Shown here in pieces: positions 1-64,000 of a stretch of 64,000 nt of DNA; position 1 is the stretch's first letter; each line of letters begins with the position of its first letter. Where the stretch lies: assembly GCF_029227915.1 (NCBI RefSeq), contig NC_079875.1:8553001-8617000 (forward strand), written 5' to 3'. This stretch comes from Hydractinia symbiolongicarpus. Lineage: Eukaryota; Cnidaria; Hydrozoa; Anthoathecata; Hydractiniidae. Under the pieces are notes generated by a model. That model did not search any database. It saw only the letters and a program-made list of their open reading frames with translations, and had not been told where the DNA came from. Both the position numbers and the translations under genes were made by a program.

Positions 1-1370
1 GTAATACGTATTCAAAAAATGTAAATCTTAAACAATTTTAGGTAAATGTCCAATTCAAATGTTTTGATTGAAGCAAAAACGTTGAAATCATGTGCGGGTA
101 AAGTGACTCATAACTCCTAATGACTAATTTGTTAATAAGATGGTCGATTAATAATTCTAATTAAGAGAAGTAGAAGGGTCAATAATTCAGGAAAAAGTCA
201 GTATTTATATATACTGTTCTGGTTATCGCGGGAGTATATTCGTTACGGTGTAAACAGAATAAAATGACATTGAAGCCTACTCAATCGGAAATTTTCTTTA
301 GCTCTGTTTCATTTACTTATTTTTCCTCCCGCCTCCAAAATTGAACAAGGATTGTATAAAACACTTTTATCAAAACAGAAAAAAATGTAGCAGATTTCAT
401 ATAAACTGTGTCAACAGTCCTCATAATAATGTGACTTGCAACATTTTTTTGACAAAAGTATTACTCACTTGCTAAATACTTAGTTATTTTTTATCGACTA
501 GTTTTTAACACTACTTTTTGCTGACAAAGTTTAGAAGAACTCTTAAAAAAGAGACACTGTGTGAAACAAGAGTGGATAATAAACATTTCTAAACGTAAAA
601 AAAATGTATCCTTTGCATCCTTTTATTTTGAGACATTTTGATTCTTATTATGCGAAAAAATAAGTCAAGAATCGGTAAAAAACCCTTGAGCAGTGGTTGA
701 TTGGTAAAAAAAGCGTAGAAAACATCAGTTATTTTACTCTTTTCCGGTAAGGTAAGATAACAGATAGGTAATATAGTAAACTAGTCGTTGGACCGTGGAA
801 AAATCAACGGGTTCGCCCGTCCTTTTTATACCGCATCACGTGCGTCTCGCTGTTTGCACACCTAAGCTACCGTTTTGCCTGACAGACACACAGACAGACA
901 GACGTATACGGGTATTATAATATAGATGTTGCCACATTTTATGGAAAATTTGAACAGCTGAATGTTATTACTATAAACACCGAGGACTGAATATACCATA
1001 CTTCTTTATTTAAAATTCTCTAACAAATAAAAATAAATAATGATATTTGTTTAGAAAGAAAGTTGTTTGTAGGACGGATATCATCAACGGCGTCCTTAAG
1101 AATAACACAATAAATATTGCTTTGCAGTTACTAGCTGAACAGCTGTTAAAAGAAACGTTACACTACATGCTTCTGAGAAAAGCCACTTATTAATCATATA
1201 AGCCTTTATATTAGTTGATAGGCATAATTTAAAATCTTCATCAATAATTGTCACGCATGAAAGAAAACATTACTTTCTATAAAATCCTTGAGAGTCATTC
1301 CTGATTAAAATAACAATAACGATAAAACGTGGAGAAATAGGAATAAGCTAAAATTAAATCCAGCCTCAGC
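1..1370. other. Gene-free AT-rich DNA
   Basis: I see no convincing coding exon here. Open frames are short and of low complexity. The only structured part is around 781-925, a repeat end followed by a short GACA-rich tandem tract (CAGACAGACAGACG), as often seen at the edge of dispersed repeats. Confidence 0.6.
781..925 (-). repeat. Dispersed repeat with Helitron-like 3' end
   Basis: Read on the minus strand, this ends in a TTTTTCCACGGTCCAACGACTAG-like terminus, which recurs on the plus strand at about 2165-2193, 27861-27888 and 33839-33865. The other side contains a CAGACAGACAGACG tandem tract and an AT-rich tail. A terminal CTAG followed by T, with a small hairpin just upstream, fits a Helitron 3' end. 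The family assignment is inference. Confidence 0.4.
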
Positions 1371-1519
1371 CCAAGGGATTTTTGACTCTTTAGACTAGAG
1401 GCAACATGAAAACAAGGTTCTCCTTTCTTGTTGATGAGTTGTTGAAGTCAACACATTTCAAAATTCAAACGCCTTAGTGGTTCTTTCCACGGGCTTTATC
1501 GACTACTCTTTTGTGATAA

Positions 1520-2196
1520 TGCAGAGTGTATGTCGGTTTGTGACAGGCAAAGTAAATGTGTTTATTTTCCTTTGATGTAGCCGAAAAGTTATGTCTAATA
1601 TGTTAAATTTTCTGACGTTACGGCACGACGTCTATAACACTAATTTAACGTCAATATCCTATATTAAACTAATAAAGACATTACAGTGCACTTAAAACTT
1701 TGAGGTTAAATAACTTGAAAACGAGGTGGTGACGTTAATGATTTTTTACCGCGTGATTAACTAGGGACCACTTGGGACCAAATAGGTAAGTTTCCCAACC
1801 TGGGTCCCCGAATCCGTTTCGTAATGCATGGGTTGATGACGTCATCAAAAAACTTTTAAACCCTGAACATCTCTGCAGCCGTTTCTCGAAGATAAATGAT
1901 CCTATACATTTTCCCGATCAGCGTTTCAAGATCTATAGGATGAAGGCAACTGGTATACAAATTTCAAAAGAAAAATTAATGGTGTTTTTCCGGGTCTGTC
2001 TGATGTCAGCCAAATTTCGAAACCCTTATATCTCATTAGCCATTCGTCGAAAACATATAATCCTATACATTATTCTGATGAGAGTTTTAAGGTCTAAAAA
2101 TTTTTTTGTATATGCAATGCTGACGTTAGCAAAGCACCCTAAACAATCTGTTTTTCTGCCTGAGCGGATTTTTCCACGGGCCTTATCGACTAGTTA
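1520..2196 (+). repeat. Dispersed repeat family R1, copy a
   Basis: This copy shares long stretches with 30405-30965 and, more weakly, with 6880-7450 and (inverted) 28380-28560. Shared blocks include GTGCACTTAAAACTTTGAGG, a GGGACCA..GGGTCCCCGAATCCGTTTCG block, then GATGACGTCATCAAAAAAC and a GATCCTATACATTTTC block. It ends at CCACGGGCCTTATCGACTAG. It encodes no recognisable protein, although an 85-codon frame runs through it. It is a non-autonomous interspersed repeat. Confidence 0.7.
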
Positions 2197-2199
2197 ACA

Positions 2200-3358
2200 T
2201 ATTAATCATTAAAAACTTATGAAATAATGCAAACAGCTACATATAAAGCAAATGTTTGAAACACAAATGTACGCAACGACCACTGAAAAATCAACTGATA
2301 AAAAGCTTGTAGCCTTCTTACGTAATGACAATTTGTAGTAATTTCAATTAATGCGTTTATTGGAATCCAGTCTCGACACACATAATATTTCTTAGCTACT
2401 TCTTCGTTCTAAAATTTCTAAAGTCATATGGCTTCAATTTAACGTATTTTCATTATTTTTGAAGGGAAAGTCGATTAATAGTTACATATCTAAATCAGAA
2501 TGCAATTGTATGTGATTGTTCACACATATCAACATTTTGAGCATAAACAAAAAACTCTCACTCATTTTTGTTAACTTATTGTGTGATTTTAGGCTAGTAC
2601 TAAATAAAAAAAGGTAAAACATAGATGAAAATGCTATTAAGAAAATATTGAAATGTCTGAACAACGGTTTATGTTTACAATCTTTTAAATTTACTTTCTA
2701 TATTAAAATCATTTTTAAATTATTAGAAACCTTCCGTTACTAAGAGAATACAAATGAATACGTTAACTTCATTGGTGGGTTTAAACAATGACCGAGTCGT
2801 AGCAAAACAACATATCCCCACAGCACTTAGAATGACTATGAGCTGTTATTTTGCTTAAGCTGAAATATTGAAGACGCTAATTAGTGATTCCAATTAGGGA
2901 TTTTTCTTTTGTACATACAGACATAGAATAAATCAATCGATATCTTGCATGCATTTGGTAAGCCGTCGACGAAATTGCTGAGACTTTAGAATAAATTAAA
3001 TCTCACGATTTGTGAGACTATAATCAAAATCTGTAATTGCAGTTCTTGAGATGACTAAAATTAAGAAATTTTAGAAAATAAACATTTTTAATTTTGCTTT
3101 TTTCTAATAATGTAATTTAAGCTAGCAATGATCGTGAATTATCATCAATTAAAAATGTATCTCTCTACATTTTGTTATTAAATGTTAACCATTCTCATCA
3201 AGCGTTGATAAAAAAACACATTGCGTAGACTGTGTTTAATCGCATGATGCCACTTTATCATTTATTGTGACGAAGCGTTGAATTGTTAAAGAAATAAATA
3301 GAGAACTACCAAACAGTAACGATAAGGCGTAAAAAACACTCAGAATTTACACTCAGAA
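2200..3358. other. Gene-free AT-rich DNA
   Basis: There are only short low-complexity frames here. I found no conserved protein, RNA gene or clear repeat end between the R1 copy and the transposon that starts near 3369. Confidence 0.6.
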
Positions 3359-3370
3359 TTAGTGCATTAT

Positions 3371-3395
3371 TTTAAAGGTAGTGTCTGCTACAAAA
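3371..3395 (+). repeat. Left terminal inverted repeat
   Basis: The core AGGTAGTGTCTGCTACAAAA is preceded by TTTAA. It pairs without mismatch with 6347-6371 on the opposite strand. Confidence 0.9.
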
Positions 3396-3941
3396 CTTAA
3401 AGTTAGTTTACATAAAGAAAACATGTTATTATTAACGGTTAAAATTTAATAAATACAAAGTACCAGTGTAATGTTGTTCTTTTAAATTTGAGAGTTTCCT
3501 CCTCGTGTAGCTACATTAGTTCGCCATATTGTAAACACGACTGCGCATGAATGCGAGGCTTATCTAATATGTCCCCGCTTACGTCAGTGTCCAGGTTCAA
3601 AATCGGGACCGAAAACATGGGGAATGTATGAAGAACAAATTTAATTTGTAATGCCGAAGATTTAAAAATTAACCCCCGGCTACGAGCCAGACGCTTTCGA
3701 ATAAAAAATGTATCGTCTGCGATAAGTATTTTTGGATCATGAAAGGCTATTGACAGACTGCAAAAATAGAAATCACAAATTAATAACATGAATCCTTAAA
3801 TTTATTTAACGGAAATAAGTAAATTTATCTGTCAAAGTATGTACATAAACAAGCAATAGAATAATTTTATTTTTATTTTTTCTTAAACATTTTTGAATGC
3901 TGTGGGTTTTAAACAATGCGAAACGTTGAAGATTATGCTAG

Positions 3942-5042
3942 TATGAACACAGTTCCCAAGCGATGGAAAAAGAAGGGTTTCTGCGTTGCATAAATACCAT
4001 CCAAAGCGATCTGGATGTTAAGATCCGCGTTATATCGACAGACCGCCATGTTTCCATTAAAAAATTGATGCAAACTGATCCAAGGTTTAAACACATCATC
4101 CACCAGTTTGACCCTTGGCACATTGGTAAAGGAATTTTGAAAAAAATGATAAAGGCATCCAAAAAGAAAGGTAACAAACGTAACACCACTTGCCTATATT
4201 CACATCAAGCTGCGAACTGGAATATTTTAATGTTTTTGTTGTTGTTTCAGATTTTCAGCTTCTTGCACGATGGGCTCCAGCAGTGGTTAACCACTTATAT
4301 TGGTCCATCGCTACGTGTAAAGGGGACGGGAAAGAATTGGCTGAAAGATTTGTGTCAGTCGTCCATCATACTGCAAATAAACACACATTTCCACAAAATT
4401 CAATTTATAAAGAATGCGAACACCAGAAGTTAACGGACGAGGATAAGCGGCAAAAAGAATGGTTTCAAATGGGATCCCCTGCGCACAATGTATTGATCCA
4501 TATTGTTACGCAAAAAACACTCGTCAAAGATCTAGAGCAAATGAACGAACAAATTCACACGACCATGCTCGAAGTTTTTCATTCCTTGAAGATTAGATAT
4601 CTTCCAAAAAGTTCGATCTTCGGAATGGAAAAAATGATCGCTGGAACACAATTAGCAATCCTCGACCATAATAATTGTAGAAGGGAACAGGTAAAAAAAT
4701 ACTTAAATCTTCTCTACAAGATATGTTAATAGAGTGTTAAATTTTATGTTTCGTTCACAGAAATATCAGGTGGATGATGAAGGTACAGCAACACCGCTGT
4801 TTCAAATTGCGTACTCTAAACCAACCAAACGATTTGTGGCTAAACCAGTTAAAGAGGAAAAAGAAATAGGATATCTATTTTACATAATTCAAAAAAAAAT
4901 TTTGCGTGCATCATCTGGAAGTAAAGCCAGCGCATCGAAGAGAAAGAAACGTCAATACGACAAGAAAATTGCTCCTGTCGCACGACCAGATAGAGAAGAA
5001 ATTATATCAAATTCGATAAAATACAAGCGTATAAAGTTGTAA
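3942..5042 (+). CDS. DDE-type transposase, C-terminal part, three exons
   Basis: Exons are about 3942-4170, 4251-4690 and 4761-5042. All junctions are GT..AG and in phase, and the last exon ends at TAA. Exon 1 opens in frame right after a possible acceptor (TGCTAG, to 3941) and holds SSQAMEKEGF and ISTDRHVSIKKLM, then HQFDPWHIGKGILKKM. From memory of the family, this is the D..H/WH signature of a transposase common in fish and invertebrate genomes. Exon 2 carries VVNHLYWS, EWFQMGSPAHNVLIHIV and LEVFHSLKIRYLPKS, also typical. Exon 3 ends in a basic nuclear-type tail (SKRKKRQYDKK). The usual N-terminal half (zinc finger or THAP plus first catalytic region) is not visible in the 550 bp left of exon 1. 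It is either in exons I cannot see or deleted, so the product may be non-functional. Recognition is from motifs only. Confidence 0.8.
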
Positions 5043-5187
5043 ATAGTTAGTACAAAAACAGAATACAAACGTTTTTTTTAGAACGTAAAAGGCCGCAATA
5101 AGATATTAATTCTGAGCAACAAATATTTTATAGTCCATCTTCTCTTTTATATATGTTACACTTAACGGTTATATTTAAAAACAAAAT

Positions 5188-5976
5188 TTAATTGTCTCCA
5201 CTCCAAGAAAAGTCCACCTCTGAGACTCCTGTCTCTTCACAAAAACCCACGTACTTTCCATCAGGGCTCGGGTATTCTTGACGAATCCTCGTTACTACAC
5301 AAGCTGGGATCACTCGACGTACACTTCTTCCTAATCTGGTGTGGATAAACCAACAAAACTGCCGATAAGCAGCGTATCTATAAGATCTAAACATAACAGC
5401 AAATAGTCATCTACTCCAGTTACGGCCATTGCATAAATACATGTTGTAATATTAATACCTGTTGGAAACATTATTCCTGCTTGATAAACCACGACTTTCT
5501 CTATCGTGCAAGCCCACTAACGCCGTCCAAAGGTTGTTTTTCAAGAGCACGACTGGTACAAAGTCAGGATGGTCAAGTATGCAATGTTTGTCTATAATAA
5601 AATATAGGAACGTCGATTATTATAAAAACATTTATACTAGTCATGCGTTTACAGTGTCTCTGCCGCCCCCTCCTTAGAGACAAAAAAGTAGGCTGGAAAC
5701 GAGATATAGGTAACTGTTCTTACCGTTCAGATGGGCGTACTTTATCTCGTCAATTTCATGACAACAAATGCATTCTTGCTGCGATGGCATAACCTTGCAG
5801 TTTTTACATAAGCACCACTTGTCCTTATTCAAGGTACTTCTTGGAGGTTTCGCACTTTCTTCATCCTCGTCAGATGAGTCATTAAATTCGGGCATTTCAT
5901 TTGCGCCAGGCGCTCTCTGGGGCTCATACTGAAACCCTATAACGTTCGGTTTATTGGATAGTCTAGATTGCGCCAT
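5188..5976 (-). CDS. P2X7-tail-like (P2RX7 C-terminal domain) protein, three exons
   Basis: Exons on the minus strand are 5976-5724, 5591-5459 and 5386-5188. The splice phases join cleanly to 194 residues ending at TAA. The start is ATG, MAQSRLSNKPNVIGFQYEP. An acidic linker (NDSSDEDEE) precedes a cysteine cluster, WCLCKNCKVMPSQQECICCHE at roughly residues 53-73. Exon 2 reads KHCILDHPDFVPVVLLKNNL, and exon 3 reads RYAAYRQFCWFIHTRLGR then VIPACVVTRIRQEYPSPDGKY. This is the zinc-binding cytoplasmic domain otherwise known from the P2X7 receptor tail. Invertebrate genomes often carry it as stand-alone 'P2X purinoceptor 7-like' genes without the channel. No membrane segments or channel part are present here. 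Lying inside the inverted repeats, it is cargo or an accessory gene of the transposon; its function there is unknown. Confidence 0.85.
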
Positions 5977-6346
5977 TATTTAAAATTAAAACCGCCTAGT
6001 TTTAAAGACCTATAAATGATTTGAAGAATATTTTTATAACCTTCTCCCGCCTGAAAGAAAAAAAAAAAAGGAAAAGTTTTTATTTTCAGGGGGGCTTGTC
6101 GCGTTTGTCGCGTTTTCGCATGTTCGGTCTTTCAAATCAACCAACCACTGACGTCAAATGCATAATTACGCATAATAATTATTTTTACCAGGCCTTTTTT
6201 CGCGCATGTTATTCAGAACGTCTCTAGCTGTGCTTCGACATGGCCAAGTAAAAAAGTTTTGTTTATATGTATTTCCAGAGATTAATAAAAAAAGGTATGT
6301 CATTTCTTTATTTGTATATCTATATCAGTTAATATAAAAGTTTTTA

Positions 6347-6371
6347 TTTTGTAGCAGACACTACCTTTAAA
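6347..6371 (-). repeat. Right terminal inverted repeat
   Basis: This is the exact inverse of 3371-3395. The sequence TTAGTGCATT follows five bases outside it and also precedes the left repeat. Confidence 0.9.
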
Positions 6372-6386
6372 GAAGTTTAGTGCATT

Positions 6387-7480
6387 GCCTTTCCGCTCTT
6401 TAAAATGAAATCTAATATGACTTGTGTGTAACGGCAGCAAAATTAGAAATTAGCCGTCCTGTTTTATCATACTTTGTCCATAAGTGTAGCTAGCTATGAT
6501 CGTAGACATATTCCTGTTTTGTACCTAGCTCACTTACCAGCTAGAAATATAATATCAATAAATTCTATGATTAATAAAATGGAAATAACTTTAAATCAAA
6601 TAAAGTTTTTAAACCCAATATCTCCTAAACCGTTCATCGAAAACACACGTGGTTCCACACATTATTTAGATTATAGTTTCATGCTCTATCCAATAGAAGT
6701 AACTGTAAAACAAATTTTTGAAAGAAAATGTTTTAGTTATTGATGGGTCCATTTCTGACGTCATTGAAATTAAAATGGTGATTAGTTTTTATTGTTTTTT
6801 GTCTAAGTGAATTTTTCCATGGATTTCCAGTAGATTTTTAATATTGATAGGCTAATTTTGTGTATCCCTCTGTCTGTTTGCACCAGGTAAAGTGAATATG
6901 TTTCATTTGATGTGGCCGTAAAACTTCTATATCTTTTTCACCTTTCCTTACGTTAGGGCACAACGTCAATACATTACCTTGGCGTCAATAGCTTATTAAT
7001 ATAAACGAACCTTATAATGCACTTATAATTTTAGGCTAGATATCTTTTAAACAAAACTTATTTTAAAACTTATATTATTGTGCAATAACTAGAACCACCT
7101 TGGTCCAAAATTGGACCAAGTTCCTGAAGCTGGGTCAACCCACCTGTTTCGAAAGATCCGGGATTATGACGTCATCAATAAATATTTAAAAACGAACATC
7201 TCTTTAAACTTTCGTTAAAAGTACAGTTCCTAACGGATAAACAAATTTAAGAATATATTTTTCTGAATATTGGTGAATATTTGCAGGAGGAGGAAAAATT
7301 TCGAAACCGTAACATCTTCTTTCATTTTGAGCTCTACACGATAGACGCAACGGTTAAACAATTTTTTTAAAAAATCACATGTTCTTGTGATTCGACGGAC
7401 CATTGGCGTCATCAAAATTTAAATGACACGTTTTCCCACTGTTCTTTTGTTTAAGTGGATCCACATCCGCATACTGTTAT
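6387..7480 (+). repeat. R1-related repeat, copy b, and flanking gene-free DNA
   Basis: The block around 6880-7450 aligns with R1 copy a. Shared pieces include CTGTTTGCACCAGGTAAAGTG, TTTGATGTGGCCGTAAAACT, GGCACAACGTCAATAC and GCTGGGTCAACCCACCTGTTTCG, then ATTATGACGTCATCAATAAA. The copy is more diverged than a and c and lacks the clean CTAG end. The first 490 bases hold no recognisable gene. Confidence 0.6.
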
Positions 7481-8836
7481 AAGAGAAAAAGCGTGTTCGT
7501 CGTGAAAACTTTTTTTCCGTAAAAATAGAAATGAAAGTTTTATGTGGTTTATAATGAATCAATATAATGATCAATAACATTTTTTTAAGTATTGTCTATC
7601 AAGATAATTTAAAATTAAAATGACCAGGCAATTTGTTTTGTTTGGTCTTTCACTTTTCGTTTCCACTGACTTACTTTTATTTATTTATTTATTCTGTAAA
7701 AAAAAGGTTTTTCATTGCACTTGATTTGAGAAAAATCCTATGCTCTATGATCAAACCAAAGGCAATCTCTGATTTAACCGGCTACATATTGTAGCATATT
7801 TCCTAGCCTATGTAGATATTTTGGTAAGGTTTATGAAGCCAATTTTTTATTTCGAGGTATTTTCCCTTTTGGCAATGGATGAAAAGAGCAGAAGTTGGTG
7901 GACAATTGTATATTGTCCACATATAAACACCTATATACAACAGTTTTATTTGCAGGTTAAAAGAAAACCTGCAGTTAGCAAATTTTAACTCAAAGTTATT
8001 TGTTTTGTGTTAACGCGAAATTAATATTATCTTGGTTTTTTAATCTCAGTGAGGCAAGTTGAACTTTCAGTTCCCATTCTCGGAAGTGAAGTCTAGCTAA
8101 CGTCTAGAAGTTTTTTTTGAAGGATTTTCGCCTGTCCTGGCATGTTTCTTATTATATTCTAGACCCCACGACCTCGTATAGTATTACTATTCGCGAACAT
8201 GTCAATTTACTTTAGAATTGACATGTTTTGACACTTTATATATATATTTGCTACAAAACTAAACATGCGTAAAATACAATTCTGCCACATCGGAGTAAGT
8301 AAAAACATTCCAAGGAAAGTTATAAATTTGTTTTATCTTCTAATTATAACCCTAGCATAGGATATTATTTCTTATCAATTGTCAAAACACATCATAAAAT
8401 TTGAAGGGGTAGTTTCCAGTAGTATTGTAGAACACACGGAAAGTATGGGATCAAATGTTCCGCATGCTGGTGTTACAGGAAAGGCTTTTTCTAATTCCAT
8501 GCAAACTGCAAAATCACTTTTACATGTTCTTCAAAAGTTAAACATACCACATACTAGCTATTAGAATATTTAATACAAGGTCAGAAAATTAAAATTTACA
8601 AATTTTACGTTCTGAGCTATAATTATTTCTTTATCCTAGCCATATATAGGTACTTTGAATTAAAATAGCAAATAAAATAACTTGAGATACATTTATTCTA
8701 ATAAAATGAGACAGAGAAAATTAACTGGGCGTGTTTTAAGCACCGAAATAACTGATATATTTGCATAACACTATGTTTTCTTCGCTGTAGTTTTGCCATT
8801 TCTTGTTATTAATGTAGTTGATTGACAACCTTTAAG
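7481..8836. other. Gene-free interval with short hairpins
   Basis: No convincing gene is present. Small inverted repeats are visible: GTGGACAATTGTATATTGTCCAC near 7899-7921, GCAGGTT/AACCTGC near 7952-7972, and CATGTCAATT/AATTGACATG near 8199-8228. A 61-codon frame at 8379-8564 looks weakly protein-like but has no recognisable relative or splice context. Confidence 0.5.
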
Positions 8837-8840
8837 TTAA

Positions 8841-9434
8841 CCCTATTTGGTATGGGGGGGGGAGGGAGATAAAGTGCCCGGGGCATTTTCAAAGTCTCAT
8901 AACTTTTTAATTACTGGATGAAATTCCTTGAAATTTTTTGACTTTTCCTAACTTTTATTGCACTTTCGGGAATTTTTTTTTTTAACATGTCCTGTTAATG
9001 TCACTTTTTTATTCCATGACAGATACTAACACCAAGGTTCTGAAATATCGATTTTTCAAAAAAATTATTTCTTTAAAATTTAAATTCTGATCGATTTACA
9101 TTTTCTCCCTAGAGAAATGCTTCATAATACCTGTAAATCTTTCTAATAATATCTTACATTCTTTTATTAGTTTTCTTTAATAACTAGTACTGTGAATAGT
9201 GTTGAAAAAGATAAAAACACGGGAAGTTCAAAAAAAGACATGTTTTCTTTGACCAATGTCTTATTATGACGTCATCACTTCCTGTGATCACATGTCAACC
9301 CAAATATTTTGTCACCAATTAAGTTACAACATATTGATGCTTCTTTGTGCCAAGTTTCGTCACTTAAAACCAAACAGAAAAAAAAGGTACAGCCCCATAC
9401 TTACAAGGGTCAAAAAAGCCCATACCAAATAGGG
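8841..9434. mobile_element. TTAA-flanked MITE (piggyBac-like ends)
   Basis: A perfect 16 bp inverted repeat, CCCTATTTGGTATGGG at 8841-8856 and its inverse at 9419-9434, is directly flanked by TTAA on both sides (8837-8840 and 9435-9438). The interior has no transposase. CCC-starting ends with TTAA duplications are typical of piggyBac-like elements. Relatives with the same end sequence lie at 35551-35836, 46850-47149, 49935-50025 and, degraded, 23264-23769. Confidence 0.85.
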
Positions 9435-9668
9435 TTAACACTCTACTTTCATTAACAGGATATTAATAACTAGGAAAAGTTATACGTCGTGCATACTGCA
9501 AAAATGAATTAAGAAATAAAAAAATACGTACAATATACGTTAAACTAATTGCTGGCGTTCTGATCAGCATTTATGTAGTTGTTAAGGAGAGTGGTAGACT
9601 TGATGTAGTGTGGTAGAGGGAATTCAGGCATATTGCGTCGTACTCACTCACATAATCAAAACAATTCT

Positions 9669-12600
9669 TTAATTTGCATGAGGTTTCTTGCACAGTGCAA
9701 GTAGTGTTATAAAAATAATTATCAGCAATGGTAATAGCAGTACTATATGCTCTACCCAGACAAAAACCATTGCCATAGTGTTAATAGCTGGTACACTGGA
9801 TTGGTCGTTCATGTAAAGAAAGGCAAAGAATAGATTTTCTACATTAAGAAATATTAAACATGAAAGTGATCCTGTTTCCAAGTGGTTCAAGATTCGCGTG
9901 CGGTATGGTAAAACATACAGATGATGTAGAAGACATACATGGAACACCAGCAATGTAAAAAACAATTTTGATATTGGGTTCACGACAAACGCACACAAGG
10001 CAGCTATAATTATTCGTCGACCAATCAACACAGCTTCCCAATTCAATTGACCATTTTTGTTGGAAATATAAGGACCAATAAAAATCTCTGTTACCTTGTC
10101 GATATCTTCCGTGTTAGTCATGACGTCCAATGTATTATTGGTACATAAAGAACGTAAGTAATAATATAATGATATTGGTGAAATAGCGAAAGATAGGTAA
10201 AATTGGTTAAGAGTAATTTAATTTCTTCGTAACATATTAACAGAAACATGCACAGAAATTGTAAAAGGTATTATCCATAATATAGTTACAACCAAAATGC
10301 AATATTGCCACCAGTTGTAGCATGCGATATCTCCCTGCATGTATAAGTAATTTTTATCGTTTATTGACACACAGTTTAACATGTGAAAGCAAAATACATT
10401 CACTGCAGTACAGCCAAGCAAACCAACTTGGATTGAGCAAATGCATATGTTTTTCATGATTTTGTGTATCGTCGTTCCAGAAGGCACTACATCAAGATTT
10501 CTTCTGTTTTTATAACGCAGAAATATTTTTATGATTGCAACTAATGCAAGGAGAATTAGAAAGATAATAAATACATTACCAAGCTTTATCGATGCTTTTG
10601 ACAGCGCATCAAGATCTTTCATTGGACACAAATTTGATATGTTAAGTTGGCTTGATTGGAAATTAAAAAAATTTGATATAGTGTGTTTAATATGTATTAT
10701 GTAACTATGCCCCTTTTCTTCCGGTGCATTTATTTCTATCAAAGCTTGCATTTGATAAAAGAAAAATGTGATATTTTTTAACCCCAAAATGCAAACGTTT
10801 GTTTGTCTTCCTTCAGTCTCTAATACAGCAGCATTGCTGAAGTGACAATCTTCCTCTTCATAAATGTTAGTTTCTTTCATGTTCTCATCCATGCTATCTT
10901 GAAAACGCGTGTATTGATATAAATCATTGATAATTCCCGCCTTTTTTCTCCCACACTTCAGCTTGCGTAAGTTCTCGTACAAAGTCTTAAATATAATCTT
11001 AAAGTACATTAAAAAAACCACGTAGAATACGGCATATGCTACGTACAATATCCAAAACAACCACTGATTGCATCTGTTCTTTCTTACACAACTATTACTA
11101 AAATAATTCAACGTGTGTCCGTTTTCACAAGCTCCACAAAGTATTCCTGTTCGTTTTTTGTTACAAGTGTTGTATGAAACACATTTTTTTGTCTTTTCAG
11201 AGCAGCAATATGCAGTGGGACAAGGTAAGAATTCTATTTCTTTGCTTTTTCCAATATATCCCCAAAAATTCCCTTTACTCTGTATCCCATACTCACACTT
11301 CCCTCCAGGAGGACATCTAAAGCACCTGAAATCTGACTTTTTTACGACAAGTTTGTTTTCTGACATCGTCCTGTTTACCATTGACAATGTAACACTATCG
11401 CCTTTCAGACTATACATTTTTCTTTCACATCTGCGACATTGGAATGCAATTGTAGGCTTAAAGTAAGCGATACCAAAATTGTGGGGACAAAACAGAGAAA
11501 GGTTATCAAAATTATCTTCCCCATATCTAAATTTGTCGTCCAAACGTATCCCATCTAGTACTGGAGCATCTAGAACTGTCTTGTCTATAATTATTGATAC
11601 ATCTGTGTTGCTTATTTGCGCACCAGTATTAATGATTATTCCGGTCGTTAAAGGACTATGAGTTGTGCCAATAAAGCGTACGGAATTTAAATAGAAAGCC
11701 CTATCGTAACGAGTAACTTGCGTTTTGATGTAAATACTGCCGCCGGTAATATTAGCTGAGTTGTAAAAAAATGTAGATGAATTAACAACACTAGCACCTT
11801 TTCCTTTATAGACATATATAGCGCCACCAGTGCCGGCAGTATTAAAAGAAAAGAACGAGTTGTGAACATTCGAAAAGTCGGTATTGTAAATAAACACGGC
11901 ACCACCTCGAATACCTTCATTCCTTTCAAATGAAGAATTATAAATTGTCAACCTAAAGGCTGAATATACTCGTACAGCTGAAGTTTGAAAACCTGAAAAC
12001 TTGAGTTTATTCAATACGATTGTGAAACATTTAACTGTCTTAACTCCAAACATGTATCTTTGATACGGATCATTATCTGCTTGAAACGTAGACGCTTCTA
12101 TTTTGATGGCAGAATTTTGGCGATTACAGTGTATTAAAATCCCAAGAGAACATTTAAATATGCTTTTTGTGACCTTGATTTTAATTGTTTTTTTTGCCCA
12201 ACTGTCCACCAATGCATTATTCTTCTCTCCGTTACCATAAAAAGTGCAGGAGTCTATAACAATCAGCAAGTTTCCAACATAAACACTTCTAATAAGATTT
12301 GAGCGTTTTATTAAACTATGATGTATACGTATTTCAACAGATTCTACATGGTTTCTTCTAGTATTAAAAATGAATTCAGTTAAATTGTTAAAGCTGCAGT
12401 TGGCGATTATTGCACTAAAAGATGAGTTGCAATCCAGAAGTGGAGTTTTAATAAAATGAATGTGCTCAATTTTTAAATAGATATGCTTATTACTGTATGT
12501 ACGGAATAAATACTCTTGATATTTGCCTTGGTGTACCGTCTTGATGACAGGACGAATTTTTTTACCCCCGTAGGAAGTGATTGTAATGCTTGATTTAAGG

Positions 12601-14683
12601 ATTATTGAACTACTTACGTAATATACATATGTTTTCTCTGTACCCCCGTCCAATTGCACAGTAGTTGGTAAAAGAGGATTCTTCTTTACAGCAAATTCAA
12701 ATGTATTACATGGGTTTAGATACGTGCCACAAAATTTATTATCTTCACCATTGCGCTTGGAAACGTACACATCCGAAGTACCTAAAAACAAAAGAACTTT
12801 TGTATAAAGGAACATAATCATTGATCTTTGATGTAGAATTATTCGATATTAAGGCTACGTTGCGGTCGGAAAAACTTCAAGACTTGTTCTCCTATGTTCA
12901 TTTTGTTTGGGAATTAGCAATATTGAATGCCTCAAGTAAAAAAATTGAGATGCAGTAGAACCTTAGGAAAGCCTATCCCAATTTGGTGGACATTTTAGCG
13001 ATTAAATCATTTTTCTATTTAAATAATATAATTATTCTGACTACGCGTCTATAATCTTTGCGGAGATGACTTTTTATTTGTATTTTTATAATTTGACCAT
13101 AAATGGAAAAAAATTTGTTGGTTTACAACTGCTTTAAAAAAGAGAGAAACTGCGCTGCGGCACGGTGGCTGAATAAAATCATGATGAGTGTTGACTTTAA
13201 AGACCAGACCAACTGGCTTGGTTGTTTGTGGGGATTTGTTACTCAGTAACGAATCCCCACTATAAATGAATTTTGTTTACGTCTTTGTGAGTGCTGAATT
13301 ATTTATAATTGAGTATTTTTTACACATTTACTAAACAGGTGGCTAAATTAAAAAACAATGGAATATATTTTTCTTTACTGTGATGGTCACGGGTCAATAT
13401 ACACAAAATAATTAAACAAGAAAAAGTTAATGATCAAAATAGAAAAAATGTTGAACAAAATGTGATAAACCTTTTTTATTATTTTATACTACTGAACTTA
13501 AAGAGAAATAAGCGAGTAAAGATAAAGAAAGTAAAGACTCATTAATAAAGATGAAGCCACCATATCGCGCGGTCGGTTTGTTGATCAATGTTTCGGGCAT
13601 GTATATTTATTCAAATTTGGCGCCTTTTTATAATGACAATCTTCATCGTTGAGAGCTGGCAGTATCAACGTAAAGGGACTCAAAATATGAAAAAAAATAT
13701 TGTTAATGGTCATGACAGAGTCGGGTTATAAGTGACAACACTAAAAATCAAGAATTTTACTGAATTTTACATCTCCAGGTTATGGTGCCATTTTGATCAA
13801 TTTTAAAAGCTCTATCTAATCCAAAAGCGGTTAACAAACAAAAACATAATGCGAAATAACAAACCGTTGATGTCGTCATCAAAATAATCCATTAGTGGGA
13901 GGTTAAACAAACCTATACACGAGCTCCAAAATTTTGTTTTTGACACACTTTTACATCATTATTGTTAATCGGTACCATAACATCGTGACAATATGCGTTC
14001 AATTAGAAGAAAAATTTTTGAGGCGAAATAGTAATTAGTCAGATTAAATATCAAAAATTATTTCTGGGTTATCTTTCTTTAAATACCCTATTAAACCTAT
14101 TCATTCAGAGGTGTGGACATATTGTTCCAAATGAAAAAACAAACGAACAAATAAACAAAGAAAGAAAGAAATAAACAAATAAACAATAAGTACTGTACTG
14201 CACTAGTAGGACAAAAACTTGGTGAATATTAACATTGTTTTAATTAACAACTTTTTATCAAATTCTATGGAAACAGCATTTGGAAAGTTGCCATGACGAC
14301 AGTTAAATGTGGCCCTCAAAAAATGCTATACGGATCACTAAAGTTGAAATTTTTGCTAAATGCTATTTAACCGAAATTAAAAGAATTTTATTTTATACAA
14401 TTGGGATAAAACATTCCCTGGAACACCACAAATTCTTTTGAGCCTACAGTAATGCGCAAATAACAATTTAAAGTAATTTTGAGCACTCTTGAAATGTATC
14501 AGTCTTAACATAAAGGAAGAAACCCAAAATAAAGCATATAACAAATTTTAAACATGAGCAAAAAACAATGTACTCTGGTCAAAAAGAAAGTCTCTTGCTA
14601 ATATGAATACTAATAAATCACTCACCAATCATGTTGCAAACCATTACAGCTAAAGTTAAATGTAAAAACAATTTAATTGACAT
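9669..14683 (-). CDS. Beta-helix / cysteine-rich / multi-pass membrane protein, interrupted by one in-frame stop
   Basis: Two exons on the minus strand: 14683-14626 (ATG; MSIKLFLHLTLAVMV, a signal peptide) and 12781-9669. The GTGAGT donor and TTTTTAG acceptor join in phase, and the total is 3171 nt (1057 codons with stop). After the signal comes DVYVSKRNGEDNKFCGTYLNPC, then about 400 residues of right-handed beta-helix-like turns (repeated NSSF, NTDF, GGA motifs). A cysteine-rich part follows (CRRC, CFRCPPGGKCEYG, LPCPTAYCC, GILCGACENG), then about eight hydrophobic segments. Without the upstream exon one would wrongly start at an internal ATG at 12821. A TAA at 10220-10218 splits the frame after NMLRRN. 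The same frame resumes at once with ITLNQFYLSFAISPISLYYY and runs to PHAN-stop at 9669. So this is a full-length gene with a single nonsense codon: a null allele, a young pseudogene, a sequence error or readthrough. I recognise the architecture, not a named gene. Confidence 0.85.
10218..10220 (-). other. In-frame TAA inside the multi-pass membrane gene
   Basis: This is the only stop in 3113 nt of otherwise open exon 2. Downstream of it, 182 more codons stay open in the same frame with at least three further membrane segments. No GT..AG pair that removes it while keeping the frame is obvious. Confidence 0.8.
13228..13260. repeat. Hairpin in the intron of the membrane gene
   Basis: The 15-base arms GTGGGGATTTGTTAC and GTAACGAATCCCCAC pair with one mismatch around a TCA loop. 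It may be the end or core of a small repeat. Apart from this, the intron 12782-14625 holds only low-complexity sequence, such as AAACAAA/GAAAGAAA tracts near 14140-14190. Confidence 0.7.
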
Positions 14684-16469
14684 TTTGATATGGTTTAGCT
14701 TTTAAATTTGAAGTTATTCAACTCTTTATTCCTCTAGCTGTTTAGCTATGAGGTAAACATATTTTCATATGTATATTCAAACATATTCAATAACGAAACA
14801 GACAGCTCTTAATTATCTTCCAATAAGGTTGTCTAATTGGTATAGTTTTGAAAATTAAATTGGTTTTTACTATTATAATAAAATGAAATGTAATGTTCCC
14901 TAAGTTTCTTTTAATGATATGCAACCTTGGCGTGGGTGCTATTCTACCTCCTTGTCGTTTTTAACCAACATTTGGTACTAATTTTTCAGACACCGCCTTA
15001 CCTAATATTTTTTTGTTTCCATACCTCTCATTCTTTAAACATAAGCAATTAATTAAAACTATCCCTAATCTTCGAAATCCTGTTAATAGGTGAACTCATA
15101 CATTCTACTGGAATCCCTTTAAGAGCCTGAAACTTCCACTATTGCTTTTAATTCATAGTCATGTGTTTTGTAGATAGTTTGGTTTGTATGTTGGAGGCTG
15201 TTTGTAATTGTGTAGGTGGTTTTAAAGTAAAGCTTGGACTTCTGATACCCAAAACATGTTTAGCGTTTTCGTTAGTTGTCAGCCAGATGGAATAAAGATG
15301 TTCGAGCAATACTCCCAATAATGTTGCGTTAGTAAATAAAAACAAATGTATTTCGAAGCAGCGACAATTCTGAAATATCAGTGATCAGTTTAAGCGTTCA
15401 TTGCATCATGTCACATCAATTCCAAACTGCATTAGTTGGCTTGATTGTATTGGATATTTTAATGCGAGGCTATATGAGGCTGCCATGTTTATTCTAGAAC
15501 ATCAGATTTTGTAACCGCGCCAGAATCTAGTGTGTTAGAATATACGGACGGCGGTCAGTAATGCGTAACCACAACCCCCAGCCTCCACGTTCGCACAAAA
15601 TGAACCAACGTTCTAAGAATCCATGTGGGGAAGGATTGAGGAAGACTTTCTTGTTCAACTTAAGAACTAGTTTATAACAAACATAACTATTCAATTTTGA
15701 ACAATGTCCGTAACGAATATGATAGTAATTTTTGACTTTCGTTACAAAAAATGGAAGTAACAAATTCCTAAATTCTATTTTTAATACTCTGGTTGAAACG
15801 CGTCAGCGTAAAGTTAACTTGCATTTCATTTAAAATTTTGATCGAACTTGATTGTTTGTGTTTTGCGACTTTAAAACTGCTTTCGCTATGAATGTGAAAC
15901 ATAAATTTTTATAGAAAGTTCGCTATAATAATAAATAAAGCTTTTTTTGCCACATTATTTTTTTTGGAAAATGGCAATTTCTCGGTTATTCCTTAAAATA
16001 GCTAAACATCATCGACTGATAAATGCTCTGCCGCCAATAGGATGCAAAACCTTAACTCAAATGTATAAGAGGGGGGAGGAACATTGAAAATGCGCTAGTT
16101 GCAGTTTTTGCAAGTTATAGAAAAATTACGTGACAGCCACCGTAAGTGCCAAAAACCGCGAGAGTAGCACATGCTGAAGTCAGTGCGAGTTATTATGGTT
16201 TCCAATAATTTTTGTGAATAATATTGTAGTAATTTCAGTAGAATTTAGAAATTCAGTAGGCAGTAGAAGATCACTAGCTTAGCCAATAATCCTACCTACG
16301 ACGACTGGGCTCAACACTATGGTACTCATCTCTCTATATTTCTATCCAAATTTCATAAACAAATGTATATTACTCTAAATCCTATTAAACATCCTCTACA
16401 AAAACTTAACAATCGGTGATAGATGATATTAAATAAACACACACCACAGTTTACTAAAATGTTAAAAGG
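14684..16469. other. Gene-free interval
   Basis: I see no gene. The minus frame at 15527-15763 is proline-rich or basic at one end but lacks an ATG context and has no recognisable relative. The rest is AT-rich and looks non-coding. Confidence 0.5.
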
Positions 16470-17400
16470 AAAACTGTGTCCTTGGTTAACTTACGACAAA
16501 CAAAAATATAATGAACCGTAGAGATCAAGTTCTCCGAAATGCTAGGAAACACAACAAAGGGTACGATTGGAGGATGTATAAAACTTCCCGGAACAAATAC
16601 AACAACAACATCAAACGTAGCAGAGAATAATATAATAAAAAATTACTACAAGAGAATAATTTGAGTCCGAGAAATTTTGGAATATTTTTAATAACTTGTT
16701 TCCAACGAAGAGTGAGGCGTATTTCACCACAACAATTTGTAGTAAAGAAGAAATATTGCAAATACGTCTTGCAATTACCTTTCAACAGTAAAAGGTAAAA
16801 CCGAAGTAATACCGAAAAGAATATCAAAACAACAGAACGTTACTGACTTCATTGTGAATTACAGTGGCACCCAAATTAATCATGTTGATTGCCATAAATA
16901 TTTCAGAGTTGTAATAAGCAGCAGAATTAGGCTATTAGAGTGAGTTTGACTTAACCTTAGTTTAGCAGCAGCTCGATTAATCTACCAGTTAATGATTGTG
17001 TCTGTTTTTACCTATTGCTTAATGGTTCATTTGGACCTTACCAATGGTCACCTTAGTAATTCATATTTATTAACTCATCGTGCTAGTCGTGATGATGGTA
17101 TAAACATCCTAAATATTCATAAGGAAATGTTGAACCAGTTATATGCATCCGGTAGAAAGTGTTCGGATAAAGAAGTTTATTTAAACTACTTTGAAAAATG
17201 AGTCATCAAATCAATACTTAGAACTCAGACAACTCTGTGAAACTACCAAAAGTGAAACTTACGACAGCAAAAAAGTTCTTTTATTTCACTGGAGCAAAGT
17301 TATATAATGAGTTCACACTCCATATCCACAAAAGTAAAGAAAATTTTCAACGATTTAGGAGCTTGTTAAATGATCGTTGGTTTTTTCGTCTGCCTCGTAT
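16470..17400 (+). pseudogene. Non-LTR retrotransposon (LINE) ORF2 remnant
   Basis: Conceptual reading across several frameshifts gives CPWLTYDK, then NNRDQVLRNARKHNKGYDWR and NIKRSREQYNKKLLQENN.LSPRNFWN..FPTKS. This is the linker between endonuclease and reverse transcriptase seen in CR1/jockey-type LINEs. Further on, YSGTQINHVDCHKYFRVVIS resembles the segment after the RT. Near 17230-17390, LPKVKLTTAKKFFYFTGAKL and YNEFTLHI.KSKENFQRFRSLL resemble the C-terminal 'GAKIWNNLP' region. The RT core itself is missing. Stops and frame changes show it is dead, with an internal deletion. Confidence 0.65.
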
Positions 17401-17776
17401 TTTGTGAAGTGAGCGCTTTTTTTCGTCTAGTGACACTCACGCTGGTATACAATGTCATTTGTTTCCTGAGGTGTTTGAAACGAATTTGGGTCATGTATGT
17501 AGCCATCGTTTAAAATGTTTTATATAATTGTATTTTTACATTCATTACTTTTAAAAGGATTATTTCTTTTACAATTTCACAGTCTCATAGCCTACTTAAT
17601 TTCAATTTTGTTGATAATTTTTATAAGATTTTACCAATTTATTGCCATACACATACATTGGCATAAAACAAACATTTATAGCAGTTTTTTAAACAGAAGT
17701 AATTATCCTGTATAAGCACATTTAAATAGAAATAATAATAATAATAATTATTATTATTATAAAATGAGATGAATTG

Positions 17777-18649
17777 TAGTGCATTAATTTTTAATCCCGT
17801 CGCACTTTATAATCCCATCACACTTTATAATCTAATTTTGTCGCAATTTGTAATCCATGGCGATTTGTAACCCATTTTGTAGCACTTCGTTATCCCAAAT
17901 CTATTGCAAATTGTAATCCTTTCATGACGCACTTTAAACCTCCAGACCTGTCAAATTTAAGTTTAATTTAAGTAAATAAAGTAAACTAACCGATGGCTTA
18001 AAATCATTGGGTCAAATACATCCCAACACCTGTCTCTTTATTCTCTCCAACTATATAATTATGTCAAATTAATGATAATATAACGCGTACTAGTAGTCGC
18101 TAGTACTAAGTAAGTTCCGTAAGTTTTATCACAAGAAGATATAGATGGATACACAACGTTAACAGGAAGAAACCATGCATACTCCAGTTTGTTCACAAGA
18201 AATCACCAACGCTGCGTTCGTTTTGTTCATAGCTGATTTTACTTTATTATCTCTTCTAAACAAACTTCTACGTTTATGTAATGTGTAATACATATTAATT
18301 TTTATAACAATTGAAAATAAAAAGCGGTGACTTAAAAAGAATATCACTCTTACCTGAAACACAAAAATACATGCGTATCAACAGACTAGAAATTTCCCCT
18401 TTATATGCACGAAATACCCGCTATTAACAAGTTTTATTAACTTAGAAAAAAAGCTAAAAATGTGTATTTATCGATCAAAGAAAATCTTACACTTTTTACG
18501 GAATTATAAAGTGTGACAAGGTGGGATTACAAAGTGCGACATGAAAGGATAACAAACTGCGATAGATTCGGGATTACAAAGTGCGACAAAATGGGTAACA
18601 AAGTGCGATGGGATTACAAAGTGTGACGGGATTATAAAGTGATACACTA
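17777..18649. mobile_element. Foldback-type element with long, internally repetitive inverted ends
   Basis: The left arm (about 17777-17945) and right arm (about 18498-18649) are inverted copies in the same order for about 150 bases. Each is built from many copies of a unit such as AATCCCGTCGCACTTTRT with variants (CATCACACTTTATAATC, CATTTTGTAGCACTT, TTTCATGACGCACTT). The outer ends match as TAGTGCAT/TAGTGTAT. The centre (17946-18497) encodes nothing recognisable. The repetitive subterminal arms suggest binding-site arrays for a transposase supplied elsewhere. Confidence 0.8.
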
Positions 18650-19578
18650 TAAAGTATCAACATTTTAAAACAAGCTATATTTTTACTATTTTTTTATTTT
18701 GCTTCCGCCAAAGTCGGTATCTTCACGGAGCAATCGACTAATAGTATTTTATAATAGTATTCCCCTTAAAACCTTGTGTTGCGTAGCAACAAAGCTCGTG
18801 TCCTCTTAAAATATACCTTTGGTATATTAACTGCTAATTTGTGCACATCCATCGTATTTGATATAATTTTAAAAATTCGCCAATGTGAAAGAGGTATGAA
18901 TCAATGTTTTTTGTGTGTAATATTTTTCTGCTAGACATACTACTGTAACTTACTGGCGATCTTATAGTTCTAGTAAGACAAAATTTGCAAGAGAATGTAT
19001 CTTTACTGCAAAATAATACAAAAAATACAAAAACACTAGTAAATAATATATTAGCTTACGAAAGATTATTGTATGAATTGACGGAATGTTATTGACTTGC
19101 AATGAATCGCTGCAGCCAAGTTATAAAACTTATAGTAGTAGTAGTAGTAGATGTTTTCCTTCTTATAATTGCGTTGAAATAATTAATCAATATTGTGTTT
19201 CATTGTATATGCCTTATTGCGTTTTGATCAAATTCCGCTGGAAGTGTCGCATTATCTGCTTGCATTCCGGATATTCCATTAATTGGTTAATCGGATTCCA
19301 CGTGCAGTACCGCATTTTTTATCTGCTTCATATGGTCCGACCGGTTTAATTGAAAACATAGCTTGTTTTAAAATCCGCCCGGCTAATGTAAGGGTCATCA
19401 ACATATATATCAAGTGTTTTCAACAAAATGATAATTTTAGTTTAGGACACTGACACTGTTTTTGATAATGCATCTATATGGGTATCGAATGTGCGACATA
19501 TACCCGTCATTCATGTTTTTTTTTGTTACTTTTACGGGTAATATATTGCTTATTAACGTGGATAATTACCTTTCTACA
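18650..19578. other. Gene-free interval
   Basis: The sequence contains a GTAGTAGTAGTAGTAGTAG microsatellite near 19134-19150. An element-end-like sequence lies near 18727 (TTCACGGAGCAATCGACTAATAG) and is similar to the CTAG termini elsewhere. I see no supported gene. Confidence 0.5.
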
Positions 19579-20172
19579 TTATTACACGAAAATAACGAAG
19601 CAAGTAAATAACGCGAATTTTGAAACTTCGCGTTAATTAAAACTTTGTTAATTTATTCATCGCGTAAATATCTCCTCCGTTAATTAATGTGTTGCGCAGA
19701 AAAAAAGTCCGTTAACCTTAATTGTCAAAAATAATTTTTCAACGACTTCAACATAACTCGTGGATATATAGATGTGCTCAATAAAAATAGAAATTTTTAG
19801 GCACTGTTAATCTCAAAAAGGGAAGAAGATAATCAAAGCAGGATGGAAAGCAGCAGGTATACGGTAAACTTGAAAAATGCCAGTTACAACGATAAAAACA
19901 CTATCAAAGATAACCCTTTCAGTAATTTTTTTTGAGCATTTTAGACAAAAAGATAAAATACGTGCGATGACATTTTATTATTTCTTTTTTATTCTCTTAG
20001 CTTGAACCTGTAAAAAAGTGTCTACCCGCGAATTCGCGTAATGAAGTACCATCTCATTATTTGAAATTCGTTGTTTTGTGTTAATTACCACAAAATTCGA
20101 AATTTGCGGTAATTTTAGATCGTATTAATTGTGAACCCGTTAATTACTTGCTTCGTTGTTTTCGTGTAATAA
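19579..20172. mobile_element. MITE with about 37 bp inverted ends
   Basis: The left end TTATTACACGAAAATAACGA continues with AGCAAGTAAATAACG. The inverse of the right end reads TTATTACACGAAAACAACGA then AGCAAGTAATTAACG. The interior contains further CGCGTTAATTAA-type short palindromes but no open frame of note. The superfamily is not determinable by eye, and no clean target duplication is visible. Confidence 0.75.
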
Positions 20173-21068
20173 GGTATACGGAAAAGCATACGGAAAATAT
20201 AGACTTTTGCCTATTACTTGCCTAAAGTCACTACGGTGGGTTCCTACCTCATAACCTCGGTTCAAATTTTCCCACATAGACAAGCTAAACGGTTTATAAG
20301 CGTTTTAATCAAATTATTTGGCCGTATACGTATGTTAGATTTTTTTATGCATAATCTAACGTTTAAAATGGATAAAACAATCGATTAAACAACTTGTGCA
20401 GGACCGTCTGAAGTCAATTTTTTGCATAGCTAGCTTCAATCAGGTACCTGGAATTACATGATAATTTGAAAATTATATAGCCAGTTGGCACCTGAGAAAC
20501 CCAATGACGTGTAATAGTCAACTTGACAAATCATGTACCAATTTCCAACGACAAGTTTCTATATTAGAGCTAGCTAACTACACGTTGCAGCTCAAAGAAA
20601 TGACTGCTTGCTACCAATCAATCCAATAAAATACACATCACTAAACTACATAAATCTCAGGTAAGCAAAAGCATAAATAAAATGATTGATTTAAACATTT
20701 GGACAACAATCAAGAAAAACGTACAATAAAAGTTTGACAACGGCTGCGTGTAAGGAGTGAAAAAAAGCGCACCACACAAATCTGTGACTTAAAACGCTGG
20801 GCTCCCTTAGCTCTAGAAAGTGATATACAGAACTTGATTCATTGAGACCAATCTCATTAAACAATAAATCCAGAAAAACTATGCATTTGAGGGTCACGTG
20901 ACGAGGCCTTCTCCAGGGCCATGTTCATCTCGCCGCCCAATAGAAAAAAGAGACAACATGCGCTAGGTTAACACTATCTATGTAAACATTTGTAAAAATT
21001 GTCACTAGTCCAAAAAAGTATAATGTTGGAAACTGTTACAACACATTTTGTAGGCAGTTGTCAGAATT

Positions 21069-21373
21069 TAAAGGTGAGTAAGTAAGTCAGTAAAAAGTAA
21101 GTAAGTAAATAACGGGAAGTTTTAACGTCCTTGGGGATTCCGTCCTAAGGGCCCTCCCCTCCGACTGCCCCTATGTTACAATGTTACATTACCGCTTACG
21201 TATAGCATTGCTCTAATATGCTTGCCTGCCACACAAACCGATTAGCGGTTAGTAGATGGCACCAAATGGGCTGACAACACCACATATAAAGTGCGCCGGA
21301 GTGGGGACATGAACCTGAAACCTTATGATTACAAGTTGAATGCGCTACCACTACACCATCTCCGCCTAAAGGT
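21069..21373 (-). mobile_element. tRNA-Thr-derived SINE with 7 bp target duplication
   Basis: On the minus strand the element starts at 21366 with GGCGGAGATGGTGTAGTGG TAGCGC (A box), has the loop ACTTGTAAT (anticodon TGT, threonine) and a B box GGTTTCAGGTTCATGTCC. A non-tRNA body follows, then a TTACTTACTTAC tail at the 21076 side. A TAAAGGT duplication borders it at 21069-21075 and 21367-21373. The intact pol III boxes and target duplication suggest a fairly recent insertion. Confidence 0.9.
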
Positions 21374-24300
21374 AAATGTTAGTTAAGTAAAACTTCAAAA
21401 AACTTGGCAACTTTCTGCTTTCGATTCTTAAGTAGTGAAGTACGCAAAGTCTAGTTGAGTCTTTTTGGGTTTAGTATCGACATTTTCAAACTTACAAGAC
21501 CATATGCTGTTATACGTGCAAATATGTATTTTATCCATAGATCAACAAGTTTGTTATTAAAAACAATGTTTAAAAATAAATTGCGGAAGACTCTTTTTCA
21601 TCAAAAAAACGTAATAAGTTCTCTGCAATCGAACTAAGATTAATGTCATTCTGCATGTTTGTGTTTCACGTGGTTTTTTCATCTTTCACTAAATGTTATT
21701 GTTTACTGTTTCCCTTCATGTGATTGTAGAATTTATACCGAATTTTATATCAACTCTTAGTGCATTTAATTAACACGCATCCGTGAACTATTAAAAATAC
21801 ATTTAACATAACTTTACCATGTTGATTAAGTGTTTTAAGACAAGCACGTATCCAATCACAAAAAAAGATCTGATTATTGCTCCAATTTAGGAAGCAGTGT
21901 GCAATTTTCCATCTGACAACAATGTTTCATTGTTTCGTTGACGCAGTGCTATTGCCCTTCTTAGTATCGTTATACCTTTTCATTTTAAAAGCCTAAGAAT
22001 GTAATTTGTGATGCATGTTTTTTTGTGATTATAAAGACATTTTAATGCATAAGTACAGTTTATTTGCATGTAACCATCTTTCTTCTTTTCGGTCTTTATA
22101 TATTTGTTATTGTTTTTTTTTTCTATTTCGCATGACAAGTTACTTAGACATAATAATTGTGATATTTTGAATGATATTCTATCTATTTACGCCAACTCAA
22201 CTTGACTAGACACAAAAAGTACAATTATAATACGCCTCGATGGACTTTTTATATTTTTTGCACAATGAAGCCTCCATATGTAGACATCCTTAAAAACGTA
22301 CACATATCTACAGCAACGCTTCGTTTTCCTATTCTTAGGAATGGAATCAGTCAAATCATAAAATACGATCACTTTCTTGAGGTATCGAGGATTTCTGCTG
22401 CAGAGAAGTTTCATTCAATGTTATTTGGCAGTTTCACAGAGTGCCAAAATTAAATACGATGAAAGTTGAATACGATGAAAGTTGTACACACCTAGACGCA
22501 AACCAGAGTTAGCATGAAAGGATGTAAAGTATAATTAAAGAATTTCGGTGCACAAAAGCACTATTTCAGCAATATTTTTCGACAAATAAATTACTGTCTT
22601 TGACATGGGTGTGGGTTGTCAGCCGCTTGAATATTTCAAAAAAAAAACTGTGCGTCCATTTTGAAGCTATATAAGAGCAACTTCAAAAACGCTTTTAGGT
22701 TCTATGCGACGTAAGGCTTCTACTCACTTTCAAGTTTTAAGTTTAATTACAAATGATTTTAAAAGCATTATTAGCAAGTAAATGATGTATATCTCGGTTA
22801 GAAGAGTTTGGTAGTTCACAAAAATTTATGTTTTCACGGAAAGGGGATAAAACGTACACTAGTAATAACAACTGACTCAGCATTTAAAACGTAATGTATG
22901 GAAAGCAACAAAAACAGACATTTTCAAAAGCAAAAGACATTATGACAAGGATTCTGAAAGTGATTACAAAATGACTGCCTGACGCCTGTTAATTATATGG
23001 AAATTAAAAGTTAAAAATAAATATTGAAAAAATCCTCAGTACTGCAAAAAGTACTAGTTTCCATGGTAGCAATTACGAATCAATTTCTACTTTTATTTTC
23101 AAGTTACCAGTGTGAAAGAGACAGGAAGTTACAATGGTTTCCTCTGTTGGTTGTTGTTATATTCAATCGGAGCGGGTTTTCCTTCATTCACTTTCCTTAA
23201 TTTTAAATCAAATGTAGATTTTTAAATAATGTCTTTTAAACGTTTCCTAGTATGAGTAATTAAACCCTATTCGGACAGGGAGCTACCAAAGCATACAGTT
23301 TTAGGGGTTACAGTTTGGTAATTTTTATCATTTTCAGTCAACTTCGGAATAATTGAAAATTTTTGATTGTGACATCACGTCTGTTCCCATGATAATTCCT
23401 CGGCTTATAGCTGATCGATAAAAAACTGGCCTTTTTTCGTGACATGATTAGTCATATTTTTTCTTTTTTATGCTTTTATCAACTAATTTGATACGTTCAA
23501 GACATTTCAAACAGTGTTTCTTATTCCAAAGTATACGTGGTACTATTTCTGCTTTTTTTCGGGTTTGGTAATACATGATGACTTTATTTTTGACTGGAGT
23601 AACGTCATCAAATTTTTCTCTGTCTAACTTATTCGAAGTGCTCACGAATAGTTCTGCCAAGTTTTGTGCCATGCTTCATCACTTTTAGAGGGAGGTGTAG
23701 GGGCGAGGGCGGTTAGCTCCGCCAACTTTGTTCTTTACAACCCTCAAAAAGCCTAGTATGAATAAGGTTACGTTCAGAAAATACCTTTAGTTCTAATATG
23801 ACATAAATAATTGAAATCCTATCCTTTATGTTTACATAATTAGCAAGCAGTTAATATTGAATTTAATGGTTTTAAGATTAAGAAACCAAAAACAATTGAT
23901 GTTGTTATCTTTATATTATTAATACATGTTGTGTAACTGTCACATCATTCAATGCCGTGCTAAAGCACGCACGAAATCTTTAAGCTAGACCATGTTCTGA
24001 ACACTCGCGCGTAGTAACCAATCTCAAAGCTCGCTTTTATAAAATAATCAATTAACAGTACTTAGCGGTTTGGCGGATTTCCTTAAAATGATCAAGTTGT
24101 TCTGTAAACTACCATTAGACATGTTATTTTGTTAAGTTGAAGATTTTTGGACATGGTCCCTTTGTAACCTTTTGCGTTCTAAAGTTTCGTATGTTTATGT
24201 TTAGAACGGCATAATGCATTTTTGCATTTGCAGATAGATGTATTACTACATTTTTTTCTCATGAATAAATCTTAAAAAAAAAAAAACAATTTTAAGATTT

Positions 24301-25579
24301 TAGCTACGAACGAGGTAAGGATGCAGAAACTAGCCGGCTATGTCTAGCTGAAGTTTTTTGTTTAGTTTTGTATAATGCATTTTGTCCTACTCAACTTTTC
24401 TGCATAAATTCGAATTTTATCACACTTACAGTTTTGGCTACAACCATTCGCAAAAAATATTGAGACAAGGCGGCAAATTTCGACGTTTGATCCTAAAAGT
24501 AATTATGTAGGACGTTTCTGTAGTAGGTACAGTCAATTATTTAGGATCTTAAATTATTTGGTTAAATCCCAAGTCTCTAAATGTGTTGATTATTGCTGAA
24601 GTCGTGGCCTTTTTTCTCAAATTTCAAGTTCCTTTTGAATTATTTCATAAGGCAGACTAGCGCAATTTAAACGCTGCTGACCTAAGCAACATTTTTGTAA
24701 AAAGAGCCCTTGCGCTCACCATCGACTTGCGAGAGTTGATGTTTTTTGCCAAATTTGAAAAATGGATGAAAAAGCGTTGTAGCTAAAACGTATGGCAGCA
24801 ATCAGACGCATCGATTTTGCAAGTTTCACAAAAACTTATTTTAGAAAGAGAAATTGCTGTGTTAGCTGGAGAAGTAACGACAAGGTGTTTTTTTAGAGAG
24901 AGAAGCTGAAGGAAAATAATTCTTAAGAGGATATTAGGTAGAAAAGGTTCACTGGCTGTAAGTGTTCTCCCGGATATGCTGGATGACTTATGTGCTCTTT
25001 ACATGTACTTATCCGCTTAAACTGGCGTTATAAGCCAGGTCACTGATCTAATCGTTATGGCTCCAAATATGCTGATAAAACTATAAAAAGTGTATCAAAG
25101 TAGAACATAGAACCTATAACGATTATTAGCCGAATACGCTGCAGCTACACCCTATCCACATAAATACAAATTGTTTTACTGAGCTTTGGATATTCTGCTC
25201 CCAGGTCTCGCTTTTACTTGGTTGCATTTTTCGCTGTAGTTTTTAGTTAGCGTACGAGTAATTTGACAATTCGACAATTTATTAAACTCCTTTTATAGAT
25301 ATAGACCCTGCGCATCCTCCTCTTCCTTAAGCTTTTTAAGAAAATAAGACGGAAAAAATACGTTTCAAAATCTAGGTTACAAATAATCTACATTAGTTTT
25401 CTCAAAAATATTTATACATGCTAAAGATAGCCCTCAAATAAACAAGGGCCATATCACAGAACTTATGTACATATTACAAAATTTATGTGTCATATCACAA
25501 GGGTAATAACAACCAGGCAACAAATTATTATTTATGATTTCCTGCTTACTCTTGGTTTCACATTGAATCATCATTACCA
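21374..25579. other. Gene-poor interval with decayed repeats
   Basis: There is no supported gene. A frame at 22202-22453 (plus) has an internal ATG at 22265 and weakly protein-like composition but no known relative or splice context. 23264-23769 looks like a degraded TTAA/ACCCTATTCGG MITE, and the minus frame at 23448-23672 lies inside it. Poly-A and poly-T tracts are common. Confidence 0.45.
23264..23769. mobile_element. Degraded CCCTATTCGG-type MITE
   Basis: The left edge reads TTAAACCCTATTCGGACAGG. The right edge AGTATGAATAAGGTTAC is a damaged inverse of it. The interior contains a purine-rich block near 23685-23715 like those inside the other copies. Confidence 0.45.
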
Positions 25580-28500
25580 TTATACTGGTATTGGTTCAAG
25601 GTTGCTTTTCGAAAAGACTTCATGTTGTAGAAAAACTCCATCTTCTGCGTAATTAGCAATTGAGTGAAATGATGGCCATTTCGAAGGTGCAGTGGAAGCG
25701 AATACTGACGATAAATTGCTCACACTGTCGTACAGTGTTCCCTGAAAATTAAAAGATTGGATAAATGAATTATAAATAAATTGCAATGTTAAAGCAACCT
25801 ATAAACCTCACCCATTGTTAGAATCCTTTTAAAGTGTAACACAAAATTACCTTATCACAATCTCCTTCGCTACATTCTTTATGTTTTTTGGACTCCACTT
25901 TTTTACATGTTGCTCTCATTCTGTTTAACAAGAAATTTAATTTGGGTAGCATCTCTTTTGATTTAATTGGTTTCTTTCCGCCTGAAAGTCGTGTAACTAA
26001 ACTCATTATGTTCTTAGGTATCCTGTATCCGGCATCTTGTGTTGCCAATAGAAAAGAGGGTATAAGGGTTATTGCTTTGTCGTAACTGGTAAGGTATAAA
26101 GGAATAAATTGAAAACTGCTGTTTTGATGATATGCCATTGCAGTTATGAGTTTCAAAGCGAATTCGTATGGTCTGTGCTTTGATGAAGTGTGTTCTAAAT
26201 GGTAAGAAATGGAATGTTATGTCGGTATTTAAAGTACCTGCTCGTTAGGAAAGAAAAAAGCTGTGCGATGGACACGCAGAATGTTTATGTTTGCACGGAA
26301 TAACAAATCCGATATATTATTGCCGTCTTTGTTCTCATTGCGCACACGTAGTAAATCAATCACGAAGTCCGACTTTTACGGATAATTAATAAGCAACATG
26401 AAATGATCCAAGCTATTTATGATAGTCGTTTTAAATGTTGTGGTGTTGAGGTTCGGAGGCCTATTTGTGTTTTTATTTTTTTGCCTTCTGGAAGTTTTTT
26501 TTATTTCTTTAATATTTGACATGTTAGCCATTTACAAATCTTAAAGAAAAGAATTTTAAGATTTTCGCCACGAACGTAGATTAGCAGTGTTAATGCTATT
26601 TTATTAGCTACGATTCATTCAGTATATTATTAAGTGGTTTTATCTTTAGCTGACATAAATGTTTTTGTGTTTTACTGAACAATCTGGTTATCACTAAGGG
26701 GGCATTGAAGTTTGGGTTACTTTAGCTGAGTTGGCACTAATAGACAAAAGCAGGTAGTTTGGCTGCGGAAGGTTATCTAGTTGCACCACAAACCGTGTTC
26801 TAAACTTGCTGAAAGTCTGAAATTTATTGATACAATGAGAGGCGAAAAACTGCGACCTGTCGACTCGTTAAATTATGCTTTTAATTATTAGTTTCGGAAA
26901 TTTTATTTAAGCTTATTCGCAAAATTAAAAGTGTTTTAGCTGAATTGGATGAAGCTTGTGTTAATAACTTGATATCATACATTCGATGGTTAAGTCATTC
27001 ATTAAAATGTATCATTTTATGTGTAATGTTACTATTTTTTGTCATGTATTGTGTATTCATTCTGTTTTCACACTTGTTCGGTCTTCTATGTTTTATTTGT
27101 CTCATAATATAAGTCCTACCTGTATTATTATGTTGCATCTTCCCCTGTGTATTATTAAATTGTCTATTGTTAATTTTTAATGTCATTAGGGATTTCAGTT
27201 AAAACTATTTTCGTTCATCTATTATTTATGTAATTACATTATATAATAAAACTGAGTAACACACAAAATCAATCTAAGCGTTTCAACATCAATTATCGAA
27301 TAATAATTTACTTTGGCAATTTCATCCAGTTTGGTACTTGGCAATCTGGTAAGAATATTATCTAATATACTTATATTTAAACATTTTTGGTCAAATTTTT
27401 CAAAGCTAAAACTTGTATATATTTCTTTTTTAGGTTAAATTAAGTAACTTAACTTAATCAATACCAATCAAACCATTTCTTTACTACAAACAACCCAATC
27501 TAAACCCTGGAGAGACCTACAGTAATGCCAGGTGAAATTCTTTGTTTTTATTTAAACCGAAGTTTGATTCTAGAAAGAACTTATTCCGCAAAATAAAGAG
27601 AATGTCTGGTGACAGATCTAGGACAGCGTTAAAGTATCTATTTAAATGATGTTGCAGGAACGCTTTTGTTTAATTATTAAACAGATTTGCAATGTAAAAT
27701 ATACCTGTACTAAGCGCTCAGTCTGGATTTGTGAAAGAGTTTACCAACAATAAGTGTTCAACTTAGCGTTTAACGTATTTCAATGACTTCGTGCTACCAG
27801 GCATCCAAAAATACACAATTTTTTTCTGCAGGAAATATGTACGATTGGCGAAACTCTGAGGTGGATTCTCCCACAGGCTAACGACTAGTTATATTATAAT
27901 CAAATAATCAGTTTAAAAAAGAATTTTCGAATGTCGCTATATTCCTTTCCAACCGAGGGAGGGGATAGCAAGTGTTCGATAGATAATATTATAGTGTGAA
28001 CGTTCTGAACAATTTTTATGGATAGTACGCAAAAGGTTACGAAGCAAAATTTGTTACAAAAGAAAGGAAGAAATGTATCATTTTTACCTTTGTTGTGTTC
28101 CGTAAAGAGTATTAGAACATAATCGCATGAGTCGATATTTCTTTGTATGTACGACGATATTCCTCCTTCAGCATCTATTTGACTTTGTTCCAGCAGTGAC
28201 AATTTTACATCTATACCATAGGCTTTCAAAACTAACGCCAAATCTCTCATTAAGGTGTCCAGAAGCTCGCATCCAGGACGATTTAAGATCATTACCCTTG
28301 TAATTGTGTCTATAATAAAAGTATGAAAATTAGACTAAATGAATATGAGATTGTGGACCGATCCTTGTACAAGAACGATGGAAAAATCTATCGATTCTGA
28401 CGTCAGCAATGACCCATATACATGTGAAAAATATTTGTGAGAAATTTACTTAGCTTGTTTCGGAACAGGTGGGTTGACCCAGCTTTAGGAAATTAGCCTA

Positions 28501-31500
28501 ATTTTAGACATACGTGGTTCCTATTTAACTATACAGGGGCGTAAGTTATTTTCATCCTTCCCTAAGCTATTTGGCCTGAAATTCATTAACTATAATTAAG
28601 TTATTAACTATTACCATGCTTTTCTTCTTCCTTAAAGCCAAAATCTTTTTTTCGTGATTCTCGGGACCATTTGTGTGAACCGATGAAATTCTGTTTTATC
28701 TTCCTAACTATGTTAAAGACAACCAGAATTAAGATTATCAATAAGCCTCCTATGGAAACAACGATGATGTGTGTTTTGATTTGTGATTTCTTTGTCAACT
28801 TTCCTTCAGCAGAAAAATTGAACGGCACAAGTCTACAATGATTTTGTGTCAATTTAGATTGGTTTAAGTATCGAGTAACTTTAATGATGTCATTTGAAAA
28901 ATGCTTGCATACTTTTGACATGCTATTTTTTATTTCGGAGAAACCTAGAATTAAAATCAAGATTATTATCAATGACTCATTGCACGGCAATCACAAAATG
29001 ATTTAAATCGAAACAAACCGGAAAAATCAAAGCAATCCGTTTGATGCAGCAAAAAAAAGTTTAAATATTGAAATTGACATAGCTTTTAACAGGTTCTGAA
29101 ATAAATAAATCTGGTAATGATATTCAGAAGGTTAAAAAAAACTCGTTCAGCTAATTAATGTAGGTTGATTCCCGAAGTAATACCTATCAAAGTTTTTTTA
29201 ATTTTAAGTTTTATCAAAATATTACCTGGAGGCTTGAGACAATTGGAAAATGCCTTTTCTGCATCTAGAATAATGTTTACCGACAATGCATTAACAAAGA
29301 TTTAATATGCACGATAATTCAAAGAACATGTCACATAGCTACAAAAAAGAGTCGACTCAAATAAGAATAATATATACAACTACGCATAAAGATGAACTTT
29401 ATAATGCAACCTTTCTTCGACTTGTTTTGACCACAAATTGTAGACATAAAGAAGAATATTCTGTAGAGCAATCATGATTTACTGTTATAGGACTTACTAG
29501 TTCTGCTGAATGTTACGGCAGCAATCTCGCATTTTGCTACAAGTAAAAAAAGTACAAAATCGAAATTACGAAGTTATAATTATTTGTACGACGGGCACAA
29601 TCATTCTTTTCTAGATAAAAAAGAATCAAATGTAAAACGGATCTTTTGCGCATTTATTAATGATTTGTGATTTGTGATTGAAAAATCTGCATATTACTTA
29701 TGAGTGTGCCACGTGCATGTCGCATGTTGGGTATTGTAATGCAACTAGTCTACTTATATAACGTGCAAGTAAATTGTGTTTTTGAGAAGAAAAAAAAAAG
29801 AATTACTTGCCTATATAATAAGAAACATTTGGAATGTCGACACTTCGAATATAAGGTCTACAGTTCTTGGATGAATAATTTTGCTGTACCTTTAACAGGT
29901 AAACCTTGAAGTTCAAAGAATGGGCCAGAATTACCCGCTACATAGCATGTTGTTTTATTATTTCAACCTTGTCTATATTATCTAAAAGGCCAAAAGGAGA
30001 CTTCTTTATACTGCTTGTTGCTTTATTGCACGAAACAAAACTTTAATCTTGATGGAAAACATTAAAATGCACAATTCTATAAAAGCAAGCGACATTTTAA
30101 ATAAAAATAAATATCTGATGCTGATATGAAATACTTACATGGGGTTTTCTGTATGATAAGAGTTTGCGTTTGGCCAGATGGAATTTGTGTGACATTTATG
30201 ACGTATGGTACATCGTAAACTAATTTATGATCAGCTATCAAATAACGTCCCATAATCTAGAAAATATGAATCAAACAATTCGTTAAGTGAATCTCTATAA
30301 AATACTAAGCTTCTATATGTCTTTCTGTTTGTGACTTTTGCAAATGCCATATTTTTTACCACCCAAATGCGCGAGTTTTTCGAGTTTTTTTGTCAATATC
30401 TTTTAACGTCAATATCTTATATTAAATTAATGAAGCCAGTACAGTGCACTTAAATTTTGAGGCCAAATAACTTGGAAACGAGGTGGTGACGTCAATGATT
30501 TTTCACAACGTGTGTAACTAGGGACCGCCTGGGACCAATTTGGGTAAGTTTCCCAAACCTAGGTCCCCAAATCCGTTTCGGAATGGACGGGCTGATGACG
30601 TCATCAAAAAACCTTAAAACGGTAATATCTATGCAACCGTTTGTCAAAAGTACATGATCCTATACATTTTCTTCATCAACGTTTTAAGATCTACACGATG
30701 AAGGCAATAGGTATACAAATTTCTAAAAAAAAAAATTCTGTTTTGACGGGTCAGCAAAATTTTAAACCCTTATATTTCATTAACTGCTCATCAAAACCCG
30801 CGATCATATACATTTTCTTGATCAGCAGTGTAAGCTCTACACAACGAAGAAAACATGAAAATAAGTTTCTCAATTTATTTATTCTGTATCTGCTCTGCTG
30901 ACGTCAGCGGAAATTGTAAAACAACGTAATTTTCCATCTTCCTTCTGGCTAAGTGGATTTTCAAAATAAATTTACAAAAACATTTGAAAAAGGGCATGGT
31001 ATGTAATGAAGTACAGCAAGGTTTCAAAGGTTTGTTTATGTTTTTTTTAGTTTTAATGATATTATTGATGTGAGACATGTTTGTTAGCTAGCATCATAAA
31101 GCCAACCACAGCAACAACAATTTAATAGCTAGCTAGCTCGGATGTTAAAAATATGTTCTTTATTCCTCGCTAAGTCTCCAGTTATATTCAACTGACCAGC
31201 TATTAGCTGCTGTAGCTAGCTTATGTTAGCTTCAAACTTAAGACTCAAAGTACCTAGCTAACTTGTGAGTTTTATGTTGCTTTTTACATGTAAGCTAGCT
31301 ACCGTAGTTATCTTAGTGGTCTTTGCTAAGAATTTGGCTTATTTCACTTGACATTTTAAGCTTAAATTAACAAGCCACAATAACTTTTAAAAAAGTTTTA
31401 CATAATATTTAAGAATAGTTTAAGGACTGTTTTTAAGCAAATAATGTATTTTTCACATTTTGTGTAAGCAAATGTTTTTTTTTAACATTTTGTGTAACTA

Positions 31501-34500
31501 AACTTATATACATCGGTTACATGTAATATGACGAAACGATTTTTATTTAACATGTGGTAATTCTGGTACCTTAAGTGTAGAGATTTTTGAAAAAACTTGT
31601 TTTTTTTATATAATTCTTATTTGACAGAGGTTTTTGACATCATGGGGAAACTTTACGTAGCTTTTACATTTTTTACCCTAAATGTAAAAAATGTACATGA
31701 AAGGCTGGTGTAACCTTTCATTTATATACATAATGTATATAATATATACAAGCTGTTGTGTGATGTTTGAAATATTATGTGTTAGGATCATGCAATATAG
31801 CGAAAGAACTAATTTTTGTAGAATTTGACTTTGCAACTTGTAAGCAATTTCTGTTTTTATATTCAAATGAGAAATTCAACTGACAATATATACAAAGCGT
31901 AAAATTGCCACAAAGTTCATAAAATGTTATTAACCCTGCAATTTTTAAACATTTTCCTGGTTCTATTTTTGGTTTGCGAAGTTCTTTTCCTGCAAAAAGT
32001 TCTAAGAATAAAGTACAGAAATTACTTATTTTTAAGATGCGTAAATTTAATTTCTTCTAATTTATGGTTTTGATATTTTCATGTAATATATAGTTTGTGG
32101 GAAAAGGCTGATGTTGTCGATTTAGAATAATTAAACACAACTGTTTTTTACATAAACTTTAGTGCATATGGCCATATTCAATACACCAAAAGGGCTACTT
32201 TGTTGATTTCGGTTTTATATATACTCTTTGTAATATTTTTTTCTTCTTTTTTACATTTTGGATTATATAAATATTGTTGCAGAATATTGTATTTAAAAAA
32301 AATGGAATTTTGCAAAGTTCAATTTTACTACTCAATATTATACATTTTATATACGTATATTCTTTGGGACAGGATGGTACGAAATAGACTAACATATATG
32401 ATATTGGTTGTTTTTAATTTACAGGCTGTGCCGTATGAAACTTTAAGGTTAACATTTTGTCAGACAATGGCATAACATATACTGACAGAACTTATTTTTG
32501 TTGTTTTAGACGTTATAACTTGAACTTCTTTTAACATATTACAGAAGACATACAGAAGGAGAATTAGATTTTGCATATTGCAAGGTTTTTTTTATATTTT
32601 GTATAAATTCTTACTGTGCAGGACTCTGCACAAAACACCGAAATGACTGATCCCCCTCTATTTATAAATTTAATGCCTTCCAAATTGCAGTTTTTTGAAA
32701 TTTACAGTACAAAATGCAAAATATCAAAAATACTGATTTTAGTTGAATCAGAAGTATTTTCTATACAATCATTCTTTTTTTACACTTTTGTGGAGAAAAA
32801 GCGTATGCAATATCATCAAAATAACTGATTTTGTTGCAAACAGTTTTTCTTTTTCACATTTTGGATTGAAATATTGTTTTAGAGGGCATATATCAATAGG
32901 CATATATATATATACAAAAATAATTAAATTCTGCAAACTTTGAATTTGTCGTTCACCTCTCACCTTTTATATTTTGATTAAACTTTTGAGGAAAACCATA
33001 GGAATTATTTAGAATTTGTATTTTGTGTTGCAAATTTAGTGCAAAAATTGACATAAAATGAACTGTTAAATTGATTGTTGTTGTTTTAACATGAATTATG
33101 ACACAAATTTTGTTTTTGCATTTCTAATTCGATTAATTAGCCTAAAAAATTTGGTTTTATACTCTGTTATCTTATATATATATATATATTCTATGTGAAC
33201 ATTTGTGACAGAGAACTATGTGAGATTTGAAATTTTGTGCAAGGTTTATTTATCGTAAAACAGCATTCTAGTTGCTAAAAGGACTGATTTTTATTAGCTT
33301 TGGGTTTAAACACCTTTTTTTTAATTTTTTTTAACAGTTTGTCTAAGGTTTACTAAAGATATATTGTAATATATGCAATATATAACAAAAAGTTTTGTTA
33401 CATTATAATTTATCCTTGCAATCAATTTCTTTAAACATAATTAATAATTTCTGCCAAAGGCACAATTTATTGTTTATTTTCACATTTTGTGTCAACATTT
33501 CGCAGGATTTGTAATAACTTAGCTGATCTTAACATATACATTGACAAAGAGTTTTTTTACATTGATCAGCTTTTTTTGTATGTGACATTGTGATTGATTT
33601 AGATTTTATGAATGAAATGCCCTTTAAAATGCTTTGGTAAACTTTTTTCCAGATAATTTTTGCATTTTTAGAAGGTCAGTACAAGTAATTTTAGTAGATT
33701 TACTTTTTAAATGACACACAGTTGTTGGATACCTTCAATTTTTAGTCATTTATATAATACGGCAAATTGTAAGCTTCGCACCTGCTGTATTGCTTTTTAT
33801 GGACGTTTTATCTGTTACACGAATTAAATGAGAAATTAGTGGATTCTTCCACGGGAAAGAGCTAGTATTAGTAATAATATTATAGTATCAAAATGATTTT
33901 ACTAGCAAAAAATTGTGCGAACAGCGATTGTACCTCTCTCCTCAAGAGAAACTGAACCGATCTTACAAAAACTAAAATATTGGAAACTGAAAAATAACCT
34001 TTTAGGAAATAAAAAAGTCCTATAAAATGATTAGCTTTAATAAAAGTTGCCTTATCTTATAATAAGTGCTATTTTTGCCCCTGATCACTCTTATGAAAAT
34101 GACACAACTCTCAATACTACTCCTGCTGGTCTTTTTTGGGCTCTTTAATGCTTGGGTGGGGGGGGGGGGGGGGTGAGGGAGCTGATATTCAGCCTTCCCT
34201 CCGTAATTTTTAAAGTTGTTATACATTAGACATAAAACTTACCACAGCTGTTCCCCATGTCTTAAGTAACGACTTGGTCAAAATTTGCTGATGTAAGCAT
34301 TTTTTCTAGTAATGGCATCAATTTTGCGGAAATGAATAAAATTAGCTTAAAATTGAGATTCGTAAAATATTTGTATAAATGGTTGGCATTTAATGACACC
34401 AATATTGCAAACGAAAAATAATGTAGCGATATATACTAAAAATTTTGTGTACTAACTTAATAAAAACTTGTAAGTACTTTTCTCAAAAAATAATCCTGCA

Positions 34501-37500
34501 AGATTTCACTCAAATCGAGAAATGGTTGTTTGGGCAACACTTTGGTGAATTTTCCCAAATAATTTTTCCAGAAAATTAAAGCTAAGTTAAAGTTGGAAAA
34601 GTCACAAAAGGTATGAGTGCAGGAACATAAACAGTTTGGAAAAAAAGATGACCCTTCCACCCACCAACACAAATGGAAGAAATATTGCACAAATAGGCCA
34701 ATTCAATTGTATAATGCAGCGTTCCAAAACAACTATGCGTTACTTAACAACGAAGTATACGAATGAATTACCTCTTCTTGTGATTTGTACTTGGAAAGGT
34801 ATAATTCAGCATCATTGATGTATATGTTTACTAAATATCCCCAACAACCTAAATTACAATCGAGAGAAAAATATATCTGGTAAACTCTAAATTTTTTTTC
34901 GACAATGTATGCGTAAAATTATCGATCAAATGAATAAGGTTTTGTTTGGTTTTAAAATTAAAATCAGCCTATGGTCTAGTAAAATGTTCTAGTAAAATGT
35001 TCTAGTTCCAAAGACTTCCACGACATTTGGTGCTAGAGACTTCTGAGAAAAATACAATGAACAGTTGCTGTGATACTTAGTGACCGTCCAAGGACACTAC
35101 TCTGTTGTTACAGAAAAGTACACTTTTTTTTTCCAAGTCAAATACTTAGACAAGCATTTCTTTAACATATTTCACGGTGACAAATCACATCTAAACAATT
35201 TGATTATCCTAACCTGTTTTAACATTTTGCAATGTTACGAGGAGGTGTGTTTGTCTCGTGACTCGGCGATTAGCATACACAGCGTCTATCGAAAAAGGAA
35301 TCCTAAAGCATTTCTGATATATAGATAAGCACTCTTCACGTATTGATGCTACATCTACCAATTTAGCTAAAATGTAAGGAACACATGAAAAAAAATAATG
35401 TAAATTAGATTAGAAAAAAGTATAGTTATTTGTGAAATCTTTTAACTTTTCGAGATAACAAAACAGTGCTAAATTATGTCCCAATCCTGCTGCGGCAGAA
35501 TTTTTGCATGAACGTCTTTTTATCACAGGCGGTTGAAAGTTGTACTTTAACCCTATTCGGTCCTGAGGCACGGACGTTTTTTTAATAACTCCTTAATGCT
35601 ATGATGCATGGCTATGATACTTACTGAGTCATCCCTTTCAGAGGCTTTGATATTGACTATTACTCGAAACTACGCCTAAAAATCTCTATGAAACCCGTAT
35701 GCTAGGGAAAAAATTAGTGTGTCAAGTTTGATTCAATTTAAACAAGCCTATGAAAAGTTATTGCGGGCGGGCGGAATCCATCCCCCCCCCCCCCCCCCGG
35801 TTATAATATGTTCGAAAAACCCCGGACCGAATAGGGTTAAAATGGCAGAGTGAACATCATGAGAACAGACTGAGACTGCAGAGTCTGCTTTAATTTGGTC
35901 ACTATTCGCTCTATTCTAAAAATTCTCCAAGGAAAAACACCCTACCTGTTAGGTTTTTAATTTTCTTCTAGTTAAAACATTCGGTGTTAAGCCTTTATAC
36001 CTATACAGTTGGTATAATCCATCGTGAAATCAAGCGGTTAAAATTGTTTTAGGAACCTCAAGGTGACTTTACTTCCGCTAATGTAAACGTTCCTGGTTTA
36101 GCGTTTTTGGCCCCTTTCGCAAAAGATGTTTCCCCCAAAGTTTTAAAAAAAAGCTCATTCAGGATAGTTTTTTTCGGCAAAATATTTCAATTTGGGTGAA
36201 CCGCAAAAGTTTTTTTCCCGCGAAATAAAAAAGGTTGTCAGGAAAGGTTTTCCCCCGCTAAATGATTATGCTTTATTGTGTTTCCAGCACAGACGACATA
36301 TGAATTAAAAAAAATTATTTTTAACTTCTCCGGATTCTACAGTCCTACTCAATTTATCTCCCATTTCTGCCAAAACAGCCCTTTCCTCCGAAATAAAATG
36401 ATTCTATGCTTAACTGCATTATAGTACTTGTTTTACATAAATAATATATTCTACAATTACGGTTTGCCGATAACTATTTACAGCCATTTGGTACAGTAAT
36501 GCAATAATGTTTTAAAAATTTTAACATTTAATTTCCTCTGTTATTAATTTTGTCTTGTAAATAGTAGCCTTGAAGGAGCTACAAATCGATAAGTGCACTC
36601 TCCGTCATATACGTCCCTTCCATCCTCACACTTTCAAATGACGGTGTGTAATGAATAGACCACTCAAAAGATCAAATGCTAGAAATTATGCACACCTCAA
36701 AGCTTTGGACTTATTTATGAATAATTTGCAGTTGCAGTCTTGAAAAAAACATTTTCCTTTAGTATTCATTTTAGCCCTTGTCATTATACCTCCCTTTCAA
36801 CAAGACCCCAATTTTAGTAGACGTCCGAAATTATAATCATTTTTAACAATTAACTCTCCGGTGGAGAAAGGCTTATTCGATATTGGCCTGACCATTCAAA
36901 AGAAGTGGAAAATATCGCCATGATAAAATAAAATTTTTAAAAAAAGGTACGCGTTGTCTAAAATTACATTCTTTTAGAAAACTTTCGTACGTCAGTTGTA
37001 CAACGACCACAATCAAAACACATGTGACCAAGCGTACCAACAAATAATGTGCAACAATTTTTGTACACGAATTTGGATACACTATTTTCCAATTTGCTGG
37101 GCTTAAGCGAAAATCACCTATTCAATTTTCTAATCTCGGAGATAGGGAAAGACTAAAGGCATCTTGAGTTTGTTTATAGTGATATTTCTTTGAAGACATG
37201 ACATATACCAACAATGACATGGTTACAAGAACTAAAAATTAGCAAGTCTGGATTTGGAACTATCTAATCAATATCTGATCCACACACACTGTAAAATTTG
37301 TGACCAGATAATTGTTAAATACGGCGAAATTGTGACTAGAAATTCCTTTCAGACGAATAAAAAATTTATCACCAGAAAAGTAAATGTAGTTCTTTGTTCG
37401 AAAGCGTTGGAATGGCTGCGAAAAATTGGCTAAATTTCGGCCAAGCAAAAAACAACAAGCAGAAAACACGTATTTGCTGTCAAATGTAACAAAAGCTGTT

Positions 37501-39180
37501 TAATTTTAATATTCAAGGTTTAAATCATAAAGATACATACTGTTGTTCTTAAGTATTTCTTCAATTGCTTGTTTGTTGCAAGTTCTGTTGCCACCTAAAA
37601 ATTAAATACTGAATTCAATATCAAAGTAACGAATTAACAATTGGATTGGTTACTACAATGTATTAAAAGAAATTGTAGTTTTAATTTGCTACTGTGCTGT
37701 ATTAGGATGTGAAGAAAAAAAACTTTTAAGACCACATTATAACTGACAAAACATTGATTACAGATGTGTAGTTCCGATAAAACGCTATTCACACATGCCG
37801 GTTTATAGCATATGGAATTACAGAATAATTGCACCGGTACTGATACAGGTCCTGGAGATTTAAAGCTGATATTAACAACAATTTAAACAAGGTTTGTATA
37901 TAGCCAAGTAAGCTAAAGCCCTCCGTAAAAATATTAAAAAGGTCTAAATGATAGAGCTTTGGAGAAATGATTATTTGTTGGGAGGAAATAAAATATTTTG
38001 TGAGGGATTGTGTATGTTTCAATTACGTCTGAGTGATATTTAACTTTTTACTGTTCCTTATAAACTTTCAATATGATCAAAGAGCTTACCTTTCTCGACG
38101 TCAATGGCCTAAAGAATAAAGGAACACGCTAATACAAATGAGATAAAATATATGTTTATCAAACTTCCTACGTCAACTGCTCTTTGCATCATTTAAAACT
38201 TTCACCTTAATCCCTGATAAATAAGCATTCAACAACAACGACAAAGCAATGATAATAACCACGACAGTCACTAAGACAACAACGACTATAACTACGACAA
38301 CAAAACGAGAACAACGACGACAATGACAGCAACAACGACAACGACAACAAAAAATAAGCAAAAAAGTAACCAGAAAAGCAATCACAAAAAACTTAGCAAA
38401 TTAAAAACATAGCATAGCATTGATTCAAATTGTCATATTAAATGCTATAATTGAATGCGGAATAAACTTCACGTAATTACATTTGACAAAATGCTGTTGA
38501 AATTAGTTGCATCCGCTACTAAGATAATTTGTGTGTAGAAACTGTTGAATGAAAAGCAATGTTTTTGGATGGCATTCTTTTAAGAATAACAAAAAGATGT
38601 CGCATCTGCTCAATATATCGTTTGCTTAATTATTAATACTTAACCTTTACAACATCTAATCGACTTTCGTCCACCAAATTGGACGTTAAATTTCCAGACA
38701 GCACCAAATGTCTAGCATTCATCGCATCTTCTAAGATATATTACTTCCTAAAGTTTATGCTACTGTTATGTTAAAAGCGTTTAGAAGTTCCAGAAGTTGA
38801 AAGGCATAAACTTTATTAGGTCTTTTGAAATTTACGTCGACACATTTATTTCAGCATCTGCGTGAGCGTTAACCTGTTTGCTGCACACAGTGAAGTGGGT
38901 CAGCTTGCAGATCAAGTGCCCGTGACTATGAATCGAACACCTCTCACCACTGTACAGTGTGTTGGCGATGCACAAAGTCACATTTGCTTCAGGTAAAACA
39001 AAGATAAAGTTTCCTGTTTGCATCTTCTAAGCGAGGTTTTAATTCATTTATTCCTTAGAAATAAAGTTATATCAAACATTGCAGAGAAAAAAATCAAAAA
39101 TTTAAGGATTTTACCTGGAGATCCAACGCAGCATTGGTCAACATTAGAAAACTAATCAACATATACTTTGCAAGTACCAT
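25580..39180 (-). CDS. IL-17-receptor-like membrane protein with SEFIR domain (gene A)
   Basis: Thirteen minus-strand exons assembled by eye: 39180-39115, 38108-38090, 37594-37541, 37429-37286, 34848-34772, 34287-34243, 30256-30139, 29536-29498, 29264-29226, 28944-28615, 28309-28088, 26194-25851 and 25741-25580. All have GT..AG borders and matching phases. They sum to 1659 nt, 552 residues, ending at TAA. Exon 1 is a signal peptide (MVLAKYMLISFLMLTNA). The ectodomain, to about residue 258, carries RTCNKQAIEEILKNN, CWGYLVNIYIN, VINVTQIPSGQTQTL and KCEIAAV.(39-nt exon) AFSNCLKPPG. A membrane helix at about 259-280 (IIVVSIGGLLIILILVVF) is followed by a basic stop-transfer. The SEFIR domain starts at about residue 311 (RVMILNRPGCELLDTLMRDL, KAYGIDVKLSLLEQ, NIDSCDYVLILFTEHNKG) and extends through YLTSYDKAITLIPSFLLATQ. 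SEFIR domains pair with one another in IL-17 signalling. The start exon, signal and TM support a surface receptor. The least certain exons are 4 (a GTGTGG donor) and 6. Confidence 0.85.
27861..27888 (+). repeat. Helitron-like 3' terminus
   Basis: GTGGATTCTCCCAC can form a short hairpin, followed by AGGCTAACGACTAG and then T. The same pattern occurs at 33839-33865 and 2165-2193. Confidence 0.4.
28380..28560 (-). repeat. R1 family fragment, copy d, in a gene A intron
   Basis: On the minus strand it reads GAAGCTGGGTCAACC-like sequence (here AAAGCTGGGTCAACCCACC) followed by a CTGACGTCA site. It aligns with 7120-7170 of copy b. It lies between the TM exon and the first SEFIR exon of gene A. Confidence 0.55.
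30405..30965 (+). repeat. R1 family repeat, copy c, between gene A exons
   Basis: This is close to copy a (1620-2100). Shared blocks are AGTGCACTTAAATTTTGAGG, CTAGGGACCGCCTGGGACCA, CCCCAAATCCGTTTCGGAAT, TGATGACGTCATCAAAAAAC and GATCCTATACATTTTC. It ends in CTAAGTGGATTTTC, the start of the terminal hairpin, and is truncated there. It lies in the intron between exons 7 and 6 of gene A. Confidence 0.7.
31075..31310. repeat. AGCTAGC-rich cluster
   Basis: TAGCTAGC-type palindromic tetramers (AGCTAGCTAGCT near 31128 and repeated TAGCTAGC or GCTAGCTA) recur about eight times within 230 bases. No coding is seen. Confidence 0.5.
31380..33838. other. Low-complexity intron of gene A
   Basis: The DNA is very AT-rich, with recurring TTTTTCACATTTTG or TTTTTTACATTTTGG motifs (near 31450, 31483, 32250, 32848 and 33479) spaced irregularly, an ATATATATATAT tract at 33176-33190, and many poly-T runs. 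It may be an old tandem array. I see no exon inside this intron. Confidence 0.45.
33839..33865 (+). repeat. Helitron-like 3' terminus
   Basis: The hairpin GTGGATTCTTCCAC is followed by GGGAAAGAGCTAG and then T. It is the clearest copy of this terminus in the window. Confidence 0.45.
34155..34175. repeat. Poly-G tract
   Basis: A run of about 16 G lies inside a sequence (GAGGGAGCTGATATTCAGCC) that recurs as GGAGGAGCTGATGCAGCC near 54823. It is probably part of the same decayed MITE family. Confidence 0.6.
35551..35836. mobile_element. TTAA-flanked MITE in a gene A intron
   Basis: A perfect 13 bp inverted repeat, CCCTATTCGGTCC and its inverse, is flanked by TTAA at 35547-35550 and 35837-35840. 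The interior holds a 16-17 C homopolymer (about 35783-35799). It is homologous over most of its length to 46850-47149 on the minus strand. Confidence 0.85.
36100..36270. repeat. Repeat rich in TTTTTTCCCGCG motifs
   Basis: Several CGCAAAAGTTTTTTTCCCGC-like and CCCCCAAAGTTTT motifs occur in tandem-like order, as seen in dispersed repeats. The boundaries are not clear. Confidence 0.35.
38225..38350. repeat. AAC/GAC trinucleotide microsatellite
   Basis: There are imperfect ACAACGACAAC repeats. The minus-strand frame here (a valine-rich peptide) is an artefact of the repeat. It sits in the first kilobase of gene A, in intron 1. Confidence 0.7.
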
Positions 39181-40370
39181 TGTAAGCTCTCTGTATCCTA
39201 CAGCCTTTAATCACGCACAGTCTTTACTTATGTCTCTCTTTTCTATTTTTTAATATTTTTAAGTTAGAAACTATAAGGCGGTAACTATAGCAACAGCTTA
39301 TACCAATATAGGTGATTAAGGTTTTAATTATCCTAGGAATCTTTTCAATGCTACAATTTTCTCTAACGTCATTCATATCATAATCCTTTCAAGTAATTTT
39401 AGGATAGAAAAACATTGCGTGTTTCAAATTTCGTTACAGTTGCAAACGGTACCCACTAGGCGCTAATCAGCATTAAGTTAGTAAATGAACAAATAATGAT
39501 AACTAGGGCTGAAATAATTTTGAGCATTTACACTACTTAGTATAAAACTAGCGCTACTAAATTACTCACTTGCAAAGTTGAATCAAAAAATAAAATCGCC
39601 TTACTTTGCTGTGTCTGTAAGTGTCAGCAGCATGTTTATTCAGAAATTCGGAATTAAATTATTACTTGGCGACAAATACTTTTTTTTTGTTTGTTGCACT
39701 TTTGAAAACAATAACAAAATTATATAAATTGCTTAATAAAGAGTCATTTTATTTTTACCACAATTTTTTTTATAAACCATAGGTATTATAAGAATTTAAA
39801 AAATATTGCACCGTTTATATCCTAAAAGCATTTCCAATTAAAATAATTACCGGTTGATATATGGCGATAACCAGAGCTAAATATAAAAAAATTAATCTTT
39901 GGAACTTGCGGTAACTAGCTCTAACTAGCGCCAAAATAAAAAGCAAAAACGTCTCTATTAGAAAGAAAGTAATCTCAATGTTATTTCCTGCTAATTAGTG
40001 TTAATTAATACCTGTAGGTATACGTTTTTTAGGGTAAATTCTATGGGAAGTGTCAAAGGAGTGCATTTTCACATCCCTTAAAAACACGACCACTTAATCT
40101 TACTTTCCACCGGTTTCTGTTTACTTAGAGTTTATAAGGCGATGATTTACCGTAGTTCTGAACCAGAAAATCAAGAACTTGATGGAAAACGGGCATGCTA
40201 TTTAAATTAGGAGATCAAAAGTAAGGGCCATTTAGATTATCTGTTACTTATCTATCACTCATTATGTGGTCTAACTAATATGAGGGAATTAAAAGAATTG
40301 CTCCCAAATAGTCTCTTAATGTTACATTTATTTGTTACTATTCTCTAGCTACGTTTTGCATCCTTTTGCA

Positions 40371-40727
40371 TCATACCCTGAATGTTGCAAACGCCACCTT
40401 TGTATGTAATAACAATTTGTAACGTCGCAAAAATATACTTTTGATGTAATCATTTACATTTGATGTGTCGCAAAGAAAAAAAGGATGGCAAGACAAAACT
40501 AAAATTTTTTCATGTCGTTTATGGTAAGACAAACAACGGCATTTTCTATAAAACGCTTTTTCATCAACATTTACAAGTCTACAACCAATGTATGGCAAGA
40601 TATGCGAAAATTTATTTTTAAAAGGCATTGGCGATTTTAAATACTTTGTATTGACTTGAATTTCTGTTGTCATACTTAGCACAATCACGAACGCCATTAA
40701 AAAACAAAATGACAGCAAGAAAGTCAT
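40371..40727 (-). CDS. Possible small secreted cysteine-containing protein
   Basis: This is a single 118-codon frame from a real ATG (40727-40725) to a stop. The N-terminus MTFLLSFCFLMAFVIVLSM is a good signal peptide. The mature part has five cysteines grouped as GCRL, KCRCLSYHK, LSCHPFFLCD. I do not recognise a family. It lies between the two divergent IL-17-receptor-like genes, which makes a cytokine-like role tempting, but the WRYD or CLC motifs I would expect of IL-17 are not evident. The frame may equally be chance in AT-rich DNA, or one exon of a larger gene. A TATA-like TATATAAAG lies at about 40849 but points the other way. Confidence 0.3.
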   Translation of the reverse strand: MTFLLSFCFLMAFVIVLSMTTEIQVNTKYLKSPMPFKNKFSHILPYIGCRLVNVDEKAFYRKCRCLSYHKRHEKILVLSCHPFFLCDTSNVNDYIKSIFLRRYKLLLHTKVAFATFRV

Positions 40728-40948
40728 GCTTATGTCACCAATTCTTCTGTGGGGTTATCAGAAACTTGGAATTTGTCCAAAAAATCACTATCTGCTTAAA
40801 GTTCTAGAATTCGGTTTACGTTTTTGACAGTAAACATTTTGTTCGTGTATATAAAGAAAGGGTCATCGATGAAGCATTCCCACAGCGTTACAGACCTGGT
40901 ACGGACGGTATTTTAGTAGTCTTAGTAAATGCACGAGTAAGAGGGTGC

Positions 40949-41140
40949 TCATTTACAGTCCATTCCTGTGCCATGGTGTTGTTCGTATACTACATCAACA
41001 GTTAATAAATAGTATTTGGAGGAAGAGGAGGAGAGGACAATTTCTAAGAAAGCCTTTGGGTTCCCTTTATGTAAGAAAGTAATGACTTTATCAGAGGTTG
41101 TAATATATGATCTATTAATGCTAACATGTTTTTGTTGCAT
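40949..41140 (-). pseudogene. Penelope-like reverse transcriptase fragment
   Basis: Minus-strand translation gives SDKVITFLHKGNPKAFLEIV, then YYLLTVDVVYEQHHGTGMDC. This resembles the 'LVTxDVxSLYTNIPHxxG' catalytic block of Penelope-like RTs, with one damaged stretch. No intact RT surrounds it. A GIY-YIG-like remnant of the same class lies at 48780-48920. Confidence 0.4.
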
Positions 41141-43834
41141 ATAAGCTCAGTGTTGGATCTCCAAATTTTATAAGGGTGTACGTTTTATGTATGACAAATC
41201 TTGCGTGTTGATTGGGAGGATAAATAAATTATGGGTATGTTCTTAGAGATTATGATTTTGTACAAAAGGGAATCTGCAGGGCCTGAAGATTTGATTCTAT
41301 CGTGAATCAATTTCACTACCCGGAAAAAAAGTTGCAAAAAGGCGTCTGATGAAACCCTTGTTTCTTAGGTCATCCCTTACCCACGCAACATCTCTTCTCT
41401 GCATACGTTACTGTATCTTCTTAACAATGATGTTAAGGCATAAATTAAGGTTTAGTGTATATACATATGTTACAGTTGTGTAGAAATGTGCTTCGCTATA
41501 ACGTTTTTTATATTTATTTGTTTTTTAAAGCTTTTTGATAAATAAAATAACGATCATTTTAGTTAGGTATCAGTTTCGAAGCGAAGTCTCTTTTTTGTAG
41601 AAGTAAAACTTCGGTAATGTTCATTGCGTGACTACCACATATAAATTTTACATCGGTAATAAAACTTGATGATACCAGAAGAAGTTATCGAGCATGTTTG
41701 TTGTTCATCAGCAAAGGTATAAGATTCCACTTTCTTTGATTGATTAATATTTCAATTGAAGGTATTTGTGCTGTTTTTTATTGTATTAAAACTGTCCTTT
41801 GATGGATCTAACAAGCTTTTAAGCCTATACAATAACTTCGGAATAAGTAAAGAATATAAAATAGGAATATATATCGCAGAGAAGTCACAAAATCAAACCT
41901 AAATCTCAAGGAGAGAAAATTTTGCAGCGGATTTTTTTTCGTACGATTTTGTGTGTGTGTTTTTTCAATTGTGGCAGTGTTGGGTTTTTTAGACGTGTAA
42001 AGGACAGAATTTGGTAAATGTCATTTTGGTAAATGCCATTAACATTATCATATTTAAAGGGTTTTATTAGGTGGTTGTTCCTAGAAGTAAATAATTCGCT
42101 TTTTGGAAGGATTAAATTTTAATGTATTTTTAAGTTGAACTTTGTCCCGTCGCTGACCATCATTTGAAGACCTGGAAGGTGGTGGTCATTAAGAAGATGT
42201 CATATGCATATACGATACTACCAGTATGTTATCAACAAATGTACTGATTGAGATTTTTTTAAATTTCCTGCGTAAGCATTATATAGAATTGTAGATAATA
42301 TCTCTGTCTAGCACTTGAACTCAAACTAAAGCTATAAAATAGTATGCCACTGTATAAAACAGATAGGTACGGTAGATTACCGTACCTTTTTATATATTTA
42401 TACTATGTTTATAATGTTCAAAATTCATCTGAAAGGACAATGGCAAATTTGAATACGTTGGAACGACTGAAGTTTCAAAATTCTGCAACTAATAGCTATG
42501 GTGCTTGTATGTATAAATGGGGATAAACTTGCACACTTGCAAGTTTAGATATGTTAAATCTACTTATTTTGCAAAATTCTACAACCGTCTGAATGTGCTA
42601 CAATTGTGGTGCACTTATCACGTTGATGTCGAATGATTTCGCAGTGGACTGCAATATATCTGACATCTAGTCTTCTATAATAATGCGTCTACTTGTATCT
42701 GTGTCATTTATAGTAAACAACAAATCAGCTCTTTGACGTAAATACTGTATTAAGATTATTATACCCCTAACTAGTAGATCAAATTCACAACAGAGCCCTG
42801 TATTGTGGTTATAATTGTTTAATTAAAAACATGTTTGAAGCATGTGTTTAAAATAATAAATTAAATAATTTAAATAATTGCTTGCTTGCTTGTAACAAAA
42901 CGTCATTATAGACAAGGCGCGAAAATTCTGGAGCTGTGCAAAAGTTATGAAAATTTTCTTTCAGCCAATTTCCAGCATTTTTTTCATTGTCAAACAAAAG
43001 GCTGGCATATCAGCCATTTTGAAATAAAAAGTTGTGTTACACGCTAAGCAATTACTTAATGTTATGACTTATTACCAAATCGATTGTTTTTTCGACCGAT
43101 AAAATTTGCTGAAACTGATACGCGCCAGAATTTAAAAATACAATATGAATAGGTTTGCAACTAAATGCATCATAGATGATTTCAATAAAAGCAAAAGGGC
43201 TCAATCTCCTACTTTTTTTCTACCTCCATGCCTGAACTTAAGCGTTCAGCCTGACATTCAACACAGAGCGCGATTTTGTTCATCTAGTAAAGAATCAAAA
43301 TCAGCATTTCTCGTTCTCTTATAAACGAAATGTACTTGAGACACAAATCCTTAGGAATTAATATAGAGAGCTTCCGGATCTAGGTGTTATCTTTTAACAG
43401 CTAAATGGCTCAAAAGAAAAAAATGTATGGTTTCAGATTTGAACAGTATAAAAGAAGCATCAAATTGTTCAAAAAGTTAGAACGAAACATGTCCAGAAAA
43501 AAGTTGGACTAAGTTAAGGAAGAAAATATGTTGCAATAAGTCGTTATTTTATCCCCCCCCCAAAAAAAATTGAAGACTGTTAGTTCAAGCTTTATACAAT
43601 ATCAAACTAAAATATTAAGAGAAAATTAAACTTTGATTGAAAAAAAAAACACTAAAGTAATAGATATTAAGAAGCTACTATGCTACCATGCTAAATTATT
43701 TCGAATGAAAAATAAGCCTTTTTAACTTAAACAATTAAAAATTCTGTTGACAGGTAGTTCTAACAGGTATGGATATTCCGTAATTCAACGGGGTCAACCT
43801 GTTTGAAAGGCGTCGGTCAATAAACTTAAATCAG
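41141..43834. other. Gene-free interval
   Basis: I saw no exon. A perfect hairpin GGTACGGTA-GAT-TACCGTACC lies at 42366-42386. Short CTTGCTTGCTTG repeats occur near 42880. Confidence 0.5.
42366..42386. repeat. Perfect 9 bp stem hairpin
   Basis: GGTACGGTA and TACCGTACC are separated by GAT, followed by TTTT. No wider element is visible. Confidence 0.7.
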
Positions 43835-44700
43835 TTAAGAAAATAACATTTTTTCAACAGTAGCCACGTCAGAACTTGTTATCATTCTTTTTTTTAATTC
43901 AGATTGTTTCAACTTTTTTGTGAACATTTTAAAATAATCAATACATTGTTTCTCTTGTTCTGTAGAAAGAAAAGATTCAAATAGTGATACAACTTTTCTC
44001 CCTCTTGACAATGCATTGTTATACAACTCTTCTCATTTGGTTCTCCTAAAGCAAATTGGGAAGTTTGCTCATTTATAAATCTTGTTTGAACACTGAAGAA
44101 TATATCGACGCTTCTGCATTACTTCACTATGTGGCAACTGTACAACTATTACATGTTTTTATTTGTTGGCAAGGAGTAACATTTATAAGATAAAAAGCAA
44201 GTTTAACACTTCATGTACACTTTTATCCGGTTTATTGACATTGTGCTAAATAATCGTTTGCTCATCTTTGAAAACAATCTTTAGAGTCGAATATAAATCC
44301 TCTAAATCTTTATTTTTTATAAAAAATGCAAATTTCTTTCTGTGATTTTCTATATGATGAACGCACTGGGAAGTACCTAATGTTTATGCGGTACCAGATT
44401 ACCCTGCCTATTGCTTCAAATCAACATTTCTGTTTGTCATGACACAAGATTGACACTTTCATTAGCACCACAACATCAACTGGAAAAAAAAATTCTTAAA
44501 GTAAACTGCTGGTACCTTCTTGTTAATAACATTTCCTGTTCCTTCTTTAAACGTTCCAATGAATCCAACAACGTCAAACTGGATTTTCTTTAGACACTGT
44601 ATCATTTATATTAAAGTCAGTTAAAATGTCTTTGTCCTTTAGACCATGAGTAACGTAAATCTGCGGTTTACACATTGGGAGATAAAATAGATCTATGTTT
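43835..44700 (-). pseudogene. Decayed coding sequence of unknown family
   Basis: Several minus-strand pieces look protein-like but are split by stops and frameshifts. The order is: about 44690-44590, LPMCKPQIYVTHGLKDKDIL and TDFNINDTVSKENP; then VVGFIGTFKEGTGNVINKKV; then FFIKNKDLEDLYSTLKIVFK near 44300; then RGRKVVSLFESFLSTEQEKQ and ELKKRMITSSDVATVEKML at 44000-43840. I cannot name the family. It may be an old retrocopy or a transposon ORF. Confidence 0.35.
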
Positions 44701-47700
44701 TTCTGGAACCTAGCCATTATTCCTGTTGCTAGGCAAAAAAGAACACACTATTTACTTCTGGTTATAACAGATAGATAGAATTTTCCCATTTGTGTTTTCC
44801 AATTTGGGTTTTCCCGGGTATTATCAGAATTGCTTCTTCGAGAAAACAAGTTCAAAAATTACCGAAAAATCCCAATTTTTTGTGAAAGAAAACATATCAA
44901 TGTACTTGATAAAATCCAACGTTATATGAACATTATAGGTTCTGATTTTGATGATTCTGACAATTCTCCTCAAAACTTTATAAAAAAGGTTTTTTATATA
45001 ACATATGAAAATACAAATGATAGAAACCGCTATACACAATATACAAAACAGAATGTATAATTCAAGGTATCCGTACTGCCTTTATTATTCATATTACCTT
45101 AACAATATATAACACACTATGCACGATTGAAAACCTGTTGATAGAAATCAATATTTAAAAATGAGTGGGAAAGGCTGAACATCAGTAATTGATGATTTTA
45201 AGTGATTTACATCAACAAGAGAGATTCCATTATTGGAAGTGTTAATTTCTATTTAGCATACCACTCATTCACGGGTTTGATTGTTATCTGTTGGTGGTTA
45301 CTTAATCCATGAAGAAAACTCTTGATGAAATGGTTAAAACAAGGAGTGAAAATAATGCTTCGTAAATACATTTTCACTTCATTCGTCATGTTAATAAATT
45401 CTAAAAATGTTAATGAACAAACATTTGAGGTTTAAAATACAATTTTTGTTTAAAATTTCTGTGGTTTTCGTTCTGTAAAAATTAGTAGAGATTTGTTGAG
45501 TAAATTCGTGCTTTTCATGCACATAGCTTTAACCTCTATTGTCTGAAATGTGTAGTAAGTAGGCACTCATCATTGCATCAATTCTCCTGTCACTAGTTAC
45601 GAAGTTGTTTCATTTTACTCTCTAACTACATATATTTTTTCCCGCCTTGATTTTTTAACGCGAAGCCACGGTACCTTACTCAATCAGCCTTCACAAGTCT
45701 CATTACCATGAAGTGCCGCGTCATGAATCTATGTATATTTTTTTGTTTAACAATTCTTTTGTCAAGTTTTGCTTTACAAATATCAGAATAACCTGTTTCG
45801 TCACCGATACCTAATTCCCTTCTGGGTCGTCATAAGTCTACCTAGATACCAACATCGATTGTTTTTTTTCTATCATATTTTGTATATCAAGGAACATCAC
45901 CTAAATTCTTCTTAATTTTAAATGATTTAACATACTTACATTTGCTTTTGTGCTCTTCGATTTGTTCCATAAACTCATAAAGTTCTTACAACAACAAACC
46001 CCAATACAGTATCCTTTATTATGGTAACTAGTCCCTCTTTTGGGGGATTGTCGTGAAATATAAAAATTTTAATCCGTGTAGTCTGTAGAGTCATTTGACT
46101 TTAAAATCAATTTGAAAATTAAAACTAAAAAATAGATAATAATTTTGATTTTCAATTGTACTTGAAATTCAATATAACCTTTAAAATCAAAAAAAATTGC
46201 CAACGATTTTGAGTTCCTATTACTACGACAATAAAAAATTTACGTACAACTTTAAAGTTCAAAATAAAAAAAACAAGAATCAAAATGCCAAAGCATTATT
46301 TTTTCTAATTTTAGTATTTTTACGCATAGGTTTAAGCGTCAGAACAATATAATGAATCCAAGGAGTAGAGATTCTCGTCAAACTAATCCTCCTTTATCAA
46401 ATATATCACCCCTAGATGTTCAACGCGAATATAAAACATTATAACAAAAATGATTTTATTGTCGTTCTGTTCTGGACTGTCGATGAAAAATTTTCCTAGA
46501 TTGAGAAGATTTGAACCTATTAACACTGTGTGTCACAAAAGAAACAAAATGGCACCAATTAATGCTTGTTTGCGTCAAAACATTTTCTATGACTTTCTTG
46601 AAATTTCTTAAAAATGCCACAATCTGCTTAAAATTCAATCACTTTAGTTATAAAACGAATTCTTACATTATGTTTGAAGTTTCTGAAAGCTAGATATGTT
46701 ATTTAACATATTTTTCGGTTTTTACATAGCTCGAATGAAACATTATCAAAAATTGCCCGAAAATCCGTTTTTTTTTCGATTTTCTGGTGAAATAATACGA
46801 AAAAATCGGGAAATCGGACAAATCACATCTTCAAAAATTGCAAAATAATTCTTCTTGATTAAACAAAGTTGTGTTATCAAGTTCTAAAGATAGTTTTAAC
46901 AAGAGTTATTATATTTTCCTTATTATAAGAGTTTCATAGAGATTTTTAAGGGGAGTTTCGAGGAATAGCCAATATCAAAGCCCCTAAAAGGTATGGAACC
47001 TGAAAATTTGACATGCAGTTGTCTAATAGATAATTATTAAAACTCAGTAAGTGTTGTAGCCATGTCCCATAGCAGGAGTTATTAAAAAAAACGTCAGGGA
47101 GGGCGAAATCTGCACCCCACCCCCCCTCTTCCACCCGGACCCAATAGGATTAAGTGAAGTTAAAGTAAAGAAAAATAGGTATTCAACAAATCGAATTCGC
47201 TGAGTTTTGCGTGCTGAAAGACTGAAAGATGTATATGATTAAAAACGACACCAGAGAGCAAAACCTGCAGTGAAAATTGACTATATCTTTCGATTAAAAA
47301 ACCCATGTTCAAAATACATTTACTCTCAAAATATTTTTATTTTTATTTTTTGTATCTTGTTAATATATACGCATTTTTTAATACACCAGCACAGTAAAAA
47401 TCGATTTAGCCTACTTCTCCATTCACAAAAAACCACAACAATAGCAACAACAGCAACACCAGAGTCAACAACAAAAACAACAGCAATAATACGACAATAC
47501 GACAACAACCGAAAACGATTTCAATATCACAATTTTCGAAAACAGGCTTAGAAAAGATTTAGAGACAGAAAGTTTATGTGAGTATTGCCTAGTCGGTTTA
47601 GGCAGTGGAGACACAACCTATGTGATTTGAAGTACAATACATTAAACCAAGATGTGGCATACAGTAAATATGACCACAATGTATTTAAAAAAAGCTATTA

Positions 47701-48779
47701 ATGCACACATATAACGGATTATAATCAATACGGTAGTCTATTAATACCCTTAAGAATACAGGTTAAGTGCAACAAACACGAGAGTTTTCATATAATTACA
47801 TTTTACACATTGTTATTCAAATTTATAAGAGTCATTCGATCTTTAACGATCTTCTTTCGTTAATCTAAAGGTTTTCAAGGCCAGAAAGCCTTAAAGTAAG
47901 ATGTTGACACATACAAAAGTAAAAAAATCTCAAGAAAATCTGCAAAACTCTCATATGAACGTCTTTTTTTTAATAATCCATGTAGACTTCGCTACTGAAA
48001 ATGGGGGTTCAAAATCCCATTTGCCCCACCGAGATAAAAATTTAAAAATGGTATCCTAATTCTAAAATTGGTACTGAGGAAAATAAACAATAATGCTAAG
48101 GGTTTGCCATCCTGAAAATATGTGTTAAATTACTTGTCTTTTTTATAAGGATATGATTTAGAAATCCTGGCTGGACTTTAAAGTTGAGAACAAGGAGTCT
48201 ATTATTTGAATATGGGAATAAACACCAGCATTGTGTGTGCCTTTTGTATCTCTTTTTGTCTGATTTTATCAAATCAAACTAGATAACTGTCCTACATAAT
48301 TTAAGCCACTGTAATATGAAATATTTATTAATGATGTTTTTGTCCTCTTTCTATCACCTAAACAACCGCCTCTCTTTAGCAACAAATATGCCAATATGTG
48401 CCATATGACACAATGTTAAAAAACAATTGCTTACCATTTATTTATATCAATGTTAAACGTTGACATAACAATATTTAAACTTTTAATGATGTTCTGCCTG
48501 TCAAATATAAATCAGGGCCTGTTTTAAAGAATTTTTAGGATTCTGGCTGATTTTCCAACATTCCATGTCGAAAAAGAACATAAAAAAATATTGTAAAGAA
48601 ACGGCTGCCATTTTACATTAAGCGATCGCTGCATCAACAACTTAATTTAAAAAGTTTCTCGGAATGTTTCCGAATGATTCATTCGGATTCACTTGGAAAA
48701 AAAGTATTATGCATTTCTCATTTTTATGGTTAAAGGCATTTTTCTTCAAATTTAAAGATTTGTCATTCCTTCGATTTAA
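44701..48779. other. Gene-free interval
   Basis: No supported gene is present. The plus frame at 44830-45060 is Asn/Tyr-rich and probably chance. An ACAACAACAG-type repeat lies at 47430-47510, and a CCCTATT-type MITE copy ends at 47149. Confidence 0.45.
46850..47149 (-). mobile_element. MITE of the CCCTATT/TTAA family
   Basis: On the minus strand it starts TTAATCCTATTGGGTCCGGG and then follows 35551-35836 closely. Shared blocks are GACGTTTTTTTTAATAACTCC, ACTTACTGAGT, GGGGCTTTGATATTG and CTCGAAACTCC..TAAAAATCTC. The far end is not clearly delimited. Confidence 0.65.
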
Positions 48780-48930
48780 ACGACTATATATCTATCACTT
48801 TCAATTAATACAGAATCTACATTCAAATGTGGTATATAGATTTAACTGCCATAGCTGCAATGCTATCTATACTGCCATGACAATAAAAATTCTTAAAGTA
48901 AGAGCCACTGTATGCATGACTTTATCATTC
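48780..48930 (+). pseudogene. GIY-YIG-like fragment of a Penelope-like element
   Basis: The frame reads QNLHSNVVYRFNCHSCNAIY and then TAMTIKILKVRATVCM. This resembles the 'SNVVYKFTCxxCNxxYIGxTxRxLKxRxxEH' start of the GIY-YIG endonuclease domain. The expected glycine and arginine positions are partly lost, so it is a dead remnant. Confidence 0.45.
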
Positions 48931-49229
48931 TAAGGTGATGTTTTTAGTCCTTCTAATTGTATATATATACACATGTACCTATAATTCGAAAAAGCAATTT
49001 GGATGAAATAAACGATGTATTATAAGAATGACCTCACAGGTCAATGCGGTTTTAAGAAGAATCGTAGGTTAATTATAATCTCTGTAAGGTTAATTACATG
49101 CATTGAAATCAGCTGTCACCATAGCTTCTATCTTATTATTTTCTGTGCTAAAATTTTTAAAAAATTTGAGAAAAAGACATAACTAAAAGCAAATTGACTT
49201 CATGACTTCAGCATACAGAGAGCTTAAGA

Positions 49230-52200
49230 ATGGTATTTGTAAAGTATCTTTGGATTATTCTCCTAATATTAACAAATGCTGTTGTGGATATCCAGGTAAA
49301 ATCTTTAAACTTTAAAAAATTACTTTAACAATATTTAGTATAGCTTCTAAAATTTCTAAGGGCAAAGTTGAATTTTAGCCGTATATATACAACTTTTATG
49401 ACTACGTCAACGTCATGAACTGAAATGACCAAATTTATACAGATGAATAAATTCAATGTTCCTATTAAGGATACGTTAACGGACAAGTTCTGATATTCTA
49501 AATATAATTTAGTATATGCAGTAGAGAGTATACATATATTATGTACACTGGATGTTATGTTGCCAAAACAAGACCATTCAAAAATTGTTACAAGGGAATA
49601 ATCTTGAAACATAACATAAATTTTAAATGTTTTTGAGTTGATTCCTCTACAGGTTGTCATCTAAAACATTTTTTCTTAGCCTTTTTTATGAAATTATCAA
49701 CCAACCGTGTTGTGATAAAATGCACAATAAATTTGAGTAAATTCTTCAACAGGTTTATATAACTGGATTATGTAATTAAGTTGTTTAACATGTTGCTATT
49801 GCTCTCCCAAATATAAAATATCGCTTGTTTATTTTCTAATGCTTTACTGCTCTTTACTTTGTTTTGACATAAGGAGAAATTTAATGCTGCTATTTTGTTG
49901 CTTTTAAGAAGTACTGTCTGTTTTCCAAGTTTGGTTCCGTTTGGGAAAACCTATGAAATGTTGTGAACGGGATCAGCACCTTTTGTCATATTATGTTCGA
50001 AATATCTAGGACAAAATAGGGTCGGGGTGAAAAATTGAAAGAATGATAAAAAGAAATGTTAACGTAAGAAGGACTTAAAAGGTCACCAAAATTAGCTAAT
50101 AGTGTTATAGAAGTGTATTTTATCTTGTTTTTCTTGTTTTTAGGCCATTAACGGCAAAAAGGGTAAGCTTTTTATTCATATGGAATGTTATTAAGAATCA
50201 TACAATACTAGGTAGTCCTTAAATGTAAACAATTTCTTTAATTCAATTTAAAGCAACGAATCTAATTTTAAGTTATTTATAGACAATGATATTGAATTCA
50301 GTAACTAACTTTTTAGGTGCGAACAAGACTTGCAACAAACAAGCATTTGAAGAAAAACTCAAGAGCAACAGTACGCATTAAGTGCTAAAATACTAAGATG
50401 AAGCAGCCTGTGCAAAATTTGAGAGCAAATAGGTTTCCTCCGTTTTCTGTTTTGTGATGAAATTTAAAGAAAAGTTAATACAGCCATTAAAAAGCTTTAG
50501 AACTAAGAATTAGATTATTCCTGGTAGATGTAGATATTTAACTATCCTGGTGATTATTTTTCTTTTAAGAGCTTCTCTTTTTTGAAAATTCTAGGTTTCT
50601 AAAAATCCTTTTTATTTTCCAAAGTGTTGATCATAGTGCTCTTAAACATTAAAACATTATTGCTGGGATATGCTATGTCTTCAAACCCCCTCCAGCTAAG
50701 TATCATCATGGTAACTTACGTGGAGGTAGGCTGTTTTAGCAGAGCTTTTTTATTATTGGGAGTTCACCTAATCAATTGGATGCTAATTTATTGCGATGCC
50801 CAAACTTTGACGTTATGATTTTTTAGTCAGCCGCAATGTTTAGTTGTGTCGCTTTCAAAGTTTCAGCGCTACCCGTTTCTATACTATGTCGTACCTAACA
50901 TTGCAATTAACACTCCCGGACCAACATGTTGGCCAGCATTTTGGTGCGGTTTGCTTTAGGCACTTATGGTTATTTAAGGGCACCCGGTGAAGGAATGCGT
51001 TCCAACAATAGTGTTCAAAATCTGTATCGTTTTGCTAACTTGCAGCTTTTTCAGACACGCCATAAATGTGAAAATCAAGTTCCACAACAGCAACAACTAC
51101 AGCAAGGAACATATACTGTAATGTTAAGTGAATAATAAAGCTTGTATTTGATAAGAAATAAACAATAATAGTACTTCTACTAAAAAAAGTTGTTTAAAAT
51201 TGCGAAAATACATGTTTGGTTGCTTCTTTTTTGTCTATGCAGTGTCCCACTGCCATTCGACATTTCCATCATTCATGAAACATTTACTGAATATTTCTAA
51301 AGTCACTTTAGAGGCTTTCTTCCTGCTTAAGACACAATAAATAAAGAGAAAACCATAAGAGATTTCCTTTTACTGACCTCCAACTCCCTTGCACAACTTT
51401 GCTTTGGGAATTCGCGGAATCGATAAACCCAGAGGGAGCATAGTCGTTTCCTTTTGTTGAAGGCAATCTATTTGCCAAATGCAAAACATGTTCCCTCATA
51501 TTCATCTTGATCAGCTATGACGGTAGTTGTAGACGCTTTTTTAGGATACATGTTTAGGATGTTAGATTAGCTTTAATCCCTAACAATAGTATGCTGTATG
51601 TTGATATATTCATAAGGTAAATAGGTAGCATCTAGGATTTTCAAGCAGGTTTTTTTAGTTTTCTGCATAAATCTAAGTTAATTCAAACACCAGAGTAATT
51701 CATCCGTCAATTGCTACCAAAATCTGAGACATGCTATGACCAATAAGGTTATTAAAAAGGTTTTTTGCAGTTAAAATTTTCAAAACCGGTGCCAGGTGGG
51801 GGTCTTATTTGAATATACTTCCCATCAATTTCCCCTAAACAATTAGGAAAGTTTCATCTTGATTGGAAAGCCTCAGCTATTTTTAACCAATTATCTAAAC
51901 TTGATGATAACTTGATGATAACTTGATCTACTTTTTCTAATATACTCTGCTGTAGCTTTAGTAACCTCATCATTAATGTAAGATATATTGCTTTTTCAGG
52001 AAACCTGAATTGTCAAGTTAATAAAGCAATACGTTTCACATTTAGCAGGAAATTGGATAGCAAACACTAATTTTTCAGCCAGTGAGATTATTGATTGAGC
52101 TCCCATTTCGGCTTATTCTTTTGCGCATCTAATTTCTTGTAGGACCCCCTCTTTTTTCGGCATTGTCATATATTAAGGGACCAATTGAAAACAGGCTCTT

Positions 52201-55200
52201 CTTTACACGTTCTACTCGAAGGACAGTAAAGCAGCAAATGAACGAACATATATAAATGTTTGCCGCTTGTTATGAATTATGGTATAGCAAACCGTACTAA
52301 CATGTTGGCCTGATTTATTGACGATTTGTTAGGCAACATGTTGCAACATTTGCGACCGCATTTTTTTTTTCATAAGATACCAATGGCATTCCTAAAGTTG
52401 TCAAAGCAAAAGAACATATCCTATGACTTTTTTTAATAAATATTTTAAGGTTTGTATAAAAAAGACTAATTAAATATCTAGAATTTTTTTGGCATATTAA
52501 CGGATCATATTCAGGATCCGTAAAATATTTTGGATTTTTCAACTTGTTAGTCAGCTAGTCTACTTTATTAATATGCAAAGGTTGTTGGTCACTAAAGAAA
52601 CGAAACCAGGTTACAATTTGTATATAATGTAAAAAAAATTAGCAAAGGCGCTATTCTCGTGGTAATCCCTTACATGTTTCCGTTTTTTGAACATGTGACT
52701 TTGTGGTTATCATATGTTCGGTTTTTTGTTAATAATCCAATAACATTGGTGATATTGGTGTTAAGTTGTAGATACTAGCTAAATTGCGAGATCGTCAGTT
52801 GATTACTACCGTCATCAGAATTTTCAGCCCCGTCCGGGTATGGACTAATCAATAATTCCTCGTAATAGCGGGCCATGCTTTAGCAAGCATTCTCTATTAG
52901 CTAGGAGTATCAAATGTTGTAAAGTAGGTAAATGTTACTCACCATTTCCGTTGCTAGCGTCAAATTCGCTTGAACTGAAGAGATCGTTAGTCTGCATGAT
53001 GAAAATTTATTTGATTCAATAAAAAAACGTTATAAGTCTTAGTCTTAAGCAATCTTTTTCCATACTTTTAATACACACTTTGGTATTTTGTGCAACATTA
53101 CAACTTGCAGCGACAGAAGATGTTATGCAAAACTTTATATATCTATATATATCTATCTATTATATCTAATATTTCATATGTTATATAACATCACATTTTA
53201 TGTTTTCTTACATCTTAGCTAAATTGGTGGATGCAACATCGATACATGATGAGTGTGCATCCATGTACCCGAAATGTCAAAATGTTCGTTTTTCCATACG
53301 AGTCGCATCTGCAATTAATGCCAAAGAACAGCTGTACCTTCTCGCGACGTTGTACACTGTTGAAGCAGGTTGGAAGAAACGATTTTGTTAAGATATGGTT
53401 TTTCAGCATGTAATACGTGGAATAATTAAGTCATTAAAGAAACGCCTTAAAGTATTTCTCTTCCAAAATAAGCACATTAACATTTTGTAACGACACTAAG
53501 AACTGCTTGTACGGTAGCTAAGTATTACAGGATTCTGCGTAAATCCTCTGAAGCACTTCTCAATTTTCATGTAGGTTGTTGGGGATACTTAGTAAACATA
53601 CATTACAATGGTGTGCGATTACACCTTTCCAAGTACATATCACAAGAAGAGGTAATACTTTTGTTAATCTGAATTTATTTATTGAGTAGCTGTAAGTTAT
53701 TTTGGAATGTGGCGTTAATAGGAAGAGCTAGATTGCTTTCAAGCAGTATTAGCAAATCCTTGCTGGAAATCGAGTTCTGTGACGATTTTACGGGCACCAT
53801 TCTAAAAGATGAAAAACGAAAAGTGTCGTATTTATTAAAGGTATCCCAAAGTACTTTTACAAGTTGGACTACCTGATAGATTTTCATAAGAAATTCCCAA
53901 TGACATATTTACTTTTTGTTAAAAGTTCATGTAACACCAAATATCGTTTTCAAATCTTTGTTTTTCTTGCCACCTTGACGGCCGCTTCGATCTTCGCTAA
54001 AATTTCAGACTAGTTCCAGTCTTTTTTTGTGGCACGCAACCCTTGCGTCATATTTATGCACGACTCAAATTAATGACTTTTATTCGCTAAAATTAATGAA
54101 TTTCATGGCAAAAAACAATTAATTCGCCTTACCAACAAAGTTAAAAAAAAAATTCCAAATCGATCTCTGTACTAATGATTTTTAATTTTTTAAAAACAAT
54201 AATTCAACATAATATACTTACTAGCCGTCTATAACCTGTCGGCCTGGGCGGGGTACAATGCTCAAATGAGGTTGCCTAAGTTATTCAGTAGATGGATATA
54301 CGTTTTAATAAAAAATCAGTGGAAAAGAACACTTTTTTAATTCATCCCACGATACAGGAAAACACAGAGATTACTGTCTAATTAAAGTTTGTATCAAATG
54401 ATATTTTTTCACTATGTAGCGCAAATATTAACGCTCCTGGTTTCGTTCTAAGGACGTTTAGATAAGAAAATGTAAGGTAATCAGTTTTAAATCTAGAGTA
54501 TACTAACCTTGTCCTCAGGCCTTTTAGTTCTAAACTACACTGCTCCTCCATAATAAGACCTTTTAAAAGTTAGAAAAGATACAAGATGCCCTAGGGACGA
54601 GGTTGATATGTTTAGCTTTTTTCACACGTCTGATCGCACAAGTCCTAGGACTTCTTCTGCGTGATTTCACCACGACAAATAAATGCCGACGTTAAGGTAT
54701 ACCTTTAAAAATATGTTGCCAATCACGTAGGCAAATGCCGAGTGCCGTCTCAAATTACGAAGATTGTAACTGCCCTTAATTATATTCGTGCTGGACCTTC
54801 AGCACGAATATGATTAAGGGCGGAGGAGCTGATGCAGCCGCCTTTCCCTCCCCTATTCAATAACTTTTTATGATGTTACACATACTTTGGCTAACTTTTA
54901 TTTGTCTTCCAAGATATATCCTTTTGAAATAAAAATCATACTCAAATGTATGGCATGTTGAATTATCACCAACTTTCACAACCTGGGTCTCAAATAAAAA
55001 CCCTTTGAAATAAAAATCATGCACATTTTATTTTTCGTTTGGTTGCTCAGCTATGTGAGAACATTTGCAGAATTATTTTCTTTTTCTAAAAAAAACATAA
55101 TTGTTCCTAAAGAACTTTATGCAAAATTATTTTAATTTTTTTAATAAGAAAACAATCGTTCGTAGAGAACATTTGTTTTGCCGAGAGAAGGCATCCGTTT

Positions 55201-58200
55201 GCCTAGCTATAACAGTCAGTAATGTTTGAAGCGCTGCATAAATATTACGTTACAGGGTCACGTGCCACTAAACAAAGACTGGAACTAGAATAATTTTTTT
55301 TAACGAAGAAGAAGGTCGAATATAAACAGGTCCAGCGAGAAGAAAATAAATATTTAAAAAGCTATATCTGGAGTTACATGAAAATATCATTTACAATTTA
55401 CCATGCAAATCTCTCAGAGTCCTACTTGCAAAATTACCTCGTGATTCCCTTAAGTGTTCTGCCATTTCTATAGAGGTTGTTCAGTGAACGACATAGCACT
55501 TATTAGTCCCATCCGTAAAATTACATTCATGTTATTCGCATAAATTATACAGTAACCCTTTTTAGTTGTCCAAATATCTGAATTATTTAGTCATTTTTGT
55601 GTTTATACCATTTTGTTAATATTGCCTAACCATATAGGTCTTAATACATAATAAAATGATTTCAACTTAACACCAAAATTGCTGAGTCAACAAAAATTTC
55701 TCTTTAAAAATGTTTTATGAACAAGAAAAAAAATCTGCTTCCACGAGCTTCAACTTTTTACAATATCTTTATTTTTCATCAGCTTCTGTTTTTAAATGAA
55801 CCTTGGATTATTGTGTTAAAAGGTTGTGTGGAGTTGTGTTGTTTATTGACATTTTTTTAACAATAGCCTTTTTTCTTAAAAAAGATTCTTTGTTAGCATC
55901 CCCTGCTGCATCGGACGGTGTTAAAAGAAAAATATTCCGAATAAAAAATTCCGCACACCATATCATGGCTGCATGGTTCACCAATCATGTCTGAAATTTT
56001 AAAGTAAAACGAAAATGCTATTGAAAGTTAAAGCTCGTGCAGTGTAGCCTAATGAAAATAACCGTTCGTAACTGATTATGTAAAAAAAGCCATTTTAAAT
56101 AGGTTACTGCCACCTTAATACAAGCAAATGGTTTGAATTTTTTAGATAAACAGTGCTGATTTTCTTATTGCACAAGATAAGTTGATTAACGAAGTATCAT
56201 ACATTTTAAATGTCACACAAATCCCATCTGGGAAAACAAAATCCCTGAGCATAAAGAAAACTCCATGTAAGTTGTTACTCTTTTAGAGGGAGAATTAGTA
56301 GTTTTTATAAAATGAAATATCTATTTTAACTCAAAAAGTTGGTTTTATAAACTTCTGCGTCTAAATGCTTTCTGCCAAGATTACAATTTTGAGTAAAACT
56401 ACACGGCTTAAAAAGGTGTAAATGTGTAAACACTCCAACTCTTTCAAGGCTAAATAGGCAAGGCTGATAGAAATATTTCACATGGCTTTATTAAGAAGAC
56501 ATGACAGGTTCATTCTCCGAACATCAGGGTTTATTCCTTAGAAGTAAAACAATATCATACTTTGCACAGTCAAGTGGTACTTTTTTTAACACAGGCGGTA
56601 AATCTTATATTCGAAGTACCGGCCTATCAAAATTTCTTTCTTAATTAGTTAACTGGTTCTTTTTTTTGTTCCCTGTGCAGATGATTGTCGCATTTGGACT
56701 ATCTTATTTAAGCAGGGTGGTTGTACTGCACTTCAATATGCGATATTGTGCATTCCTATGGAAGAAGCAAGTCTATTTAATGTAAAAAATAGTGGATGGA
56801 TATATAATACTAATTTTAGGTTTTATCCTGGTTGAGGAAGAATTCCAGTTTTAATTGAAATTAACTTGAGTGGACTGAATCTGATGTGTATGCCATGCCA
56901 TATGTTTGAAAACACGCAATGTACACCAAAATGACTTAGCCGATTTAATTTCACTTTTGTAACCGCTCCTAATATATCGTTAAACAATTGTATCATAATT
57001 CATAATTTCATTTTCTTTTTATTCTATAACTTGTAGCAACATGCGAGATAGCTGCCTTTAGTTTCGCTGGTAAGTACTAAAATACTAGATGCATGGTTAA
57101 TTATAAGTGTAATGGTTACTCTACAGAATATTTTCCTTGATACCTCCAGTATTAGTCTCCAGTATTGAAGACGACTGCAATTTTGGAGTTTGATCATTAA
57201 GTAAGGCTACCTTTAAATCCGTTTCATGCGTTGAAAAGGGCGACGAACGGCTCTTGTCTGAACAATTTTATCTACGATGGTAGCTGGATGCAGTTGAGGC
57301 ATACCTTGGAGGATAATTGTTTGCAACTGTGTCACATGTTAAATTGTTGTCGATAATGTGTATACTAAATCGCTGTACTATGCATATCTACCCAAAAGGA
57401 GGCAAAACTACTTGGATGTCGATTCTTTTTGGCCGCTATGTCACACGTGTTTTGAATTTCCATGCATATTAAATCCTTGTTGACGCCTTGTTGGTAAACA
57501 TTCTAGGTGCAGTGAAGGCATTTTCCAATTGTCGCAACCCTCCAGGTAACATTTTGATAAAGGTTCTGTTTCCGAAGAGATGTTGCTTCAGAAATCAAGC
57601 TACCTTAATTTGCTGAACGAGCTTCTTTATATTTCTGAATATTTTTAGCAGATTATTTTATTTCAGAACCTGTTAAAGTCAATTGACAATTTTAAAATTA
57701 AAATTTGAATTTTAATGCTGTATCAAACAGAGTGTTTTAAGTATTCCCTTTTGTTTCGATTTAAATCACTTTGTGACTCCCATGCAACTAGTCATTAATA
57801 ATAATCTGAATTTTATTTCTAGGTTTCTCCGAAATATTATCTATCATGTCAAAAGTATGCAAGTATTTTTCAAATGACGTCATAAAAGTTACTCGATACT
57901 TAAAACAATCTGAATTGACGCAAAGGCATTGTAGACTTGTGCCGTTTGATTTTCCTGTGGAAGAAAAGTTGACAAAGAAATCTCAAATAAAAACATCTAT
58001 CATTTTTGTTGCAATAGGAGGCTTGTCCATATTCCTAATTCTGGTTATCTTTAAGACAATTAGGATGTTAAAACAGAAATCCACCAGTGCAAATAAATGG
58101 CTCCGAAAATCACAAAAAGGAGATTGTGCCTTTGGGAAAGAAGGAAAGTATGACGAAGTTTTACAAAGTAGGTCAATAACTTTTTTGCAGTAACTAAACA

Positions 58201-60558
58201 TTTGTTCCGTATGTGTTGAATGCTAAAATAAAACACAAGTACAATAGACTCTCTGTATAACGAACCGTTAAGAGAACCGAAAATAAGTTCGTTATATCGA
58301 GAGTTTGTTATACAGAAAAATATTTTTAAAAAATTAATTAATCAATTTATTGAAATTCTGTATTTTTTAAACCTGCAAAAATTTATAGTGTTGATTTCAA
58401 CACCATAAACCCCTAAAGTGTTCAACCACAACTAACTCTGTTCAAATACAATCAAAAATCACAACAAATTTGAATCAAAGCAGCATTTTTGTGTTATTGA
58501 TTCCATTACACAATGGGCAACGTCTTCATAAACCTAGCATATTATCTCTCAGAGATCAGTGGTTTCCCATAATAAAATTTGGCTCATTAAAATGTTATTG
58601 ACAAGATGATATCTGAAAATTCAAAAATTTATTTGTGTTTGTTCTACTGCATACTCTAATAATGTTTCTATGATTCGAATTTATTGATTGGGATGACATT
58701 GAACTGTTTTGTTAGTAAAACATAATATTGATACCGATAAAACTTTGAAAATATTACCAAGTTTCTGTTACATTTTGTACCTTGAGTTCCTTATATCTAG
58801 TTTTTTTCTTAGTTCGAGAGAAGAAAAATTTAGATTTAGGCAGGAGGAAACTTATGGCAACGAAAATATGTACCAATTTTAGTCGAATTTAGAGAAGGCG
58901 ATAAGCAGGCAGTTGATGACAAATATTTTTGCTAATGCAAATCCAGTTCTTTGAGGTTAACATGCGAAAAAAATATTTTCATTTTGTTACTACTATTTAC
59001 CAACGCCTCTACAGTTCCTTTTGCTACTGCTTTAAACGAGGGTCTTCATAACGAGGTCTAGTGCACTTTAAGTTTACCTTTAAGTTAGCAAGGATAGCAA
59101 ATAGCCGAAATATAAGCTAGAACTCCTAAATTAAAGAAGCATTACGGTGTCAATTTGGGTTTGTCATGATATCTGTTATATGTAAAATTAAATAATAGGA
59201 AAGTCTTTTTAATGAAGCATACCCAGCCAGTCGATTTGGTGTATAAAATGAACACTGACATCGTGAACTTTTGTTTAGCGGTCGTGCCGAAACGCAATTC
59301 GCCTCTCCTTTTAAATACTGTTGTTACACTAAGATAAGAAACTATGATAGCATTCGATCAAAATATTATTTCTGCTCGACGAGCAGGTAAGAACAGTTTT
59401 TTGTACCATATTCAGTTATTCTCATACTCATACCCTCCTTATAGATACTGCCACTAGAGTTATGATCCTTAATCGTCCCGGGTGCAAGCTTCTAGACACC
59501 TTATTGAGAGATTTAGCGTTGGTTTTAAAAGCCTATGGCATAGATGTAAAATTATCACTACTTGAACAAGGTCAAATAGACGTTGGAAAAGAAATGTCGT
59601 CTTACATAGAAAAAAATATAGACTCGTGCGATTATGTGCTAATTTTCTTTGCAGAACATAACAAAGGTAAAAATACATCATTTTTCCTTCATTTTGTATA
59701 AAAACACACTATTTAAATGGCAATGTGTTAACTCGCTTTTTTTTTATTACGAGTATGTGCGTAGTACTACTAAAAAATATTCAATGCGGATTACTTTTTT
59801 TAAATGTTCACTGTAAAGTGAGACACTTTTATCCTTTAAGTCATAGTTTAAAACCAAGCATATAACGATGCGTAACAAAAAAAATTTGTTTTAGGCTGAT
59901 TATTTCCGTAGTAAAATAACTTTTCCTTTTTTACTATGTTTAGAACACACTTCATTAAAGCACAGACTATATGAATTTTTTTTGAAATTCATAGCTAGAA
60001 TGGCATATCATCAAAACATGGGTTCTACATTTATTCCTTTATACTTGACCAGTTACGACAAAGCCATAACCCTTATGCCGTCTTTTCTTGTGGCTGCACA
60101 AGATGCCGGATACAGGATACCTAAGAACTTAATGAGTTTAGTTACAAGACTTTCAGGCGGAAAGAAACCAATTGAATCAAAAGAGCTACTCGCAAAATTG
60201 AATCACTTGCTGAACAGAATGAAAGCAACATGTAAAAAAATGGAGTCCAAAGAACACAAAGAATGCAGCGAAGGAGATTGTGATAAGGTAATTTTGTGTT
60301 ACACTTTAAAATAATTCATACAATGGGTGCGTTTAATAGGTTGATTTGACAGTGTAATTTATTTATAATTCGCTTATTCAATATTGAAAATTTCAGGGAA
60401 CACTGAACGACAGTGTGAGCAATCCATCGTCAGTATGTACTTGCACTGCTCCTTCAAAGCGGCCATCATTTCACTCAATTGCTATTAAAACAAAAAATGG
60501 AGATGTTATACAACACGAAGTTATTCTAGAAGGCAACGTGGAATTAACAGCAGTATAG
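49230..60558 (+). CDS. IL-17-receptor-like membrane protein with SEFIR domain (gene B)
   Basis: Plus-strand exons: 49230-49295, 50144-50162, 50317-50370, 53219-53368, 53575-53651, 56146-56266, 57037-57069, 57507-57545, 57823-58167, 59445-59666, 59944-60287 and 60397-60558. They total 1632 nt, 543 residues, ending at TAG. All phases match gene A. The signal peptide is MVFVKYLWIILLILTNA. The ectodomain carries KTCNKQAFEEKLKSN, DECASMYPKCQNVRFSIRV, CWGYLVNIHYNGVRLHLSKY, YILNVTQIPSGKTKSLS, TCEIAAF and AFSNCRNPPG. The membrane helix is SIIFVAIGGLSIFLILVIF. The SEFIR domain is RVMILNRPGCKLLDTLLRDL, KAYGIDVKLSLLEQ, NIDSCDYVLIFFAEHNKG, then PLYLTSYDKAITLMPSFLVA. The cytoplasmic side is much better conserved than the ectodomain. 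A possible extra exon, 53697-53840 (LFWNVALIGRARLL.., phase 0 at both ends), would insert 48 residues. I found no partner for gene A's 45-nt exon 6. Confidence 0.85.
49935..50025 (+). repeat. Fragment of the CCCTATT/TTAA MITE family in gene B intron 1
   Basis: TATTATGTTCGAAATATCTAGG and ACAAAATAGGGTC match the right end of the copy at 35805-35840 (ATATGTTCGAAAAACCCCGG.. GAATAGGG). The left end is missing. Confidence 0.5.
51300..52200 (-). pseudogene. Dead PIF/Harbinger transposase in a gene B intron
   Basis: Minus-strand reading gives, near 51905-51770, DNWLKIAEAFQSR-stop-NFPNCLGEIDGK followed by YIQIRPPPGTGFENFN. This is the 'WNFPNCIGAIDGKHV' block with the first catalytic Asp; the stop sits where the Trp should be. 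Near 51490-51370 it gives VLHLANRLPSTKGNDYAPSG and FIDSANSQSKVVQGSWR, the 'LHN..YxPxGFxD..G.W' end of DDE_Tnp_4 proteins. The middle is eroded by stops and frameshifts. It lies in the long intron before exon 4 of gene B, on the opposite strand. It cannot be active. Confidence 0.7.
52780..52998 (-). other. Possible short two-exon coding remnant next to the Harbinger element
   Basis: On the minus strand an ATG near 52996 starts MQTNDLFSSSEFDASNGN, followed by a good donor (GTGAGTAAC). About 75 bases downstream, EELLISPYPDGAENSDDGSN is open. Both parts are acidic, like the N-terminal regions of transposon-encoded proteins. They may be the 5' exons of the Harbinger element, but I cannot show the connection. 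Confidence 0.3.
53697..53840 (+). other. Possible extra exon of gene B
   Basis: This is an open 144-nt stretch after an AG (GCTGTAAG) and before GTATCC, phase 0 to 0, directly after exon 5. It encodes LFWNVALIGRARLLSSSI and ends KRKVSYLLK. The opposite strand is open too, and gene A shows no clear homologue, so it may be chance. Confidence 0.3.
54772..54821. repeat. Long hairpin in a gene B intron
   Basis: The 22-base arms, GCCCTTAATTATATTCGTGC TG and its inverse, pair with one mismatch around GACCTT. They are followed by GGAGGAGCTGATGCAGCC, also seen beside the poly-G tract at 34155. It is probably the core of a decayed MITE, though a stem this long could also be transcribed as a small-RNA precursor. 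Confidence 0.7.
58245..59060. mobile_element. pogo/Tc1-like MITE in a gene B intron
   Basis: The left end is TAGACTCTCTGTATAACGAACC, with an internal inverted repeat AAGTTCGTTATATCGAGAG TTTGTTATACAG just after it. The inverse of the right end reads TAGACCTCGTTATGAAGACC. TA borders both sides. 'GTTCGTTATAtcGAGAG' motifs are typical of pogo/Tigger-class ends. There is no transposase frame inside. It lies between the TM exon and the first SEFIR exon. Confidence 0.6.
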
Positions 60559-63500
60559 TGATGACTAAATTTGAAATAGGAGTTTACATTAGGAGCTCAC
60601 TAAATTAGTGCAAGAAATAACTGCAAGATTTTTTTCCATTTTAACATGGTTCATTCCTATTTTCATTGTAATCAACCTGCTAATGTACAGCAAATGTACA
60701 GTAGAACAGAAGGTGTCTAAAAGTATTGTTTAAACTCGAATTTACAATTTTTTTAAGGCACAAACTACAATTTCTCAATTCTGAAAATGCATTTCATTAA
60801 CGAATCAGATAGTAACATTAAAATAATTTACTTTTTTTTACCTAAATTTTTTTTGTTGTAAACTTACGCCCTCGCCTAGTACGCACATATCCACTTTTTT
60901 TAAAAACATTACACGTAGCAACCAATGACTAATTAGATTAATTTAACTATTCGTGCTGGTTTTTCATAACATTTTATGTGTTAATAGTTACACCTTGATA
61001 GTTTGTTACTTTTTCTAATCTTTGTGCAGAATATTTTTATATTTGAAATATTTTTTCTATTTGGGGTTTATTAATAAATACTTAGTACGTTAATGTACGT
61101 TAGTCTTCTGAGTTGTTATTTCCCTGATTCGTTATTTTACGGTAATAAAGTATAATCCAAGAAATTGTACAAACTAGCTTGAGCCTTTCCTCACACGCCG
61201 GATGTAGCCCTACGGGATAGCTCTTTTTGCGAACCGTAATATCTAAAAAATGCATCAGTTAAACTAAGCTGTAATGATTAACCCTATTTTTAGCTATATA
61301 TTTTAAAGTTTAATATTCTGCACTGCGCAGTACAAGCGCACATCTTATATCCCTAGACGGGGCGAAACATTTGGCTTCAAACCTAGAACATATTTGATTC
61401 AGATGCTGTCTGCCTTATTTCAATTACGAGAAATGTTTTTAATGATTTGTGCACTTGAATTTTCGTAAAAATTGGTATGGCTTATCGGTGCCACCGAAAA
61501 TGCCTACATTCAAAAACTCAGAAACTATGGCAATTGGTCAAATTGATTTTAGCGCCATTTTATCAAACCGGTCTAAAACCATACCACACTAAGGTTAAGT
61601 CGTTAATTCAATTTTTATAGGTCTTAGTTCTAGGACTTTTAATTCAGTGAAAAGTATGTTTTTTATGCCATCGACATCAAAATTGCCTCCGAGACTAATC
61701 GGTTTTGAATTTTTCGTAAATTGTTAATAGGCTCACCGCCTACCGTTATTAATAATACTTGAATTCTGTGGTCTTCGAAACCAACATGGGTGAAAACTAT
61801 TCCCGAAAACAAAAACGTTATGACGAAGTGATATGAAACCTCTCAATGGATTATGGAGTGTGCTATGGTTGTTGTAATTGGTGTAGTCGAAATGCACTCA
61901 AATTTTTAAGTTTTAACTGTACCTTAAATTCAACGATAATAAAATAAATTATCTGTGCCACAACACCATCAACATTTGTATTAGCACCACATATTACATC
62001 ATCATCTGGTAAATACTGATGACGATGGTAAATACTTTTAAACGTCGCACTCTACTAGCTGACTTTATCACAACGTCGGTGTAAATAAAAGCACTGGCGA
62101 TTAAAAAAATTTTTGCTCACCAACTGCTCACCAACTCACATTTTATGCAGAGGTATCTAAAAAGCTAGCTAGATAGTCACAATTCCAACACAAGAATAAA
62201 TAATGTCGGCTAGGATAAAAAGCTCTCATACCGAACTAAATAAAAACTGTGAAGGAATGTGAATAAATTAGGGTAGCTATAACAAACAATCTCGCTTCAG
62301 CCGCATGCTTCCTCAAATTCTATGTTTGTAGCGAAAATCTTATTTATTTTCATTTTTTTTGAAGATTTATACATGGTTAGAAACATGATGATATATTCAT
62401 ATTAACATGTGAAAACAAACCGAAAATAAATATTCTTATAGATTCACATGAAGTGAGTATTCAACCTATTGTGCCGTTCTCATCCGCATTTGCATTTGCA
62501 AAACATATTTGTGGTTAAAATTAATTAAGCTGAAACGTCATTTTTCAGTGCTTGCCAAGTTTTACAAAAAAACAGGAGGTCATGTTTTTTTCGGACAGTG
62601 CAGCTTTTTATAATATTTAAACATTTTGTGGTGCTCTGTTGATTCTTATTTCAAATGCATGAAATTATAGTGACAGTAGAATTGATCTAGTAAAGTGCAT
62701 TCTGTTTTAGGAGAAGAAAAAATGCATTTTTTTGATAATATAAACTCTTCGTTATTAAGCTACACACTACCTAGATATTCCAAATTATGCAATTTCATTG
62801 TCAGGTAAATAAGGCAAATATAAATGATCAGAAACTTGAATTTATTGTTTCATATGATGCCATTAGTTAGATTACAGCAACATTTTAATTATTTTTAAAT
62901 ACATCTTGCTTTCGTTTTATTGTTAACAAAATTGATAAACAAATTAAAATCTTCAAACAATGATACCATTAATAACAAAAAATGTCAATTTTGAAAACCA
63001 AAACAATATGATATATTTATGATCGAACATAGTGAAAGAGGAGTATGTGGTTAGACAATTGGAATGTGACGCAATATTGGTTATAAAGACACCAATCATG
63101 TGACTATTTTCACGAACTATTTTTGCTCTTCCTGCCTAAATGACAGTCTATCAACGCGAGTAAATCAGACGCTATAAAAAGACTTAAGGCATGTACAGTT
63201 GTAGAATTATTAAGCGGTGCAAAACAGACAAATGTTGGTAAATGATTTGCTAGTACAAGTAATGCGTAATGTCTCTAAAATGTTCTTTTCAGGGTTAAAT
63301 TTATGCTGATATTTAATGACGATGAATATTTTGACATAAAGATTGTTGTAAAGATTGTTGTCAACTTACTTAATTAGACACTCCAAAGAGCCTTGCCAAA
63401 TTATTTTGCCCGTTTCTTCATTGATGCACTGTTTCACTGAATTTTCAACCAGGGCTTCTGCAACAACTGGTATATATATGTGATTAAAAAATTCTTGTTT

Positions 63501-64000
63501 TGTTCCTTCTGTTATGTGATGGTTTTGAATTTTTTTTTCGCTTGTATTGTTTTGTTTTTCTTTTAGATGAATCTTCATATCTGCTTTTGTTTTCATTTTT
63601 TAACAGTGTGCTAGCTTAAAACATAAAAAATATATTTGAAAGATAAAAAGACAAGTAGTACGTGGATGGGCACGAAAAAAATTTCAGTCAACAATAATAT
63701 TGTTACATTTTTTTTGTAATAGAAAAATCTTAACTTTCACTTAAATCATCGTTGTCAGTATATGGCTAGATGCAATGCGTACCAAGAATGAAGAAAGGTT
63801 GCCTCTGGTTGTTGAACCTGAGGCGAGAATATATGGGGTAAATACATCTGTTTATATTACGTATTTTATAATTTATTGTTTTTACCGTCTTTAAGTGTCA
63901 GGATTATACAGCTATCGTTAAATCATAAAGCTAAAATATTATTTATTTTGCGGAAAGTTTCTGTGAAAGTTCCACATTAGTCTTGAGGAAGAAAGTAGTT
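60559..64000. other. Gene-free flank downstream of gene B
   Basis: Poly-A signal-like AATAAA motifs occur at about 61073 and 61145. The minus frame at 63366-63596 starts at a true ATG (MKTKADMKIHLKEKQNNTSE..) and is Lys/Asn-rich. It may be an exon start of a gene running leftwards or chance; I do not recognise it. Nothing else is supportable. Confidence 0.45.

Follow-up and report, generated by a model that had tools for sequence, protein, structure and literature searches.

Vertebrate IL-17 receptors contain two fibronectin-III units (D1 and D2). The IL-17 receptor family is named in one survey as having an extracellular fibronectin-III-like domain (PMC4517768), and SEFIR receptors are already known in early animals. 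As to the ligand, IL-17 is traced back to Cnidaria in one survey, which counts 11 genes in Pocillopora, 3 in Nematostella and none in Hydra (PMC8353272), while according to the other neither Hydra nor Nematostella has IL-17 (PMC4517768). For Hydractinia, a chromosome-level genome has been reported (PMC10411563), and our search of the open-access literature (subscription papers being outside its scope) found no description of Hydractinia SEFIR or IL-17 receptor genes among the titles and opening lines of abstracts listed; in one paper that contains both words (PMC11797021), Hydractinia appears in the reference list. Here we describe two such genes, A and B, in a window of Hydractinia symbiolongicarpus DNA (the whole stretch of 64,000 nucleotides that was analysed). 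Both are already annotated gene models with non-committal names, and both are intact paralogous receptors of the IL-17-receptor-like type. We give a probability of about 0.78 to the full reading, in which A and B are paralogous hydrozoan IL-17-receptor-like receptors that arose by a local inverted duplication, were probably partly homogenised by gene conversion and signal by the mechanism proposed below.

Gene models were built from a self-comparison of the window, a translated comparison of the two flanks and splice signals. The two genes are divergent: gene A runs on the minus strand from its start codon at 39180 to 25580, and gene B on the plus strand from its start codon at 49230 to 60558, which are exactly the coordinates given in the preliminary description. 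Each gene has 12 exons, and the products are 540 (A) and 543 (B) amino acids long. The intron phases are the same in the two genes (0,0,1,1,1,0,1,1,1,1,1,0), corresponding exons are equal in length or differ by multiples of three, and GT or AG was present at 44 of 44 splice dinucleotides. The product of gene A is 99% identical, with 3 differences, to P0001 (LOC130638053 isoform X1, Hydractinia symbiolongicarpus, 540 amino acids) and that of gene B has 4 differences from P0003 (LOC130638079, Hydractinia symbiolongicarpus, 543 amino acids); both proteins are named "uncharacterized" in the reference annotation. Since the products match these proteins, the SEFIR exons are joined to the signal exon in the reference gene models too. 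With these few differences, the window represents a different haplotype or strain of the species, or a close relative of it.

In gene A, all exons of which are on the minus strand, exon 1 (39115..39180, 22 codons, matching P0001) encodes the start codon and signal peptide, and exon 2 (38090..38108) is a micro-exon of 19 bases, the same length as in B. Exon 3 (37541..37594) is followed by the ectodomain exons 4 (35214..35366), where a predicted fibronectin-III-like sandwich begins, 5 (34772..34848) and 6 (30139..30256), and then by exons 7 (29498..29536) and 8 (29226..29264). Exon 9 (28615..28944) encodes the membrane-proximal ectodomain, the transmembrane helix and a linker, and contains an internal acceptor (exon start 28707); exon 10 (28088..28309) encodes the first part of the SEFIR, exon 11 (25851..26194) its second part and a carboxy-terminal extension, and exon 12 (25580..25741) a conserved tail and the stop codon. 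Gene B repeats this arrangement on the plus strand: exon 1 (49230..49295, start codon and signal peptide, matching P0003), the 19-base micro-exon 2 (50144..50162), exon 3 (50317..50370), exon 4 (53219..53368, ectodomain), exons 5 (53575..53651), 6 (56146..56266), 7 (57037..57069) and 8 (57507..57545), exon 9 (57823..58167, membrane-proximal ectodomain, transmembrane helix and linker), exon 10 (59445..59666, first part of the SEFIR, with Lys-Glu in place of a Gly-Gly kept elsewhere in the family), exon 11 (59944..60287, second part of the SEFIR and extension) and exon 12 (60397..60558, conserved tail and stop codon).

When the window was compared with itself at E <= 1e-10, 13 repeat pairs emerged, of which 8 are inverted and exon-bearing and 5 are other repeats. 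The 8 inverted pairs mirror each other outward, from 39.4 and 49.0 kb to 25578 and 60560, and the coding blocks of the two flanks match in the same outward order in the translated comparison. The inverted local duplication proposed earlier is borne out. A tblastn search of the window with the 14 aligned family members for a third SEFIR copy or pseudogene gave 94 matches at E <= 1e-3, with 0 outside the two gene spans. Also in the window is a direct repeat of about 450 bases (1644-2096 and 30402-30839, 79%), one copy of which is in intron 5 of gene A; it is probably a dispersed element.

The duplication is not equally recent throughout the genes. Exons 4, 6 and 10 carry 0.52, 0.51 and 0.49 synonymous changes per site, against 0.11, 0.18, 0.22 and 0.25 for exons 8, 9, 11 and 12. 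Comparing the latter four exons with the rest (38.5 of 184.7 versus 72 of 161 synonymous sites changed) gives a Fisher p of 1.9e-6, which is optimistic because the exons were grouped after the similarity blocks had been seen; exon 5, with a low value of 0.21, falls inside the 'rest' group. Among the introns, intron 8 aligns at 80% (240 columns) and intron 11 at 83% (109 columns), in each case along most or all of the intron; compared with the best of 20 shuffles, intron 5 is no better and introns 1, 9 and 10 are just above. Introns 2, 3, 4, 6 and 7 hold alignable stretches too, and the pattern is thus not one of two clean conversion tracts. Such patchiness at synonymous sites is most simply explained by gene conversion between the two inverted genes; uneven constraint would be the alternative.

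Both products begin with a hydrophobic segment and contain one further segment of this kind, as judged from hydropathy: values above 1.6 are reached by 19-residue windows that begin at residue 1 and at 242-255 in A, and at residues 1-7 and 241-251 in B. Helices are placed at both segments in the predicted models of P0001 and of a relative, P0009, and this layout of a hydrophobic amino terminus and one membrane helix fits a single-pass receptor with a signal peptide. The ectodomain had been described as cysteine-containing, and eight cysteines (A positions 34, 59, 66, 99, 165, 184, 201 and 225) are indeed conserved across the 14-sequence alignment, in 13 of 13 or 14 of 14 of the sequences that have the residue; Cys59 falls under 90% conservation when P0008 and P0017 are added to give 16 sequences. 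A seven-strand sandwich of fibronectin-III-like type is predicted in both models, and fibronectin-III domains are among the best structural matches of both; the top Foldseek rows for both are unrelated proteins. The P0009 model resembles IL-17 receptor structures, with modest confidence, at the ectodomain fibronectin-III unit and the SEFIR. Neither product has a Pfam fibronectin-III match at E <= 1, and a PDB sequence search with A, the family profile, P0013 and P0009 returned no IL-17 receptor chain at E <= 10. Beyond the sandwich, helices rather than strands are predicted (164-217 in P0001 and 159-216 in P0009), in models that fold the ectodomain together with the rest of the protein, so that no second fibronectin-III unit is predicted. 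Taken as predicted, the ectodomain is one fibronectin-III-like unit, possibly of the IL-17 receptor type, with helices before it and a helical stalk after it.

A reference isoform of gene A (X2, P0002) departs from this layout in that exon 9 begins late, at 28707, which removes the membrane helix in frame. The isoform keeps the signal peptide, ectodomain and SEFIR, without the membrane-proximal segment and helix, and the window read in this way encodes 461 amino acids with 3 differences from P0002. In gene B, AG is absent at the position equivalent to the 28707 acceptor of A.

The family to which A and B belong was defined by a protein search (16 proteins at E <= 10) and a family-profile search (17 at E <= 1, scoring only the 7996 candidates that shared most words). 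Among the named relatives, twelve loci belong to Hydractinia and one locus name to Hydra, in agreement with the earlier assignment of this DNA to a cnidarian. The Hydractinia loci are spread over four contigs of 42.6, 33.1, 32.0 and 24.9 Mb; P0001 and P0003 are both placed on the largest, of 42,572,105 bases. In a tree of 16 sequences A and B form a sister pair with support of 100/100, which clusters with P0004, P0005 and P0006 at 100/99; P0008 and P0017 sit on long branches whose position is uncertain. The tail that follows the SEFIR contains residues that are invariant in both the 14- and 16-sequence alignments, namely His477, Cys480, Cys485, Lys487-Gly488, Ser493 and Asn496-Leu497-Ser498. 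In the Hydractinia protein P0008 (802 amino acids) the ectodomain unit appears by eye to occur twice, followed by one membrane helix and a SEFIR, and the number of ectodomain units may therefore vary within the family.

The start codons of A and B are 10,049 bases apart, and the 5' flank of A (39182..39389, minus strand) is homologous to that of B (49010..49227, plus strand). This homology ends about 210 bases from each start codon when 1500 bases per flank are compared, and in the self-comparison at E <= 1e-10 no pair beyond the 5' flanks lies wholly inside the space. A shared or bidirectional promoter is thus unsupported, given this distance and the separate homologous flanks. An 85-base inverted match (84%) links 35630-35714, in intron 3 of gene A, with 46911-46995, between the genes. 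One candidate for a secreted ligand encoded between the two receptors was considered and set aside, namely the longest open frame in that space (minus strand, 40374-40754; 118 amino acids over 40374-40727). By eye it looks like a short secreted protein, hydrophobic at its start and containing several cysteines. No Pfam match was obtained at E <= 0.01, and a search with its 118 residues returned no relative at E <= 10 (3 candidates). Frames of that length arise by chance at a mean of 0.9 per simulation (20 simulations); 11 are present in the window, a count that takes in real genes.

Several other features were seen elsewhere in the window. Two in-line open frames of 876 and then 182 amino acids, with a stop codon between them, occupy 9669-12848 on the minus strand, and the 876-residue frame has only a sub-threshold DUF5123 match. 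A likely remnant of a Mutator-like transposase is found at 3942-5042 (plus strand), where the first of three overlapping frames has a sub-threshold match to the Pfam Mutator family (E 0.00098). An open frame at 5677-5979 (minus strand) matches P2RX7_C just under the cut-off (22.4 versus 23.5 bits), and an inverted repeat of about 115 bases (17821-17935 and 18531-18641, 80%) may mark the two termini of a small mobile element.

The cytoplasmic domain could be read either as SEFIR or as TIR, and in the latter case A and B would be two-part Toll-like receptors of the Hydra type, unrelated to IL-17 receptors. Gene A matches Pfam SEFIR at E 8.1e-05 with 23.4 bits, a margin of 0.4 bits over the cut-off of 23. 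Gene B has no SEFIR match at E <= 1 in the Pfam scan, its sole match being to TIR_2, and plant and bacterial TIRs and a human TIR align with the predicted models. The TIR_2 matches, however, are below the cut-off of 28 in both genes (17.7 bits in A and 17.0 in B), and in A the SEFIR score is the higher. Across the 14 aligned members, which include reference A and B, SEFIR is matched in 11 and TIR_2 in 4 at E <= 0.1 (best SEFIR E 1.2e-08). When ten members were examined singly, 7 were above the SEFIR cut-off, and B and two Hydra proteins were without SEFIR at E <= 0.01; P0017 is also above the cut-off, and P0008 is below it with 18.9 bits. In the P0009 model, the longest cytoplasmic alignments among the matches listed are with IL-17 receptor chains. 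A TIR identity is accordingly improbable. By profile and homology, A is a SEFIR protein directly and B is one through A, to which it is 67-68% identical, and through the family. The SEFIR profile match anticipated in the preliminary description was thus obtained for A, just above the cut-off, and not for B itself at E <= 1, and the view of the pair as relatives of IL-17 receptors that cross the membrane once and carry a SEFIR is upheld by the SEFIR of A and the family, by hydropathy and by the predicted structure of a relative.

Whether the two SEFIR receptors do the same work can be approached from how they differ. The dN/dS between A and B is 0.45 over the whole coding sequence, 0.25 in the SEFIR (residues 302-442), 0.47 in the ectodomain (1-245), so that positive selection on the whole ectodomain is not seen, and 1.13 in the helix and linker (246-301); this last value, like the equality of pN and pS in exon 9, is weak because of small counts and possible conversion. 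The SEFIR is under purifying selection. Comparison of reference A and B with the 12 other aligned members gave 11 sites at which these twelve share a residue that A or B lacks: only B differs at 347, 348, 349, 354, 381 and 461, only A at 400, and both at 324, 363, 391 and 401. The A of the window also departs at 461, which leaves five sites that mark B alone; as the sites are from the 90% list of 16 sequences, P0008 and P0017 cannot depart at these five either. Residues 347-349 lie where a predicted helix (348-356) begins, after a strand (332-337) and a short helix (340-344), about where TIR domains have their BB-loop. SEFIR domains are described as lacking a BB-loop and as binding through the CC' loop (PMC3730142). 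Polarised changes, which exclude sites without a majority among P0004-P0006, number 14 to B versus 5 to A in the SEFIR (p = 0.06, 8 differing sites unassigned) and 9 to B and 12 to A in the ectodomain (45 unassigned). The end branch is longer for B (0.37 versus 0.15), and yet the difference in rate is not significant. The changes in the SEFIR of B fit a division of labour but also a relaxed constraint or a regulatory role. One such role would be that of a decoy or negative regulator, which binds the same ligand or adaptor and signals poorly, comparable to the braking role of IL-17RD, described as sequestering Act1 (PMC3730142); the altered SEFIR could nonetheless signal, and we consider a decoy role for B rather doubtful. 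A and B might also be ordinary duplicates without any pairing, their proximity resulting from the duplication alone. The distance between the start codons and the separate 5' flanks are in keeping with this, as is the fact that other family members share contigs too (four P-numbers on the 33.1-Mb contig and five on the 32.0-Mb contig), and we regard it as a serious contender, though somewhat short of even odds. The conservation of the SEFIR under purifying selection, with B nevertheless changed at otherwise kept sites, suggests non-identical roles instead. Co-regulation from the shared 10 kb had been proposed for the pair; it is not supported, since each copy has its own homologous 5' flank of about 210 bases and no other pair lies wholly inside the space at E <= 1e-10, and both co-regulation across the 10 kb and A/B heterodimers are conjecture.

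For the preferred reading of A and B as IL-17-receptor-like proteins, the following mechanism may be proposed. An extracellular ligand, perhaps an IL-17-fold cytokine or something else, would gather the receptor chains, and the SEFIR domains, once clustered, would by analogy attract an adaptor (SEFIR or TIR, of Act1/CIKS or MyD88 type) whose output in innate defence could run through NF-kB/MAPK. The conventional signalling chain would be that of gene A, and gene B, with a SEFIR changed at sites kept by its relatives, would encode a modified partner or modulator. Of particular interest is that these are hydrozoan IL-17-receptor-like genes without a known ligand. A broader and speculative idea, which we think unlikely to hold in all its parts, is that hydrozoans kept and expanded a single-fibronectin-III branch of the IL-17 receptors, either once a recognisable IL-17 had been lost or before one was gained, with lineage-specific ligands and with pairs of the A/B type acting as unequal signalling and modulating chains. 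Hydractinia is amenable to genetic manipulation, and its family, together with the Hydra relative, makes it testable what the ligand of an IL-17 receptor is in an animal without an obvious IL-17.

The closest described counterparts differ from A and B in distinct ways. The Hydra vulgaris LOC100205133 proteins (P0015 and P0016) are similar in length and layout, have the same 8 ectodomain cysteines and the invariant cytoplasmic and tail residues, and share 28% full-length identity with A, with no Pfam match at E <= 0.01; Hydra contributes one locus name to the searches versus twelve for Hydractinia. The SEFIR protein of the placozoan Trichoplax, as described in PMC6321704, has a SEFIR and a membrane helix, with likeness to IL-17 receptor sequences seen in the SEFIR; its ectodomain has no significant fibronectin-III support in that account, whereas in the Hydractinia family the fold is predicted in a relative. 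Vertebrate IL-17RA and IL-17RB share with A and B a signal peptide, a single membrane helix and a cytoplasmic SEFIR with a carboxy-terminal extension, and their fibronectin-III unit resembles the one predicted in the ectodomain of the A/B family. The Hydractinia family has one predicted fibronectin-III unit followed by helices, where vertebrate IL-17 receptors have two units, and the single unit is possibly a variant feature of the hydrozoan receptors.
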